Origin: Chitinophaga pinensis DSM 2588
GTDB taxonomy: Bacteria; Bacteroidota; Bacteroidia; Chitinophagales; Chitinophagaceae
NCBI RefSeq assembly: GCF_000024005.1
Contig: NC_013132.1
Coordinates: 6,442,001-6,506,000 of the forward strand
Direction of reading: 5' to 3'
DNA: 64,000 bases
The notes below the pieces were generated by a model. It made no database searches, had not been told where the DNA came from, and worked only from the letters and a program-made list of their open reading frames with translations. The position numbers and the translations under genes are program-made. Below, one piece after another: positions 1 to 64,000 of this stretch; position 1 is the first letter of the stretch, and the number at the start of each line of letters is the position of its first letter.

Positions 1-563
1 TGGATCCGCAGAAAGCGGTCCCCAGGTAGCTTCCCTTCAAGGCTGCCGATATTCAGCTGTGCCATCACCTGCTCTTTGTCACGGGTATGAAAACAGACAT
101 ACCGTCCTTTTCCTTCGATGTAAATGATGTCGTTCACATTTATCTTCAAGAGCTTTCCCTTATACTCGGTTTTGACCAGTATAAAATCATCCGTTTCTTT
201 TTTGGGTGATGCGATTGCTTCCTGTGCCCGTTGTACCGCTTTCAGAAACCGCGGAAAGAAAATGGGTTTTAGCAGGTAATCCACCACATTATGATCATAT
301 CCATCCAGCGCATATTCTCTGAAAGCTGTCGTCAATATCACCTTATATTTTTCGTTCAGCAATTGCAGCAGCTCTATCCCTGACATACCCGGCATCTGGA
401 TATCAAGGAAGATGAGGTCCATCTCTGTCTGATGCAACAACTGCAAGGCTTCCACAGGATTGGTCGCGGTACCTGCCAGCTTCAGAAACGATGTCTGCTC
501 AATATGCAGTGTCAGCAATTCTATTGCATGTGCTTCGTCATCTACGACAATACAATTGATCAT
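1..563 (-). CDS. LytR/AlgR-type response regulator, C-terminus cut by window edge
   Basis: This is a two-component response regulator that would bind DNA when phosphorylated by the adjacent histidine kinase. Reading the minus strand from the ATG at 563 gives an open frame to the left edge (187 codons visible). Residues 1-120 are a receiver domain: an acidic pair at D8/D9, the phospho-acceptor D54 in FLDIQMPGMSG, and the conserved Lys in YLLKPI. From about residue 125 a LytTR DNA-binding domain begins (ILVKTEYKG, then DIIYIEGKGRYVCFHT). The start lies 3 bp after the kinase stop, so the two genes are one operon with the kinase first. Only the last part of the LytTR domain is missing. The regulated genes cannot be told from the sequence. 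Family assignment is firm. Confidence 0.93.
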   Translation of the reverse strand, partial: MINCIVVDDEAHAIELLTLHIEQTSFLKLAGTATNPVEALQLLHQTEMDLIFLDIQMPGMSGIELLQLLNEKYKVILTTAFREYALDGYDHNVVDYLLKPIFFPRFLKAVQRAQEAIASPKKETDDFILVKTEYKGKLLKINVNDIIYIEGKGRYVCFHTRDKEQVMAQLNIGSLEGKLPGDRFLRI

Positions 564-566
564 GAC

Positions 567-1643
567 TTACAGGTTAATGATTATCTCGTTTGAATAATAG
601 TTTTCGTCTTCTTCAATCACAAATGACTGCTTCGCACCATACATAAGCTGTAAGCGTTGCTGTACATTGCTTAGTCCGATACCCTTGGAGGGTTCTTTCG
701 GGCCTTTTTTCTTCTTGTTGCTCACCTTAAAAGAGATACGGTTTTTTGTTGCGTTTAATTCAAAACTCACCTGGTTCTGTTCATCATTCAGATCACCGTG
801 TTTGAACGCGTTCTCTACCAATGTCACAAGGGCCAGAGTCGGCACATGCATTTCGCTCTCTTCTACATGCTCCTGGTATTTGATCTTGAGCATGTGATTA
901 AACCGGATCTGGTTCATTTCTATCACCTTCTTCATGTGATCCACTTCCAGCGTGAGCGGTACGGTACCCAGCTCTCCCCAGTCGTCCAGTGCATAACTCA
1001 TGATCTCTGATAAGAGGTGTACGGCGTGTGCGGCTTCCGGACTCGTCTTCAGTGTCTTTGTATAAATAAAGCTGAGCGAGTTAAACAGGAAATGCGGATT
1101 GATCTGATACCTGATAGCAGAAAGCTCTGCCTGCAGTTTTTGCTTCTCCAGTTCCTCCTTTCGCCGGTGCACTTCATTGGACGTTATGAGGGTGGCAAAA
1201 TAAATCGATACCATCACCATAATGACATCAAGGATGACCGTAGTAACCAGAAAAGTATGCGGCGAAATATGTACGTTTTCTCCGATGGCGGGATCAATTT
1301 TTTTGAAGTGCCAGCAGTACTCATAGACTGTCAGTAATATCAGAAACAGTATACACTTTAACAATGCTCTTTTCCATTTCCTGGTCTGTACCAATGGCAG
1401 CGCCAGGTGATAGATCAGAATATAATAAACGATCGTTCCCTTGATGATTGCATGACCAAAATTGAAATAAACAGCCTGGCTGCCGCCAAATTGTTTGATG
1501 GTCGTTTCGGGCCCCTGTAGTCCGATCAGAAAAAGGAATACCGCTACACTCCAGGTCGTATAGATTGCCAGGATGATCAATATCTGCCGCCAATGTTTCC
1601 TGACCGGCGCCAGTATGTTAAGGTCTTTTATACTCATATACAT
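567..1643 (-). CDS. LytS-like sensor histidine kinase (His_kinase/HATPase_c)
   Basis: This is a membrane sensor kinase of the LytS/YehU type. Four hydrophobic segments (about residues 20-42, 58-86, 93-112 and 130-155) form the membrane part, with no large extracellular loop, so it may sense something in or near the membrane. A short coiled-coil-like linker (RRKEELEKQKLQAEL) leads to the His_kinase motif QINPHFLFNSLS with the likely phospho-acceptor H184. The ATPase part has an N-box (LVENAFKHG) and a G-box (GIGLSNVQQRL). Length, 358 residues, is normal for Bacteroidota members. The start could also be the second Met two codons downstream. It is transcribed first in an operon with the LytTR regulator 3 bp downstream. 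The signal is unknown. Confidence 0.93.
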   Translation of the reverse strand: MYMSIKDLNILAPVRKHWRQILIILAIYTTWSVAVFLFLIGLQGPETTIKQFGGSQAVYFNFGHAIIKGTIVYYILIYHLALPLVQTRKWKRALLKCILFLILLTVYEYCWHFKKIDPAIGENVHISPHTFLVTTVILDVIMVMVSIYFATLITSNEVHRRKEELEKQKLQAELSAIRYQINPHFLFNSLSFIYTKTLKTSPEAAHAVHLLSEIMSYALDDWGELGTVPLTLEVDHMKKVIEMNQIRFNHMLKIKYQEHVEESEMHVPTLALVTLVENAFKHGDLNDEQNQVSFELNATKNRISFKVSNKKKKGPKEPSKGIGLSNVQQRLQLMYGAKQSFVIEEDENYYSNEIIINL

Positions 1644-1956
1644 TTTTCTGTAAATGCGCCCTAGCGGTTATGCTCCTATGCGCGGCGCTACAGTCACATT
1701 TATGATGCAATATTAGACCATATGCCGTTGCCGGTAAAGTATTATACAACAACAGCCAGATTACTGACACAAACAACCTTATTCCTGCTAATTCGGTAGC
1801 TCCGGAGGGTTAAAAACCGGCATAACAGGATAATTTTTAACCTTTTGCTCTTTTTACTGTTATTATGCGGAAATGCCCTGCACCGCAAAAAACTATTAGC
1901 TCCAGAATTATTGCGGCTATTTTCTGCTCTATTCACTAACGATCTAAAACAACATT
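1644..1956. other. Divergent intergenic region, no clear element
   Basis: These 313 bases separate the minus-strand kinase operon from the plus-strand remnant gene starting near 1957. I looked for TAnnTTTG boxes, hairpins and small ORFs. An open plus-strand frame from 1845 crosses it, but its first 37 codons look non-native. Promoters for both sides presumably lie here, but no convincing match to the Bacteroidota consensus is visible. Confidence 0.4.
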
Positions 1957-2405
1957 ATGAAAAGGATTATATTAATCGGAAACAAATCCTGGGAGTAGAA
2001 CCTATTTTAAATGCCCTGTTGAATGTAAGAATCCGTCCGGTAGCCCTTCCCAACCCTACACACCTCCACTACCCATGGACTTTCACGCAGGGCACTGCCA
2101 AACCACGGGCGGTATGGGATTCATTCCGCCAATCCACCATAGAACTCTGGTGTATACGGGATATTATGGACGCTAAATGGAATCCTTCCAGTTCTCAGGG
2201 TAAACATGAATGCCTGCCCAAAATACTGGCCTATCGTCCGGAAAAATCCGATATTGTAGTAGCTTTAGGTACGGCAGCCCTGGGGCTTAACGGTGGTAAC
2301 AACAACGGCTGCGGGTCGGACATTTTGCGCGCTCCGTTCCCAGTGCTATCGACTCCGGCTGTCAACAACCTGGCATTCAATCCGCTTTATCACAACTGTC
2401 ATTAA
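1957..2405 (+). pseudogene. Unrecognised protein, apparent frameshift near its N-terminus
   Basis: I do not recognise the family. A plausible native start is the ATG at 1957, giving MKRIILIGNKSWE and then a TAG at 1996-1998. The adjacent frame continues at once with VEPILNALLN and runs to the stop at 2405, with well-formed segments such as LHYPWTFTQG and KSDIVVALGTAA. Switching frame by -1 around 1992-1995 joins the two parts into one roughly 150-residue protein with a beta-strand-like start. The alternative is a 186-residue ORF beginning at 1845, whose first residues look like translated non-coding DNA. It ends 15 bp before the RDD gene, so the two may be cotranscribed. No classical slippery heptamer is seen, so an inactivating indel, or a sequencing error, is likelier than programmed frameshifting. 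Confidence 0.45.
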
Positions 2406-2420
2406 TAAACCTATACCTAT

Positions 2421-2849
2421 ATGTCTGAACAGACAAACGCCCCTTTACCTGACGGTATTACCTACCCCACACTGGTAAAAAGAGTACAATCGATATTTAT
2501 TGATACCGTTTTTATCGTCGGCCTCACCTTCGCTTTTTCTGCTATTTTAAGCAGTTTTGATAGTGTACCCGACTGGCTGCGCATGTCGGTATTTATACTG
2601 ATATGGGTGATATACGAACCCCTCTGCGTGACATTTGGCTGTACGCTGGGCAACTATGTTTTAGGTCTCCGTGTACGGGATAACAATAACATCGGTGAGG
2701 GCATCAATATCTTACGCGCTGCACTGAGATACGCGCTGAAGGTGACGCTGGGATGGATCTCTTTTGTGACGATTCACAGCAACAGCAAAAGAAGAGCTAT
2801 ACATGACCTGGCGGCTGGCAGTGTCATGATCCTCATCGAGCGAAAATAA
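2421..2849 (+). CDS. RDD family small integral membrane protein
   Basis: This is a 142-residue membrane protein of the RDD family, whose biochemical role is mostly undefined (some members are linked to ion or osmotic stress). The N-terminal part carries the family arginine and aspartate in LVKRVQSIFIDT, followed by hydrophobic segments at about residues 32-50 and 58-78. The central FGCTLGNYVLGLRV motif matches the RDD family core, and the end carries a third hydrophobic segment and RRAIHDLAAGSVMI, again typical. Length is normal. It starts 15 bp after the damaged gene upstream, so it may be read from the same promoter. The ATG at 2421 is the only sensible start. The gene looks intact. Confidence 0.85.
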   Translation: MSEQTNAPLPDGITYPTLVKRVQSIFIDTVFIVGLTFAFSAILSSFDSVPDWLRMSVFILIWVIYEPLCVTFGCTLGNYVLGLRVRDNNNIGEGINILRAALRYALKVTLGWISFVTIHSNSKRRAIHDLAAGSVMILIERK

Positions 2850-2852
2850 CCA

Positions 2853-2973
2853 CCTGTCAAGTAAACCCTTCAATACAACCGCCTGGTTGTGCGCTTCGTC
2901 TCTGGCACCATACAAAAGCGTAATCTTCCGCTTTGTCTGCGTCAGCTCCCATAGCTCATGCCAGGCGGTATTA
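2853..2973 (-). pseudogene. C-terminal remnant of a DUF488 family protein
   Basis: On the minus strand, directly after the TGA that ends the neighbouring gene at 2974-2976, the same frame encodes about 40 residues including AWHELWELTQ, KITLLYGARDEAHN and AVVLKGLL. These match the C-terminal signature of the DUF488 (COG3189) family, whose members end with a Leu-rich helix, a (V/I)TLLY strand and an A(K/R)D..HN motif. Nothing of the roughly 80 N-terminal residues is present and there is no start codon. The frame then runs into the antisense of the RDD gene. I read this as a deletion remnant. Recognition rests on the motif alone, from memory of the family. Confidence 0.6.
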
Positions 2974-3507
2974 TCATTTCAAACCTCGTTCCTCCATTAA
3001 CTTTGTCTGCATAGCATCCAGCACTTTCTTCTGCTGCTGCCATTCATTCATATCTCCATTAATAGTGAGGACTGTTCTCTTCTGTGTGGCCGCCACAATG
3101 GTGCCGATTAGCCCACCAACGGCAGCGCCAACCAGCGCAACAGCCGCCATGTCTTCCCCTACAGACGTCTCAAGATCGAAATAATCACTGCCGCTGTTAA
3201 GCGACTCATGTGCCGCCAATCCGGTTATTGCACCCGATAAGGTCCCGACAATACCTCCGATTAAAATAGGATGCCCGAAAGATCGTTTTGTTTTAATGGT
3301 ACCGATATCCCTTACATAAATTTCCACCGGGACTTTGCCACGCCGGAGTTGTATAGAGCTGTCTGTGGTGGTGAAGAGGTTTCCTTTGGCAATCATGTAA
3401 CCATGTTGATCAAATATCCTGATGAAAAGGTGTTTAGCCTCCAGAGGACTTATGTAAAAGAACAACATGAGCAATAGCAACAGGTAATAGTTCTTTTTCA
3501 TAACCAA
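2974..3507 (-). CDS. Exported glycine-zipper protein, function unknown
   Basis: The protein has 177 residues. It opens with MVMKKN and a strongly hydrophobic stretch ending ISPLEAK, a Sec signal peptide with likely cleavage after the Ala. A short beta-rich region follows (HLFIRIFDQHG to VEIYVRDIGTIKTKR). Then come two glycine-rich hydrophobic segments, IGGIVGTLSGAITG and VALVGAAVGGLIGTIVAA, of the glycine-zipper type, separated by an acidic loop. The tail has a short polar helix. Glycine zippers are common in envelope proteins that insert in or span membranes. Single-gene unit: the nearest upstream gene is divergent and a TATCTTTG box lies about 106 bp upstream. I do not recognise a specific family. 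Confidence 0.75.
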   Translation of the reverse strand: MVMKKNYYLLLLLMLFFYISPLEAKHLFIRIFDQHGYMIAKGNLFTTTDSSIQLRRGKVPVEIYVRDIGTIKTKRSFGHPILIGGIVGTLSGAITGLAAHESLNSGSDYFDLETSVGEDMAAVALVGAAVGGLIGTIVAATQKRTVLTINGDMNEWQQQKKVLDAMQTKLMEERGLK

Positions 3508-3612
3508 GATTTAGAAGTACAGATATATGCTACAAAAAACGTTGTGGTCCTGGAGTTTAATAAGATATGACGGTCGGTTTGAGGGGTACCCGTCTTTTGG
3601 GGGAAGTTGTTA

Positions 3613-3620
3613 CAAAGATA
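3613..3620 (-). promoter_or_regulatory. Candidate -7 box TATCTTTG for the glycine-zipper gene
   Basis: On the minus strand the sequence reads TATCTTTG, an exact match to the Bacteroidota -7 consensus TAnnTTTG, about 106 bp upstream of the gene starting at 3507. No TTG is present 19-20 bp further upstream, so it is a partial promoter match only. Confidence 0.35.
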
Positions 3621-3751
3621 AAGATTATATTTAGTTGCCGGAAATCCGGTCCGTTACCCTGAAAATTGCCGGATCCGATTTGAAGCCCCTTTTTTGTTTG
3701 TCTGATGTGCATGTTTTTATTCCCGTTATTATACACCTCTAAGCATATACT

Positions 3752-5878
3752 ATGACTACCAAACCCGTTCAATTTGATGTGAACGTCAAAGACGTTGTGA
3801 TCACCGCAGGCGCTTTTGAAATTGTGCGTGCTGTTGATGGACATATCTCCCATCAGCAAACAGCATTCAACGGCAACAGTTTCCACGCTGACATCGACAC
3901 CAGCAGCGCCGCTTATTTTGCTGTCACCGTTTCCATACACAGCTACCGGCACAACAATGTGCAACACACAGTAAAAGATAAGCCGATTAGTTTGCTGGCC
4001 ACCTTTCTCCTTCCTGCTGTTGCTCATTCCGTCATCGTTTGTCCGGAATCATCCATTGCATCCATCTATGCCTTTGCGCGTATGACCACCGTCGCAGATG
4101 AAGGCTGGGTACATATGCGGGGTACAGAAAGGAACATGAAGATCGCTTATGGCATGAAACAGCAGTTTTACAAGACGGCAGGCGGTATTGCAGAGATAAT
4201 CCGCAACTCTCCTAATGGTTTTGAGACGAACAGCTACCCGATGTTCAATTCGCTCTGCAACCTGTTTTATTATTGTCTGATCAATGAAAAGACCGCGCTG
4301 AGCAAAAGCTTTTACGATCAGTTCCTGGATTACGCCTGGCATGAGAAAGGCAAACAGAATCACAATTTTCTCCAGGCACTCAGGAACATGCTGTATGATC
4401 CCGGCACAAACGCGGCGGAGATCTTCCGGATGCTGGCTGACAAAAAAGAGATCTACCAGGACTCTCTCACGTCCATGCACGTACCAGCAGCAAAGCAGGT
4501 ACCGGATCAATGGACGCTTACGCTGAAAGCTAATTCCTCCGGGGCGAAGAACTTCATTCCTGCGGGCGCCGCATTTGTGGTATTTGATGCAGATGATAAT
4601 GCCTGGATAGCGAATAATTTCAGGGCAGGCAGTGCCCTCTCCGGCACACATTGTCCGGTGTACAGGTATGATGCCAGTCCTGCGAGTTTTTCCCCTGTAC
4701 AGGGCGGCGGACTATTAGGCGTGGCATTTGGCGTGGCAATAGACCCTACCAGACAGTATATCTCCTTTGGTAATTTCGGATGGGGACCAGAACTGAACAA
4801 TCCACAGGAAGGGAGTGTTTCGCGGTTCTACTATAAAGACGGTAAACCGGTAAGTCCGCCGAATGGCTATACACTGGGGCTTTCCCGCGTACAGGGTATG
4901 GACTATGACAAAGCCGGTAACCTCTGGATGGCTTCTGTCGGCTGCCAGGATCCCTTTGCTCCCTCCAAGACAGGCGTATACCCTTTTGAAAGCCAGCCCA
5001 GCGCTGTAGTGGTCTACCTGAACGGAGACCCTTCGGCAGACAATGTGGTGATCTGCGACGAGTTTCCTGTCAAAAAAAAATTCCTGTCTGAACCTGAATT
5101 TACCCGGACCCCTTATCTCAAGATCTTTGATGTAACACCTGATCATGCAGGCAATGCCTATGTTTCCTGTATCGGGAACTATGATAAAGACAATCCTGAC
5201 AATTGTGTGCTGTCAGCTGTCTATAAAATGGCCCTGGAAGGTAAAAAGCTGGTCGTAAAAAACTGGTGGTTCAGCGACTATTATAACCAGGATAATGACC
5301 ACAGAGGATTTGAATCTTTACGGCAGGTCACTGTAAATGGACAGGGAGACGTTATCGTAGTAGGTGTAGCAAGTAGCAGGGCGACTGTACTCAGTCACGA
5401 TCTGGCCCATGTAAAGGGGTATTATGATAGTAATACCTATGCGCCCTGGGGGGTTAAGATCGATCGGCAAGGGACGGTTTTCCTTGCCAATTTCGGACAC
5501 GAGAAATCTGATTATACGGATGACCAGACGCTTGACATAAAGGGGCCTTTTGGCGTTACCATGTTACGCGATCCTGCGCGCCCTGAAACAGCCAGATTGC
5601 TTACAGTGCCGACAGGTGGAGCGGAAGTTACACTGGCCAACGGACAGCCTTTGTATGGTACACAGACCAGACCGGTCATTGTGGATGAAAAGCCGACAAA
5701 GGTAAGTGTTCGGATGCGGTGTCATCAGCCTATTATGCGTCTGACATCTACCAATATAGACGGTGCCGGCAATCTGTGGTGTATGAATAACTGGAAACCT
5801 TCTGCTGTTATAGATGTGGCCGATAATCCGGGGGGAGATGGTGTGATGATCTTTCTGGGGATAGCTGAGCCTGAGTAA
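3752..5878 (+). CDS. Large cytoplasmic protein with NHL/SMP-30-like beta-propeller region
   Basis: The 708-residue protein has no signal peptide or membrane segment. Residues 1-100 form a predicted beta-sandwich-like region (QFDVNVKDVVITAGAFEIV). Residues 110-250 are mostly helical and contain conserved-looking LCNLFYYCLINEK. From about residue 265 to the end come repeated strands of the type AFVVFDADDNAWIANNF, MDYDKAGNLWMASVG, DVTPDHAGNAYVSCIG, VTVNGQGDVIVVGV, VKIDRQGTVFLANFG and STNIDGAGNLWCMNNW. These recurring (D)xxGN(L/A)(W/Y)(M/V) blades are typical of NHL or SMP-30/gluconolactonase-type propellers; I count at least six. Substrate and reaction are unknown. It stands alone between a divergent gene and a strong convergent terminator. 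Confidence 0.75.
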   Translation: MTTKPVQFDVNVKDVVITAGAFEIVRAVDGHISHQQTAFNGNSFHADIDTSSAAYFAVTVSIHSYRHNNVQHTVKDKPISLLATFLLPAVAHSVIVCPESSIASIYAFARMTTVADEGWVHMRGTERNMKIAYGMKQQFYKTAGGIAEIIRNSPNGFETNSYPMFNSLCNLFYYCLINEKTALSKSFYDQFLDYAWHEKGKQNHNFLQALRNMLYDPGTNAAEIFRMLADKKEIYQDSLTSMHVPAAKQVPDQWTLTLKANSSGAKNFIPAGAAFVVFDADDNAWIANNFRAGSALSGTHCPVYRYDASPASFSPVQGGGLLGVAFGVAIDPTRQYISFGNFGWGPELNNPQEGSVSRFYYKDGKPVSPPNGYTLGLSRVQGMDYDKAGNLWMASVGCQDPFAPSKTGVYPFESQPSAVVVYLNGDPSADNVVICDEFPVKKKFLSEPEFTRTPYLKIFDVTPDHAGNAYVSCIGNYDKDNPDNCVLSAVYKMALEGKKLVVKNWWFSDYYNQDNDHRGFESLRQVTVNGQGDVIVVGVASSRATVLSHDLAHVKGYYDSNTYAPWGVKIDRQGTVFLANFGHEKSDYTDDQTLDIKGPFGVTMLRDPARPETARLLTVPTGGAEVTLANGQPLYGTQTRPVIVDEKPTKVSVRMRCHQPIMRLTSTNIDGAGNLWCMNNWKPSAVIDVADNPGGDGVMIFLGIAEPE

Positions 5879-5917
5879 TTTAGGCAGCAGATGCTTAAAA
5901 AGGATGGGATTTGCATA

Positions 5918-5962
5918 ATTTCATATCCGGCTGTCAATCTCAGTCGGATATGAATTATTTTC
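5918..5962. terminator. Bidirectional terminator between convergent genes
   Basis: The arms at 5920-5933 and 5941-5954 form a 14-bp stem with a single G-U pair and a 7-nt loop, followed on the plus strand by a T-rich run. It lies between the end of the propeller gene (5878) and the end of the convergent cold-shock gene (6015), so it can serve both. Confidence 0.75.
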
Positions 5963-6014
5963 TTACATCTATACAAAACATACCGGCGTTCGCTTTCGTT
6001 TTGTGTAGGACCTA

Positions 6015-6458
6015 CTATTTAGCGGAGGTGATCTTCGTAACGTTGATCGCGTTAAATCCACGTGGACCTTTCTCACGCAGGAAAGAAACTCTGTCTTTCT
6101 CCTTTACAGGATGCGCTAACTGGTTCATATGAAAGAATACGCTCTCTTTCGAACTATCATCATTGATGAATCCAAATCCTTTGGAAAGGTTAAAGAAAGA
6201 AACTACTCCTGTTCTGGTGGGATCCTCCTCCGGTCGGGGAGTTGCACCGATATTAATGTCACTCAAAGCGATCTCTCCTGCGTTGCCACTTGGCGGAACC
6301 GGGCTGAGATTACCATTTTCGTCTACGTAAGCCAGCATATCTTCCAGCGACTTGCCTTTATTATTGTTGGCTTTGCGCTCCTCTTTTCTCTGGGCCTTGT
6401 CTTGTTTAGCCTTAGCTTTTTTATTTCTTAACTCTTTTTTGGAAAAGGACTCACTCAT
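6015..6458 (-). CDS. Cold-shock domain protein with long basic N-terminal extension
   Basis: This is a single-stranded nucleic-acid-binding cold-shock protein of 147 residues. The C-terminal half (from about residue 80) is the cold-shock domain: GVVSFFNLSKGFGFI contains RNP1 (KGFGFI) and SVFFHMNQL contains RNP2, ending FNAINVTKI. The N-terminal 45 residues are very basic and low complexity (KKELRNKKAKAKQDKAQRK), then an acidic linker. This two-part layout is common in Bacteroidota CSPs and makes the protein about twice the length of CspA (about 70 residues). The basic tail may add non-specific RNA binding. It is monocistronic, with a long unannotated region upstream that could be a leader. 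Family assignment is firm, RNA targets unknown. Confidence 0.93.
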   Translation of the reverse strand: MSESFSKKELRNKKAKAKQDKAQRKEERKANNNKGKSLEDMLAYVDENGNLSPVPPSGNAGEIALSDINIGATPRPEEDPTRTGVVSFFNLSKGFGFINDDSSKESVFFHMNQLAHPVKEKDRVSFLREKGPRGFNAINVTKITSAK

Positions 6459-7007
6459 ATTTTTCTGGTTTAATTATCCTGCAATATCGCAGACGGCCAT
6501 TCTACGGCCTGATGAAGTAATATAATAACGAATATCAGTTTGCTATCTCATGGTGCTTTTTGCAGATATGTGGTTTTTCTATCTTTTGTACAGTCAAAAT
6601 ACTTACACCTTACTGCACATATCCACATATAATTAAAATCATATACACATATTCCCCCCTTTTTTACGGGGCTTTACCTCTATTAACCGTAGTTAAGATG
6701 CTGTTAGATAAGTACTTTCTGTAGTCTGGCCGCTTAAATTAACACGTAAATAGTCCTTATTACTACTTTTTAATACGTGAAAACGGCAGCTGGAAAAGCG
6801 CAGACTGAAGAAGAAAAAGATTGATTCCTAAATCAGAAGAAGCCTGGGCAATAGCCTGATATTCATTGAAGGTACGATTTTTAATCTAATTAAAGGCACA
6901 AAGTGTGAAGTATTGAGTATCCCCTAAACGAAGAATCCGTCCCTAGTGTTAGAACACCACAGGACGGACCTCTATAAATGAGCTGTAATAAGCTTATTGA
7001 AATGTCC
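6459..7007. other. 549-bp gene-free region: possible cold-shock leader plus a terminator
   Basis: The left part lies upstream of the cold-shock gene on the minus strand and is AT-rich, with pyrimidine runs around 6650-6670. Bacterial csp genes often have long thermosensing 5' leaders, so part of this may be transcribed, but I see no -7/-33 pair. The right end holds the hairpin at 6935-6969. The short + ORF from 6978 overlaps the isomerase gene antisense and is not credible. Confidence 0.4.
6935..6969 (-). terminator. Hairpin downstream of the isomerase/epimerase gene
   Basis: Arms CCGTCC (6937-6942) and GGACGG (6962-6967) enclose an inner GTGTT/AACAC pairing. It lies 40 bp beyond the stop of the minus-strand gene ending at 7008. 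The following tail is only moderately T-rich, so this is a probable rather than certain terminator. Confidence 0.5.
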
Positions 7008-7892
7008 CTAAGACAACAAATTCTTCTGGATATACTGGAAGCTTTCCTTAATAGATCCTATTTCGTCCGGTTTGTAGTTATTCTCGTGTTCAACGAAGAA
7101 ATGCTTCATACCGGAAGTGGATGCTTTGGCAAAGATCCGTTTGTAATCAATGCTACCTTTACCTACTTCGGTATTCTGGTCGCGGTTTGCCTTGTCCATA
7201 TCCTTTACGTGCCACATCGGGAATCTGCCCGGATGTTTTTCGAATAAAGCTACAGGGTCATTGCCGGAATGTACTGCCCAGTAAAGGTCCAGTTCGAATT
7301 TCACCAGCTTTGGAGATGTTTCCTCCAACAGGATATCGTAACCGGTTTTAGCGCCATACTTCGTGAATTCAAAATCATGGTTGTGGTATCCCAGTTTCAG
7401 ACCGGAAGCCTTACACAGTTCTGCCGCCTGATTGAGCTTTGCAGCTATCTTTTTATAGTCGTCAGCACTGCTACGCAGCTCTTCTCCCAGCCAAGGTACT
7501 ACCAGGTACTCAGCGCCGATGATCTTTAACGCCTCAATATTGGCTTTCAGATCAGCGGTATCACCGTCTTTAATGAACCTGTCGATACTTACGTGGCCGC
7601 TTACGGCGGTCAGTCCGTTTGCCTTCAGCAGCGCTTTGAACTCCTTAGGAGACAGTCCCCAGAATCCGGATTGTGGGTTATAACCATAAGTTTCAACCTC
7701 TTTATAACCGGCAGCTGCGATCTGTCCGATAACACCTTTTACGTCCTTTGGCAGCAAATCACGCAGCGTATACAGTTGGATACCCACCTTCTTTACCTTA
7801 CCTGAACCGGCAAAGCTGGCCAGTGAAGGTAACAACAAAACGCTTGCAGTAGCGAGACCCGCCTGTTTGAGAAATGATCTTCTTGAATGCAT
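7008..7892 (-). CDS. Tat-type exported sugar phosphate isomerase/epimerase-like TIM barrel
   Basis: The 294-residue protein belongs to the xylose isomerase-like TIM-barrel (AP_endonuc_2) group. The start MHSRRSFLKQAGLATASVLL carries a twin-arginine motif (SRRSFLK) and hydrophobic core, so export as a folded protein is likely. The mature part starts VKKVGIQLYTLRDLL, and shows family strands EVETYGY, YLVVPWLGEE, KLGYHNHDFEF (metal-ligand-type His and acidic residues), FELDLYWAVHSG, MWHVKDMD and FFVEHE. These His/Glu/Asp positions would bind a divalent metal. Members in Bacteroidota usually act on keto-sugars or inositols, but the substrate here is unknown. It is a single gene with a probable promoter at 7915-7945 and a terminator hairpin downstream. 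Confidence 0.88.
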   Translation of the reverse strand: MHSRRSFLKQAGLATASVLLLPSLASFAGSGKVKKVGIQLYTLRDLLPKDVKGVIGQIAAAGYKEVETYGYNPQSGFWGLSPKEFKALLKANGLTAVSGHVSIDRFIKDGDTADLKANIEALKIIGAEYLVVPWLGEELRSSADDYKKIAAKLNQAAELCKASGLKLGYHNHDFEFTKYGAKTGYDILLEETSPKLVKFELDLYWAVHSGNDPVALFEKHPGRFPMWHVKDMDKANRDQNTEVGKGSIDYKRIFAKASTSGMKHFFVEHENNYKPDEIGSIKESFQYIQKNLLS

Positions 7893-7914
7893 TATTAATC
7901 GATTTTCGAGAAGC

Positions 7915-7945
7915 GGAAGATAACAGTATTTGTGATATTATGCAA
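7915..7945 (-). promoter_or_regulatory. Candidate Bacteroidota promoter of the isomerase-like gene
   Basis: On the minus strand TTG (7943-7945) is followed after 20 bp by TATCTTCC (7915-7922), close to the TTG-N19-TAnnTTTG consensus but with two mismatches at the end of the -7 box. It lies 23 bp upstream of the ATG at 7892. Confidence 0.35.
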
Positions 7946-7982
7946 GATATGTGATTAGTTACCCACATCAGTCGAAATCTAT

Positions 7983-8012
7983 TTGCAGTGTGTAATGTAT
8001 ATTATATCTTTG
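7983..8012 (+). promoter_or_regulatory. Perfect Bacteroidota promoter TTG-N19-TATCTTTG
   Basis: TTG at 7983-7985, exactly 19 bp, then TATCTTTG at 8005-8012: a full match to the major sigma factor consensus of Bacteroidota. It is the best promoter match in the window. The next coding start downstream is 329 bp away, past a strong terminator, so the direct product should be a short RNA. Confidence 0.75.
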
Positions 8013-8018
8013 CCGCCC

Positions 8019-8199
8019 GGCATTTTTGCCACAAATGATCTTTTATTCTTAGCGCAGAAGGTAGACTGAATAGTGGCCGGAAATTACTTTAAGCTGTAAA
8101 ATCCTTTATAAACGAGAGACTCGTTGTGGCTTCATACCACACCCTCACTTAGAAAGAAAGAACCCGCGTATTCACTTACGCGGGTTCTTTCTTTCTAAG
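8019..8199 (+). ncRNA. Candidate structured non-coding RNA, about 180 nt
   Basis: A consensus promoter (7983-8012) predicts transcription from about 8019, and a 23-bp perfect hairpin ends the unit at 8199. There is no credible ORF between them. The interior can form a hairpin ACGAG-AGA-CTCGT (8112-8124), directly followed by TGTGG-N7-CCACA (8125-8141), and GCCAC near 8038 could pair with GTGGC near 8075. Length and isolation are compatible with a housekeeping RNA such as 6S RNA, or with a regulatory sRNA, but I cannot assign a family by eye. Confidence 0.55.
8148..8199 (+). terminator. 23-bp perfect hairpin terminator
   Basis: Positions 8148-8170 and 8177-8199 are perfect reverse complements around a 6-nt loop. 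The GC-rich core AACCCGCGTA/TACGCGGGTT is followed by the T-rich CTTTCTTTCT, which acts as the tail on the plus strand. No minus-strand gene reads into it from the right, so it most likely ends the small RNA above. Confidence 0.8.
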
Positions 8200-8340
8200 G
8201 ACCCACAAAGGATGCGGCCCACTGGAACATACCCCGTCTCAGCGCAGTCATGAAATGCGAAAGCACTCATTGCTGCTCCTGCAGATGTCAGCTGATAAGA
8301 TCAGGGAAAATAAAATATACGCTTAATCAGAACTCAATAA

Positions 8341-9090
8341 ATGCAACTCATTCCAACAGATCATACGGAATTTTTTCACTGGTTTAAGAAACATACAGAA
8401 ACATACTGGAACAAGGACAGAGATGCGTCACCTGAAGAAAAATTATGTCCGGAATGGATACAGGGCGCTAAATGGATCGGCATGACGGATGAACAGATAG
8501 ACCAGGTACAGGAAAAATACGCCGTAGTCTTTACACCGGAACACAGGGCATTTCTGAAGATCTTACACACTATCGACCGCAAGGAAAGAGTATACAACGC
8601 AGGCGGCGATTACTACGAGCAGCCCTTCCTGTTTAACTGGCTGGAAGATGAAGAAGCCATCCGCCTAAAACTAAACTTCCCTTATAACACCATACTGGAT
8701 GATGTATTACGTATGGGCTTCTGGCATAACAGGACCTGGGGAGAAAGACCCGATAGCGACGAAGACAGAACTACCGTATTCACCGAACTATATAACACAG
8801 CCCCTAAAGTCATTCCCTTAACCGGACACCGTTACCTCGTGGCAGATGCTACCCTGGAAAGAAAACCGGTATTGTCCGTATGGGGAGCAGATATCGTCTG
8901 TTATGGCCTCGACCTCAGAAAATACCTGCTACACGAATTTAACGAACACCTTGACATACGTCATCGCAGATACGATGTAGAAAATGAACAGTGGGAATGG
9001 GTATTGAACGAAGAATATAAACCCAGTTTCCTGTATGAAGACCAGTCGGATGTAAGAAAAGTGAAGTTCTGGGGCGATTTTGTGATGTAA
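8341..9090 (+). CDS. SMI1/KNR4 (SUKH)-like protein
   Basis: The 249-residue soluble protein has no signal or membrane segment. The segment HRAFLKILHTID, a central FLFNWLEDEEAI, and the C-terminal VIPLTGHRYLVADA followed by PVLSVWGADIVCYGLDLRKYL resemble bacterial SMI1/KNR4-like proteins, where a P.(Y/S)GHRY(L/I) strand and a (N/K)PV(F/L)SV...DI..YG.DL element are typical. In bacteria, SUKH proteins often act as immunity proteins against secreted toxins, but no toxin gene is near. It is preceded by the terminator at 8148-8199 and is probably transcribed alone; I see no clear promoter directly upstream. The family call rests on motif memory and is moderate. Confidence 0.6.
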   Translation: MQLIPTDHTEFFHWFKKHTETYWNKDRDASPEEKLCPEWIQGAKWIGMTDEQIDQVQEKYAVVFTPEHRAFLKILHTIDRKERVYNAGGDYYEQPFLFNWLEDEEAIRLKLNFPYNTILDDVLRMGFWHNRTWGERPDSDEDRTTVFTELYNTAPKVIPLTGHRYLVADATLERKPVLSVWGADIVCYGLDLRKYLLHEFNEHLDIRHRRYDVENEQWEWVLNEEYKPSFLYEDQSDVRKVKFWGDFVM

Positions 9091-9310
9091 TAAATGACAC
9101 GTAAATAAACCCAACCGCCAGTTTTATCATATGGTGACATGGATAACCGGCCGCAGTGCCTGTACCATTTGACGATATTCAGTTTGAACCGCTCTGGGAA
9201 GTATTACCGCGCTAAGCCTGCACCTGCTACTGGTTCCTGCAGCATCCAAAAAATGACATTTGACAGTTCTGATATAGATATTAAGTATGTCATATCCCCG
9301 CCCTTATCCC

Positions 9311-9318
9311 TAACTTTG
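9311..9318 (+). promoter_or_regulatory. Candidate -7 box TAACTTTG for the PhnA-domain gene
   Basis: TAACTTTG matches TAnnTTTG exactly and lies 26 bp upstream of the ATG at 9345, a normal distance. No TTG sits 19 bp upstream, so the -33 element is weak or absent. Confidence 0.4.
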
Positions 9319-9344
9319 CGGCTTTCTTACCGCAATACATTGAA

Positions 9345-9908
9345 ATGAGCACAACTATTACGCCTGCCTTAAAAGACCGTAGCAACGGTACCTGCGAACT
9401 TTGCACCACTGAAGCGGCGACTATCGCCTTCGCTGTAAGCCCTAAAAATAACGACGTCATTGAAAATGAAGTGGCTATCTGTCAGACCTGCGCTGACGCC
9501 ATGAAAAATCCGGACGCCGTTATGCACTGGCACTGTCTCGCAGGAAGTATCTGGAACACAGAACCCAGCGTACAGGCTTTAAGTTACAGACTGCTTTACA
9601 AACACAAAGACCAGGAATGGGCATCTGAGATCATTGATACCGTTGAACTGGATGAAGCCGTTAGTAACTGGGCGTTAAGCGCATTTCAGGTAAAGGAATT
9701 ACACCGTGACAGCAATGGCACAGAACTGCTGCATGGCGATACCGTTGTACTGACACAAGGACTAAACGTAAAAGGAGCCAATTTCATGGCGCCTAAAGGA
9801 ACAATCGTGAGAAGGATTAAACTCGTGCCGGATAACGTAGAGCAGATAGAAGGAAAGATCAATGACCAGACCATTGTGATCCTGACGAAATATGTGCGCA
9901 AATCGTAG
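9345..9908 (+). CDS. PhnA (YjdM-like) domain protein
   Basis: The 187-residue protein belongs to the PhnA/YjdM family, originally named for alkylphosphonate uptake but without proven phosphonate chemistry in most bacteria. The N-terminus has a zinc-ribbon-like pair of CxxC motifs, CELC and CQTC, about 30 residues apart. The C-terminal domain contains LLHGDTVVLTQGLNVKGA followed by PKGTIVRRIKL and VILTKYVRK, matching the PhnA C-terminal SH3-like barrel (GD.V....LKVKG...KGT.V..I.L). The middle helix-rich part is longer than in the roughly 110-residue E. coli protein, as usual in Bacteroidota. It is a single gene with its own -7 box and a strong terminator at 9937-9965. The function in this organism is unknown. 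Confidence 0.88.
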   Translation: MSTTITPALKDRSNGTCELCTTEAATIAFAVSPKNNDVIENEVAICQTCADAMKNPDAVMHWHCLAGSIWNTEPSVQALSYRLLYKHKDQEWASEIIDTVELDEAVSNWALSAFQVKELHRDSNGTELLHGDTVVLTQGLNVKGANFMAPKGTIVRRIKLVPDNVEQIEGKINDQTIVILTKYVRKS

Positions 9909-9936
9909 CCATAATGTTTGACTGTATACTAATACG

Positions 9937-9965
9937 GCCCTGCGATTTTCGCGGGGCTTTTTTTT
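9937..9965 (+). terminator. Rho-independent terminator after the PhnA-domain gene
   Basis: GCCCTGCGA and TCGCGGGGC pair around a TTT loop (one G-U pair) and are followed by eight T residues. It is a textbook intrinsic terminator 28 bp after the stop codon. Confidence 0.9.
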
Positions 9966-10063
9966 AACAAAACTACAAGCAAAACATCCTCCATCCCTGA
10001 TTTTCGCCATCACTATCTATCAACTTTCTCCTTATCTTCACGCCTCGATTAAACTTTTATCCT

Positions 10064-12544
10064 GTGAACTTCAAAACATTATTGCTCAAAGACGCAATAG
10101 CACAAAAATTGTTAACCTCTCTGGCGGCCGACTTCGACTCCCTCATGAAAGAATCAGAAGAGCTGTTTGTCAGAATTTACGAGGGGGACACTGTTCTGCA
10201 TGAATCGATTGACCTGTACGACCTCTTTTATGAAGAAAACGTAGCCGGCATCATTGTAAATGGCAACCTCACGGTCAATGGTACCATTATCGACTACGAG
10301 CTTGACACCTATTCCTGTTTCCTGCAGGTAAAAGGTTCCCTGAGCTGTCATACTTTGGCATCCGGATGTGCAGAAATACTGGTAAGCGGTGATGCCAATG
10401 TCACAGAAGCACTCGTAGCCTTTTACAATCACGGTACCCTTGAAATTGACGGTGACCTGCACGCAAGACTATTGGTCGTAGACGATCATGGTATCTCCAT
10501 CTATGGCAAAACCAACGCAACTACCTATTGCCGCGGATGGCACATCAAAGGCGGTGCAGATTACACCGACTGGCGGGATATCCTCTTACCGGAAGTAGCA
10601 GCTGAACTGCTGGATGAAAACGATTATCTCTTTGCCGGCGATGTCCGCCTGCTGAAAAAGCTGCAGGACCAGGACACTGTCTTCAAAAAAGAAGCAGGCA
10701 ATTTCTCTGCGGAGCATAACCCTGTTGCCAGAGTCGTCACCTGGAAAGAGATCAAGCCCCTCATTCAAGACCTGAAATGTGAATACGAGGAATATCCTTT
10801 CGCCATCGCCGAAAAACAATCTGAACAGGAACTGGGAAAGGAAAAATTCCTCCTGTATGAAGGCAGGACCATCCTCAATGAACTGGATCTGGTAACCGAA
10901 GAATACATGGGGATCATTGTTATCGGCGACCTCCATGTAAAAGGCAGTATAATCAGTGAAGATACAGATGGCGCTATCTCGCTGATCGTACTCGGTAACC
11001 TGAAGGCGAAGAACATGTGTGTCGGCGGACAACTCATCTACATCACCGGTTATCTCGCTGTTGAAGAGATGATCATGGGTATCTACAACCATGGTGAAAT
11101 GTATGCCCAGTCGTATGTGTGGTGTCCTGTAGTCATCAATGACGACTATCACTTCTACTTCACACACCTGGCTGGTGTTAAAATTCTTGAGTTTACGGAT
11201 GACAATGATAAAGACATTATCAGGGAAAAACTGATTGAAGAGCTGTTTGATGAAGAAGAATGGTTTGTCTATTACAGTGTTATCCGTGAAGGCAAACCTT
11301 TGCTGAAGGAACAGCCTTCGCGTAACATCATTACCAAAGAAGACCTGGCCAACCTGATGAATATTCCCCTGTTCGGGCCTCAGTCCTACAACTTTGCTTT
11401 CAGCGAAGACGACTGGTATATCAGCGTAGACAGAGGTGGGTACATCGACGACGACGGCGAACCCGTCGCTACCTCACTCATCGCGATCAACAGCGAAAAG
11501 AACCGCTATCTCATGTGGTACATGGAAGAGGACGAGACCATCAGTACACTGGTGAAAGATGCCAACGATGAATGGATACCGGCACAACCTAAATGGAGAA
11601 GCTGGATCGCAGAACAGTTTACCGCTGTCGAGACAATCATTTTCCGGAAAGTACGCTGGAATAACAGGCACATCAAAGTCATCAATAATGAAGAACTCTG
11701 GGCACTGATCTGGATGTTCAGAAATGACCAGGATGATGATGAATTCCGCGGAATCGCCAATGAAGTATTTACACGCGTAATACACGGCGCCCTCTTCCCT
11801 TTTGCCTATGTCTACATCACATTCGCTGAAAACAGTGAAGAACGTGGGCTGGCACAAAGTCCGGAAGCGATACATAGAGTAGCATTGCTGGACGGTCTGA
11901 TCGCAAACGGCCTGATCACAGAAGTCTCCACTGAGGGCCCGCTGGCAGAAAGAGTAGCAGCACTCAATATAGTGACAGAATACACCTGGGGGTATAGTCC
12001 CGAACTGGATGAAAGTTACGAGGACAAGCCGATCGACAGAGCTTTTATATGCAAAGAGAACGAAGAGTTGCTTTGTGTCAATGGTGCATTACTGCGACTG
12101 GATATAGGCACAAGGTCCTATATTCTTGGGGGTATGAACCTCGATGAAATAGATCTGGCCACAGAGCGGATGCAGGCATTGGGTATCAATGCCAAATATT
12201 TCACTGCCGCAGATGAAAAAGAAGAAGCGTCGCTGAAACAAGTGGCTGCTGCAATGCTCGCCATCGCCAAAGAAAATAACACCGAAGCCCTGCATCTGTT
12301 GCGTGACCGTGCGCCTGTATTATGGAACTACTTGTATAATGAGCGTGGTGACATCGCTTTCTGGCAGGAATGGATAGATGACTTTAAATCCTGGCTGATC
12401 CTTAAAGCAGGTTCTTCCCATACATTTAGGGGAGAAGAAAATATTCCGCCTTTACACCCTGATGTGGAGTTCTGGATAGACTGGTGCGAAAAATATGATG
12501 TGATAAAGGAAACTTCTGACACCTCCGTTCCGGATGAAGAGTAG
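10064..12544 (+). CDS. 826-residue acidic protein with two bactofilin-like beta blocks
   Basis: The gene begins with GTG at 10064; no upstream ATG fits. Two related beta-rich blocks occur, at about residues 55-150 (GIIVNGNLTVNGTIID, SCFLQVKGSLSC, LVSGDANV, LEIDGDLHARLLVVDDHG) and 285-365 (GIIVIGDLHVKGSIIS, LIVLGNLKAKN, VEEMIMGIYNHGEMY). Runs of GdL.vkG strands are typical of polymer-forming bactofilin or right-handed beta-helix folds, so an internal duplication with assembly potential is likely. The rest, residues 385-826, is acidic and mixed alpha/beta, with repeated W residues and no catalytic motif I recognise. No signal peptide. It is probably cytoplasmic. An 18-bp hairpin follows the stop. 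Function unknown. Confidence 0.75.
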   Translation: MNFKTLLLKDAIAQKLLTSLAADFDSLMKESEELFVRIYEGDTVLHESIDLYDLFYEENVAGIIVNGNLTVNGTIIDYELDTYSCFLQVKGSLSCHTLASGCAEILVSGDANVTEALVAFYNHGTLEIDGDLHARLLVVDDHGISIYGKTNATTYCRGWHIKGGADYTDWRDILLPEVAAELLDENDYLFAGDVRLLKKLQDQDTVFKKEAGNFSAEHNPVARVVTWKEIKPLIQDLKCEYEEYPFAIAEKQSEQELGKEKFLLYEGRTILNELDLVTEEYMGIIVIGDLHVKGSIISEDTDGAISLIVLGNLKAKNMCVGGQLIYITGYLAVEEMIMGIYNHGEMYAQSYVWCPVVINDDYHFYFTHLAGVKILEFTDDNDKDIIREKLIEELFDEEEWFVYYSVIREGKPLLKEQPSRNIITKEDLANLMNIPLFGPQSYNFAFSEDDWYISVDRGGYIDDDGEPVATSLIAINSEKNRYLMWYMEEDETISTLVKDANDEWIPAQPKWRSWIAEQFTAVETIIFRKVRWNNRHIKVINNEELWALIWMFRNDQDDDEFRGIANEVFTRVIHGALFPFAYVYITFAENSEERGLAQSPEAIHRVALLDGLIANGLITEVSTEGPLAERVAALNIVTEYTWGYSPELDESYEDKPIDRAFICKENEELLCVNGALLRLDIGTRSYILGGMNLDEIDLATERMQALGINAKYFTAADEKEEASLKQVAAAMLAIAKENNTEALHLLRDRAPVLWNYLYNERGDIAFWQEWIDDFKSWLILKAGSSHTFRGEENIPPLHPDVEFWIDWCEKYDVIKETSDTSVPDEE

Positions 12545-12576
12545 CTGATATTGCTCTTTCTATAGTCTGATAGGCT

Positions 12577-12625
12577 TTATGCTCCGTTAATGCTACCTTC
12601 AAAAGCCAGCATTAACGGAGCATAA
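12577..12625. terminator. 18-bp perfect hairpin downstream of the 826-residue gene
   Basis: Arms at 12577-12594 and 12608-12625 are perfect reverse complements with a 13-nt loop. There is no long T tract, only CTATATCTTC after it. The stem begins 33 bp after the stop, so it most likely ends or protects the upstream transcript. Confidence 0.6.
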
Positions 12626-12727
12626 CTATATCTTCACTTATGTCTTACTATTAATAATTTACCCCTTTTTGACCATATAAACAAAACAAAAGTCAAGTAC
12701 CTTCGCATTCCAAACAACCTGCTGCGA

Positions 12728-13546
12728 ATGAGCCGAAATGACTGGACAAACGATAAATTGTTCGAACGGTTAATAAATAACCAGTCCACCCGTACCTACT
12801 GGGAGAATATCAAAACATTGTGTTCCCGCCCGGAAAAAGCTGTCTTTAAACGTTGCGCTACGCTGACCAGGTCAAAGGTCCCACGCGAAAGACGTATAGG
12901 GATAGATGTACTTTCACAACTGGGTGGCGCAGCACGTCCTTATCAGGCGGAAACACTGGCATTGTACGTTCGTATCCTTCCTGAAGAAACCGACCTGAAA
13001 GTCCTGGAATCCTTATTACATGCGATCGGTCACAACAATACAGGAATGGACAATCATAGCGCTGAAAAACTGGCCGCACTAAAAACACATCGCTATGCAG
13101 TCATAAGGTTTGGCGTTGCCTGCGCACTGAAAGGCGTTGACAAACCTGCCGCTATCGATACACTGATTACGCTCTCCGCCGATAAAGACACGGATATCCG
13201 TGACTGGGCCACCTTTGCACTCGGCTCACAGATCAGCAGAAATAATAAAGCCATCCGGGAAGCCCTCTGGGCCAGAACCAATGAAGCGAATGAGGATACC
13301 CGCATGGAGGCGATCGTCGGACTGGCACTCCGCAAAGACCTACGCGTAATGGACCTGATCCGCAAAGAATTACAAAGGGGCGATGCCGGCACATTGTTAT
13401 TTGAAGCCATTACTGAACTGGGTACCAAAGAGTTTCTGCCTGATCTCAAAAAGCTGCATAAACAATCAGCCAACGATACCAGCATCCATCCTACCTGGAG
13501 GATGAAACTGGAAGAGACCATCGCCACATTGCAGTTATCGGCCTGA
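12728..13546 (+). CDS. HEAT-repeat protein
   Basis: The 272-residue cytoplasmic protein is nearly all alpha-helical and made of HEAT-like helical pairs: RERRIGIDVLSQLG, DLKVLESLLHAIGH, YAVIRFGVACALKG, DTDIRDWATFALGSQ, EDTRMEAIVGLALRK and AGTLLFEAITELG. The recurring D..(V/I)R..A..AL(G/A) pattern is typical of HEAT or PBS-lyase-type repeats that form curved protein-binding scaffolds. The N-terminal 50 residues are basic and may be a separate cap. It precedes the Ppx/GppA gene by 57 bp and may share its transcript. No partner or ligand can be inferred. Confidence 0.8.
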   Translation: MSRNDWTNDKLFERLINNQSTRTYWENIKTLCSRPEKAVFKRCATLTRSKVPRERRIGIDVLSQLGGAARPYQAETLALYVRILPEETDLKVLESLLHAIGHNNTGMDNHSAEKLAALKTHRYAVIRFGVACALKGVDKPAAIDTLITLSADKDTDIRDWATFALGSQISRNNKAIREALWARTNEANEDTRMEAIVGLALRKDLRVMDLIRKELQRGDAGTLLFEAITELGTKEFLPDLKKLHKQSANDTSIHPTWRMKLEETIATLQLSA

Positions 13547-13603
13547 TAAATGATCACAACGCAATAAACTAATCAATAGCTTTACGATAAACTGAACCAT
13601 CTC

Positions 13604-14500
13604 ATGAGAGCTGCTGTCATAGACCTCGGTACAAACACCTTCCACCTGATCATCGCTGATCTTTCCGGTGAGGAGAAAAAGATCCTCTATAAAACCACTG
13701 TTCCGGTCTTATTGGGCCAGGGCCGTATTAACGAAAACATGATCATTCCCGAGGCTTTTGAAAGAGGGATCAATACCCTGAGAAATTTCAAAAGCATCAT
13801 TGACGCGCATCATACAACATTGATAAAAGCGACCGCCACATCCGCAGTAAGAAGTGCTGTAAACGGACAGGACTTTGTTGATAGTGCGCGGGAAGTAGGT
13901 ATCCATATAGATATCATCACTGGAGAAGAAGAAGCTGCCTATATTTTCAAAGGCGTACGCGCCACTGGCATCATTCAGCAAACCTCGCTGGTAATGGACA
14001 TCGGCGGTGGCAGCACGGAGTTTATTCTCTGCAATAAAGAAGGACAGATCTGGAAGAAAAGCTATAACATTGGCGCCGCCCGCTTGATGCAGGCTTATTT
14101 CCACTCCGATCCGATCAGTCAGGACGAACAACAATCTATCGTCGACCTACTCGACAATACTTTGCTGGAACTGAAGACAGTCTGCGCAACACATCAACCT
14201 GAGATGCTGATCGGTTCTGCCGGCGCCTTTGAATCATTTGCCGCCATGCTGAATAACGGAGAAGAAGTGACCGATATAGCAGCCATACCCCTGGATATCA
14301 ACCGTTATAAAGCACTGGCAACCCGGCTGATTGCGTCTACGCACGAAGAAAGGACACACATGAAAGGACTCATCTCTTTAAGGGTAGACATGATCGTCAT
14401 CGCCTCCATCCTCACCAACTACATCCTGGAAGAAATTAAACTAAATGCCCTCAGTCTGTCAACATATGACCTGAAGATGGGCGTACTGTATTCATTATAA
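13604..14500 (+). CDS. Ppx/GppA family phosphatase (short Bacteroidota form)
   Basis: This is an exopolyphosphatase or guanosine pentaphosphatase-like enzyme of the ASKHA fold. Residues 1-20 hold the first phosphate motif (AVIDLGTNTFHL) and VMDIGGGSTEFIL the second. TGEEEAAYIFKGV, a conserved segment with catalytic acidic residues, lies between them, and LIGSAGAFESFA is the adenosine-like motif. At 298 residues it contains only the two N-terminal ASKHA domains and lacks the HD-like C-terminal part of the roughly 500-residue E. coli proteins; this short form is usual in Bacteroidota. It would cleave terminal phosphate from polyphosphate or pppGpp; which one cannot be told. It follows the HEAT gene by 57 bp, and a tiny ORF overlaps its stop codon. 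Confidence 0.9.
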   Translation: MRAAVIDLGTNTFHLIIADLSGEEKKILYKTTVPVLLGQGRINENMIIPEAFERGINTLRNFKSIIDAHHTTLIKATATSAVRSAVNGQDFVDSAREVGIHIDIITGEEEAAYIFKGVRATGIIQQTSLVMDIGGGSTEFILCNKEGQIWKKSYNIGAARLMQAYFHSDPISQDEQQSIVDLLDNTLLELKTVCATHQPEMLIGSAGAFESFAAMLNNGEEVTDIAAIPLDINRYKALATRLIASTHEERTHMKGLISLRVDMIVIASILTNYILEEIKLNALSLSTYDLKMGVLYSL

Positions 14501-14583
14501 TGGATGTCAGCATTTGTCCACTGCCCGGCTGCGGTGGCGACGCTCCATTCAAAGTAAGTACTACTATTAAGCAGGCCATCTGA
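14500..14583 (+). CDS. Candidate 27-residue small ORF overlapping the Ppx stop
   Basis: The ATG at 14500-14502 shares one base with the TAA of the phosphatase gene (taATG), the classic arrangement for translational coupling. The ORF encodes 27 residues with a CPLPGCGG cysteine-glycine motif and a polar C-terminus, then TGA at 14581-14583. It may be a short metal-binding peptide, the remnant of a larger gene, or chance. No homology can be judged from the sequence alone. Confidence 0.25.
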   Translation: MDVSICPLPGCGGDAPFKVSTTIKQAI

Positions 14584-14620
14584 AAGACGTCATCATACGG
14601 GCTTTTAGACTACCTGTAGG

Positions 14621-15280
14621 TCAAGCCTTTGCATGTTTCTCTCTTCTGGCAATTTCGGCCTCATTGAGTTCACCATCCGGTATGGAAGCCGTCTGCACTT
14701 CCCCGTCCGGCACATAACTCGCTATGATCATACCCTTATCGCCAACTACTGTTTCTACCAGTTTCCATTGCTGCGGACGCGTTCCTTCCTGGAATAATTG
14801 TTTGCCTTTTCCTAAAGTGATCGGGTGTATCCACATATGCAGTTCATCTATCAGCCGCTCCGCCAGCAATGTTTGTACAAGTCTGCTGCTGCCATGTACC
14901 AACAACGCCGGCCCCTCTGCACTTTTCAGTTGCTTTAATGCATCAACAACATTTTCACTGATCAATGTTGAATGCTTCCAGGACAGATCTACAGGCGTTG
15001 TAGCGACCACATATTTCTGAATACGGTTAAACATTTCCCCGATGGGATTATCGGCATGATAGGGCCAATACGCGGCAAATATTTCATAAGTACGTCTGCC
15101 TAACAATAAGTCATACGGCTCCGACATGATCTTCGCCAGTTGCTGATCTGTCAGGTCGTCTCCGTAAGGGAAAGACCAGCCTCCCCATTCAAAACCATTG
15201 GAAGTATCTTCATCCGCTCCACCGGGAGCCTGTAATACGCCATCCATAGTCATAAACATAGTAACGATAACCTTTCTCAT
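14621..15280 (-). CDS. RibD C-terminal / DHFR-like family reductase
   Basis: The 219-residue protein belongs to the RibD_C dihydrofolate reductase-like family. It begins MRKVIVTMFMTMDGVLQAPG, the usual strand plus MDG motif, and continues YDLLLGRRTYEIFAAYWP (cofactor-binding G(R)RTY motif), a K(Y)VVATTPV strand, and LLVHGSSRLVQTLLAERLIDE, the second nucleotide-binding loop and helix. IHPITLGKGKQLF is also typical. Such proteins presumably use NADPH, but the substrates of stand-alone members are generally unknown. The C-terminus carries about 35 extra residues (DGELNEAEIARREK) beyond the usual domain end. It is a single gene, convergent with the Ppx gene. Confidence 0.88.
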   Translation of the reverse strand: MRKVIVTMFMTMDGVLQAPGGADEDTSNGFEWGGWSFPYGDDLTDQQLAKIMSEPYDLLLGRRTYEIFAAYWPYHADNPIGEMFNRIQKYVVATTPVDLSWKHSTLISENVVDALKQLKSAEGPALLVHGSSRLVQTLLAERLIDELHMWIHPITLGKGKQLFQEGTRPQQWKLVETVVGDKGMIIASYVPDGEVQTASIPDGELNEAEIARREKHAKA

Positions 15281-15403
15281 AACAGTGTGATTATTTATGG
15301 TACAAAGCTACAGGATCGCCACATCCCCTATACGGGGTAATTGAGACAGGTAACAGGCATTTTACGACAAAAGCAGACTCATACATGATAATGCATATTA
15401 TTA

Positions 15404-15411
15404 TATCTTTG
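15404..15411 (+). promoter_or_regulatory. Candidate -7 box TATCTTTG for the gene at 15443
   Basis: TATCTTTG matches TAnnTTTG exactly and lies 31 bp upstream of the ATG. The position 19 bp upstream reads TAC instead of TTG, so only the -7 element is convincing. Confidence 0.4.
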
Positions 15412-15442
15412 CATCCTGTTTACCACCAGATAATATGTACAG

Positions 15443-15817
15443 ATGAGTGTATGGAGAAGGAAAGCCATTGAATGTATGCCCGAAAACAGGGCCGAACTGC
15501 AAAACCCCGGGAGCTCTATCTATGAAGCATTCTTCGAACTGCTGCCAGCGATAAGAACCGCCCACCGGCAAAAGGATACCGCAAAACTAAAAAGCTGTTA
15601 CGCATTTGCGGAATGGTGTTTCAGCCAACGGGAAAAAGACCTCTGGAATGCAGCAGGCGTCGCTTTTTACGAGCATCTTGCAGACAATGAAGAAACCCTT
15701 AAGGAAATGCCCAAATGGGTGAAGAGAAGCATTTATATACAGATACGGGACCTGCTTGTTTTAAGAGTCGGCGAAGACCTTGTAAAACAGATAGATAAGT
15801 TGTACCAGACGTTCTAA
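15443..15817 (+). CDS. Small soluble helical protein, function unknown
   Basis: The 124-residue protein is predicted to be mostly helical and soluble: MSVWRRKAIECMPENRAEL, then SIYEAFFELLPAIRTAH, KLKSCYAFAEWCFSQ, DLWNAAGVAFYEHLAD and the terminal IQIRDLLVLRVGEDLVKQ. The acidic and aromatic helices with two Cys at helix ends resemble small uncharacterised proteins seen beside SUKH-type immunity proteins in Bacteroidota, but I cannot name a family with confidence. It has its own -7 box upstream, and the next gene starts 71 bp downstream on the same strand. It looks intact, with normal codon use. Confidence 0.65.
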   Translation: MSVWRRKAIECMPENRAELQNPGSSIYEAFFELLPAIRTAHRQKDTAKLKSCYAFAEWCFSQREKDLWNAAGVAFYEHLADNEETLKEMPKWVKRSIYIQIRDLLVLRVGEDLVKQIDKLYQTF

Positions 15818-15888
15818 CGCCAGCATCAATAGTATTATCAAACAGAAAGTATATATTTACGTAAGTAATGTTCGTTTAAACCATCTTT

Positions 15889-16878
15889 ATGTCTATCACA
15901 AAAACCCGCTGGAAAATTGAATCCGACAGGATCGTCATTCAACCCTTTGGCCTATTTTTTATTTTAGCAGGCGTATTAGCCCTGATCTTCGCCGGAATTA
16001 TTATCGCCTTCCAGGCGATGGGCGAGCAAAACGTTATTGGGACAGCCCCCTTTGCATCGTTTCTGTTTATCACACTTGCATTGTTCTTTCTCGGTGGTTT
16101 TACGTATATCGTATTCGACCGTACGAATGGTGTGATGAAGAAAATGTTATTTGGTTTCATTCCTGTCAGGAATATCCCTTTCAACAAGCTACAGGGCGTC
16201 AATATCGTCACCCAGCGTCCCGGTGGTTTCAGTTTCCGCCTCTTTACCAAAGCCCATAAATATGGCCGCGGTATTACGCTTTCTTCAGGATACAGCAAGG
16301 ATACGGATAAGAATGCCGTTGCATTTAGTAATGAAGTTGTTCCATTGATCCATCAGTTCCTGGATGCCGTAGATCCCCTGCCGCAGGCAAAGCTCGAAAC
16401 AATTACGGACTTTAAGTACTTCATCCCGGATGGCGGTGTGTACACCCTGAAAACAAGTAAGATCGGCCTGCTGATATTCGGAGCCGCCTGTCTTGCACTG
16501 GGCATTCATGAATGTACCTCTGCTGCATGGATGAAAGACCTGAACCCTATCGGTAAGGTACTCATGACCGCCGGTCCTATCGTATTCGGCGTGTTGCTGA
16601 TCGCAGCTGCTTTCACAAAGGTGACCTTCAATACCGGCACCCGTATGATCGAAAGGAAAAGTCCGATCAGACTAGGCAATCATCAGCATCCGTTTGAGCA
16701 CTTTGTAACCTTCCAGACCATCCGCAAAACATACAACGGACTTTATTCCGGTACAGAAGTACATATGTATTTCCAGAAACCCGGAGAGAATAAAGAGAAG
16801 GTATTGATGTTAGCCTCTTTCAGAAATACGCAGAAGATCGAACGCTTTATTCAGGAAGTGAATAGTATCATGAGGTAG
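15889..16878 (+). CDS. Membrane protein with two hairpin membrane units, function unknown
   Basis: The 329-residue protein has four hydrophobic segments in two pairs: about residues 21-44 (FGLFFILAGVLALIFAGIII) with 56-74, and about 188-206 (KIGLLIFGAACLALGI) with 222-240. Each pair is followed by a soluble beta-rich stretch (YIVFDRTNGVMKKMLFGFIPV and VTFNTGTRMIERKSPIRLG), both reading like a PH-type fold with FNKLQGVNIV or FEHFVTFQTI. The protein therefore looks like an internal duplication of a hairpin plus a PH-like domain, a layout seen in YdbT/bPH_2-type proteins. No catalytic motif was seen. A bidirectional hairpin terminator follows at 16896-16929. Function unknown. Confidence 0.72.
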   Translation: MSITKTRWKIESDRIVIQPFGLFFILAGVLALIFAGIIIAFQAMGEQNVIGTAPFASFLFITLALFFLGGFTYIVFDRTNGVMKKMLFGFIPVRNIPFNKLQGVNIVTQRPGGFSFRLFTKAHKYGRGITLSSGYSKDTDKNAVAFSNEVVPLIHQFLDAVDPLPQAKLETITDFKYFIPDGGVYTLKTSKIGLLIFGAACLALGIHECTSAAWMKDLNPIGKVLMTAGPIVFGVLLIAAAFTKVTFNTGTRMIERKSPIRLGNHQHPFEHFVTFQTIRKTYNGLYSGTEVHMYFQKPGENKEKVLMLASFRNTQKIERFIQEVNSIMR

Positions 16879-16895
16879 AAAATTTCCAGGTATAT

Positions 16896-16929
16896 AAAGA
16901 GGGTCATTCATAACAGAATGGCCCTCTTT
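16896..16929. terminator. Hairpin terminator after the membrane protein gene
   Basis: The 14-nt arms at 16896-16909 and 16916-16929 pair with one mismatch around a 6-nt loop. The stem starts with AAAGAGGG and ends with CCCTCTTT, giving T residues after the stem core on both strands. Confidence 0.8.
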
Positions 16930-17112
16930 AATTATAACCGTTCGTCCCTAAAAACGGGTACATACTATAATTGAATAATATTTTTGCTATCCGCCAAAAG
17001 CGGCACTGTACAGCCGGTTAACTGAAACCGGTATTACTTATAACCATACTTTTTTCCGTTTATAAAATACGGGCTTGTCTATATAAGCAACTTTATATAA
17101 TTTTAGCATCTG

Positions 17113-17535
17113 ATGAAAAAGGGGTTAACTGGATTTTTTCTCACGCTGTTTTTTCTCCTGATTGGCGTATATCACCAGTCGTATGCTCGTACGAGCCACG
17201 ACGACATCGGCTGTACCCTGAGAAAAGTGTTTGAAAATCCGGAGTATTTACATCTCGCAACCACCTACCACAGACATGGCCTGCATAAAACACTACATGC
17301 GCCAGGTAAGTCTAAAAAGAATTATATAAAGATTTACGCCGCTGACAATGAAGAAGATGACGACATTGCTTCTTTCAAAAAAGCCCTTGAAATACCCCGT
17401 GATCTTACCGCTTTCTTCGCTGACTGTTTTACTGACTATTCTTCCCAACAAACGATACAGGGCTTAGCTGCTAACAAGCCACTATCCTATCTTCCTGCAG
17501 ATCGTTACATCTTATTTCTTGTAATCAGGATCTGA
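17113..17535 (+). CDS. Exported small protein, function unknown
   Basis: The 140-residue protein starts MKKGLTGFFLTLFFLLIGVY and continues to SYAR, a clear Sec signal peptide with cleavage near the Ala. The mature part is about 115 residues, contains two Cys (GCTLRKV and FADCFTD) that could form a disulfide, an acidic run (NEEDDDIASFKKAL) and ends in a hydrophobic strand (YILFLVIRI). No lipobox. No known domain is recognised. It is flanked by gene-poor stretches of about 230 and 175 bp and is probably monocistronic. Confidence 0.65.
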   Translation: MKKGLTGFFLTLFFLLIGVYHQSYARTSHDDIGCTLRKVFENPEYLHLATTYHRHGLHKTLHAPGKSKKNYIKIYAADNEEDDDIASFKKALEIPRDLTAFFADCFTDYSSQQTIQGLAANKPLSYLPADRYILFLVIRI

Positions 17536-17710
17536 TTTACCTACTCCCGGTCATATCCCTGCGATTGCCCGTTTTTTTTATGCTCGTTTTATTTTACTCA
17601 ATACGTCCGATAGCATCGTCTATAAGGAATGCGCTCGTGTATTGCATAATATACATCACATAAACACAATTATCCGAACCAACATACCGCGCTGAAAAAG
17701 CAACATTACC

Positions 17711-18796
17711 ATGAAAAGAATTGTCATGCTTACGGGCCTGGGGGCATTGCTTTGCCATACCAGCTGCAAACCATCTAAAGCCGAAGAAAAAGAAGGCGAC
17801 AGCAAGTTTTTTGTTACCAATCCTATCAGGATGGACACGGCCGTCACAAAGGAATATGTATCGCAGATCCGCTCTGTCCGGAACATTGAAATAAGAGCCC
17901 AGGAAAGAGGTTACCTGGAAAACATCCTGATTGACGAAGGACAGTTCGTAAAGAAAGGACAACTCCTTTTCAAGATCATGCCGAAGATCTATGAATCTGA
18001 ACTCGCAAAAGCACAGGCAGAAGCGAAGGCCGCAGAGATCGAATTACAAAACACACAGGCATTGTCTGACAAAAACGTCGTTTCCCCCAATGAACTGGCC
18101 ATGGCAAAAGCCAAACTGGAAAAGGCAAATGCAGAAATGTCCCTCGCAAAAGTACACCTCGCATTTACAGACATCAGGTCTCCGTTTGATGGCTATATAG
18201 ACAGACTCCCCCTCAAACTGGGTAGCCTGATAGATGAAGGCGAATTACTCACCACCCTGAGCGATAACAGTGAAATGTTTGTCTACTATAACGTCTCAGA
18301 ACCAGAATACCTGGATTACAAAAACAGTGAACAGAATGGCGCCAAAACAAAGGTAAATCTGCTGGAAGCCAATAACGAGCAGTTTAAATATCCTGGCATC
18401 GTTGAAACTATTGAAAGTGAATTCAATAATGAGACAGGTAATATCGCCTTCAGGGCCAAATTCCCTAATCCGGATAAACTCCTGAAACACGGTGAAACCG
18501 GTAAAGTGCTGATGACGGTTCCACTGAAAAATGCACTCATTATTCCGCAGAAAGCGACCTATGAGATCCAGGACAAGAAATACGTATTTGTGGTAGACAA
18601 AAACAATGTGCTGAAATCAAGAGAAATCGCCATCGAGGCACAGATGCCTGATCTTTTCGTCGTAAAAAGTGGTGTGACTGAAAATGACAGAATCCTGCTG
18701 GAAGGTGTACAGAAAGTGAAAGACAATGATAAGATCACTTATCAATTCCAGGATCCCGCTACTGTTATTACCCATCTCAGACTAAAAGCGGAATAG
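17711..18796 (+). CDS. RND efflux periplasmic adaptor (membrane fusion protein), lipoprotein
   Basis: This 361-residue protein is the adaptor that joins an inner-membrane RND pump to its outer-membrane channel. The N-terminus has a signal peptide with a lipobox-type Cys (CHTSC), so the protein is lipid-anchored. Order of domains: barrel-sandwich start (IEIRAQERGYLENILIDEGQ and VKKGQLLFKI), an alpha-helical hairpin rich in Ala/Lys/Glu (residues about 95-150), then the second lipoyl half (FTDIRSPFDGYIDRLPLKLG), beta-barrel (VYYNVSEPEYLDYK, IVETIESEFNNETGNIAFRA) and membrane-proximal domain (LIIPQKATYEIQDKKYVFVV). The length is normal for HAE1-type adaptors. The pump gene follows after 24 bp. 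Confidence 0.95.
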   Translation: MKRIVMLTGLGALLCHTSCKPSKAEEKEGDSKFFVTNPIRMDTAVTKEYVSQIRSVRNIEIRAQERGYLENILIDEGQFVKKGQLLFKIMPKIYESELAKAQAEAKAAEIELQNTQALSDKNVVSPNELAMAKAKLEKANAEMSLAKVHLAFTDIRSPFDGYIDRLPLKLGSLIDEGELLTTLSDNSEMFVYYNVSEPEYLDYKNSEQNGAKTKVNLLEANNEQFKYPGIVETIESEFNNETGNIAFRAKFPNPDKLLKHGETGKVLMTVPLKNALIIPQKATYEIQDKKYVFVVDKNNVLKSREIAIEAQMPDLFVVKSGVTENDRILLEGVQKVKDNDKITYQFQDPATVITHLRLKAE

Positions 18797-18820
18797 TGTA
18801 ACCATTAAAACACATGCAAA

Positions 18821-21800
18821 ATGTTCAGTAATATTATTAAAAGGCCCGTCCTTTCTATAATGCTCTCACTCATTATAGTTCTCCTGGGGGTATTGGGCAT
18901 GATGAGTCTTCCCGTAACGCAGTTTCCTGCGATCTCACCCCCTACCGTAAAAGTAACAGCGGAATATCCCGGTGCGAACGGTGAACTACTGGTAAAAACA
19001 GTGATCATTCCACTGGAAAGAGCCATCAACGGGGTACCCGGTATGAAATATATGACCTCCGATGCGACGAATACCGGTGAAGCCAATATCCAGGTTGTAT
19101 TTGACCTGGGTACAGACCCTAACCTGGCGGCGTTGAATGTACAGAACCGTATCGCTAAGGTGATCAACAAACTGCCTCCCCTGGTAATACGCGAAGGCTT
19201 GCTGACCAGTCTTGAACAACCGGCAATGCTGATGTATGTGAACCTGCACAGTACGGATAAACATACAGATGAACGATTCCTCTACAACTTTGCGGATATC
19301 AATATCCTGCCGGAACTCTCCCGTCTGAAAGGGATCGGTAGTGCCCGTATCCTGGGTACCCGTGAATACTCGATGCGTATCTGGCTGAAACCAGACAGAA
19401 TGCTGGCGTATAAAATCTCGGCAGAAGAAGTCATGAAAGCCCTGAATGAACAGAGTCTGGAGGCATCTCCGGGTAAAACTGGCGAAAGCTCGGGTAAACG
19501 TTCGCAGGCATTCGAATATGTCATGAAGTATCCCGGTAGGTTCAGTACCAAGGAAGAATACGAAAATATCATCCTGCGGGCCAATCCCAACGGAGAACTC
19601 CTACACCTGAAAGACGTCGCAGATATAGAATTCGGCAGTCTGTTCTATGATATCTATTCCGACCTGAATGGTAGTCCTTCGGCCGCCATCGTATTAAAAC
19701 AATACTACGGTAGTAATGCCAGCCAGGTCATCAAGGAAGTAAAAGAAAAACTGGAACAGATCAAGTCAAGATCCTTCCCGCAGGGAATGGATTATGAGAT
19801 CAGTTACGACGTATCCAAGTTCCTGGATGCCTCTATTGAAAAGGTATTGCATACCCTGGTAGAAGCATTTATTCTTGTGGGTATAGTGGTATTCCTCTTC
19901 CTGGGTGACTGGCGATCAACGCTCATACCGGCACTGGCCGTACCGGTGTCACTGGTGGGTACTTTTATCTTCATGCAGTTCTTCGGACTGACCCTCAACC
20001 TGATCACCCTCTTTGCGCTTGTACTGTCCATCGGTATTGTGGTGGATAATGCCATTGTGGTGATTGAAGCCGTACACGCGAAAATGGCAGAAGAACACCT
20101 CTCGCCTTACCTGGCTACAAAACGGGTCGTCCATGAGATCAGCGGCGCGATTATCGCGATTACGCTGGTAATGGCGGCCGTGTTTATTCCGGTGGCCTTC
20201 ATGTCTGGTCCGGTAGGTATCTTCTACAGACAGTTCTCTATTACCATGGCGACGGCGATTATCCTGTCCGGTGTGATCGCATTGACGCTCACTCCTGCCC
20301 TGTGTATCATGATGCTGAAGAATACCCATGGGCACCCCAGAAAGAGAACACCGATCAACCGCTTCCTGGACTGGTTCAATAACCGCTTTGACAAACTGAC
20401 CGGACGCTATACCCGCCTCTTACGCAGGATCGTCAACCGCAGGGTTGTCACTTTCGGTATACTGATCGGCTTCTGTGCCGGTACCTGGTTCCTGAGCAAC
20501 ACCGTTCCTCCGGGCTTTATTCCTGCTGAAGACCAGGGTATGATCTACGCGGTGATCCAGGCGCCTCCCGGCTCTTCGCTGGAAAGAACCAACGAGATCT
20601 CCAACAGATTACAGAAAATAGCGGAGAAGATCGATGGTGTGCAATCTGTATCCTCCCTGGCAGGTTATGAGATCCTGACGGAAGGTACAGGATCTAACTC
20701 CGGTACCTGTCTGATCAACCTGAAAAGCTGGGAAGAACGCAAACATTCCTCAGAAGAGATCATCCAGGAGCTTGAAGAGAAAGCCAAAGATATACCCGGC
20801 GCTGTGATAGAATTCTTCCAGCCGCCAGCCGTTCCCGGTTATGGTGCAGCAGGTGGTTTTGACTTACGCCTGCTTGATAAAACCGGTACCAACGACTATA
20901 AGAAAATGGAAGCGGTAAACAGGGATTTTGTAGAAGCATTGAAGAAACGTAAAGAACTGACAGCCCTGTTTACCTTCTATAGTGCCAGCTACCCGCAATT
21001 TGTGTTGCATATTGACAACGCGATCGCACAGCAAAAAGGCGTGACCATTGCCAATGCCATGCAGACACTATCTACCCTGATTGGTAGTAACTACGAGACC
21101 AGCTTTATCCGATATGGCCGTCTTTACAAAGTGATGGTACAGGCAGGTCCGCAGTACAGATCTATGCCGGAAGATATCATGAAACTGTATGTCAAGAACG
21201 ACCATGATGAAATGGTGCCATTCTCCACTTTTATGAAAATGGAAAAGGTATATGGTTTGAATGAGATCACCCGTTACAACATGTTTACTTCTTCTGCGAT
21301 CAAGGGTTCTCCTGCTCCCGGATATAGCAGTGGAGACGCGATCAAGGCCATCCAGGAAGTAGCGCAGCAGAGTTTACCAAGAGGATATGATATCGACTGG
21401 GGTGGTATGACCAAAGACGAGGTAGGACGCGGTAATGAGGCGATCTATATCTTCCTGATCTGTCTTGCATTCGTATATATGATCCTCGCTTCACAATATG
21501 AGAGTTTCATGCTGCCATTAGCAGTAGTGCTGTCATTACCGGCGGGTGTATTCGGCGCATTCCTCTTCCTGAAATTACTGGGACTGGAAAACAATATCTA
21601 TGCACAGGTAGGTATGGTGATGCTGATTGGGTTGTTAGGTAAGAATGCGGTGCTAATCGTGGAGTTTGCGGTACAGAAGCACCAGTCAGGCGAGTCGGTA
21701 TTCCGCTCTGCGATAGAAGGTGCGAAAGCGCGTTTCCGCCCGATCCTGATGACTTCCTTCGCCTTCATCGCAGGGCTGATACCATTGGTATTTGCAACAG

Positions 21801-21988
21801 GACCCGGTGCGATCGGTAACCGTACGATCGGTACGGCTGCTGCGGGCGGTATGCTTTTCGGAACCATCTTCGGGGTTATACTCGTACCGGGCTTATACTA
21901 TTTCTTCGGTAAAATAGCGGAGAAACACAAGCTGGTGAAACATGAAGAAGAGCTTCCTCTAACTGAAGAAATTGAACACAATGTTTAA
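18821..21988 (+). CDS. HAE1-type RND multidrug efflux pump
   Basis: The 1055-residue inner-membrane proton antiporter is of the AcrB type and would export hydrophobic or amphiphilic compounds. It starts MFSNIIKRPVLSIML, the normal cytoplasmic edge and TM1. TM2-6 lie about residues 335-500 and TM7-12 in two blocks, around 535-560 and 865-1035, with large periplasmic porter domains between. TM4 reads VVDNAIVVIEAVHAK: the first proton-relay Asp is present, but the second of the AcrB pair is Asn here. TM10 carries the relay Lys (LIGLLGKNAVLIVEF). The final part, RPILMTSFAFIAGLIPL, is canonical. The gene overlaps the following TolC-like gene by 17 bp, so translation is coupled. Substrate unknown. 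Confidence 0.96.
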   Translation: MFSNIIKRPVLSIMLSLIIVLLGVLGMMSLPVTQFPAISPPTVKVTAEYPGANGELLVKTVIIPLERAINGVPGMKYMTSDATNTGEANIQVVFDLGTDPNLAALNVQNRIAKVINKLPPLVIREGLLTSLEQPAMLMYVNLHSTDKHTDERFLYNFADINILPELSRLKGIGSARILGTREYSMRIWLKPDRMLAYKISAEEVMKALNEQSLEASPGKTGESSGKRSQAFEYVMKYPGRFSTKEEYENIILRANPNGELLHLKDVADIEFGSLFYDIYSDLNGSPSAAIVLKQYYGSNASQVIKEVKEKLEQIKSRSFPQGMDYEISYDVSKFLDASIEKVLHTLVEAFILVGIVVFLFLGDWRSTLIPALAVPVSLVGTFIFMQFFGLTLNLITLFALVLSIGIVVDNAIVVIEAVHAKMAEEHLSPYLATKRVVHEISGAIIAITLVMAAVFIPVAFMSGPVGIFYRQFSITMATAIILSGVIALTLTPALCIMMLKNTHGHPRKRTPINRFLDWFNNRFDKLTGRYTRLLRRIVNRRVVTFGILIGFCAGTWFLSNTVPPGFIPAEDQGMIYAVIQAPPGSSLERTNEISNRLQKIAEKIDGVQSVSSLAGYEILTEGTGSNSGTCLINLKSWEERKHSSEEIIQELEEKAKDIPGAVIEFFQPPAVPGYGAAGGFDLRLLDKTGTNDYKKMEAVNRDFVEALKKRKELTALFTFYSASYPQFVLHIDNAIAQQKGVTIANAMQTLSTLIGSNYETSFIRYGRLYKVMVQAGPQYRSMPEDIMKLYVKNDHDEMVPFSTFMKMEKVYGLNEITRYNMFTSSAIKGSPAPGYSSGDAIKAIQEVAQQSLPRGYDIDWGGMTKDEVGRGNEAIYIFLICLAFVYMILASQYESFMLPLAVVLSLPAGVFGAFLFLKLLGLENNIYAQVGMVMLIGLLGKNAVLIVEFAVQKHQSGESVFRSAIEGAKARFRPILMTSFAFIAGLIPLVFATGPGAIGNRTIGTAAAGGMLFGTIFGVILVPGLYYFFGKIAEKHKLVKHEEELPLTEEIEHNV

Positions 21989-23414
21989 AGGAAAAAGATA
22001 CAGATATATCGTAGGAGGCTGCATTGCGCTGGGTTTCACCGCGTGCAGCATTCCTAACGCCGTTGAAAAAACAGAGAATAAAAACACGCCTGCCAGTTAT
22101 AATACATCTTCAGATACAGCCAATATCGCCGGCATCAAATGGAAGGAATACTTCACGGATCCTTATCTGGCAGCGCTGATTGATACCGCATTACAACATA
22201 ACCAGGAGTTGAATATCACGCTCCAGGAGATTGAGATCAGCCGGAATGAGATCAAAGCCAGAAAAGGGGAATACCTGCCATTTGTAGGCATTAAAGGGGC
22301 GGCTGACGTAGAAAAAGTAGGCCGTTATACCAGTCAGGGTGCAGGTGACGCCACGACGGAGATCAAACCAGGAAAAGAAATGCCGGATCCTCTGCCCAAT
22401 TACCTGGTAGCGGCATACGCCACCTGGGAGATTGACATCTGGCACAAGCTGCATAATGCCACCAAAGCGGCTGTTTCCCGGTACCTGGCATCCGTTGAAG
22501 GCAGGAACTTCATGGTGACAGGTCTGATCGCAGAAATCGCTAATTCTTACTACGAATTGCTGGCGCTGGATAACCAGCTGACGATCGTAAAACAGAATAT
22601 CGAGATCCAGAATAATGCGCTGGAAATCGTAAAGGTGCAGAAAGAAGCCACCAGGGTCACCGAACTGGCCGTGCGCAAATTCGAAGCAGAAGTACTGAAG
22701 ACGAGAAGTTTACAGTATGATATCCAGCAGCAGATCACGGAAACTGAGAACAGGATTAATTTTCTACTGGGCCGTTATCCGCAGCCGATTGCCAGGAATG
22801 ATGAAGCCTTTGGCAAATCACTTCCGGCAACGATACACGCAGGTATGCCTTCCCAGCTGCTGGCCAATCGTCCGGATATCAAACAGGCGGAACTGGAACT
22901 GACAGCTGCCAGACTGGATATCAAAGTAGCGAAGGCGCAATTCTATCCTTCCCTGGGTATTTCAGCGGCACTGGGTTATGAGGCATTTAATCCTGCATAC
23001 CTGCTTAAAACGCCTAAATCCCTGCTGTATTCCATCGGAGGTGATCTGATAGCACCACTGGTGAATAAGAACGCTATAAAGTCCGCTTATGCCAGCGCAA
23101 ACGCCAAACAGATACAGGCAGTATATAACTACGAAAGAAGTATCCTGAATGCATATGTTGAAGTGGCCAATCAGTTGTCTAAGATGCAGAACCTGCAAAA
23201 GAGCTATGACCTGAAGTCACAACAGGTAGCTGCTTTGTCACAAGGCATCAATATTTCAAATGATCTATTCAAATCAGCGAGAGCTGACTATATGGAAGTA
23301 TTGCTGACCCAGCGCGATGCATTAGAGTCCAGGTTTGAACTGATAGAAACACAGAAAGCGCAGATGAATGCACTGGTGGATATTTATCAGGCACTGGGAG
23401 GTGGTTGGAATTAA
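21972..23414 (+). CDS. NodT/TolC-like outer membrane efflux lipoprotein
   Basis: The 480-residue protein is the outer-membrane channel of the tripartite pump. Its N-terminus is a lipoprotein signal with GFTACSIPN at the lipobox. Two OEP repeats follow (about residues 60-255 and 275-470): LAALIDTALQHNQELNITLQ with SYYELLALDNQLTIVKQNIE, and QLLANRPDIKQAELELTAA with YPSLGISAALGY and AYVEVANQLSKMQ. The LLANRPDI and LTQRDALE motifs are characteristic. The start overlaps the pump stop by 17 bp, indicating coupled translation. A strong bidirectional terminator ends the operon at 23461-23488. The operon sits next to the NRPS cluster, so peptide export is a possible but unproven role. Confidence 0.95.
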   Translation: MNTMFKGKRYRYIVGGCIALGFTACSIPNAVEKTENKNTPASYNTSSDTANIAGIKWKEYFTDPYLAALIDTALQHNQELNITLQEIEISRNEIKARKGEYLPFVGIKGAADVEKVGRYTSQGAGDATTEIKPGKEMPDPLPNYLVAAYATWEIDIWHKLHNATKAAVSRYLASVEGRNFMVTGLIAEIANSYYELLALDNQLTIVKQNIEIQNNALEIVKVQKEATRVTELAVRKFEAEVLKTRSLQYDIQQQITETENRINFLLGRYPQPIARNDEAFGKSLPATIHAGMPSQLLANRPDIKQAELELTAARLDIKVAKAQFYPSLGISAALGYEAFNPAYLLKTPKSLLYSIGGDLIAPLVNKNAIKSAYASANAKQIQAVYNYERSILNAYVEVANQLSKMQNLQKSYDLKSQQVAALSQGINISNDLFKSARADYMEVLLTQRDALESRFELIETQKAQMNALVDIYQALGGGWN

Positions 23415-23460
23415 TACCGGATAGACGATCGATAGACGATCAGGATGTATATTTAAACAA

Positions 23461-23488
23461 TAAGGCCCGCCTTTCCAGGCGGGCCTTA
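23461..23488. terminator. Bidirectional terminator between efflux operon and BlaI-like gene
   Basis: TAAGGCCCGCCT (23461-23472) and AGGCGGGCCTTA (23477-23488) form a perfect 12-bp, GC-rich stem with a 4-nt loop between the convergent TolC-like and BlaI-like genes. A-rich and T-rich flanks occur on both sides. Confidence 0.92.
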
Positions 23489-23513
23489 TCCTAATATTTT
23501 GCAACAATGCAGT

Positions 23514-23912
23514 TTATTTATTCGCTTCTTTATTCAGTAAGTCGCGTATGGCACTTAATTCGTCTTCAGACGCTTTTTTATGTCCGAGTAAATTCATCAT
23601 CAGTTTGGAAGCAGATCCATTAAACATGGAGTTTACGAAACGCTCCAGTAAAAAACTTTTAGTCTTTTGTTCTTCCTCTACCGGCATATATATATGCTTC
23701 ATCTGACTTTCATCTCTGGTCAGCATATTTTTTTCCACCATGATCTGCATCAACTTCAGTGTCGAAGTATACTGCACTGAGCGCTTTTCTTCGTTGAGCT
23801 TATCATTTACTAACCGCACAGTGGATGGCCCATATTGCCAGAGCACCTGCAATATCTCCAGCTCCGCCTTTGTCGGCTCAATGAATGCATCTGTATTCCT
23901 GTCAGACTTCAT
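23514..23912 (-). CDS. BlaI/MecI/CopY-type repressor
   Basis: The 132-residue DNA-binding repressor of the Penicillinase_R family has a winged-helix N-terminal domain: EPTKAELEILQVLWQYGPST, VRLVNDKLNEEKRSVQYTST and LKLMQIMVEKNMLTR, followed by a helical dimerisation part ending LGHKKASEDELSAIRDLL. This is a normal length. Relatives usually pair with a BlaR1-type sensor protease that relieves repression, but no such gene is next to it; it is a single gene between the efflux terminator and the NRPS operon's end. The only start is ATG 23912, five bases after a -7 box. A perfect palindrome in its promoter suggests autoregulation. Its targets could include the efflux or peptide genes, but this is a guess. 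Confidence 0.9.
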   Translation of the reverse strand: MKSDRNTDAFIEPTKAELEILQVLWQYGPSTVRLVNDKLNEEKRSVQYTSTLKLMQIMVEKNMLTRDESQMKHIYMPVEEEQKTKSFLLERFVNSMFNGSASKLMMNLLGHKKASEDELSAIRDLLNKEANK

Positions 23913-23916
23913 GAAT

Positions 23917-23943
23917 CAAATATATGAAAACTTTCGTACGAAA
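23917..23943 (-). promoter_or_regulatory. Promoter and palindromic operator of the BlaI-like gene
   Basis: On the minus strand a TATATTTG -7 box (23917-23924) sits four bases before the ATG, so the transcript would be leaderless or nearly so. Just upstream, within the spacer, is the perfect 12-bp palindrome TTTCGTACGAAA (23932-23943). A repressor bound there would block polymerase. The -33 position reads TTT rather than TTG. Confidence 0.5.
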
Positions 23944-23953
23944 AAAAACCTAA

Positions 23954-23966
23954 CCTTTCAAAAAGG
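23954..23966 (-). terminator. Weak hairpin plus T-tract after the NRPS operon
   Basis: Read on the minus strand, CCTTT-TTG-AAAGG is followed a few bases later by eight T residues. It lies about 65 bp past the stop of the last operon gene (24031) and upstream of the BlaI-like gene. The stem is short, so termination here is tentative. Confidence 0.3.
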
Positions 23967-24030
23967 ATAATATAAAAAATAAAAAACACGTTTATAATAA
24001 ACAAAACCAGTTAAATACGATAAATCAATG

Positions 24031-24771
24031 CTAATTAGCCGGCTGTTTTCTCTTTCCTTTTCTGATGATCTCGAGTTCTCTTTCCGTAGACAGCGACGTT
24101 GCCATTTGCCCGATAAAATCTAACTTACCCATCATCGGCAGAAATCTGCCAAGCCAGTCAGTAAGGACAAGATGATCCCCCAATCTGTCCCCTATAAATT
24201 CTTTTTCTATATGTGTAAAGGGAATCGCTTTTTCGGCATATTCACCCGGATTATAGTTTGTTTTCTGCACGAACTCCTTCAGCTGATCAAATAAGTAAAA
24301 AGAATCTTCACATATCACCTGCATACAGGTTTCCGGAAAATCGTAATGCCGGGAATAAAGGCAGCTCCATCCGGAGTTACGGGACGCGATAAAATTTTGC
24401 AGACGATCTGATAAAACAAAAAAATCAGATTCCAGGTGTATGATTTTTTTATATCCATATTTCCGCGCTATTTCAATTGAAAAAAGGAAGCTTCTCCACC
24501 ATCCGGGGAAGTCGATATAGGATCTGCGGCCCATGCTGGTATTGAACCTGTAAACATTCACTGTGCTGGTCAGCTGATCAGGCAGTTCATTCTCCAGAAT
24601 AGCTGCAAATTCTTCTCCGCCGCTTCCGCCATCATCAATGAGAAAAAGCCTGTCAGCGCCCAGTTGCGTTATGCGCGCGGAATAATAGTCAATCCATCTT
24701 TCATAACGGATAAGATGATGATGTGCGGAATTTTCATTCATACAACTCGTGCAAAAAACAAAAGATTTCAT
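24031..24771 (-). CDS. Glycosyltransferase-like protein (GT-A type), last gene of NRPS operon
   Basis: The 246-residue protein begins MKSFVFCTSCMNENSAHHH and contains LFLIDDGGSGGEEF, VYRFNTSMGRRSYIDFPGW and KIIHLESDFFVLSD. The (L)ESD triplet after a hydrophobic strand resembles the DxD-type metal and nucleotide-sugar site of GT-A enzymes, and the IDDG segment resembles the second strand of that fold. I could not place it in a numbered CAZy family. It lies 12 bp after the preceding gene and ends the operon, so it probably acts on the peptide product or on an associated glycan. The N-terminal CxxC is unusual. The call as a glycosyltransferase is moderate; donor and acceptor unknown. Confidence 0.6.
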   Translation of the reverse strand: MKSFVFCTSCMNENSAHHHLIRYERWIDYYSARITQLGADRLFLIDDGGSGGEEFAAILENELPDQLTSTVNVYRFNTSMGRRSYIDFPGWWRSFLFSIEIARKYGYKKIIHLESDFFVLSDRLQNFIASRNSGWSCLYSRHYDFPETCMQVICEDSFYLFDQLKEFVQKTNYNPGEYAEKAIPFTHIEKEFIGDRLGDHLVLTDWLGRFLPMMGKLDFIGQMATSLSTERELEIIRKGKRKQPAN

Positions 24772-24783
24772 AAACAGTTCGTT

Positions 24784-25950
24784 TTAAGGTTGTGGAGCGA
24801 ATCTGCTCCTGATAAAATCTATCAGCATCTCTGATGAATACTCTCTACAGGGCAGAAGATCTCCTGTATATTTTCTTTCTTCTTCACTTAAATCTCCCAG
24901 CAAAACGGCATCTTTATGACCGTTACGATCTTTTAAAACAAGACACTGAATAAGCGGAGACTTTCCCCACCACTGATCTGCCGTTTCATTATCTCCCTGA
25001 TACACACCTGTGTAGGTAATCATTAAAGGTATTTTTTCTGCTACTGCTGAGGTCCTTGAAAAGTAATTATACATACCGGATGCACAATGCAGAAGTCCCG
25101 TACAGGGTCCTAAAATGAGCGAGGTGCGGTCAGCGCTGAGGATACACAAATCTTTTCTCAATCCCAGTCCGGTTGAAAATATCATTTTACTGAACTGTTC
25201 CTTTGTTAACCATTCCTGATAAAATTCTGCCTTGCCGACACTTCCTTCATCAAAGACCAGCACTTTCGTTTTATGAAGACTTAACAGATAGACCAATACG
25301 TCGAAATAGACGTCTGTTCTCAATAGTTTCTCCTTTTTGGATGCAGTGTCCACGACAACGACGAGGCGTTCATCCTTATCCAGCCCCTTACCCGACAACC
25401 ATTGATTCCCCCATGTTCTCTCCTCCTGAGAAAGATAAATTTCATATGGACGATTGACCATAACGCTGGCGGCATATTCCACCATTTTCTTATTCACAGG
25501 GAATGCTGTCCTCAAATCATCTGTTACCCGTAAAATATAGGCAGTAATGGAAAAAACGGCCAGATCAAGCAGTCCACCCGAAATAAGGGGGCCGTATTTT
25601 TCCTGTAAAAAGTGCATAAAGGCGACTTCATCATAAGTTGCGCACAGCACGACATCTATTTCAGAAAAGTCAATTTCCTCCCAGGTTAAGTTATAAAGAT
25701 GATCTACATGCGGATTATTCTTCAACAGATTTTTATATAATTCCAGGTATTTACTGTTAAGACAGTTAATACTGATCGAGGCATTGGCAAAAAACTGCCT
25801 GCATATTTTCAGCTGATCAAACTTAAGGCAGGTATCCCCTATGAAAAACTCCTGTTCTTCATAAAGAATGAGCACGTTTCTCACCTCTTCAATACGCAGG
25901 TCTTCATTGTACCTGCAGATCTGGCTGAAAGTGTCTACTACATTTTCCAT
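24784..25950 (-). CDS. GT9-like (heptosyltransferase-type) glycosyltransferase
   Basis: The 388-residue protein has a two-domain GT-B appearance. The N-terminal half has strands VRNVLILYEEQEFFIGD and ASISINCLNSKYLELY. The C-terminal half carries ERLVVVVDTASKKEKLLRTD, VLVFDEGS and, most telling, SLILGPCTGLLHCASG, close to the (G)(P/N)D(T/S)G..H.A motif of GT9 heptosyltransferases. Here the usual Asp of that motif is replaced by Cys. GT9 enzymes normally build lipopolysaccharide core, so presence within an NRPS operon is unexpected. The gene lies 23 bp downstream of the GT4-like gene and 12 bp upstream of the next. The fold call is reasonable; activity may have changed. Confidence 0.65.
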   Translation of the reverse strand: MENVVDTFSQICRYNEDLRIEEVRNVLILYEEQEFFIGDTCLKFDQLKICRQFFANASISINCLNSKYLELYKNLLKNNPHVDHLYNLTWEEIDFSEIDVVLCATYDEVAFMHFLQEKYGPLISGGLLDLAVFSITAYILRVTDDLRTAFPVNKKMVEYAASVMVNRPYEIYLSQEERTWGNQWLSGKGLDKDERLVVVVDTASKKEKLLRTDVYFDVLVYLLSLHKTKVLVFDEGSVGKAEFYQEWLTKEQFSKMIFSTGLGLRKDLCILSADRTSLILGPCTGLLHCASGMYNYFSRTSAVAEKIPLMITYTGVYQGDNETADQWWGKSPLIQCLVLKDRNGHKDAVLLGDLSEEERKYTGDLLPCREYSSEMLIDFIRSRFAPQP

Positions 25951-25973
25951 GCTACAGATGATTTACCGGGTAT

Positions 25974-26858
25974 CTATATTCTGTTAATCTCATAGAGGAA
26001 TTTTTCCCGGAAGCTCCTGTCGGCTTCCAGAAAAGAATATCTGTTCCGTGCGCCTATTTCCGGAAGATCTTCCCTTTGCGACAATTTATTTAATACTTCG
26101 ATGATGGAAGACGGCTTCACCGATACTGATGCGCCCAGTCTGTCACAAAAACCACTTGCCTGGTGTATAGGCACCAGAAAATCCGTGGCTATTTCATTCA
26201 TCGGAGGAAAATCGGTGCTGACTACCACTGCCCCGCAGGACCTGGCTTCATTGATACAATGCCCGAAACCCTCTGCCTGAGAGGGATAAATATGAATCAG
26301 GCATTCATTTCTCAGTCTGTTATATTCCTGCTCCGGTAATAACTTTTCATACATGATAACATTATCTCCGCTGGAAGCATACTTTTCGCTTATCAGGTGG
26401 ATCTTAGGCAGTTTGCTGGTCTCCCAGGCTGACACGACAAACTGTGTTCCTTTGGCCTGAGACTTTCCCTGGGAATGAAAATATTCCGGTTTCTTCTCAC
26501 ACTCGATGTAACAGTCAAGAGAGGTAAAGCCTGTATAAGTCACATTGCTGTGGTAAGCACTGAAGATTTTCTGTGCATAAAATGTCTTACAGAAAATAAC
26601 ATCAAACCGGTGCATGAATGGTAACCATCTTTTATAGAACCATTCCTGGTTAGGAATAAGAATATTCTTCCTTCCAAAATATCTCTTATCGACAATCTCA
26701 GTGAAGATAGAGATATCATTATCCTTGTGAAGCGGGACATATTCGTCAATGCTTCTGAAATCCGTTCTTATACTATTCCGGGTCAACAGGTCGACCAGTA
26801 GCTTCTTATCTTTTTCAAGTCCTACTCCATTTTCTCTACCTACTATCGTTACGTGCAT
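25974..26858 (-). CDS. GT4-like glycosyltransferase
   Basis: The 294-residue protein shows the C-terminal nucleotide-sugar-binding half of a GT-B glycosyltransferase. ECLIHIYPSQAEGFGHCINEA is the E-rich motif region of GT4, followed by CGAVVVSTDFPPMNEI. The N-terminal half (VTIVGRENGVGLEKDKKLLV to VIFCKTFYAQKIFSAY) is shorter than usual. Total length is about 60-80 residues shorter than common GT4 enzymes. It is embedded in the operon, 11 bp after the dioxygenase and 23 bp before the GT9-like gene. Retaining sugar transfer to the NRPS product or an associated carrier is the likely role, with donor unknown. Confidence 0.8.
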   Translation of the reverse strand: MHVTIVGRENGVGLEKDKKLLVDLLTRNSIRTDFRSIDEYVPLHKDNDISIFTEIVDKRYFGRKNILIPNQEWFYKRWLPFMHRFDVIFCKTFYAQKIFSAYHSNVTYTGFTSLDCYIECEKKPEYFHSQGKSQAKGTQFVVSAWETSKLPKIHLISEKYASSGDNVIMYEKLLPEQEYNRLRNECLIHIYPSQAEGFGHCINEARSCGAVVVSTDFPPMNEIATDFLVPIHQASGFCDRLGASVSVKPSSIIEVLNKLSQREDLPEIGARNRYSFLEADRSFREKFLYEINRI

Positions 26859-26869
26859 ATTTTTGTTTT

Positions 26870-27739
26870 TTATTTTGAGGCATATTTATTCAGTATAATA
26901 TCATCTTCTGTTGCAGCGACAGGTATGAACGAGCGGCTGGCTATAAAAGACGGACGGGGAGAAGCCATGTCAGGCAGGGTGTTGTTCATACTGTTATAGG
27001 TAATGAGGAAAGTATGCCGGTCCCAGGGCGAAAGATTATTGGCGGAAGCGTGGAAGATATTACCGTGGAAGAACAATACAGATCCTGCACGCCCTTTTAC
27101 TGATGTGATACCCTTATTTACCGCCCATTTGAGTATTGTTTTCTTTTCCAGTGTATATTTAAGATCTGTGGTCAGGGCCGACATATAGGAGGTACTTTTA
27201 CGATATTCTCTGAACCATTTATCTGTATCGCCCGCAATGTCCACTTCTTCATCTACTTCAATTGTACCCGCATCATGTGATCCGGGGATGACGAGCAGGG
27301 GTGCATTAAATTCTGTTACATCGTTCAGGAAGATCATCGCAGTAAGTACATCCGGTGCAGGCATACCATCATCACGCTTCCAGAATGTGTAATCCTGGTG
27401 CCATTCCCACCAATCGCCTACCATCGCAGACTTCGTATTTAATTTTGTCTGATGTACATATACCGGTCCGCCGATCAGCTGTTCGGAAGGTTCCACCAGT
27501 CGCCTGAGCGATAACACATCTTTAAACATGGAACTAAAGTTTTCAGGAGCAAAGAAGGACCGGACCATTCCATTCTTTTCCAGTATTCTGTTAGGGCAAT
27601 CGTTCAGGATGACACTGAACATTTCTTCCAGCATCAGATTTGTTTCGCTCCCTGTAAAAACATTCTCCAGCAAAAGGAAACCGTCCTGTGCGTATTGATC
27701 AATTTGTGCTTGTTCGATTCTCATAACGTAAAGGATCAT
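26870..27739 (-). CDS. PhyH-type Fe(II)/2-oxoglutarate dioxygenase (tailoring hydroxylase)
   Basis: The 289-residue protein belongs to the phytanoyl-CoA dioxygenase superfamily. Metal ligands are visible: H114 and D116 in WEWHQDYTFW and distal H230 in SVLFFHGNIFHASANNLS, with 2-oxoglutarate-binding R241 in PWDRHTF. It opens IDQYAQDGFLLLENVF, the family N-terminal helix. All three iron ligands and the Arg are present, so it should be active. In NRPS clusters such enzymes hydroxylate amino acid side chains, free or carrier-bound, for example at the beta carbon of Asn or Asp. With two Asn-like modules present this is a natural guess. The ATG directly abuts the TAA of the upstream GT2 gene; a second Met lies five codons downstream. 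Confidence 0.9.
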   Translation of the reverse strand: MILYVMRIEQAQIDQYAQDGFLLLENVFTGSETNLMLEEMFSVILNDCPNRILEKNGMVRSFFAPENFSSMFKDVLSLRRLVEPSEQLIGGPVYVHQTKLNTKSAMVGDWWEWHQDYTFWKRDDGMPAPDVLTAMIFLNDVTEFNAPLLVIPGSHDAGTIEVDEEVDIAGDTDKWFREYRKSTSYMSALTTDLKYTLEKKTILKWAVNKGITSVKGRAGSVLFFHGNIFHASANNLSPWDRHTFLITYNSMNNTLPDMASPRPSFIASRSFIPVAATEDDIILNKYASK

Positions 27740-28918
27740 TTAGTTAGGGTATATGGTATTACCTGACTCCAGTTTACGGGCATTGCGTGCGATGCGGCTG
27801 GCAGTCTGTTTTCTGGAAAATTCTCTTACAGCACCCATCCACGCCAGATATTCCACTGACATTTTCACAAAAGGGAATGTCAGTATGGAAAATAACTTTC
27901 CCCTTTCCAGCCCGGATACTTCTTCCGGACCGAGAAACAGCAGGTTAATACACCAGGCGATGGTGATCAGATAGATACCGATTGCCGAAATCAGGAAAAA
28001 CTGGAAACTAATGAGACTTGTCATGACTATCAGGGGTAAGACAGACAACAGGAATAATGTAATGACAATATCCAGTAAAGTCCTGACACCCACTCTTGTA
28101 AACTTGGATATCTGACTGAAATAATACTTACGTTCTTTCGCAAAAGTTTCAAGATAACCCAGGTTCCACCTGACGCGTTGCTTAATCAGTGACCTGAATG
28201 ACAAGGGAGGTCTGGTAAGTGTGAGTATACTTTCTTTGTAGATCGTTTTGTAACCCAGCTTCATGCCTATCAGCGTGGCCTCGCGGTCTTCGCCGCTTCT
28301 GAAACCACTATGTTCCTGATAGATCGCAATAAGAACCTCCCTTTTATAACAGGAACCGGCACCCGGCATGACAGGAACGCTTTGTTCTTTGTGATGGAAT
28401 TTATACAATGTCCGTATCAGTGAATATTCCAGCTGCTGAAATCTGAATATTCTGCCGGCGCCCTCGTAGGGCAGCATCCTGAAATAACAGCCCATCAGCG
28501 AGTCATCTTCCCGCAGTGAGACTGAAATATCTTCCATATCCTTGATGCCGACGATATCGGTATCAAAGTCCGAAAGAATGATGAATTCATGGCTGATGGA
28601 CAAGATTGTCAGAAAAAGAGCACCCACTTTATTCGCATTAGGGGTAATAGATGCTACATATAATCCACCCGGATGACCGGCGAGAAAAGTCTTCATCTTT
28701 TCCAGGCTGTCGTCCGTAGAACCATCATCTATTATAATCACATCTACGTCTTCCTTTAACGCGGCCGCAACATTGTTGAAGTATGATAAGCGATCCATCA
28801 TCTCACAATGGGAGCTTTCATTATAAACCGGGATCAGGAGCGCACTTTTTTTGCCGGCAGCCGGGGCGGAGCTGATCCATTCTAACCTTACCGAACGCTG
28901 TCTTAATGAGTTTAACAT
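27740..28918 (-). CDS. Membrane GT2 glycosyltransferase
   Basis: The 392-residue protein is a GT2 enzyme. The N-terminal GT-A domain has ALLIPVYNES, VIIIDDGSTDDS (first acidic motif), FIILSDFDTDI (DxD), MPGAGSCYKREVL, SGEDREATL (catalytic-base-like ED) and a QRVRW (Q..RW) motif, typical of processive or polyisoprenoid-type GT2 enzymes. Two or three C-terminal membrane segments follow (TLLDIVITLFLLSVLPLIVM and FLISAIGIYLITIAWCI). The enzyme should act at the inner membrane. It sits directly after the second NRPS (gap 11 bp) and before the dioxygenase (no gap). It may transfer a sugar to the peptide, load a lipid-linked donor, or synthesise a short chain. Family call firm, substrate unknown. 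Confidence 0.9.
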   Translation of the reverse strand: MLNSLRQRSVRLEWISSAPAAGKKSALLIPVYNESSHCEMMDRLSYFNNVAAALKEDVDVIIIDDGSTDDSLEKMKTFLAGHPGGLYVASITPNANKVGALFLTILSISHEFIILSDFDTDIVGIKDMEDISVSLREDDSLMGCYFRMLPYEGAGRIFRFQQLEYSLIRTLYKFHHKEQSVPVMPGAGSCYKREVLIAIYQEHSGFRSGEDREATLIGMKLGYKTIYKESILTLTRPPLSFRSLIKQRVRWNLGYLETFAKERKYYFSQISKFTRVGVRTLLDIVITLFLLSVLPLIVMTSLISFQFFLISAIGIYLITIAWCINLLFLGPEEVSGLERGKLFSILTFPFVKMSVEYLAWMGAVREFSRKQTASRIARNARKLESGNTIYPN

Positions 28919-28929
28919 GGTTTAATTAA

Positions 28930-30324
28930 TTACGACTGTGGAGAATTAACATACAGATCATTGGCTATTTTGCTTATAAAAGCGATGTATTCATTTCCTA
29001 AAGTTGTTATTACCGTATCGTCATACAAACTGGTGTCATATTGTATATCCAGCTCAAGTTTGTCGGAAAATCTATAAAACTGCAGTTGTATATCAAAGGG
29101 AAAGATGAAGTCAAGCTCCTTTCTCCTTGGTCCAGGCTTTAATACCTGCTGTATTTCTTTTAGTTCCGCTGCTGGCAGATAATTACCTGTCAGATCTGCA
29201 TACTGCATATTCAGCTGCCAGAATTTTGTTCCGGTAGTCGTAGCCGGCACGACCATCTCTGTCAATACCTCCATCAGGCTACAGGCCCTGTAATGTCTCA
29301 CATCGTCATTCGCCTGCTGTACTTTCTTTACAATATCAGGGAAAAGGTCCTCCTTATTGAAAACGCTGCGTATCAACTGACTTTTCGCATAGCTGCCGAT
29401 CTGATCTTCTGTGCCTATATAATCCCTACCGAAAACATCCGTACCAATAATGATATCACTCACACCTGTCTTGAGGGATATGAGATATTTAAACGCTGCC
29501 TGTAACAATACGAATGTACTTACCGACAATAGCTTTGAACAGCTGCTGATCTGATCTGTCAGTGCGTTATCAAAAGAGAAGCGCAGTACCTCCGCGACTT
29601 TTTGACGCATGGGGCTTTCTCCTGAAATTTTCCTGCCGGGAAGTATAATGCGTGCGGGCAACGATTGATACAGTGACTGCCAATATTGACGATGTGCCTT
29701 ATAGTGTTTTTGCACATAGCTATATTCATGCGCCAGGAATTCTTTAAACTGATATCGCTGTGCCGGTCTGTCTGGCTCCCTGCCCTCAGCGAATGCCTGA
29801 TAGGCAGCATAAAGATCACTTATCAGCACCTCATTGGACCATACATCGTAGATCACATGATGCACTTTGAGCGATATAATATGTTCATGCTCTGCTGTCC
29901 GGCTGACCCGGAACAGGACCAATGGCCCTTCATGAAAGATAAAACTGTGGCTGAAACAGGTAATAAAATCAGTTATTTCTTCATCCCGTGGCAATCCTCT
30001 GAAGTCACGGAATTCAGGTTCAAAAATTGCCGCATCACGGTCTTCCACCCGCATCATATATCTGCCATCAATCTGGTGGAAAGTAGCGCGCAGACTTTCA
30101 TGGCGGGAAATGAGGTAATAGACCGATTTCCTGAAAGCGTCTCCGTCGAAGTCGCCACTGATTACAAAAGCGCTGAAAATGGTACCGTGGTAGAAATCAA
30201 CCGATTTATATACGCTATCGATATTGTCATTGATCCAGTACTCCTGCGTAAAGGTTATCGGATAGTAGTCGGCGTTCCTGTATCTGACAATATCCTTCTT
30301 ATTCACTTTGCCAGGCATGTTATT
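28930..30324 (-). other. NRPS B terminal condensation domain in place of a thioesterase
   Basis: Begins YYPITFTQEYWINDN and has the active site HHVIYDVWS, with Val where HHxxxDG has Gly. It ends about 10 residues before the stop with no following carrier or TE. It could release the chain by intramolecular ester or amide formation, or by coupling to an external amine or alcohol. Confidence 0.7.
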
Positions 30325-33300
30325 ATCTCCTGCTTCAACCTCGGCGATCCTCGCCGCGAATGATTGAATGGTCGGATGCAGGAAAAAGTCCTTCATATCC
30401 AATAACACATTGAATTTTTTGTGTACTGCGCTGATAAGACGCATGGCTTTCAGACTATGTCCACCGAGTTCAAAAAAGTTATCGGTCGTACTGTTTATTT
30501 TCACATGCAGTAAATCTTCCCATATTGACAACAACGTTGCTTCTGTTTCATTTACAGGCGCGAGGTTAGCGACAATATCCATTGAATTTACAGACATGTC
30601 GGCCAATGCTTGTTTATCCAGTTTACCACTTACCGTAAGTGGTAAGTCAGTTAGTCTGGTCAGGCGGACAGGTATCATATAGGCCGGCAGTCTGAGTTTG
30701 AGGAAAGAGATAATGTCCTGCTGCTCTATTGGCTGAGTACTTACAATGTAGGCGTGCAGAAGTTTATCGCCCTCTTCAACCTCCAGGGCAATTATCCTTG
30801 CCTGTTCTATCCCCGGCATTTCCAGCAATACACTTTCAATCTCGCCTGGTTCTATCCGGAAACCTCTTACTTTGATCTGTTCATCGGACCTTCCCAGCAT
30901 TTCGACATTACCATCATATAACCAGCGCCCTATATCTCCTGTCCTGTATATCCTTCCTCCATCAACTGTACTGAACGGATTTTTGATAAACTTTTCTCTG
31001 GTCAGCTCCGGCCTGTTCAGATAACCACGGGCAACCTGCGCACCTCCGATATATATTTCACCGGCTATACCCAGCGGCACTGGCCGGAGATGTTTATCGA
31101 GAATATAGATCTGAACATTATCCAATGGTTTACCTATTGTGATATGACCATTGCTGTGAACAGGCGATGCGGATAAGGTGGCTGCAACGGTATTTTCAGT
31201 GGGACCGTATGCATTTATCAGGCGTATTCCCTTTTGTTGTACTATATATGCCTGTTGCCTGCTTAGCATTTCACCCGCAGACACCACTGTTTCAAGGCTC
31301 AGTGTTCTGTCCGTAATGCTGGATTGATAACTCGGTGGGATCGTCAGCATATTAACCTTGTTCTCTTCCAACACTTCACACAACTTTGCCGGATTGACAA
31401 GCAATTCTGCCGGTCCCAGAATCAGCCGTCCACCGTTCATGAGCGTGCAAAATATCTCATAACAGGATGCATCAAATCCGATAGAAGCAAACTGAAAGGC
31501 GATCGTTCGCTGCCCGATACCTAACAGTGAAGCCTGGTTATGTACAAGATTCACTACTCCCCTATGTTCTATCAGCACACCTTTAGGCAATCCTGTCGAG
31601 CCGGAAGTATAAATCACATATGCCAGGTGATGGGGACGAAGTGAGATTTCCGGAGGCGTAACAGGAAATCCGGCCAGCATAGCATTGGCATTATCAGATG
31701 ATACCGTATGAAGAATCCCCGCATTTTTCAACAACTCACTGCCGGCAGCATCAGTAATGGCGACATTACTCTGGATATCAGTCAACATATTCATAATCCT
31801 TCTGGCAGGATAGGCTGTATCGATCGGTACATATGCAGCACCCGCCTTAAGTATCCCCAGAATCCCTACTATCATATCTATCGAACGCCTGATATACACC
31901 GGTACAAGCGTATCCTCCTTCACCCCGAGTGTTCTCAGATAATGCGCCAGGCGATTACTACGTATATCGAGCTCCTGATAACTCAATTGCTCGTTTCCAA
32001 ACACCAATGCGATATTGTCAGGAATCGCAGCCACCTGTTCTTCAAACAGTTCAACCAATGTCTTATCTGGATACACGGCTGTTTGCGCATTAAACGTCTT
32101 CAGTAATTGCTTTTCCTCTTCTTCGCCGGCCATCTTTAATAAGCTCAGCGGAGTTGTTGTATCATCCAGCACAGACGACATCAATTGCTCAAAATGCTGC
32201 AACAAACGATCTATTGTGTCTTCATGATACAAATCTGTACAGTAAACTGCATTTAGCTGCAATGCATCCTGCTGTTGAGTAATATGCATCGTCAGATCAA
32301 ATTGAGAGGTGATCTGACTGGTGTTTTCTTCTGTGACTCTGCCTTCTCCAAGTGACAGATCTTCTGATGCCGGTGTATTCAGGAGCACAAGCATTACCTG
32401 GAATACCGGTGTACGGCTCAGGTCACGGGGTATACCCAACGCCTCCACCACTTTCTCAAAAGGAACATCCTGGTGCGCAAAAGCATTCAGTGTATTTTCC
32501 TTCACGCTTTGCAGGAAACTGGTAAAAGACGGATCACCGGCAAGATCACTGCGCAGCACCAGGGTATTGACAAAAAATCCGATCAGACCTTCTGTTTCCT
32601 GCTGATGACGGCCAGCAACAGGCGTCCCTATGCAAAGGTCTGTCTGACCACTATAGCGATATAGCAATACTTTAAATATGGCCTCCAGCAACATAAACAA
32701 CGTCACTCCTTCCTGATGGCATAAGGCTTCCAGCCGACTGGTCAGACTTTTGCCTATCCTTCTGCTTCTTACCCCACCACGGATACTTTGTTCGGCAGGC
32801 CTGATATAGTCGGTCGGCAATTCAAGCGCCTGGACTCCGGAGAGTCGTTCAGACCAGTAAGACAAACGATCTGATAATATTTCTCCTGAGAGATAAGCAC
32901 GTTGCCATATGGCGTAATCTGCGTACTGTACACTCAACGGCGCCAGCGAAGCAACACGCCCCTCACGGATGCTATTATACAGTGTGATCAGTTCCCTGAC
33001 CAATAAACTGATAGACCATCCATCAAAGGCAATATGATGTATCACTACGATGAGCACATGTGCTGCCGGTGATTGACGGACAAGACTGACGCGCAACATA
33101 TAATCTGCAGAGAGATCAAAAGGATCAAGTGTGCGGGATGCTGTAAATGAAGTCAGATCGTGTCCTTCACTTATCAATTTATCCTCTTCGGCATATTCCA
33201 TCTGCCAGTCCGCCGCAGATAATATTTCCTGATATCCAACACCCTCTTCTTCCCTGATCACGGTCCGCAACACCTCATGTCGCTCAAGGATAGAACGGAA

Positions 33301-36300
33301 AGAACTTGACAGGGCATCCTGGTCCAGCTCCCCTTCCAGGCGGAAGACCCACGGCATGTGGTATTGCAGACTGCCCTGAAGACGGTCGATGAACCATAAG
33401 CGCTCCTGTGCAAAGGATAAAGGAATACGACCAGGACGCTCCACTACCTGTAAGGTGGGCAGCGTTGGCACAGAGGACAGTGCAGACAACCGGGTAGCAA
33501 GCCCTTCTATCGTCGGGTTATCAAAGATCTCACGGATACCTACTTCACATGATAACGCTTTACGGATGGCAGATATCACCCGGATCGCCAGCAAGGAGTG
33601 ACCTCCCAGTTCAAAGAAATTGTCATTTATGCCCAGACCAGATACATCCAGCAGCTCTTCCCAGATGGCTGCCAGCTGACGCTCCAGCTCTGTACGCGGT
33701 GCAATATGGCTATCGACAGTCGTTATTGCCACATCCAGCAACGATAACTGCACCCGATCTACCTTTCCGTTCCTGGTAAGCGGTAATTGCTCCAGCACGA
33801 CCACATGAGCTGGTACCATATGCTCCGGCAAATGACTGCGCAGATATGATAACAGTTCCGCCTTATCCGGTGTACCTGTCACATACGCGATCAGCTGTTT
33901 ATTGCCCGCCGCATCTTCATGCACCACTACCACACAGGCTGATACACCAGCACCTGCTGACAATACCACTTCTATTTCTCCCGGTTCTATGCGATAACCG
34001 CGGATCTTCACCTGGTTGTCGGAACGACCAAGGAAAGCAATTGTGCCATCTGGCAGCCAGCGCCCAAGATCTCCTGTACGATAAAGACGACTTCCGGGTA
34101 ATCCACTGAACGGATCTGCTATAAATTTCTCTGCCGTCTGTTTTATATCATGATGGTAACCATCACTCACACCGGCTCCCCCTACATACAATTCTCCACG
34201 GACCCCTATACCACATAAACTACCATATTCATCCAGGATGTAAGCCGTACGGTGATCCAGCGGACGGCCTATCGGTATAGGACGGTCCGATGCTACTTCC
34301 TCTATCCGGTAGCTCAATGAAAACGTCGTATTCTCTGTTGGGCCATATCCGTTGATGATGGTCAGATCCGGATAAGCAGATCTCACTTTCGCGATGTGTA
34401 TGATTGATAATTTATCCCCACCTACAAGGATTGTCTTTAATCCTTTAAATAAATCCAGGTCTGCCTCTACCAGCTGATTGAACCAGCCGGCGGTGAACCA
34501 CATCATCGTTATGCTATGACGCCGGATTGCTGACTTCAGTAATATTACATCCAAAAGCACCTCTTCACTACACAATACCAATCGTCCGCCATTCAGCAGC
34601 ATGCCCCAGTATTCGAATGTAGACGCGTCAAAGGATGGAGAACCTGTTGACAATATTGTTTCTTCTTCCGAAAGGCTTACATAACCCACATTTCTGACAA
34701 GACTTGTCACATTACGGTGTGTTACCTTCACTCCTTTTGGAACGCCGGTTGAACCGGAGGTGTACATTACATAAGCGATCGAATCGGCCCGCTGTACAAC
34801 TGGCAAACCCGTCACGGCATAATCGGATTGCAGCAACGGTAATAGCTGGTCTTCCGTCAGTACGATGCGCAGCTCACTGTCTGAAAACATATAGGCACGA
34901 CGTTCTTCCGGATAGGATGGGTCTACCGGCACATAAACGCCGCCCGCCTTCACGATGCCCAGCATACCTATGATCAGCAAGGCACTTCGCTCCATGCTCA
35001 GACCCACCGCCTCACCAGACTGTACACCCTGTGATAACAGATAATGTCCGACCTGGTTACTACGTTCGTCCAGTTCCCGATAACTCATCCGCTCTTCTTC
35101 AAATTCAAGGGCTATCGCATCCGGATGCGCACATACCTGTGCCGAAAACAGGGTTATTAATGTCTCCTCAGCGTCGTATGAAGCGCTCCGGTCATTAAAG
35201 GTATCCAACAGCAACACTGATTCCTCCTCACCCAGCATATTCAACTGCGCTACCGGTGTGGTAATATCTGACAATACAGCTTCCAGTAACTCCTCATAAT
35301 GATGCAGCAAACCATGCATCGTCTCCGCACGGTAAAGATCACTTTTATAAACAAGGCTCAGGTGAAGGCCATAGGACGATTCTGTTACATTCAGCATCAG
35401 CTCAAATTCTGAGGTAATGTTACCTGTAGATAGTCCATGTAATTGCAGATCACCCAGGTCCAGCGCACCACTTTCAGGTGCATTCTGTAACACCAGTACA
35501 GCCTGAAATAAAGCATTCCGGCTTCGGTCACGGGACAGGCCCAGCACTTCTACTACCTTTTCAAATGGTACGTCCTGATGTGCATAGGCTGCCAGGGTGG
35601 TTTCCTTTACCTGCTGAAGGAAACTCACAAATGAAGGATTCCCTTCCAGATCACTACGCAGGGCTAACATGTTAACAAAAAAGCCGATCAGGCCTTCTAC
35701 TTCCTGCTGATGACGACCTGCAATAGAGCTGCCTACACAGATGTCGGTCTGACCACTGTAACGGTATAACAATACCTTAAACACGCCCTGTAATAACATA
35801 AACAGGGTTACGCCCTCCCGCTGGCACAACGCATCCAGCCGGTCAGCCTGTAAACGGCTGATCGTTTTAGATACCATTCCGCCACGAATGCTCTGTTCCG
35901 CAGGGCGTACATAGTCCGTCGGCAGTTCCAGCACAGGTACGCCGGCAAGATGTGTCGCCCAGTAAGAAAGACGGTCCGATAAGGTATCACCTGACAACCA
36001 GGATCGCTGCCAGATGGCATAATCTGCATATTGCACAGGTAAAACCGGTAATACGGGTTGCGCTCCTTCCCGGATACTGCGGTAAAGCTCTACCAGTTCT
36101 CCTACCAGCAGACCAATTGACCATCCGTCAAAAGCAATATGGTGTAATAATATGATTAGTACGTGTGATGTCGGTGACTGATGGACCAGCGTAACACGCA
36201 GCATATAATCCGAAGAAAGGTCGAATGAATGAAGAACTCGCGATTGTATTAATGCGGATATGGAAGATGGATCTGCTGATATGGTATATTCCATCTGCCA

Positions 36301-39300
36301 GTTAGCCGCAGATAATATTTCCTGATATCCAACACCCTCTTCTTCCCTGATCACGGTCCGCAACACCTCATGTCGCTCAAGGATAGAACGGAAAGAACTT
36401 GACAGGGCATCCCGGTCCAGCTCCCCTTCCAGGCGGAAGACCCACGGCATGTGGTATTGCAGACTGCCCTGAAGACGGTCGATGAACCATAAGCGCTCCT
36501 GTGCAAAGGATAAAGGAATACGACCAGGACGCTCCACTACCTGTAAGGCGGGCAGCGTTGGCACAGAGGACAGTGCAGACAACCGGGTAGCAAGCCCTTC
36601 TATCGTCGGGTTATCAAAGATCTCACGGATACCTACTTCACATGATAACGCTTTACGGATGGCAGATATCACCCGGATCGCCAGCAAGGAGTGACCTCCC
36701 AGTTCAAAGAAATTGTCATTTATGCCCAGACCAGATACATCCAGCAGCTCTTCCCAGATGGCTGCCAGCTGACGCTCCAACTCTGTACGCGGTGCAATAT
36801 GACTATCACCAGTCGTTATTGCCACATCCAGCAACGATAACTGCACCCGATCTACCTTTCCGTTCCTGGTCAGCGGTAATTGCTCCAGCACGACCACATG
36901 AGCCGGTACCATATGCTCCGGCAAATGACTGCGCAGATATGATAACAGTTCCGCCTTATCCGGTGTACCTGTCACATACGCGATCAGCTGTTTATTGCCC
37001 GCCGCATCTTCATGCACCACTACCACACAGGCTGATACACCAGCACCTGCTGACAATACCACTTCTATTTCTCCCGGTTCTATGCGATAACCGCGGATCT
37101 TCACCTGGTTGTCGGAACGACCAAGAAAAGCAATTGTGCCATCTGGCAGCCAGCGCCCAAGATCTCCTGTACGATAAAGACGACTTCCGGGTAATCCACT
37201 GAACGGATCTGCTATAAATTTCTCTGCCGTCTGTTTTATATCATGATGGTAACCATCACTCACACCGGCTCCCCCTACATACAATTCTCCACGGACCCCT
37301 ATACCACATAAACTACCATATTCATCCAGGATGTAAGCCGTACGGTGATCCAGCGGACGGCCTATCGGTATAGGACGGTCCGATGCTACTTCCTCTATCC
37401 GGTAGCTCAATGAAAACGTCGTATTCTCTGTTGGGCCATATCCGTTGATGATGGTCAGATCCGGATAAGCAGATCTCACTTTCGCGATGTGTATGATTGA
37501 TAATTTATCCCCACCTACAAGGATTGTCTTTAATCCTTTAAATAAATCCAAGTCTGCCTCTACCAGCTGATTGAACCAGCCGGCGGTGAACCACATCATC
37601 GTTATGCTATGACGCCGGATTGCTGACTTCAGTAATATTACATCCAAAAGCACCTCTTCACTACACAATACCAATCGTCCGCCATTCAGCAGCATGCCCC
37701 AGTATTCGAATGTAGACGCGTCAAAGGATGGAGAACCTGTTGACAATATTGTTTCTTCTTCCGAAAGGCTTACATAACCCACATTTCTGACAAGACTTGT
37801 CACATTACGGTGTGTTACCTTCACTCCTTTTGGAACGCCGGTTGAACCGGAGGTGTACATTACATAAGCGATCGAATCGGCCCGCTGTACAACTGGCAAA
37901 CCCGTCACGGCATAATCGGACTGCAGCAACGGTAATAGCTGGTCTTCCGTCAGTACGATGCGCAGCTCACTGTCTGAAAACATATAGGCACGACGTTCTT
38001 CCGGATAGGATGGGTCTACCGGCACATAAACGCCGCCCGCCTTCACGATGCCCAGCATACCTATGATCAGCAAGGCACTTCGCTCCATGCTCAGACCCAC
38101 CGCCTCACCAGACTGTACACCCTGTGATAACAGATAATGTCCGACCTGGTTACTACGTTCGTCCAGTTCCCGATAACTCATCCGCTCTTCTTCAAATTCA
38201 AGGGCTATTGCATCCGGATGCGCACATACCTGTGCCGAAAACAGGGTTATTAATGTCTCCTCAGCGTCGTATGAAGCGCTCCGGTCATTAAAGGTATCCA
38301 ACAGCAACACTGATTCCTCCTCACCCAGCATATTCAACTGCGCTACCGGTGTGGTAATATCTGACAATACAGCTTCCAGTAACTCCTCATAATGATGCAG
38401 CAAACCATGCATCGTCTCCGCACGGTAAAGATCACTTTTATAAACAAGGCTCAGGTGAAGGCCATAGGATGATTCTGTTACATTCAGCATTAGCTCAAAT
38501 TCTGAGGTAATGTTACCTGTAGATAGTCCATGTAATTGCAGATCACCCAGGTCCAGCGCACCACTTTCAGGTGCATTCTGTAACACCAGTACGGCCTGGA
38601 ATAAAGCATTCCGGCTTCGGTCACGGGACAGGCCCAGCACTTCTACTACCTTTTCAAATGGTACGTCCTGATGTGCATAGGCTGCCAGGGTGGTTTCCTT
38701 TACCTGCTGAAGGAAACTCACAAATGAAGGATTCCCTTCCAGATCACTACGCAGGGCTAACATGTTAACAAAAAAGCCGATCAGGCCTTCTACTTCCTGC
38801 TGATGACGACCTGCAATAGAGCTGCCTACACAGATGTCGGTCTGACCACTGTAACGGTATAACAATACCTTAAACACGCCCTGTAATAACATAAACAGGG
38901 TTACGCCCTCCCGCTGGCACAACGCATCCAGCCGGTCAGCCTGTAAACGGCTGATCGTTTTAGATACCATTCCGCCACGAATGCTCTGTTCCGCAGGGCG
39001 TACATAGTCCGTCGGCAGTTCCAGCACAGGTACGCCGGCAAGATGTGTCGCCCAGTAAGAAAGACGGTCCGATAAGGTATCACCTGACAACCAGGATCGC
39101 TGCCAGATGGCATAATCCGCATATTGCACAGGTAAAACCGGTAATACGGGTTGCGCTCCTTCCCGGATACTGCGGTAAAGCTCTACCAGTTCTCCTACCA
39201 GCAGACCGATTGACCATCCGTCAAAAGCAATATGGTGTAATAATATGATTAGTACGTGTGATGTCGGTGACTGATGGACCAGCGTAACACGCAGCATATA

Positions 39301-42300
39301 ATCTGAAGAAAGGTCGAATGGATGTAGTGTCTGTGACGCGATAAAGGAAGAGAGATCCTCCCCTCCCACGAGCAATGCCGTTTCCTCTTCATATCGGAGA
39401 CACCAGCCGGAGACAGGCAACAATTCCTGAAATCCAACACCTTCTTCTTCTCTGATCACTGTCCGCAACACCTCATGTCGCTGAAGAATTGCCCGGAAGG
39501 ATGCTTCCAATGCATCTTTATCCAGTTCTCCTTCCAGGCGGAAAGCCGAAGGCATGTGATACTGTAGACTACCTTGCAGCCGATCAATAAACCATAAACG
39601 CTCCTGTGAGAAAGATAAGGGAACACGGGCAGGACGTTCTGTCATTTGTAATGCAGGAAGGACAGCTGTTGAAGATAGTTTTGCCAGACTTCCGGCCAGA
39701 CCTTCTATTGTCGGATTATCAAATATCTCACGGATGCCGACCTCACAGGACAGTTCCTTACGAATGGCAGATATCACACGGATGGCCAGCAATGAGTGTC
39801 CTCCTGATTCGAAAAAATTATCGTTAACACCTATACCTGATATTCCTAACAGTTCTTCCCATATAGTGGTCAGTTTTGTTTCCAGCTCATTGCGCGGAGC
39901 AACATAGGCATTCGATGTTTCCAGCTGAATGTCCAGCAAAGACAATTGCCGGCGATCCACTTTACCATTAGGCGTCAGTGGTAATTCTTCCAGCGGCACC
40001 AATACTGTCGGTACCATATAGTCCGGCAACGTATTCTTCAATGCAGTTAGCAATGCCGGCTTATCTAATTCTCCATCGGGAACGAGATACGCGATCAGTT
40101 GTTTATCACCTTCACCCGTGGCCTTTAAGATGACAGCTACCTGTTTCACACCTGTACAGGACAACATCACGTTCTCTATCTCACCCGGTTCGATACGATA
40201 ACCACGGACCTTCACCTGTTCATCGGCCCGACCGATGAATTCTATCTCTCCGTCTGAACGCCAGCGACCTATATCTCCTGTCCGGTACCAAACACCTCCA
40301 TCTGGGAACCTCACGTACTTAACAGATGTCAAGGCAGGATTATTAATATAGCCTAACGATACTCCTGCACCTCCAATGTATAACTCTCCCCGCACGCCAA
40401 CCGGAACAGCACGACCATGATCATCCAAAATACGGATCTCCGTATTACAAAGCGGATGACCTATCGGTATATCTACTCCATCTATTTCATCTATCTCATA
40501 ACAACTTGCATATACTGTCGTCTCGGTTGGACCATACACATGTAGTAACTTACCTTTTCCTAACACAGACAACGCGGACCGCACATGACCCACTGACACC
40601 TTTTCTCCCCCAAACAGCATTTTTCGTAATAAAGCCAGACCTGACACATCATAATCTACGAAGGCATTGAACAGCGCCGTTGTCAGAAAACTCACACTCA
40701 CTCCTTCCTTACGGATCAGGTAAGACAGCGCACCTGCATCGGCAGCAGCTGGTTCCGCTATCAGTAATAAACGGGCACCATGTAACAAGCTACTATAGAT
40801 CTCATATGTGGAGCCGTCAAACGCATAGTTAGACCACTGTAAGACACAGTCTTCCCCGTGTATAGCGATCGGACCTTTGTCATATACCAGTTTCAAGATA
40901 TTACGCTGGCTCACAAGAATTCCTTTCGGATGACCGGATGTGCCTGAGGTGTACATCACATAAGCGCCCTCATCTACAGACCGCGATATCGCCGGTCGCT
41001 GAACGGGATAGTCCACGCAGTCTGCTACTTTTATCAGCTCCATCCCTGTCAGTCCTGACAAAGACAACAACTCCTCTTCGGTATACACCAGATGTGACAA
41101 ACCCGCATCCTGACTGATATAATGAAGACGTGAAGGGGGATAATCAATATTCAACGGCACATATACACCACCCGCTTTTAAAATACCAAACATCCCGATG
41201 ATCATATCAAAACCACGGTAGGATAACAAACCTACCTGTACACCAGGTGTGACGCCAGTTGCAATTAGTTTATGGGCCAGCTGATTACTACGCACTTCCA
41301 GTGTTTCATAGCTTAATGTCTGCTCACCATATATCAGGGCTATAGACGATGTTTTTATCGATGCCTGTCTATCAAACAGTTCCATCAAGGTCTGGTCTGA
41401 AGGATATGGCGCTTCAGTTCTATTGAAGGTTTGTAACAACATTTCTTCTTCTGCAGCGCCCAGCATATTCAATTGCGATACCGGTGTGGTAATATCTGAC
41501 AATACAGCCTCCAGTAATTCCTCGTAATGATGCAGCAAACCATGCATCGTCTCTGCACGGTAAAGATCACTTTTGTATACAAGACTCAGGTGAAGACCAT
41601 AAGACGATTCTGTTACATTCAGCATCAGCTCATATTCTGAGGTGATATTGCCTGTGGATAACCCATGCAACTGCAAGTCTCCCAGATCCAGCGCACCACT
41701 TTCAGGCGCATTCTGTAATATCAGCACGGCCTGGAATAAAGCATTCCGGCTTCGGTCGCGGGACAGGCCCAGCACTTCTACTACCTTTTCAAATGGTACG
41801 TCCTGATGTGCATAGGCTGCCAGGGTGGTTTCCTTTACCTGTTGAAGGAAACTGGCAAATGAAGGGTTCCCTTCCAGATCACTACGCAGGGCAAGCATGT
41901 TGACAAAAAAACCGATCAGGCCTTCTACTTCCTGCTGATGACGACCTGCAATAGAGCTACCTATACAGATGTCGGTCTGACCACTGTAACGGTATAACAA
42001 TACCTTAAACACGCCCTGTAATAACATAAACAGGGTTACACCCTCCCGTTGACACAACGCATCCAGTCGGTCAGCCTGCAAACGGCTGATCGTTTTAGAT
42101 ACCATTCCGCCACGAATACTCTGCTCCAGGGGACGTACATAGTCCGTTGGCAATTCCAGCACGGGTACGCCGGCAAGATGTGTCGCCCAGTAAGAAAGAC
42201 GGTCCGATAAGGTATCACCTGACAACCAGGATCGCTGCCAGATGGCATAATCCGCATATTGTACAGGTAAAACCGGCAATACAGGACGCCCGCCTTCCCG

Positions 42301-45300
42301 GATGCTGCGGTATAATTCTACGAGCTCTCCTACAAGCAAACCGATTGACCATCCGTCAAAAGCGATATGATGCAATAAGATGATTAGTACGTGTGATGTC
42401 GGTGATTGATGGACCAGCGTAACACGCAGCATATAATCCGATGAAAGGTTGAATGGGTGTTCTATCTGTGATGCAATAAAAGAAGACAGGTCACCATTTC
42501 CTGTGAGCAATGTGGATTCTTCTTCATATCGGAGATTCCAGCCAGTAGTTGGTAATAACTCCTGATAACCGACCCCTTCTTCTTCCCGGATCACTGTTCG
42601 TAATACTTCATGCCGTTTTAAAATGGACCTGAAAGAAACCTCCAGCGCATGACAATCCAGACTTCCTTCCATACGGAATACCCAGGGCATATGATATTGT
42701 TCACTCCCCTGTAGCCGGTCGATAAACCACAAACGTTCCTGTGCGAAAGACAATGGAACACGTTTCGGGCGTTCGACGGCACGTAAAACAGGTACTGAAG
42801 ATGTTGACGACATACCTGCTATCCGCTCTCCCAGTGAGGCAATATCCGGATGATCAAAAATGTCTCTTATACCAATTTCACAGGCCAGTTCTTTCCGAAT
42901 CGCAGATACCACGCGAATAGCTAATAAGGAATGCCCTCCAAGCTCGAAAAAATTATCATAAATACTGATATTGGACAAACCCAACAACTCACTCCATATT
43001 CTGGCCAGGACCGTCTCATTACCATTACGCGGGGCAGTATATACAGTAGTTTCATCCTTGTCTGGCTGCATCAATGCCAGTAACTTACGGTTTACCTTTC
43101 CATTAGCAGTCAATGGTAATACGTCGAGCGCAATTATTTGTCCTGGCAACATATAGGAGGGCAGAAAACCTGCAGCCTGTGACAATATTGTTTCTTTATC
43201 AAACGGCCCGGAAACTACCACATATGCGACCAGCTGCTTATTTTCTTTATCATCCTCTCTGAGCACTACCGCGGCTTCCTTTACAACTGACAGTTGACAT
43301 AGTACGCTTTCAATTTCCCCAGGCTCTATGCGATAGCCCCTCAATTTGAGCTGGTCATCACATCTGCCGATAAACTCAATATTTCCATCCGGCAACCATT
43401 TTGCCAGGTCACCGGTTTTATATATCCTCTCTTCCGGCATATTATCGAAGGGATTGATAACAAATTTCTCGACTGTCAGGGGCTGCTGATTCAGATATCC
43501 CCTTGCGACCTGATCACCACCCAACCATAATTCTCCTGTAACGCCCGGTGGTACCAGGCGGCCGGAGTTGTCCACGATGTAGGCATTAATATTGGTCAGC
43601 GGCTTGCCGATTGGCAACGATGATTGAAAGAAAGGGGTTCCTTTCTTCAGATGATACATTATCGAAGTAACCGTTGTTTCTGTAGGTCCATACTCATTGT
43701 AAAAATCTGCATAGGCACTCCAGCGCCTTGCCAACTCTGCACTGCAACTATCACCTCCCGCAATAACCCGGCGTAAGCCTCCATATGAACCTGCCCTGAT
43801 CGTACTCAGAAAGCCCGGAGTGGCGTGTAAATGAGTAACACGCCGGTTCAACAGAAAACGTTCAAACTTTTCACTATCCAGGCGGTCTGTCGCGGCTAAA
43901 AGGATCAACGTCGCCCCATTCAGTAAAGCAAGAAAAATCTGCTCTACCGACGCGTCAAAACTGTAATTGGAAAACTGGAGAATCTTTTCCTGTTGATCAA
44001 TACCGAATTTTTTCGCCTGACCTGTAATAAGTTGTACTACAGACTGATGCGCTACCATAACTCCTTTAGGACGTCCCGTAGATCCGGAGGTATATATCAC
44101 ATAACACAGATCATCTGCAGAGAGGGCTACAGCAGGGCGTGAAGAAGGCATAACCGACATCAGCATATCTTGACTATCAGTATATAGTATCTCAACATCA
44201 GCGCCTGCGTTCTCTTTTATCAGTTCTTCGTAAACCGTAGAGGAAATAACTGCACGGCACTTACAATCTGCCAGTATATATTGTAGTCTATCCACAGGAC
44301 AGTTATGTTCCAGTGGCACATACGCGGCTCCCGATTTTAATATACCAAGGATACTTACAATCATATCCGGAGAATTCTCCAGATATATTGCCACCATACT
44401 ATCAACGCCTATTCCTTTTACCCTGAGATAGTTTGCAAGCTGGTTACTACGCTCCTCAAGCTGTTGATATGACAAGGTAGTATCTTCAAATACCAACGCC
44501 GCTGCTTCGGGATTTCTGTCCACCTGCTCTTCAAATAGTTCTACCAGCGTTCTGTGCTTATTATCATCAAAAGACCGTGCATTAAACACATGCAACAGCT
44601 GATATTTCTCCCTTTCCGTCAAGATCTGAATGTCATCTACCTTACCATGCACTTTTGTGAGTATCTGCTGCAAGACATAATCAAAATGATCACGTATCTG
44701 TAATGCATATTCACTCCTAAGCAACGCAGCATTATATTTAAAATGAATATGGATTTCATCACTGGCATTAATACCAATACTAAATGGGTAGTTATCCCGT
44801 TCGAAAGAACTGACATTTTCCACTTGCAGCGACCATTTCCTGGAAGCGACAACCTTACTGACAGGATAATTCTGATATACCAGGATATTATCAAAAAGTT
44901 CTCCTCTGATCTGTGCCCACGATTGAATATCATTTAACCCGTTGTATTGAAACGTGGTCGTGTTTAACTGTGATTGATGCAGCTGTCTTAACCATTCAGT
45001 AATAAGCTGGTCTTTCTTTAATATTGAGCGAAGTGGCAGCGTATTAATATAAAGCCCTACACGGCGTTCAATATTGTCAAGATCCGCAGGCCGGCCTGAT
45101 ACAATGACACCATACAAAATGTCATCTTTACCGGTATACTGATGCAGCAAATATGACCATATGCCCTGCATGATGGTATTAGGAGTGATCCTCTGCTGTT
45201 GTGCGTACTTTTCTACAACAGCGGTCATCTCCTTATCCAATTTCAGCGTAACCGATTTATATATACCACCGCCTCTATTCCTTTCAGCAGCAGCACTGAT

Positions 45301-46146
45301 AAAGGGCAATAAGGTTCCGCTGGTGAGCCCATCCAGATAATTGCACCAGTATGTTTGTTCTGCAGCGCTATCTTTCCCGTCAATGTAACGTATGTAGTCC
45401 TCATATCTGTCTTCCTCCATCCTTACAGGCACTCCATTTACGACACTTTCATAAACTTCCAGAAACTCCTGCATCAGTACCGGGGTAGACCAGCCATCAA
45501 ACAATATGTGATGAAAAGTCCATACCATCTGGTGACGGAACTCATCCAGCTTCAGTAAACTGACGCGCATCAGCGGAGGCTGTTCAAATTCAAATCCCTG
45601 ATGCCGGTCTTTTATGCTGTATTCTTCTAACTGTATTTTCTGCTCGGCAGGATCAAGATCACTGAAGTCCAGTTCCTGTATCTGCATATTTACTTCTTTG
45701 TTTACGCATTGTACGGGCACGTTAAACCTGTCATAGTGAAAACTGCTCCGTAATACACTATGTCGGTTCAGCAGATACTGCCATGTCGATTTAAACGCAG
45801 GTACATTGAGACTTGTCATCTCACAGGTAAACTGATCTACATATGCTTCTGATTTTGAGTCATACAAACCATGGAAGAGCATTCCCTGTTGCAGACCACT
45901 CAGGCGGTATATTGAAGTAATATTAGGAGACCTCTTTTCACCATTGTCTGAGGACCTGGACAGGAATTCTATCAGTTCTTCTTTATGGGCTCTGATGTAA
46001 CCTATAATTTCCTGATTCTGTCTTATTGATTTAATTTCTTCCGGGGTCAGCTTGTTCTTATTTCCTTTAAGGATCAGCTGATCATTCTCAATCACCAGGC
46101 GGAAATTTAGTTTGCTGAGGTTTTCTGTAAATTCTCTTACTTGCAT
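28930..46146 (-). CDS. Giant NRPS B: docking-(CAT)x5-terminal C, no thioesterase
   Basis: The 5738-residue synthetase carries five modules that add the later part of a peptide. Order (approximate residues): TubC_N-like docking 1-66; C1 75-515 (after-epimerase D-C-L type, GLQQGMLFHG), A1 525-1025, T1 1040-1105; C2-A2-T2 1120-2150; C3-A3-T3 2165-3180; C4-A4-T4 3200-4215; C5-A5-T5 4235-5260; terminal C6 5280-5735. All carriers read GGHS and none is followed by an epimerase. Pocket codes read by eye suggest X, Ile, Val, Val and an aromatic residue. C1-C5 have intact HHxxxDG; C6 reads HHVIYDVWS. No TE or reductase is present, so release must use C6 or a trans enzyme. C4/A4 is a near-copy of C3/A3. 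The ATG is 34 bp after NRPS A. Confidence high for domains, moderate for substrates. Confidence 0.95.
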   Translation of the reverse strand: MQVREFTENLSKLNFRLVIENDQLILKGNKNKLTPEEIKSIRQNQEIIGYIRAHKEELIEFLSRSSDNGEKRSPNITSIYRLSGLQQGMLFHGLYDSKSEAYVDQFTCEMTSLNVPAFKSTWQYLLNRHSVLRSSFHYDRFNVPVQCVNKEVNMQIQELDFSDLDPAEQKIQLEEYSIKDRHQGFEFEQPPLMRVSLLKLDEFRHQMVWTFHHILFDGWSTPVLMQEFLEVYESVVNGVPVRMEEDRYEDYIRYIDGKDSAAEQTYWCNYLDGLTSGTLLPFISAAAERNRGGGIYKSVTLKLDKEMTAVVEKYAQQQRITPNTIMQGIWSYLLHQYTGKDDILYGVIVSGRPADLDNIERRVGLYINTLPLRSILKKDQLITEWLRQLHQSQLNTTTFQYNGLNDIQSWAQIRGELFDNILVYQNYPVSKVVASRKWSLQVENVSSFERDNYPFSIGINASDEIHIHFKYNAALLRSEYALQIRDHFDYVLQQILTKVHGKVDDIQILTEREKYQLLHVFNARSFDDNKHRTLVELFEEQVDRNPEAAALVFEDTTLSYQQLEERSNQLANYLRVKGIGVDSMVAIYLENSPDMIVSILGILKSGAAYVPLEHNCPVDRLQYILADCKCRAVISSTVYEELIKENAGADVEILYTDSQDMLMSVMPSSRPAVALSADDLCYVIYTSGSTGRPKGVMVAHQSVVQLITGQAKKFGIDQQEKILQFSNYSFDASVEQIFLALLNGATLILLAATDRLDSEKFERFLLNRRVTHLHATPGFLSTIRAGSYGGLRRVIAGGDSCSAELARRWSAYADFYNEYGPTETTVTSIMYHLKKGTPFFQSSLPIGKPLTNINAYIVDNSGRLVPPGVTGELWLGGDQVARGYLNQQPLTVEKFVINPFDNMPEERIYKTGDLAKWLPDGNIEFIGRCDDQLKLRGYRIEPGEIESVLCQLSVVKEAAVVLREDDKENKQLVAYVVVSGPFDKETILSQAAGFLPSYMLPGQIIALDVLPLTANGKVNRKLLALMQPDKDETTVYTAPRNGNETVLARIWSELLGLSNISIYDNFFELGGHSLLAIRVVSAIRKELACEIGIRDIFDHPDIASLGERIAGMSSTSSVPVLRAVERPKRVPLSFAQERLWFIDRLQGSEQYHMPWVFRMEGSLDCHALEVSFRSILKRHEVLRTVIREEEGVGYQELLPTTGWNLRYEEESTLLTGNGDLSSFIASQIEHPFNLSSDYMLRVTLVHQSPTSHVLIILLHHIAFDGWSIGLLVGELVELYRSIREGGRPVLPVLPVQYADYAIWQRSWLSGDTLSDRLSYWATHLAGVPVLELPTDYVRPLEQSIRGGMVSKTISRLQADRLDALCQREGVTLFMLLQGVFKVLLYRYSGQTDICIGSSIAGRHQQEVEGLIGFFVNMLALRSDLEGNPSFASFLQQVKETTLAAYAHQDVPFEKVVEVLGLSRDRSRNALFQAVLILQNAPESGALDLGDLQLHGLSTGNITSEYELMLNVTESSYGLHLSLVYKSDLYRAETMHGLLHHYEELLEAVLSDITTPVSQLNMLGAAEEEMLLQTFNRTEAPYPSDQTLMELFDRQASIKTSSIALIYGEQTLSYETLEVRSNQLAHKLIATGVTPGVQVGLLSYRGFDMIIGMFGILKAGGVYVPLNIDYPPSRLHYISQDAGLSHLVYTEEELLSLSGLTGMELIKVADCVDYPVQRPAISRSVDEGAYVMYTSGTSGHPKGILVSQRNILKLVYDKGPIAIHGEDCVLQWSNYAFDGSTYEIYSSLLHGARLLLIAEPAAADAGALSYLIRKEGVSVSFLTTALFNAFVDYDVSGLALLRKMLFGGEKVSVGHVRSALSVLGKGKLLHVYGPTETTVYASCYEIDEIDGVDIPIGHPLCNTEIRILDDHGRAVPVGVRGELYIGGAGVSLGYINNPALTSVKYVRFPDGGVWYRTGDIGRWRSDGEIEFIGRADEQVKVRGYRIEPGEIENVMLSCTGVKQVAVILKATGEGDKQLIAYLVPDGELDKPALLTALKNTLPDYMVPTVLVPLEELPLTPNGKVDRRQLSLLDIQLETSNAYVAPRNELETKLTTIWEELLGISGIGVNDNFFESGGHSLLAIRVISAIRKELSCEVGIREIFDNPTIEGLAGSLAKLSSTAVLPALQMTERPARVPLSFSQERLWFIDRLQGSLQYHMPSAFRLEGELDKDALEASFRAILQRHEVLRTVIREEEGVGFQELLPVSGWCLRYEEETALLVGGEDLSSFIASQTLHPFDLSSDYMLRVTLVHQSPTSHVLIILLHHIAFDGWSIGLLVGELVELYRSIREGAQPVLPVLPVQYADYAIWQRSWLSGDTLSDRLSYWATHLAGVPVLELPTDYVRPAEQSIRGGMVSKTISRLQADRLDALCQREGVTLFMLLQGVFKVLLYRYSGQTDICVGSSIAGRHQQEVEGLIGFFVNMLALRSDLEGNPSFVSFLQQVKETTLAAYAHQDVPFEKVVEVLGLSRDRSRNALFQAVLVLQNAPESGALDLGDLQLHGLSTGNITSEFELMLNVTESSYGLHLSLVYKSDLYRAETMHGLLHHYEELLEAVLSDITTPVAQLNMLGEEESVLLLDTFNDRSASYDAEETLITLFSAQVCAHPDAIALEFEEERMSYRELDERSNQVGHYLLSQGVQSGEAVGLSMERSALLIIGMLGIVKAGGVYVPVDPSYPEERRAYMFSDSELRIVLTEDQLLPLLQSDYAVTGLPVVQRADSIAYVMYTSGSTGVPKGVKVTHRNVTSLVRNVGYVSLSEEETILSTGSPSFDASTFEYWGMLLNGGRLVLCSEEVLLDVILLKSAIRRHSITMMWFTAGWFNQLVEADLDLFKGLKTILVGGDKLSIIHIAKVRSAYPDLTIINGYGPTENTTFSLSYRIEEVASDRPIPIGRPLDHRTAYILDEYGSLCGIGVRGELYVGGAGVSDGYHHDIKQTAEKFIADPFSGLPGSRLYRTGDLGRWLPDGTIAFLGRSDNQVKIRGYRIEPGEIEVVLSAGAGVSACVVVVHEDAAGNKQLIAYVTGTPDKAELLSYLRSHLPEHMVPAHVVVLEQLPLTRNGKVDRVQLSLLDVAITTGDSHIAPRTELERQLAAIWEELLDVSGLGINDNFFELGGHSLLAIRVISAIRKALSCEVGIREIFDNPTIEGLATRLSALSSVPTLPALQVVERPGRIPLSFAQERLWFIDRLQGSLQYHMPWVFRLEGELDRDALSSSFRSILERHEVLRTVIREEEGVGYQEILSAANWQMEYTISADPSSISALIQSRVLHSFDLSSDYMLRVTLVHQSPTSHVLIILLHHIAFDGWSIGLLVGELVELYRSIREGAQPVLPVLPVQYADYAIWQRSWLSGDTLSDRLSYWATHLAGVPVLELPTDYVRPAEQSIRGGMVSKTISRLQADRLDALCQREGVTLFMLLQGVFKVLLYRYSGQTDICVGSSIAGRHQQEVEGLIGFFVNMLALRSDLEGNPSFVSFLQQVKETTLAAYAHQDVPFEKVVEVLGLSRDRSRNALFQAVLVLQNAPESGALDLGDLQLHGLSTGNITSEFELMLNVTESSYGLHLSLVYKSDLYRAETMHGLLHHYEELLEAVLSDITTPVAQLNMLGEEESVLLLDTFNDRSASYDAEETLITLFSAQVCAHPDAIALEFEEERMSYRELDERSNQVGHYLLSQGVQSGEAVGLSMERSALLIIGMLGIVKAGGVYVPVDPSYPEERRAYMFSDSELRIVLTEDQLLPLLQSDYAVTGLPVVQRADSIAYVMYTSGSTGVPKGVKVTHRNVTSLVRNVGYVSLSEEETILSTGSPSFDASTFEYWGMLLNGGRLVLCSEEVLLDVILLKSAIRRHSITMMWFTAGWFNQLVEADLDLFKGLKTILVGGDKLSIIHIAKVRSAYPDLTIINGYGPTENTTFSLSYRIEEVASDRPIPIGRPLDHRTAYILDEYGSLCGIGVRGELYVGGAGVSDGYHHDIKQTAEKFIADPFSGLPGSRLYRTGDLGRWLPDGTIAFLGRSDNQVKIRGYRIEPGEIEVVLSAGAGVSACVVVVHEDAAGNKQLIAYVTGTPDKAELLSYLRSHLPEHMVPAHVVVLEQLPLTRNGKVDRVQLSLLDVAITTVDSHIAPRTELERQLAAIWEELLDVSGLGINDNFFELGGHSLLAIRVISAIRKALSCEVGIREIFDNPTIEGLATRLSALSSVPTLPTLQVVERPGRIPLSFAQERLWFIDRLQGSLQYHMPWVFRLEGELDQDALSSSFRSILERHEVLRTVIREEEGVGYQEILSAADWQMEYAEEDKLISEGHDLTSFTASRTLDPFDLSADYMLRVSLVRQSPAAHVLIVVIHHIAFDGWSISLLVRELITLYNSIREGRVASLAPLSVQYADYAIWQRAYLSGEILSDRLSYWSERLSGVQALELPTDYIRPAEQSIRGGVRSRRIGKSLTSRLEALCHQEGVTLFMLLEAIFKVLLYRYSGQTDLCIGTPVAGRHQQETEGLIGFFVNTLVLRSDLAGDPSFTSFLQSVKENTLNAFAHQDVPFEKVVEALGIPRDLSRTPVFQVMLVLLNTPASEDLSLGEGRVTEENTSQITSQFDLTMHITQQQDALQLNAVYCTDLYHEDTIDRLLQHFEQLMSSVLDDTTTPLSLLKMAGEEEEKQLLKTFNAQTAVYPDKTLVELFEEQVAAIPDNIALVFGNEQLSYQELDIRSNRLAHYLRTLGVKEDTLVPVYIRRSIDMIVGILGILKAGAAYVPIDTAYPARRIMNMLTDIQSNVAITDAAGSELLKNAGILHTVSSDNANAMLAGFPVTPPEISLRPHHLAYVIYTSGSTGLPKGVLIEHRGVVNLVHNQASLLGIGQRTIAFQFASIGFDASCYEIFCTLMNGGRLILGPAELLVNPAKLCEVLEENKVNMLTIPPSYQSSITDRTLSLETVVSAGEMLSRQQAYIVQQKGIRLINAYGPTENTVAATLSASPVHSNGHITIGKPLDNVQIYILDKHLRPVPLGIAGEIYIGGAQVARGYLNRPELTREKFIKNPFSTVDGGRIYRTGDIGRWLYDGNVEMLGRSDEQIKVRGFRIEPGEIESVLLEMPGIEQARIIALEVEEGDKLLHAYIVSTQPIEQQDIISFLKLRLPAYMIPVRLTRLTDLPLTVSGKLDKQALADMSVNSMDIVANLAPVNETEATLLSIWEDLLHVKINSTTDNFFELGGHSLKAMRLISAVHKKFNVLLDMKDFFLHPTIQSFAARIAEVEAGDNNMPGKVNKKDIVRYRNADYYPITFTQEYWINDNIDSVYKSVDFYHGTIFSAFVISGDFDGDAFRKSVYYLISRHESLRATFHQIDGRYMMRVEDRDAAIFEPEFRDFRGLPRDEEITDFITCFSHSFIFHEGPLVLFRVSRTAEHEHIISLKVHHVIYDVWSNEVLISDLYAAYQAFAEGREPDRPAQRYQFKEFLAHEYSYVQKHYKAHRQYWQSLYQSLPARIILPGRKISGESPMRQKVAEVLRFSFDNALTDQISSCSKLLSVSTFVLLQAAFKYLISLKTGVSDIIIGTDVFGRDYIGTEDQIGSYAKSQLIRSVFNKEDLFPDIVKKVQQANDDVRHYRACSLMEVLTEMVVPATTTGTKFWQLNMQYADLTGNYLPAAELKEIQQVLKPGPRRKELDFIFPFDIQLQFYRFSDKLELDIQYDTSLYDDTVITTLGNEYIAFISKIANDLYVNSPQS
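30325..33474 (-). other. NRPS B module 5 (C-A-T): predicted aromatic residue
   Basis: Pocket residues: D, A, Y239, T278, V299, A301, A322, V330, A331. The T278/A301/A322 pattern is shared with Phe and Tyr codes (for example D-A-W-T-I-A-A-V-C), so an aromatic residue is likely but not certain. C about 33440-32110, A 32080-30610, T 30560-30370. Confidence 0.45.
33190..36227 (-). repeat. 3.0-kb repeat copy L (C4-A4-T4)
   Basis: Partner of 36283-39320. Boundaries fall inside condensation domains, near the N-terminal third, leaving a short divergent patch (about 36228-36282) between the two copies. The C2 domain (about 41460-42440) is a further, less similar relative. Confidence 0.85.
33475..36567 (-). 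other. NRPS B module 4 (C-A-T): predicted Val
   Basis: Near-identical to module 3 at an offset of 3093 bp and with the same Val-type pocket. Only scattered substitutions separate the two A domains, for example a Gly/Val change after VAITT in the A-T linker. Confidence 0.7.
36283..39320 (-). repeat. 3.0-kb repeat copy R (C3-A3-T3)
   Basis: Near-identical to 33190-36227 at an offset of 3093 bp (1031 codons). It runs from within C3, through A3 and T3, into the N-terminal part of C4. Confidence 0.85.
36568..39667 (-). other. NRPS B module 3 (C-A-T): predicted Val
   Basis: Pocket residues: D, A, F239, W278, L299, G301, G322, T330, F331, very close to the classical Val code (D-A-F-W-I-G-G-T-F). 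C about 39640-38290, A 38270-36840, T 36800-36600. Confidence 0.7.
39668..42794 (-). other. NRPS B module 2 (C-A-T): predicted Ile-like
   Basis: Pocket residues: D, G236, Y239, F278, L299, G301, V322, V330, Y331. This is close to the bacitracin-type Ile code (D-G-F-F-L-G-V-V-Y). A valine or leucine preference is possible. The A domain differs strongly from its neighbours while the C domain is similar to C3. Confidence 0.55.
42795..46146 (-). other. NRPS B module 1 (docking-C-A-T): unassigned residue X
   Basis: The pocket is the same as that of NRPS A module 4 (D, A, E, H, I, G, E, V, T), and the A4-A5 regions read alike (FSNYSFDASVEQIFLAL in both). The same amino acid is therefore expected twice, first as D and then as L. 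C about 45920-44600, A 44570-43070, T 43030-42830. Confidence 0.5.
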
Positions 46147-46180
46147 CTTGGTAATTTTAGCATTTATGTGAGGTTACAAG

Positions 46181-49100
46181 CTAGAAAGACAAAATATTTT
46201 CGTCTGTATCCTGGGTATCTTCGAGGAATTTGTTAAGTTCTTCATAAGTGACGTCTTTCCCCAGACCATAATCGGACGGAGTATATATACTTTTTTCCTG
46301 TTCCAGGCAATGTCTGATCATTTGCGTGAGAGAAAGGATATAATCGTCGCATAGTGATTTAATAGTTAACTCCTCGTATTGAAGACTACTATAACTCCAG
46401 CTGACCCAGAGCTCACCACCATAGACAATACTGTTGAGCACCATTTTACTGAACGCCTGCTGACCTGGAGCAGATACCTGTCCATGTACTTCACTGGCAG
46501 GGCTAAACCATTCACGACCGGCGGTTATATTGTCCAGCTGTCCCAGATAGTTAAACATAATATCCCATGGCTGTTCTCCTGACAAAGAATGATCTTCATT
46601 AATGTATTTTAGTACACCGTAGCCAATTCCTTTTGCAGGTATCTGCCGTAAACTTTCCTTTGTGCCGATCAGCCAATCTCTGTCGCCATCAGTTACAGGT
46701 CGTGTTAAGCGAACGGGATATAAATTCGTAAACCATCCTACAGTCCGGCTCAGATCCACCTCATTCGATAAAGCTTCGCGGCCATGTCCTTCCAGCCCCA
46801 GCACAATGCTATCTTCTTCCATCCACCGGCAAAGTATCCGCCCCAATGCACTTAAGAGCACGTCATTAATTTCTGTCTGATATACACGTGGCACCTCCTG
46901 TATTAACTGTCTGGTCAACTCAACAGGTAGTTTTGCGGTATAAGTACGCTGATCTCCTAACAATCCAATGCCTGCCTCGGGTTTATCCTTACGAAGTGGT
47001 TTATAGGATTGGTGTACACTTTGCCACCAGGCACGCGTGTCCTGAAGTGCAGCATCAGTACCGTAACGTTTTAAGGTTTCATACCAGGTACGATAGGAAC
47101 TTGTTTTACGGGCAGGACTTACTGTATCACCGTTCTGAAACGCAGACAACAATTGATCAAGTTCTTCTAGCAGGATACGCCATGATACACCATCCACTGC
47201 AAGGTGATGAATAACTAATAAAAGGCGGTTAGCCGTCTCTGAAGAAGGTGTCAGCATCAAGGCTGCGCTGACCAATGCACCCTGAAAAATATCAAGACTG
47301 CGCTGTGTCTGCTCACCAATATCCTGAATATGGGATAATAGAGCCTTGGTATCAGCAACAGACTGGAGATCATGCACTTTCAATCTTGGGATATAATCTC
47401 CATAATGTTGTTGCCATTTCCCATTCTCCTTTCGATAACGGAATCGTAATGCATCATGATGCCCTACCAATTGCTGCAGCGCCGACTGTAAGGTTTCTCG
47501 GCTGATGCGCTTATCAATATTCAGTAAGATGTCCTGGTTATAATGTGAAATATCTTCCGGCGCCCTGTCAAAGTACCATGACTGAATAGGCAACAGTCCG
47601 GCGCTGCCGGAAAGTCTACCCTGTTCACTACTGGCAACATCGTAGAATGCCCCTCTGCCTGATACCACATCAGATAACTCGGCAATAGTCTGACTCGAAA
47701 ACAGATCAACCACCTGTAATGCGTATCCGGCCTTCCTGGCCCGACTTACAACCTGGATCGTAATGATAGAATCGCCGCCTAATTCGAAGAAATTGTCATG
47801 GATACCTATATCATCCACGCCAAGTAATTCTGACCAGATTATGCTCAGATTTTGCTCCACCTCATTACGAGGACCTGCATAATCACTCGCTGAAGTCATA
47901 CTGATTGCCCGGTTTGACAACGCTGACCGGTCTACCTTCCCATTTGTCGTCAATGGTATCACATCCAGACGGATGATATGAACCGGTAACATGTACTCGG
48001 GTAAACGGCTCCGCAGATAAGATAATACCAACTCCGTGTTCAGCGCTGTGTCACTGACGATATATCCGATCAGTTGTTTCTGACCCGCACGTTCTTCATG
48101 TACTACCACCACAGATTGATCTACACCTTCATACGAACTCAGTACACTCTCTATCTCCCCAGGTTCTATGCGGTAGCCCCGAACTTTTACCTGATCATCA
48201 ATTCGACCATGAAACAACAACGTCCCATCCTGCGTCCAGCTCGCGAGATCACCCGTACGGTACATACGCCTACCCGCTACACCGGCAAATGGATCCGGCA
48301 CAAACTTTTCTTCCGTCAAAACAGGCTGATTATGATACCCTCTCGCTACCTGGTACCCTCCTATGTAGAGTTCTCCACATATCCCAGGAGGCAAAATAAG
48401 TCCCTGCTCGTCCAGGATATAAGCCAGCGTATTGGCCAAAGGTCGGCCTATTGGAACCAGACCGCCAGGATGATCAATTTCTTCCAGGTATTCATATTCT
48501 ATGGCGGTTACCGTCGTCTCCGTCGGACCATATTCATTGTAAAACCGTACATAAGCACCCCAGTTACGCGCCAAATCTGACGGACATACATCTCCACCTG
48601 CTATGACACGGCGAAGACCTCCATAACGGCCAGCCCGAAGCGTACTTAAAAAGCCGGGAGTTGCATGAAGATGGGTAATACCTGTCTCTTCCAACAGGCT
48701 GCAAAGTCTTTCGCCGTCATGCAGCGTCTGATCACTCATCAACACCAACGTGCCGCCGGCTGATAATGCCAAAAATATCTGCTCTACTGAAGCATCAAAA
48801 CTGTAGTTAGAAAATTGAAGTATACGATCGGTACGGTCAATTCCAAAATAGCTTATCTGACTCCTTATCAGATGCACCACTGCATGATGAGGCACCTCTA
48901 CTCCTTTCGGCTGACCCGTCGTTCCCGAAGTGTAGATCATATAAGCCAGATTACTACCTGATGCGTGCTGCACTACTTTCGTTACAGGCATTCCCGACAA
49001 TATCTCAGCGGATTTATCCAGCTGGAACAACGCTATATGTTCACTATATGGCAGGTGGTTGATATTAGCCGTATTGGTCAGAATAATACTACATCCACTG

Positions 49101-50785
49101 TCAGCAGTAATATATCTCAATCGCTCAGATGGATGCGATGGATCGAGCGGAACGTAAGCACCGCCGGATTTGAGGATCCCCAGTATACTGACTATCATCT
49201 CCATTCCTCTTTCTAAGCAAATTCCGATACGGTTCTCAGGCATAATACCCTGACCAATTAAATAGTGCGCCAGCTGATTACTACGTTCATCCAGTTCCCG
49301 GTAAGTTAACACAGACGACTCAAACAACAACGCCGGACTATCCGGTGCTACTACTGCCTGCTGCATGAATAGATCTGACAGGGTAACTTCCGAAAGATTA
49401 TCCGTCAACGGACTATTAAATTCCTTTAGCAGACGGCGCTCTTCTGCTGCTGTCAACAACCGCAGTGCTGAAGTATTCAATACCGTCCCATTCGTAATCT
49501 GAGACAGCACATATTCAAAATGGATCCTTATCTGACGGGCATAAAACGGGTCGAGCAGGTCCGCATTATATTTAATCTGTATAGCAATCACATCTTTTAG
49601 GCTGATAGCAATACTTAGCGGATAATTATCCAATTCGTCTGAAGACAGCTCTCTTACCTGCAATGGACTATCATAGGTGATTGCTTTAGTTTCTACGGGA
49701 TAATTTTCAAAAATCATAATGCTATCAAACAGGTCACCACGTACATTTGTGCGGGATTGAATATCATTCAGTGCAGTATATTGATGCTCCCTCGACTCCA
49801 TTTGTTCCGCCTGCAATTGCTGTAACCATTCTGATATATTCTGATCTTTACTTAATGATGAACAAAGAGGTAAAGTGTTAATATACATACCTACACGTTG
49901 TTCAACATCTTTCAGATCTGCCGGCCGGCCGGATACAATTACGCCATACACAACACGTTGATGTCCGGTATATGTATGTAATAGCCGGGACCAGACACCC
50001 TGCATTACGGTATTGACCGTCACCCTGTTCTGACGGGCATATGTTTCTATGAGTGTGGTAGCTGACTTATTCAATTGTAACAGCTCCGACTCAAACTTGC
50101 CGGCGCCCCTGGTTCTATCCGACTTATTAGAAATAAACGGTAACAATGTTGCACCATTTACACCCGATAAATATTTTTTCCAGTATGCAGCTGATTGGTA
50201 TTTATCCTTATTCGAGATATAGCGGATATAATCTTCATAACGATCTTCTTCTACCTGTACAGGTAAAGCATTTATTGACAATTGCTCATACAATTCGCGG
50301 AATTCCTTCATCAATACAGCCGTTGACCATCCATCCAGCAGTATGTGATAAAAAGTAAACAGCATATGGTACTCCTCTGGACCTGTCTGTAACAGCAGTA
50401 TCCTGATCAGTGGCGGATGTGAATATTTAAATCCTTTCTGACGTTCCTGGGCAATATGCTCTTTTATCACGCGTCGTTGATCAGCTTCCTCAATGTTACG
50501 ATAGTCAAGTACAGCTATATCCATTTCCACATCACGATAAACACATTGTACCGGTATACGAAAAACATCATAAAAAAAGCCGCTTCTTAATATGGTATGA
50601 TGTGATAACAATTGCTTCCATACCTGTCTGAATACAGATACATCAAGATTCAACAATCGGCAACTGATCGTATCTACATAGGCACCCGACTGTGCATCAT
50701 ACAATCCGTGAAAAAGTATACCTTGCTGAAGACCATTCAGACGATAAATACTTTCTATCAGATCGCCACGACGACGGCCACCCTC
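46181..50785 (-). other. NRPS A module 4 (C-A-T-E): unassigned D-residue X
   Basis: Pocket residues: D, A, E239, H278, I299, G301, E322, V330, T331. I know no firm match; two acidic pocket residues would suit a cationic or polar side chain. C about 50750-49430, A 49400-47920, T 47880-47680, E 47610-46240, then an acidic tail. Confidence 0.5.
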
Positions 50786-53700
50786 CTGCGCCTCTGCAAA
50801 GGCATCTAACTCCTCATAGCTCACATCTTCTCCCAGACCATAGTCTGAGGGCGTGTACGAGGACTTAACACCGGATACACAATGACCGATCAGTAAAGAC
50901 AGATCTTCTACATAATTATCACAAAGCATTCGTATCGTCTGCTCTTCAAAATGATGACGGCTGTAACTCCAGCTGATCCAAAGCTCTCCGCCGTACACCA
51001 TACTGTTCACCATCATCAGCCCTCCCGAAGGCTGGTTGGCTCCAGCAGCAGGACCATGCGGTTCATCCGATGGGCTGAACCAGTCGTGACTGCTTTTTAC
51101 ACTGTCTAGCTGACCCAGATAGTTAAATACGATATCCCAGGGACTATTGCCTGAAAACGAGGTATCACCATTCAGGTACTTCAACACACCGTACCCAATC
51201 CCTCTATCAGGTACACGACGTAGCTGTTCCTTGGTACTGATCAGCCAATCCCTGGCCCCGTCAGCAGCAGGACGGGTGAGCTGAACAGGATAAAGACTCG
51301 TAAACCAACCTACAGTACGGCTCAGGTCTATACCTTCATCCAGCTGTTCACGACCATGACCTTCCAGACCTATCACAACATCCTCTCTGCCCGTCCAGCC
51401 GCTCAATGTCCGCGACAGACCGCCCAGTAATACATCGTTGATCTCCGTATGATAAACACGGGGTACTTCCTGTAATAGCTGACGGGTAAGATCAGCCGGC
51501 ATTTTTACTGAATAACTATACATATCGCTCATCAGCACAGGCCCCTGATGCAATTTATCTGTAGGCAAAGGAAGGTATGCCTGCTGAACGCTCTTCCACC
51601 AGGAATGCTGGTCCTGTAAACGCGCACTGTTTCCATACGATTTTAATGTCTCGTGCCAGCTCCGGTAAGAACTGCTTTTAAGACCCAGGTCTGTATTATT
51701 CCCTAACAATAACTGATCAAGATCTTCGAGGATGATACGCCAGGACACGCCGTCTACACTCAGATGATGAATAACTATTAACAAACGGTTGTATGATTCC
51801 CAAGCCGGTGTTAATATGAGCACACTTTTTATTAAAATTCCCTTGATGATATCAAGACTACTTTGTGTTTCCGCGGCTATTGACTGTATACCCGACAGTA
51901 ACTCACTATTATCTGTGGAAGACTTCAGATCATGTATTTCCAGTTTGAAAATATGATCTCCATATTCCTGTTCCCATATTCCATCCCTGAGCTTGTAGCG
52001 GAATCGCAATGCGTCATGCTGATTAATTAACTGCTGTATTGAGATCTGCAACGTTTGCCAATTGACGCGTTTGTCAATATTTAGCAATACATCCTGGTTA
52101 AAATGGGAAATATCAACAGTATCCCTATGCAGGTACCATGACTGAATAGGTAGCAATCCTGCTTTTCCCGTCAGACGATCTTGCTCTGCCAATATTACGC
52201 CAGATACCTGTCTGCTGCCAATCACTGACGATAAAGTAGCTATTGTCTGATAAGTAAATAATTCCTGAGGTTTTAAATAATAACCAGCCTTTCTGGCTCT
52301 GCTTACTACCTGGATACTAATGATGGAATCACCACCTAATTCAAAGAAATTATCATGAATACCTACCTTAGTAACGCCAAGCAGTTCCGACCATATAGCA
52401 GCGAGACCAATTTCTACAGCTGTCTCAGGCGCAACATAGCTACGGCTTTCTGTTATTCCTGCTGACGCTGACAACAAACGTTCACGATCTACCTTCCCAT
52501 GTGCCGTCAGAGGGATTTCTGATACCTCATTCAAATGATGTGGTATCATATATTCCGGTAGAAGATCTCTCAGGTACAATAACAACGCTTCCCGGTTAAA
52601 AGAACTATTACTCACGATATAAGCACTCAGGTGAGGCTGACCTGATTGTAGCTCCCGTAACAACACTACGCTCTCTGATACACCAGGGGCACTATTCAAC
52701 ACATTTTCTATCTCCCCTAACTCGATACGGTAACCTCGTAGTTTCACCTGTTCATCCTTACGACCCAAAAATTCTATTGTCCCATCGGGTAGCCAACGCG
52801 CTACATCACCCGTACGGTATAAAACAGCTTCGCCTAACGCCGGAATACCACCCCGTAAAAAACGAGCCGCCGTTTCCTCGCCCTTGTTCAGATATCCCGC
52901 TCCTACCTGAAGCCCGCCTATGTATAACTCTCCGGGGATGCCTATACCACTCAGACAACCGCTATCATCAAGGATATACAGCGACACATTATCTATTGGA
53001 CGACCTATCGATATGCCATGACTACCTTCCTGATATTCAGCACCCATATGACACCTATATACACTCACCCCTACCGTCGTTTCCGTTGGGCCATATTCAT
53101 TGATCAATTCTACCCGACTATCAGATGCCAACCCTGACAAATGATGACGATGTAATTCCTCTCCTCCTATGATCAAACGACCTGTCACATCTCCAGGCAA
53201 TAGATCTGAGCCCAGGGAATGACCCAAAAGACTCAGGTGAGATGGTGTTAGTTTGATAAAATCATATGGCGCATAACGACGCAGATAAACGTCCTCAAAT
53301 ACTTCATGACCACTTCCGCGGCTTAATACAACAAGGCGTCCGCTTAGCAGCGGTACAAACAAACCTGTCACAGATGCATCAAAGCTAAACGACAGGTGCA
53401 CATAGCTGCCAGAACCTACACCTCCGGTTCCCACATACTCACGCATGCCGTATCGGATATAATTCAGCAGATTGCCATGGCTGATCTGAACGCCTTTGGG
53501 CACGCCGGTTGAGCCTGATGTATATATTACATATGCGATCGATTCATCGGAAGGAACTACAGACCGCCGCTCAGATGATGATATTGCTTCTCCGGCTATT
53601 ATCCATTCCAGCGATACAAGCGAGGATACCTCGGCTCCGGACAATACACCCGATGATAAGGAGCCGTCACTCAATACAACACGGCTACCCGTATCTGATA

Positions 53701-56700
53701 ACATATACATGATCCGCTGCGCAGGATAGCTGCTGTCTACAGGAACATAGGCACAACCCGCCTTCAACACTCCCAGCATACCTATTACCATCTCCATAGA
53801 TCGGTCCCCAACAACGGGAACCAGTTCTCCGGCAATAACTCCCGCTTTATGCAGATAAGCCATTACTTTATCTGACTGCGCATCCAGTTCTCCATAACTC
53901 AGTTTTCTTTCCCCGCAAACAAGCGCCACTGAATCACTTTGCGCCTCCACCTGCCGCATGAACAGCGACAACAGATGTTCTTCTCCTGAAGACTCTACCG
54001 CTGCTCCATGGCTGTAAGAAAGCACCCGGGTCTGTTCTTCTTCAGGAAGTAAAACGATATCCTCCAATGAACGGACAGTGCCCGATATCACCTGTTGCAG
54101 CACATGATGGAATTGTGCCAGTGATTGCGCTACATACCCCCCTTCCAATACCACACTGTTATACTTAAACTGGATATGTAATTCCTCACTCGCTGATATC
54201 GTGATACTCAAAGGATAATTATCCTGCTCCTGCACTTCCAGACTTCTTACATCCAGCGACCACTTTCGCTCAGAAAGCACTTTACTTACAGGGTAGTTCT
54301 GGAATGCAAGCGTACTGTCGAACAGATCACCACTTACACCCGCATGGCCCTGTACCAGATTTAAAGAACTGTACTGATGTTCCCGCGATTGTAGCTGCTC
54401 CTGCTGTAACTGTTCCAGCCATAATGATATATCCTGACCGGAACGCCAGCGTGAGCGCAACGGCTGCGTATTGATATACATACCTACTCGATGCTCTATC
54501 CCTTTCAGCTCTGCAGGACGACCTGACACTATAACTCCATAGACTATATCATCACTACCTGTATATTTATGTAAAAGGATTGACCACACGCCCTGCATCA
54601 ACGTATTAACCGTCAACCGGTGCTGATGCGCATAACGCTCTATCGAAGACAGTACCGATCTATCCAAACGAAGTACCTCCTCCTTATAAATTCCATTACC
54701 TTTCGTTCGCTCTGTCGCCACATCCATAAACGGTAATAAAGTACCGCTCTCTAGCCCCGAAAGATATCCTCCCCAATAAGATGACGAGCTATAATGATCT
54801 TTTTCTCTGATATAACGGATGTAATCTTCATAACGGTCTTCTTCCCGGAAAGGCAACACTGAGCCACAGGACAGCTGCTCATAGACTTCCAGAAATTCCT
54901 GCATCAACAAAGGAACGGACCATCCATCCAGCAGGATGTGATGGAAACTCCAGGTCATATAATAACGGATATCAGATGTTCGTATAAGACTTACACGCAT
55001 CAAAGGACCACGCTCAAACGAAAATCCCCGCAGCCGATCGCCTTCCCGATACGCAGCTATTAATGACACGGCATCTTGTTCACCTCGATAATCATACTCT
55101 TCTATCGGCATTTCTACATCACGGTAAACAACCTGTACCATTATCCTGAATACATCATGGTAAAAACTGCTACGCAGTATGCTATGCCGCGATAACAATA
55201 TCTGCCATACCTGTCTGAACAGGGAGACATTCACATTATCCAGCACACTATTGAACTGCGTGATGTAAGTACCATTGGCCGACGCATTGTATAAGCTATG
55301 GAACAGCATTCCCTGCTGAAGGCCACTTAAGCGGTAGATGCTTTCCAGCTGATCGCCACGACGACGGCCTCCTTCCTGCCCTTCTATAAAGGCATCTAAC
55401 TCCTCATAGCTCACATCTTCTCCCAGACCATAGTCTGAGGGCGTGTACGAGGACTTAACACCGGAGACACAATGGCCGATCAGTAAAGACAGGTCTTCTA
55501 CATAATTATCACAAAGCATTCGTATCGTCTGTTCTTCAAAATGATGACGGCTGTAACTCCAGCTGATCCAAAGCTCTCCGCCGTACACCATACTGTTCAC
55601 CACCATCAGCCCTCCCGAAGGCTGGTTGGCGCCAGCAGCAGGACCATGCGGTTCATCCGATGGGCTGAACCAGTCGTGACTGCTCTTTACACTGTCTAGC
55701 TGACCCAGATAGTTAAATACGATATCCCAGGGACTATTGCCTGAAAACGAGGGATCACCATTCAGGTACTTCAACACACCATACCCAATCCCTTTGTCAG
55801 GTACACGACGTAGCTGTTCCTTGGTACTGATCAGCCAATCCCTGGCCCCGTCAGCAGCAGGACGGGTGAGCTGAACAGGATAAAGGCTCGTAAACCAACC
55901 TACAGTACGGCTCAGGTCTATACCTTCATCCAGCTGTTCACGACCATGACCTTCCAGACCTATCACAACATCCTCTCTGCCCGTCCAGCCGCTCAATGTC
56001 CGCGACAGACCGCCCAGTAATACATCGTTGATCTCCGTATGATAAACACGGGGTACTTCCTGTAATAGCTGACGGGTAAGATCAGCCGGCATTTTTACTG
56101 AATAGCTATACATATCGCTCATCAGCACAGGCCCCTGATGCAATTTATCTGTAGGCAAAGGAAGGTACGACTGCTGAACGCTCTTCCACCAGGAATGCTG
56201 GTCCTGTAAACGCGCACTGCTTCCATACGCTTTTAATGTCTCGTGCCAGCTCCGGTAAGAACTGCTTTTAAGACCCATATCGACATTATGTCCATTATTG
56301 TAAGCTGACAATAACTGATCAAAATCTTCCAGGATAATACGCCAGGATACGCCATCTATCCCCAGATGATGCACGACCAGCAACAACCGGTTAGCGGACT
56401 CCGATGCCGGGGTTAGTATCAGTGCCGCCCTTACCAAGATACCACTGGTGATATCCAGACTACCCTGTACATACGTTCCTATCTCCTTAATCTGCGCCAA
56501 TAAACCGGCGCTATCTGTTATATGCTGCAAATCATGTACTTCCAACTTCGGTATATAATCTCCATATTCCTGTTCCCATATGCCATCCATGAACTTATAA
56601 CGAAGCCGCAATGCGTCGTGATAATTAATCAGTTGCTGCAGACAAGCCTGTAAAGTTTCCCTGCTAAGCCTTTTATCAATATTTAATAAAATATCCTGGT

Positions 56701-59700
56701 TAAAATGAGAGACGTCTGTTGTTTTTCTTTCAAGATACCATGACTGGATAGGTAATAAACCAGCCTCTCCTGTCAACCGCTCCTGTTCGTCGTCTCCTGT
56801 CCTGAAAAGGGACGAGACCCTTGTTAATAGTGATACAGACAGCTCCGCAATAGTCTGACTGGAAAACAGATCACCGACCTGTAATGCATATCCTGCTTTT
56901 CTAGCTCTACTTACAACCTGAATACTAATGATAGAATCACCTCCTAACTCAAAGAAATTGTCATGGATCCCCACCCCATCAACACCGAGTAACTCCGCCC
57001 AAATAGCAGCAAGCTGGCTTTCCAGTTCATTACGCGGAGCAACAAAGCCACTCGTTATTGTCTGACTGATATCCATAGCAGACAATTGTCTGCGGTCAAC
57101 CTTTCCGTTGGAGGTCAACGGCAGTTGATCCAGGAAGATCAACTGCGCAGGTACCATATATTCCGGTAAACGGCTACGCAAATGTGTATACAATAATGTT
57201 TTATCAAAATCAGCATCCTTACCGGTGATATATCCTATCAGTTGTTTATTCCCTTGTATACCTTCATGGACCACAACTACACATTGAGACATAGCCGTTG
57301 CTTCATTTATAACTGCTTCTATCTCCCCTGACTCGATACGGTAACCTCGTAGTTTCACCTGTTCATCCTTACGACCCAAAAATTCTATTGTCCCATCGGG
57401 TAGCCAACGCGCTACATCACCCGTACGGTATAAAACAGCTTCGCCTGACGCCGGAATACCACCCCGTAAAAAACGAGCCGCCGTTTCCTCGCCCTTGTTC
57501 AAATATCCCGCTCCTACCTGAAGCCCGCCTATGTATAACTCTCCGGGGATGCCTATACCACTCAGACAACCGCTATCATCAAGGATATACAGCGACACAT
57601 TATCTATTGGACGACCTATCGATAAGCCATGACTACCTTCCTGATATTCAGCACCCATATGACACCTATACACACTCACCCCTACCGTCGTTTCCGTTGG
57701 GCCATATTCATTGATCAATTCTACCCGACTATCAGATGCCAACCCTGACAAATGATGACGATGTAATTCCTCTCCTCCTATGATCAAACGACCTGTCACA
57801 TCTCCAGGCAACAGATCTGAGCCCAGGGAATGACCCAAAAGACTCAGGTGAGATGGTGTTAGTTTGATAAAATCATATGGCGCATAACGACGCAGATAAA
57901 CGTCCTCAAATACTTCATGACCGCTTCCGCGGCTTAATACAACAAGGCGTCCGCTTAGCAGCGGTACAAACAAACCTGTCACAGATGCATCAAAGCTAAA
58001 CGACAGGTGCACATAGCTGCCAGAACCTACACCTCCGGTTCCCACATACTCACGCATACCGTATCGGATATAATTTAGCAGATTGCCATGGCTGATCTGA
58101 ACGCCTTTGGGCACGCCGGTTGAGCCTGATGTATATATTACATACGCGATCGATTCATCGGAAGGAACTACAGACCGCCGCTCAGATGATGATATTGCTT
58201 CTCCGGCTATTATCCATTCCAGCGATACAAGCGAGGATACCTCGGCTCCGGACAATACACCCGATGATAAGGAGCCGTCACTCAATACAACACGGCTACC
58301 CGTATCTGATAACATATACATGATCCGCTGCGCAGGATAGCTGCTGTCTACAGGAACATAGGCACAACCCGCCTTCAACACTCCCAGCATACCTATTACC
58401 ATCTCCATAGATCGATCCCCAACAACGGGAATCAGTTCTCCGGCAATAACTCCCGCTTTATGCAGATAAGCCATTACTTTATCTGACTGCGCATCCAGTT
58501 CTCCATAACTCAGTTCTCTTTCCCCGCAAACAAGCGCCACTGAATCACTTTGCGCCTCCACCTGCCGCATGAACAGCGACAACAGATGTTCTTCTCCTGA
58601 AGACTCTACCGCTGCTCCACGGCTGTAAGAAAGCACCCGGCTCTGTTCTTCTTCAGGAAGTAAAACGATATCCTCCAATGAACGGACAGTGCCCGATATC
58701 ACCTGTTGCAGCACATGATGGAATTGTGCCAGTGATTGCGCTACATACCCCCCTTCCAATACCACACTGTTATACTTAAACTGGATATGTAATTCCTCAC
58801 TCGCTGATATCGTGATACTCAAAGGATAATTATCCTGCTCCTGCACTTCCAGACTTCTTACATCCAGCGACCACTTTCGCTCAGAAAGCACTTTACTTAC
58901 AGGGTAGTTCTGGAATGCAAGCGTACTGTCGAACAGATCACCACTTACACCCGCATGGCCCTGTACCAGATTTAAAGAACTGTACTGATGTTCCCGCGAT
59001 TGTAGCTGCTCCTGCTGTAACTGTTCCAGCCATAATGATATATCCTGACCGGAACGCCAGCGTGAGCGCAACGGCTGCGTATTGATATACATACCTACTC
59101 GATGCTCTATCCCTTTCAGCTCTGCAGGACGACCTGACACTATAACTCCATAGACTATATCATCACTACCTGTATATTTATGTAAAAGGATTGACCACAC
59201 GCCCTGCATCAACGTATTAACCGTCAACCGGTGCTGATGCGCATAACGCTCTATCGAAGACAGTACCGATCTATCCAAACGAAGTACCTCCTCCTTATAA
59301 ATTCCATTACCTTTCGTTCGCTCTGTCGCCACATCCATAAACGGTAATAAAGTACCGCTCTCTAGCCCCGAAAGATATCCTCTCCAGTAAGATGACGAGC
59401 TATAATGATCTTTTTCTCTGATATATCGGATGTAATCTTCATAACGGTCTTCTTCCCGGAAAGACAACACTGAACCGCAGAACAGCTGCTCATAGACTTC
59501 CAGAAATTCCTGCATCAACAAAGGAACGGACCATCCATCCAGCAGGATGTGATGGAAACTCCAGGTCATATAATAACGGATATCAGATGTTCGTATAAGA
59601 CTTACACGCATCAAAGGACCACGCTCAAACGAAAATCCCCGCAGCCGATCGCCTTCCCGATACGCAGCTATTAATGACACGGCATCTTGTTCACCTCGAT

Positions 59701-62700
59701 AATCATACTCTTCTATCGGCATTTCTACATCACGGTAAACAACCTGTACCATTATCCTGAATACATCATGGTAAAAACTGCTACGCAGTATGCTATGCCG
59801 CGATAACAATATCTGCCATACCTGTCTGAACAGGGAGACATTCACATTATCCAGCACACTATTGAACTGCGTGATGTAAGTACCACTGGCCGACGCATTG
59901 TATAAGCTATGGAACAGCATTCCCTGCTGAAGGCCACTTAAGCGGTAGATGCTTTCCAGCTGATCGCCACGACGACGGCCTCCTTCCTGCCCTTCTATAA
60001 AGGCATCTAACTCCTCATAGCTCACATCTTCTCCCAGACCATAGTCTGAGGGCGTGTACGAGGACTTAACTCCAGAGACACAATGGCCGATCAGTAAAGA
60101 CAGGTCTTCTACATAATTATCACAAAGCATTCGTATCGTCTGCTCTTCAAAATGATGACGGCTGTAACTCCAGCTGATCCAAAGCTCTCCGCCGTACACC
60201 ATACTGTTCACCACCATCAGCCCTCCCGAAGGCTGGTTGGCGCCAGCAGCAGGACCATGCGGTTCATCCGATGGGCTGAACCAGTCGTGACTGCTCTTTA
60301 CACTGTCTAGCTGACCCAGATAGTTAAATACGATATCCCAGGGACTATTGCCTGAAAACGAGGGATCACCATTCAGGTACTTCAACACACCATACCCAAT
60401 CCCTTTGTCAGGTACACGACGTAGCTGTTCCTTGGTACTGATCAGCCAATCCCTGGCCCCGTCAGCAGCAGGACGGGTGAGCTGAACAGGATAAAGGCTC
60501 GTAAACCAACCTACAGTACGGCTCAGGTCTATACCTTCATCCAGCTGTTCACGACCATGACCTTCCAGACCTATCACAACATCCTCTCTGCCCGTCCAGC
60601 CGCTCAATGTCCGCGACAGACCGCCCAGTAATACATCGTTGATCTCCGTATGATAAACACGGGGTACTTCCTGTAATAGCTGACGGGTAAGATCAGCCGG
60701 CATTTTTACTGAATAGCTATACATATCGCTCATCAGCACAGGCCCCTGATGCAATTTATCTGTAGGCAAAGGAAGGTACGACTGCTGAACGCTCTTCCAC
60801 CAGGAATGCTGGTCCTGTAAACGCGCACTGCTTCCATACGCTTTTAATGTCTCGTGCCAGCTCCGGTAAGAACTGCTTTTAAGACCCATATCGACATTAT
60901 GTCCATTATTGTAAGCTGACAATAACTGATCAAAATCTTCCAGGATAATACGCCAGGATACGCCATCTATCCCCAGATGATGCACGACCAGCAACAACCG
61001 GTTAGCGGACTCCGATGCCGGGGTTAGTATCAGTGCCGCCCTTACCAAGATACCACTGGTGATATCCAGACTACCCTGTACATACGTTCCTATCTCCTGA
61101 ATCTGCGCCAATAAACCGGCGCTATCTGTTATATGCTGCAAATCATGCACTTCCAACTTCGGTATATAATCTCCATATTCCTGTTCCCATATGCCATCCA
61201 TGAACTTATAACGAAGCCGCAATGCGTCATGTCTGTTTACAAGCTGCTGTAATGCAGACTCCTGGAACTCTCTGCTAAGCCTTTTATCAATGTGCAGTAG
61301 CACATCCTGGTTATAATGTGAAATATCTGCCGGCATACTTTCCAGGTACCAGGATTGAATCGGCAGCAGGCCGGCACTACCTGACAGTATACCCTGTTCT
61401 GTTGAATGATGTCTATAATCGCTCACCCCTGATAACATTGCAGCAAGTGCCGCCACATGTTGTTGTGTAAAAAGGTCTTTGGGCTTTAGACCATATCCTA
61501 ATTTTCTTGCTCTGCTGACAACCTGGATAGTAATAATTGAATCTCCTCCTAACTCAAAAAAATTATCATATATACCTACATGCGGCACTCCAAGCAGCTC
61601 TTCCCATATACTGACCAGATGCCGCTCAGTCTCATTTCGTGGCGCAACATATCCAGCACGTTGAATGGTGTTGACATTGATTGCGAGGAGTTGCTTTCGG
61701 TCAATCTTCCCGTTTGAGGTTAACGGAATATGTTCCAGCTCAACAAGCACCGCTGGTATCATATAATCTGGCAGACGGTTAGCCGCATACTGGAGTATGT
61801 GAGATTTATCGGACATCCCGGATACAACGATATAGGCTACCAACATTTTATGCCCGGAGTCATCCGTCTTCATTAATACGACGCTCCGTAAAACGCCCGG
61901 AGCCTCGCTTAATACTGACTCCACCTCACCGAGTTCAATGCGGAAACCACGAATTTTCACCTGGTCATCAGCGCGGCCCAAATATTCGATATTCCCGTCT
62001 GCCATCCAACGTGCGAGATCACCACTCTTATACATCCTCGCTTCAGGCAACTTACTAAACGGATCCTTCACAAATTTCCCGGATGTAAGCTCCCTGCGAT
62101 TGAGATATCCACGACTTACACCGGCCCCTCCCACATAAAGTTCACCCGGAATACCGATACCACATAACCCTCCCCATTCATCCAGAATATAACATTGTAA
62201 AGTTGGGATAGCAGCTCCAATGTTACTTACCTTTTCCTGTACCTCTTTCTGGCCTATTTCCTTATAAGTTACATGCACTGTTGTTTCAGTGATACCATAC
62301 ATATTGATCATCCGGCAGGATGGAAAGTGTGTCATCCATTTTTCCAGACGCGCAGGATGGAGAGCTTCGCCGCCAAATATCACGTATCTTAGCTGTAACG
62401 CTGGCATAGTATCAAGTACAATATCCTGAAGCGTATAAAAAGCCCCCGGTGTCTGATTCAATATAGTTACCTTCTCTCTGGACAATAATGAAACAAACAG
62501 CTCAGTATCCCTGGAAACTTCCTTACTTACGATCACTACACGGCCTCCATTTAATATCGCTCCAAATAATTCCCAGACAGAAAAATCGAAGCAAAACGAA
62601 TGGAATAACGTCCACACGTCTGATGAACCAAAATCATACAAAGCTTTGTCAGTTTTAAACAGCCGTACAACATTTCTATGCTCAACCAACACTCCTTTGG

Positions 62701-64000
62701 GCAAACCGGTAGAACCTGATGTATAAATCACATATGCCAGATGATATGCATGCAGGTTATTGGGTACGCTATCAGCATAATCCATCCCTGACCATTCGGC
62801 CGGATCACTAATACATATAATTTTTCTCTCTCCGGATGCACCTATTATCGCCTGGCGTCCAGCATCATCTGTAACGCAGATAGCTGCGCCGCAATCTTCA
62901 ATAATATATTTTATACGATCCACCGGATAGGCGGGATCAATCGGAACGTAGGCTGCGCCGGATTTCAATATGCCTAATATGCCAACGACCATATCGACTG
63001 TTCTCTCTGTACAAAGAGGCACCAGCATATCTTCTTGTATAGCAAGGCTTCGCAGATGATTTCCAAGCCTGTTACTACGTCTATCTAATTCCAAATAACT
63101 GATATGTTCATCACCCACCGTTAATGCTATGGCGTCGGGTGTTGCAATGACATGTTTTTCAAAAAGCCCCAGAATTGTATCATGAGCCGGATAGCTGATG
63201 TCAGTTTTATTGAACTTAGTCAACAATTGTAATTCATCAGAAGCTGACAATGTTTTCAGGTGCCCTATCGGTGTATTTACGTCCGCGACAATAGAATGTA
63301 ATAACTGCTCATATTGCTCGAGCATAGCACCGACAGAGGACTCTTTATATAGGTCTGAGAGATAGGTAACCGTCAAAGCTATGCCTTGAGAAGAGGTTGT
63401 TACATTAAAGTTGAGCTCAAACTGAGAAGTAAACTTTTCCGTTCCCTGAGGCGTCAGCCTGATACCGCTGAAATCCAGCTCGTCGGAATCTGGCAGATTT
63501 TGTAAGGCAAACATTACCTGAAAAATTGCATTCCGGCTCAGGTCCCTGGGAACCTTCAGCGCTTCCACTATTCTCTCAAAAGGGATTTCCTGATTTTCGT
63601 ATGCGTTCAGCGTAGTGCTCCTCACACTTTGTAACAGTTCGCTAAACCGTGGATTACCACTCAGATCACTACGTAAAGCGATCGTATTGACAAAAAAACC
63701 AATAAGGCCTTCAAGCTCTTTGTACTGTCGGCCGGCAATCGGGGTTCCTACACAAATGTCTTCCTGTTTACTGTATCGTTGTAATAGCACCTTAAAAGCA
63801 GACAATAAAAGCATAAACAAAGTCACACCTTCCTGCCTGCACAAAAGATTTAACTTATCCTTCAGTTCCCCGGAGATGCTCCTGCTTACTTTGCCGCCAT
63901 TGATTCCCTGTTCGGCAGCACGTTCGAAATCCACAGGTAACTCCAACGGAAGGACGCCTGTCAGCTGCCTGACCCAATAGTCAAGTTTCGTCTGAAAATT
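46181..64000 (-). CDS. Giant NRPS A: four modules, each with an epimerase; 5' end off-window
   Basis: The frame stays open to the right edge (5939 visible residues), so the true start lies beyond. The first visible part, FQTKLDYWVRQLTG onward, is the second half of a C domain of L-C-L type. The order is (C)-A1-T1-E1, C2-A2-T2-E2, C3-A3-T3-E3, C4-A4-T4-E4, then a short acidic tail. All four carriers read GGDS, as usual before epimerases, and all E domains keep HH(L)xxDGVSW, EGHGRE and NYLGQLD. C2-C4 have HHILLDGWS-type active sites and read as D-C-L types. Pocket codes suggest Thr, Asn-like, Asn-like and an unassigned residue. Modules 2 and 3 share a near-identical 3.9-kb segment. The acidic tail likely docks to NRPS B, which begins 34 bp later. 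Confidence 0.95.
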   Translation of the reverse strand, partial: NFQTKLDYWVRQLTGVLPLELPVDFERAAEQGINGGKVSRSISGELKDKLNLLCRQEGVTLFMLLLSAFKVLLQRYSKQEDICVGTPIAGRQYKELEGLIGFFVNTIALRSDLSGNPRFSELLQSVRSTTLNAYENQEIPFERIVEALKVPRDLSRNAIFQVMFALQNLPDSDELDFSGIRLTPQGTEKFTSQFELNFNVTTSSQGIALTVTYLSDLYKESSVGAMLEQYEQLLHSIVADVNTPIGHLKTLSASDELQLLTKFNKTDISYPAHDTILGLFEKHVIATPDAIALTVGDEHISYLELDRRSNRLGNHLRSLAIQEDMLVPLCTERTVDMVVGILGILKSGAAYVPIDPAYPVDRIKYIIEDCGAAICVTDDAGRQAIIGASGERKIICISDPAEWSGMDYADSVPNNLHAYHLAYVIYTSGSTGLPKGVLVEHRNVVRLFKTDKALYDFGSSDVWTLFHSFCFDFSVWELFGAILNGGRVVIVSKEVSRDTELFVSLLSREKVTILNQTPGAFYTLQDIVLDTMPALQLRYVIFGGEALHPARLEKWMTHFPSCRMINMYGITETTVHVTYKEIGQKEVQEKVSNIGAAIPTLQCYILDEWGGLCGIGIPGELYVGGAGVSRGYLNRRELTSGKFVKDPFSKLPEARMYKSGDLARWMADGNIEYLGRADDQVKIRGFRIELGEVESVLSEAPGVLRSVVLMKTDDSGHKMLVAYIVVSGMSDKSHILQYAANRLPDYMIPAVLVELEHIPLTSNGKIDRKQLLAINVNTIQRAGYVAPRNETERHLVSIWEELLGVPHVGIYDNFFELGGDSIITIQVVSRARKLGYGLKPKDLFTQQHVAALAAMLSGVSDYRHHSTEQGILSGSAGLLPIQSWYLESMPADISHYNQDVLLHIDKRLSREFQESALQQLVNRHDALRLRYKFMDGIWEQEYGDYIPKLEVHDLQHITDSAGLLAQIQEIGTYVQGSLDITSGILVRAALILTPASESANRLLLVVHHLGIDGVSWRIILEDFDQLLSAYNNGHNVDMGLKSSSYRSWHETLKAYGSSARLQDQHSWWKSVQQSYLPLPTDKLHQGPVLMSDMYSYSVKMPADLTRQLLQEVPRVYHTEINDVLLGGLSRTLSGWTGREDVVIGLEGHGREQLDEGIDLSRTVGWFTSLYPVQLTRPAADGARDWLISTKEQLRRVPDKGIGYGVLKYLNGDPSFSGNSPWDIVFNYLGQLDSVKSSHDWFSPSDEPHGPAAGANQPSGGLMVVNSMVYGGELWISWSYSRHHFEEQTIRMLCDNYVEDLSLLIGHCVSGVKSSYTPSDYGLGEDVSYEELDAFIEGQEGGRRRGDQLESIYRLSGLQQGMLFHSLYNASASGTYITQFNSVLDNVNVSLFRQVWQILLSRHSILRSSFYHDVFRIMVQVVYRDVEMPIEEYDYRGEQDAVSLIAAYREGDRLRGFSFERGPLMRVSLIRTSDIRYYMTWSFHHILLDGWSVPLLMQEFLEVYEQLFCGSVLSFREEDRYEDYIRYIREKDHYSSSSYWRGYLSGLESGTLLPFMDVATERTKGNGIYKEEVLRLDRSVLSSIERYAHQHRLTVNTLMQGVWSILLHKYTGSDDIVYGVIVSGRPAELKGIEHRVGMYINTQPLRSRWRSGQDISLWLEQLQQEQLQSREHQYSSLNLVQGHAGVSGDLFDSTLAFQNYPVSKVLSERKWSLDVRSLEVQEQDNYPLSITISASEELHIQFKYNSVVLEGGYVAQSLAQFHHVLQQVISGTVRSLEDIVLLPEEEQSRVLSYSRGAAVESSGEEHLLSLFMRQVEAQSDSVALVCGERELSYGELDAQSDKVMAYLHKAGVIAGELIPVVGDRSMEMVIGMLGVLKAGCAYVPVDSSYPAQRIMYMLSDTGSRVVLSDGSLSSGVLSGAEVSSLVSLEWIIAGEAISSSERRSVVPSDESIAYVIYTSGSTGVPKGVQISHGNLLNYIRYGMREYVGTGGVGSGSYVHLSFSFDASVTGLFVPLLSGRLVVLSRGSGHEVFEDVYLRRYAPYDFIKLTPSHLSLLGHSLGSDLLPGDVTGRLIIGGEELHRHHLSGLASDSRVELINEYGPTETTVGVSVYRCHMGAEYQEGSHGLSIGRPIDNVSLYILDDSGCLSGIGIPGELYIGGLQVGAGYLNKGEETAARFLRGGIPASGEAVLYRTGDVARWLPDGTIEFLGRKDEQVKLRGYRIESGEIEAVINEATAMSQCVVVVHEGIQGNKQLIGYITGKDADFDKTLLYTHLRSRLPEYMVPAQLIFLDQLPLTSNGKVDRRQLSAMDISQTITSGFVAPRNELESQLAAIWAELLGVDGVGIHDNFFELGGDSIISIQVVSRARKAGYALQVGDLFSSQTIAELSVSLLTRVSSLFRTGDDEQERLTGEAGLLPIQSWYLERKTTDVSHFNQDILLNIDKRLSRETLQACLQQLINYHDALRLRYKFMDGIWEQEYGDYIPKLEVHDLQHITDSAGLLAQIKEIGTYVQGSLDITSGILVRAALILTPASESANRLLLVVHHLGIDGVSWRIILEDFDQLLSAYNNGHNVDMGLKSSSYRSWHETLKAYGSSARLQDQHSWWKSVQQSYLPLPTDKLHQGPVLMSDMYSYSVKMPADLTRQLLQEVPRVYHTEINDVLLGGLSRTLSGWTGREDVVIGLEGHGREQLDEGIDLSRTVGWFTSLYPVQLTRPAADGARDWLISTKEQLRRVPDKGIGYGVLKYLNGDPSFSGNSPWDIVFNYLGQLDSVKSSHDWFSPSDEPHGPAAGANQPSGGLMVVNSMVYGGELWISWSYSRHHFEEQTIRMLCDNYVEDLSLLIGHCVSGVKSSYTPSDYGLGEDVSYEELDAFIEGQEGGRRRGDQLESIYRLSGLQQGMLFHSLYNASANGTYITQFNSVLDNVNVSLFRQVWQILLSRHSILRSSFYHDVFRIMVQVVYRDVEMPIEEYDYRGEQDAVSLIAAYREGDRLRGFSFERGPLMRVSLIRTSDIRYYMTWSFHHILLDGWSVPLLMQEFLEVYEQLSCGSVLPFREEDRYEDYIRYIREKDHYSSSSYWGGYLSGLESGTLLPFMDVATERTKGNGIYKEEVLRLDRSVLSSIERYAHQHRLTVNTLMQGVWSILLHKYTGSDDIVYGVIVSGRPAELKGIEHRVGMYINTQPLRSRWRSGQDISLWLEQLQQEQLQSREHQYSSLNLVQGHAGVSGDLFDSTLAFQNYPVSKVLSERKWSLDVRSLEVQEQDNYPLSITISASEELHIQFKYNSVVLEGGYVAQSLAQFHHVLQQVISGTVRSLEDIVLLPEEEQTRVLSYSHGAAVESSGEEHLLSLFMRQVEAQSDSVALVCGERKLSYGELDAQSDKVMAYLHKAGVIAGELVPVVGDRSMEMVIGMLGVLKAGCAYVPVDSSYPAQRIMYMLSDTGSRVVLSDGSLSSGVLSGAEVSSLVSLEWIIAGEAISSSERRSVVPSDESIAYVIYTSGSTGVPKGVQISHGNLLNYIRYGMREYVGTGGVGSGSYVHLSFSFDASVTGLFVPLLSGRLVVLSRGSGHEVFEDVYLRRYAPYDFIKLTPSHLSLLGHSLGSDLLPGDVTGRLIIGGEELHRHHLSGLASDSRVELINEYGPTETTVGVSVYRCHMGAEYQEGSHGISIGRPIDNVSLYILDDSGCLSGIGIPGELYIGGLQVGAGYLNKGEETAARFLRGGIPALGEAVLYRTGDVARWLPDGTIEFLGRKDEQVKLRGYRIELGEIENVLNSAPGVSESVVLLRELQSGQPHLSAYIVSNSSFNREALLLYLRDLLPEYMIPHHLNEVSEIPLTAHGKVDRERLLSASAGITESRSYVAPETAVEIGLAAIWSELLGVTKVGIHDNFFELGGDSIISIQVVSRARKAGYYLKPQELFTYQTIATLSSVIGSRQVSGVILAEQDRLTGKAGLLPIQSWYLHRDTVDISHFNQDVLLNIDKRVNWQTLQISIQQLINQHDALRFRYKLRDGIWEQEYGDHIFKLEIHDLKSSTDNSELLSGIQSIAAETQSSLDIIKGILIKSVLILTPAWESYNRLLIVIHHLSVDGVSWRIILEDLDQLLLGNNTDLGLKSSSYRSWHETLKSYGNSARLQDQHSWWKSVQQAYLPLPTDKLHQGPVLMSDMYSYSVKMPADLTRQLLQEVPRVYHTEINDVLLGGLSRTLSGWTGREDVVIGLEGHGREQLDEGIDLSRTVGWFTSLYPVQLTRPAADGARDWLISTKEQLRRVPDRGIGYGVLKYLNGDTSFSGNSPWDIVFNYLGQLDSVKSSHDWFSPSDEPHGPAAGANQPSGGLMMVNSMVYGGELWISWSYSRHHFEEQTIRMLCDNYVEDLSLLIGHCVSGVKSSYTPSDYGLGEDVSYEELDAFAEAQEGGRRRGDLIESIYRLNGLQQGILFHGLYDAQSGAYVDTISCRLLNLDVSVFRQVWKQLLSHHTILRSGFFYDVFRIPVQCVYRDVEMDIAVLDYRNIEEADQRRVIKEHIAQERQKGFKYSHPPLIRILLLQTGPEEYHMLFTFYHILLDGWSTAVLMKEFRELYEQLSINALPVQVEEDRYEDYIRYISNKDKYQSAAYWKKYLSGVNGATLLPFISNKSDRTRGAGKFESELLQLNKSATTLIETYARQNRVTVNTVMQGVWSRLLHTYTGHQRVVYGVIVSGRPADLKDVEQRVGMYINTLPLCSSLSKDQNISEWLQQLQAEQMESREHQYTALNDIQSRTNVRGDLFDSIMIFENYPVETKAITYDSPLQVRELSSDELDNYPLSIAISLKDVIAIQIKYNADLLDPFYARQIRIHFEYVLSQITNGTVLNTSALRLLTAAEERRLLKEFNSPLTDNLSEVTLSDLFMQQAVVAPDSPALLFESSVLTYRELDERSNQLAHYLIGQGIMPENRIGICLERGMEMIVSILGILKSGGAYVPLDPSHPSERLRYITADSGCSIILTNTANINHLPYSEHIALFQLDKSAEILSGMPVTKVVQHASGSNLAYMIYTSGTTGQPKGVEVPHHAVVHLIRSQISYFGIDRTDRILQFSNYSFDASVEQIFLALSAGGTLVLMSDQTLHDGERLCSLLEETGITHLHATPGFLSTLRAGRYGGLRRVIAGGDVCPSDLARNWGAYVRFYNEYGPTETTVTAIEYEYLEEIDHPGGLVPIGRPLANTLAYILDEQGLILPPGICGELYIGGYQVARGYHNQPVLTEEKFVPDPFAGVAGRRMYRTGDLASWTQDGTLLFHGRIDDQVKVRGYRIEPGEIESVLSSYEGVDQSVVVVHEERAGQKQLIGYIVSDTALNTELVLSYLRSRLPEYMLPVHIIRLDVIPLTTNGKVDRSALSNRAISMTSASDYAGPRNEVEQNLSIIWSELLGVDDIGIHDNFFELGGDSIITIQVVSRARKAGYALQVVDLFSSQTIAELSDVVSGRGAFYDVASSEQGRLSGSAGLLPIQSWYFDRAPEDISHYNQDILLNIDKRISRETLQSALQQLVGHHDALRFRYRKENGKWQQHYGDYIPRLKVHDLQSVADTKALLSHIQDIGEQTQRSLDIFQGALVSAALMLTPSSETANRLLLVIHHLAVDGVSWRILLEELDQLLSAFQNGDTVSPARKTSSYRTWYETLKRYGTDAALQDTRAWWQSVHQSYKPLRKDKPEAGIGLLGDQRTYTAKLPVELTRQLIQEVPRVYQTEINDVLLSALGRILCRWMEEDSIVLGLEGHGREALSNEVDLSRTVGWFTNLYPVRLTRPVTDGDRDWLIGTKESLRQIPAKGIGYGVLKYINEDHSLSGEQPWDIMFNYLGQLDNITAGREWFSPASEVHGQVSAPGQQAFSKMVLNSIVYGGELWVSWSYSSLQYEELTIKSLCDDYILSLTQMIRHCLEQEKSIYTPSDYGLGKDVTYEELNKFLEDTQDTDENILSF
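50786..55374 (-). other. NRPS A module 3 (C-A-T-E): predicted D-Asn-like
   Basis: Same pocket residues as module 2 (D, A, T, K, I, G, E, V, G), consistent with the shared 3.9-kb repeat. C about 55340-54030, A 54000-52470, T 52430-52220, E 52170-50790. After the A8 motif this copy diverges from module 2. Confidence 0.6.
50795..51687 (-). repeat. Third, partial copy of the E-domain segment (E3)
   Basis: The C-terminal two thirds of E3 match E2 (from about 55385) and E1 (from about 59996) almost base for base. The N-terminal part of E3, right of 51687, and the C4 domain to the left do not. The offset to E2 is 4590 bp, not 4611. Confidence 0.8.
52709..56617 (-). repeat. 3.9-kb repeat copy L (E2-C3-A3)
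   Basis: Partner of 57320-61228. The left boundary falls at the A8 region, where the A-domain core meets its C-terminal subdomain; the right boundary falls within the N-terminal part of the E domain. Beyond both ends similarity drops sharply. Confidence 0.85.
55375..59984 (-). other. NRPS A module 2 (C-A-T-E): predicted D-Asn-like
   Basis: Pocket residues: D, A, T239, K278, I299, G301, E322, V330, G331. This resembles Asn codes (D-L-T-K-x-G-E-V-G) except for Ala at 236. Asp cannot be fully excluded. C spans about 59960-58640, A 58620-57080, T 57040-56830, E 56780-55390. Confidence 0.6.
57320..61228 (-). repeat. 3.9-kb repeat copy R (E1-C2-A2)
   Basis: Near-identical at nucleotide level to 52709-56617, with a constant offset of 4611 bp (1537 codons). 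It covers most of E1, all of C2 and A2 up to the A8 motif. Scattered single-base differences show the copies are distinct. Confidence 0.85.
59985..64000 (-). other. NRPS A module 1 (partial C-A-T-E): predicted D-Thr
   Basis: Pocket residues by position of the GrsA standard: D235, F236, W239, N278, I299, G301, M322, V330, H331. This is the classical Thr code. The carrier GGDS serine codon is near 61538, and the E domain spans roughly 61400-60010, so the residue would be D-(allo-)Thr, a possible sugar or ester attachment point. Confidence 0.75.

Follow-up and report, generated by a model that had tools for sequence, protein, structure and literature searches.

A 64,000-nucleotide stretch of the Chitinophaga pinensis DSM 2588 genome (bases 6,442,001-6,506,000 of a single contig of 9,127,347 bases), here called the window, carries giant nonribosomal peptide synthetase (NRPS) genes next to genes for four glycosyltransferases (GTs), which raises the question of whether the GTs act on the peptide. 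Extended coordinates carry the window numbering on past 64000 into the next 94 kb, and the features discussed are collected in Table 1.

Table 1. Features of the C. pinensis locus and selected relatives
Feature	Coordinates or place	Strand	Evidence and remarks
RND efflux trio (HlyD-type adaptor, AcrB-type pump, outer-membrane channel)	17711..23414	+	PF16576, PF00873, PF02321
Penicillinase_R/BlaI-type repressor	23514..23912	-	PF03965 3.1e-23; 118 bp after last GT gene
GT-A fold glycosyltransferase-like protein, 246 aa	24031..24771	-	Last gene of tailoring block; predicted structure
GT9-like glycosyltransferase, 388 aa, NRPS-associated family	24784..25950	-	Predicted model
GT4-like glycosyltransferase, 294 aa	25974..26858	-	PF00534 3.5e-7, PF13692 1.1e-6; EX7E at residue 196
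PhyH-family Fe(II)/2-oxoglutarate dioxygenase, 289 aa	26870..27739	-	PF05721 7.9e-28; HxD (HQD) at 114
GT2 membrane glycosyltransferase, 392 aa, PgaC/NodC-like	27740..28918	-	PF13632 1e-9
NRPS N5, 5738 aa	28930..46146	-	5 x C-A-T plus terminal C domain, no TE recognized; predicted residues: (no clear code), Ile, Val, Val, aromatic
NRPS N4, 6202 aa	46181..64000 in window, gene to 64789	-	4 x C-A-T-E; predicted residues: D-Thr, D-Asn, D-Asn, D-(no clear code)
NRPS N3, 7170 aa		-	7 A domains; predicted residues: Ile, Ser, aromatic, Ser, Asn, (no clear code), Asn
NRPS N2, 9175 aa		-	6 A domains; predicted residues: Leu, D-Asp, D-Val, D-Ser, D-Ser, D-(no clear code)
CmlA-type diiron beta-hydroxylase	Between TE and N2	-	PF18456 1.7e-92; HNHQDH at 303
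Type II thioesterase (TE)	Between exporter and CmlA	-	PF00975 3.1e-37
ABC exporter, 549 aa	Between N1 and TE	-	TIGR01194 (cyclic-peptide export subfamily) 264 bits, just below cut-off 286.2
NRPS N1, 2753 aa	First gene of operon	-	FAAL-T-C-A-T-C-A-T; predicted residues: two, without clear code match
UpxY-family NusG paralog	127729-128241 extended (L014:9729-10241)	Divergent	NF033644 122.7 bits, cut-off 100
Triple-fused GT9-like genes of relatives	L023:8361-11708 and L028:8433-11807		

The putative operon and its assembly line

Seven minus-strand open reading frames lie between 24031 and 64000, separated by 12, 23, 11, 0, 11, and 34 bp, and genes on the same strand run on to 126264, giving a run of 13 genes over about 102 kb. 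The order of transcription is N1, ABC exporter, type II thioesterase, CmlA, N2, N3, N4, N5, and then GT2, PhyH, GT4, GT9-like, and GT-A. With one strand and gaps of 0 to 34 bp, the GTs may be cotranscribed with the NRPS genes. The tight spacing of the seven genes is thus as the initial annotation described it, as are the nine NRPS modules in the window, which correspond to nine A domains (five in 28930-46146 and four in 46181-64789). The further modules and starter that it expected to the right were found there, in the form of a FAAL-like starter and three more NRPSs, accompanied by the exporter, the type II thioesterase, and the CmlA hydroxylase. Its picture of two giant NRPSs holds for the window, but the full line comprises 24 amino-acid modules and a putative fatty-acyl-loading domain distributed over five NRPSs.

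Pfam positions give the C and E domains in order together with 24 amino-acid A domains and 25 T domains. The four NRPSs after N1 contribute another 22 A domains. They also carry nine E domains, which a lower Pfam score and a motif of their own set apart from C domains; these E domains follow modules 2 to 6 of N2 and all four modules of N4. The first A-like domain of N1 holds the best stretch (3-548) of the match to the fatty acyl-AMP ligase model PRK09192, to which the whole protein scores 461 bits over five stretches, below the curated cut-off of 600. This domain is just 19 to 24% identical to the other A domains of the line and may start the line with a fatty acid. At the other end, the domain scan recognized no TE at the terminus of N5. 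The protein closes with a C domain (motif HHVIYDVWS, 170.9 bits), which would release the chain by cyclization or onto an amine.

The specificities of the A domains were predicted from signatures read by eye from the aligned domains and compared with known codes. The signatures for Thr (DFWNIGMVH), Leu (DAWFLGNVV), Val (DAFWLGGTF), Ser (DVWHFSLVD/E), and Asn (DATKIGEVG) resemble the known codes for these residues, and the remaining assignments are weaker. The predicted peptide would contain several Ser, Asn, Thr, Asp, Val, Ile, and Leu residues, with nine residues in the D configuration.

Several A domains are near copies of one another (86 to 100% identity). A search for repeats of at least 800 bp and at least 95% identity retrieved thirteen DNA repeat pairs in the NRPS genes (24031-126264), ranging from 1.3 to 4.3 kb at 95 to 99% identity, the longest being 4,338 bp. 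These pairs may be read as a trace of modules that were recently duplicated or underwent gene conversion, and near-identical repeats of up to 4.3 kb could also conceal an assembly error. Together with the junction of N2 and N3, where N2 closes with a C domain carrying the motif YHIVLDGWS (YHxxxDG) and N3 starts with one half of such a domain, they would fit a line that is partly broken and does not make the full 24-mer. The NRPS frames are nevertheless open, without internal stops; the terminal C domain of N2 is nearly full length and keeps the second His; its YH variant also occurs in an internal C domain of N4; and the truncated start of N3 may be a linker remnant. A broken line is, in our view, quite improbable.

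Predicted tailoring enzymes and a proposed pathway

The GT2, GT4-like, and PhyH assignments made in the initial annotation are backed by Pfam, whereas the proteins encoded at 24784 and 24031, which it called GT9-like and GT-A-like, match no Pfam family at an E value of 0.001; their folds could nonetheless be placed by predicted models. The single dioxygenase that it foresaw is present as the PhyH protein, but a second, CmlA-type hydroxylase had to be added, and it is this one that is common to related clusters. Both the CmlA_N domain and the HxHxDH metal motif are found in the CmlA protein. For the PhyH protein, the nearest NCBIfam model is that of ectoine hydroxylase (TIGR02408), and the score of 164 bits against a cut-off of 336.5 indicates that it is not that equivalog.

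The best NCBIfam rows for the GT2 are PgaC_IcaA and others, all far below cut-off. The protein contains the motifs DDGS, DFD, GED, and QRVRW (QxxRW) and hydrophobic segments at 281-299 and 302-320. The predicted model of the 24031 protein has a pLDDT of 93.4, and its Foldseek matches are the GT-A enzymes 2p72, BoGT6a, and glycogenin, with E values of 2e-6 to 1e-4 and a TM score of about 0.5. Residues DD and ESD are invariant in this family among 35 aligned sequences. The 24784 protein is assigned a GT9 fold from its predicted model. PF01075 (GT9) gave no match to it at E values up to 10 with HMMER filters on, and a sequence search of solved structures with query proteins A1 and A2 returned chance-level rows only. 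The donor motif of its family is GPCTG (in longer form GPCTGLxHC), with a Cys at the position where GT9 enzymes are known to keep an Asp.

The enzyme classes and the domain order are read from the sequence, whereas what the enzymes act on, the order in which they do so, the way the chain is released, and any addition of sugars are inferred. The reading we consider probable is that the 13-gene operon directs the synthesis and export of a lipopeptide some 24 residues long, which is first hydroxylated and later glycosylated. A fatty acid would be activated and loaded by the FAAL, and the chain would be extended by the 24 modules. CmlA would beta-hydroxylate a carrier-bound residue and PhyH would hydroxylate a second site, with the terminal C domain then freeing the chain. 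Three GTs without a clear membrane anchor (GT9-like, GT4-like, and GT-A) and the one membrane GT (GT2) would put sugars on side-chain hydroxyls or beta-hydroxyls, and the ABC exporter, perhaps with the RND trio, would carry the product out. No sugar-nucleotide biosynthesis gene was recognized among the scanned genes, which counts against a glycosylated lipopeptide.

Glycosylation can also be transient, as in some macrolides, where it confers self-resistance. The several GTs and the exporter of the operon would suit a sugar that protects the cell from within and is taken off on export, but no glycoside hydrolase was recognized among the scanned genes of the run and its flanks, and we regard such a transient role as highly improbable.

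Glycosyltransferase genes in related genomes

Each of the five small proteins was searched in 79 Chitinophaga genomes, that of C. pinensis included, at E-value thresholds of 0.001, 1e-40, or 1e-10 depending on protein and run, and loci were fetched with up to about 10 kb on each side. The GT9-like protein occurs in 18 of the 79 genomes; apart from the gene of the window, 14 genomes supply 16 strong loci, and five further loci are weak; all 21 were fetched. NRPS A or C domains are present in the stretch at 14 of the 16 strong loci (the exceptions being L019, where a C domain lies about 20.7 kb off on the contig, and L020) and at one of the five weak loci. The weak loci, and the GT4 relatives with none of four, serve as a contrast to the strong set. 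As background, the share of the genome no more than 10 kb from a C domain is 2.6% in C. pinensis; for the 14 relatives, a rough estimate from candidate counts, in which each C domain was taken to span 4.6 kb and every six to make one cluster, has a mean of 8.4% and a maximum of 26%. The binomial P value for 14 of 16 is 1e-12 at a background of 10% and 6e-10 at 16%, values that overstate the case because the GT9 loci share ancestry.

Nine of the 16 strong loci have, within the stretch, a TE, exporter, or CmlA gene like those of the window operon. CmlA itself occurs at only five (L018, L023, L024, L027, and L028), and a partnership between GT9 and CmlA is therefore not general. Two genomes (G045 and G050) encode triple-fused GT9-like proteins of 1116 and 1125 aa, which adjoin CmlA, exporter, TE, and NRPS genes.

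A named scan with one peptide pattern retrieved 17 GT9 loci, nine of them already in the genus set, from genomes that include Puia, Paraflavitalea, Fulvivirga, Chryseolinea, and a Sphingobacterium MAG. A or C domains are near four of the eight others (L039, L046, L048, and L050); L036, L042, and L047 have a TE with an exporter, one of the three also a CmlA, and L045 has an exporter-like match only. When 396 genomes were sampled evenly from the order, a GT9 at E 1e-30 was found in two only, C. pinensis itself and one Chitinophaga with a weak-type homologue. The C. pinensis genome has three PF01075 matches elsewhere, so that the 24784 protein is not needed to explain lipopolysaccharide core synthesis. 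A housekeeping lipopolysaccharide heptosyltransferase was set aside on this account and on that of a family that follows NRPS genes. We propose tentatively that the GT9-like enzyme may represent an undescribed class of NRPS-tailoring GT, a repurposed lipopolysaccharide-heptosyltransferase fold that Bacteroidota would have recruited repeatedly to add sugars to hydroxylated residues in giant lipopeptides; the fused three-copy versions could possibly place several sugars on one peptide.

The neighborhoods of the other tailoring enzymes are more varied. Relatives of the GT2 occur in five other genomes, with a condensation-domain ORF in the stretch at all five loci. At L060 the GT2 gene begins about 30 bp after an NRPS gene; at L061, L062, and L063 the sole C domain in view stands alone, which counts against the association. 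A stand-alone condensation-domain protein near a PIG-L type deacetylase was observed in clusters with a GT2 relative (L060:16032-18210 and L061:5890-8985). Amide formation on an amino sugar is a possible function of this trio and is left as an idea because PIG-L was seen only at these two loci and not in the window operon. PhyH has five other relatives, three of them beside NRPS genes; the two nearest (59% identity; L055 and L056) are not, which counts against the proposed pathway. No NRPS domain was found near the GT4 relatives at any of four loci (L051-L054), which again counts against the pathway, and the GT4 of the window could therefore belong elsewhere. One of these loci (L051), scanned with Pfam, contains LicD-like, cupin/JmjC, subtilase, and ABC transporter genes and a remote GT9 homologue. 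The GT-A protein has relatives at two other loci, one beside CmlA and NRPS genes and the other (L033:6786-10327) next to an ABC exporter of the C39-peptidase type, an arrangement like that of bacteriocin loci.

No other genome of the genus has all four GTs, and the one that has three (G076) carries them at separate places. Four GTs forming a conserved locus without NRPS genes, which the initial annotation named as the finding that would speak against it, were not seen in the 78 other Chitinophaga genomes at the thresholds used. Its single tight run of NRPS, GT, and dioxygenase genes stands, but the GTs are not one conserved set, and a conserved four-GT tailoring cassette is ruled out by the scatter of relatives over genomes. 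These sharply different neighborhoods, and those of the two GT-A relatives, would suit an arrangement in which only the GT9-like enzyme and the GT2 act on the peptide, the GT4 and GT-A enzymes being passengers or acting on other molecules. We hold this to be somewhat unlikely, given that the GT4 and GT-A genes sit within the same tight run, with gaps of 11 to 23 bp.

The GTs might instead alter a surface glycan, lipopolysaccharide or another, and so shield the cell from its own lipopeptide, leaving the peptide without sugar. Against this, GT9-like genes track NRPS clusters across genomes, often with TE, exporter, or CmlA genes, and the 24784 family has diverged from PF01075 beyond Pfam recognition and has Cys in the place of the Asp of GT9 enzymes. 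For it speak the lipopolysaccharide-heptosyltransferase fold of GT9, the membrane nature of the PgaC/NodC-type GT2, the GT4 relatives in loci without NRPS genes, and the chitinopeptins, characterized Chitinophaga lipopeptides whose article (PMC9248904) describes them, in its main text, without sugars. On balance we judge it unlikely and retain the glycosylated lipopeptide as the preferred reading.

Clusters like that of C. pinensis, with the order FAAL-NRPS, exporter, TE, CmlA, giant NRPSs, and with a GT9-like gene, recur in C. oryziterrae (L041 with L078) and in the MAG Chitinophaga BIN2 (L044 with L075-L077). Identities to C. pinensis are 44 and 43%, respectively, for the FAAL-NRPS against N1, 59 and 55% for the exporter, 58 and 57% for the TE, and 78 and 72% for CmlA. 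In both relatives the GT9-like gene lies with a LuxR-type regulator at the 5' end, whereas that of C. pinensis is at the 3' end; the remaining genes of the C. pinensis GT block were not seen in either, both contigs ending inside the cluster. A maximum-likelihood tree places the window GT9 outside the supported group formed by the GT9s of C. oryziterrae and BIN2 (L026 and L030), its own placement being weak, and vertical inheritance of the GT9 with the core is unsupported by this tree. Separate recruitment of one enzyme kind into one cluster family would be the simplest reading.

Regulation and comparison with known systems

A gene for a UpxY-family NusG paralog lies divergently upstream of the operon, with a LuxR-type regulator between it and N1, and its product may hold RNA polymerase processive over 102 kb. 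The genome contains five UpxY genes over the cut-off, three of them near the 5' ends of its three large carrier-domain clusters: besides the one described here, one lies about 30 bp before the first gene of another NRPS cluster (L079), and another sits some 8 kb ahead of an assembly-line gene that lies on the edge of a cluster at 6.70-6.77 Mb (L080). This carrier-domain-rich cluster is presumably the elansolid-type PKS named for the C. pinensis strain (PMC9248904). UpxY homologues are also present in seven other fetched loci (L030/L044, L033, L045, and L060-L063). Articles on such antiterminators associate UpxY with Bacteroidetes and with capsule operons, whereas LoaP and TaA are associated with operons for antibiotics (PMC12691694, PMC7593976). 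The C. pinensis locus is like the LoaP/TaA systems described there in having a NusG paralog beside a very long biosynthetic operon and differs in that its paralog belongs to the UpxY family (NF033644). The UpxY link suggests that Bacteroidota employ antiterminators of the capsule type to transcribe giant assembly-line operons, a part taken elsewhere by LoaP and TaA.

At the 3' end, the BlaI-type gene may belong to the same transcript as the operon. A hairpin follows it at 23460-23489 (a consensus scan gave 6 sites against 4.9 in shuffles), and a scan for promoters gave sites below the shuffle mean and was uninformative. A BlaR1-type M56 peptidase gene (128304-129785, extended coordinates) was observed near the operon start, 104 kb from the BlaI-type gene and on the opposite strand to it. 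The convergent RND trio possibly serves export or self-protection.

If the proposed pathway is true, Chitinophaga and its relatives make a family of very long peptides that are hydroxylated and bear both a lipid tail and sugars. Standard domain labels would miss glycosylation in such clusters because the GT9-like enzyme matches no Pfam family, and its motif GPCTGLxHC offers a simple handle for finding them. Which sugar donor is used by a GT9 enzyme that has Cys in this motif can be tested directly.

Occidiofungin, the hassallidins, herbicolin, ramoplanin, and mannopeptimycin are NRPS lipopeptides with sugars added by cluster-encoded GTs; they come from phyla other than that of C. pinensis, and none of these five systems is known to have a GT9-fold enzyme. 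The GT9 heptosyltransferases WaaC and WaaF and the protein heptosyltransferase TibC are 11 to 14% identical to the 24784 protein, which differs from them in its donor-site motif, in lacking a PF01075 match, and in its NRPS neighborhood. The sugar-bearing monobactams of Flexibacter (formadicins and SQ 28,332) are glycosylated Bacteroidota peptides, and a claim that no such peptide exists would therefore be too broad. Full-text searches of openly accessible papers, aimed at NRPS products of C. pinensis, at clusters for glycosylated lipopeptides, and at GT9 or heptosyltransferase enzymes associated with an NRPS, gave no Bacteroidota report among the matches listed.

The closest described Chitinophaga products are the chitinopeptins, and the most interesting part of the C. 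pinensis cluster is the link between GT9 and NRPS. Chitinopeptins are made by Chitinophaga eiseniae and C. flava and have 14 to 15 residues; the words "glycosyl" and "sugar" are absent from the main text on them (PMC9248904). The C. pinensis cluster, like theirs, has NRPS genes, an ABC transporter, and genes for CmlA-like hydroxylation, and its predicted product would likewise be a lipopeptide with beta-hydroxylated residues. The chitinopeptin clusters have a C-starter and, in the figure legend, a TE (PMC9248904), whereas the C. pinensis cluster has 24 A domains, a FAAL-like start, a terminal C domain, and four GTs.
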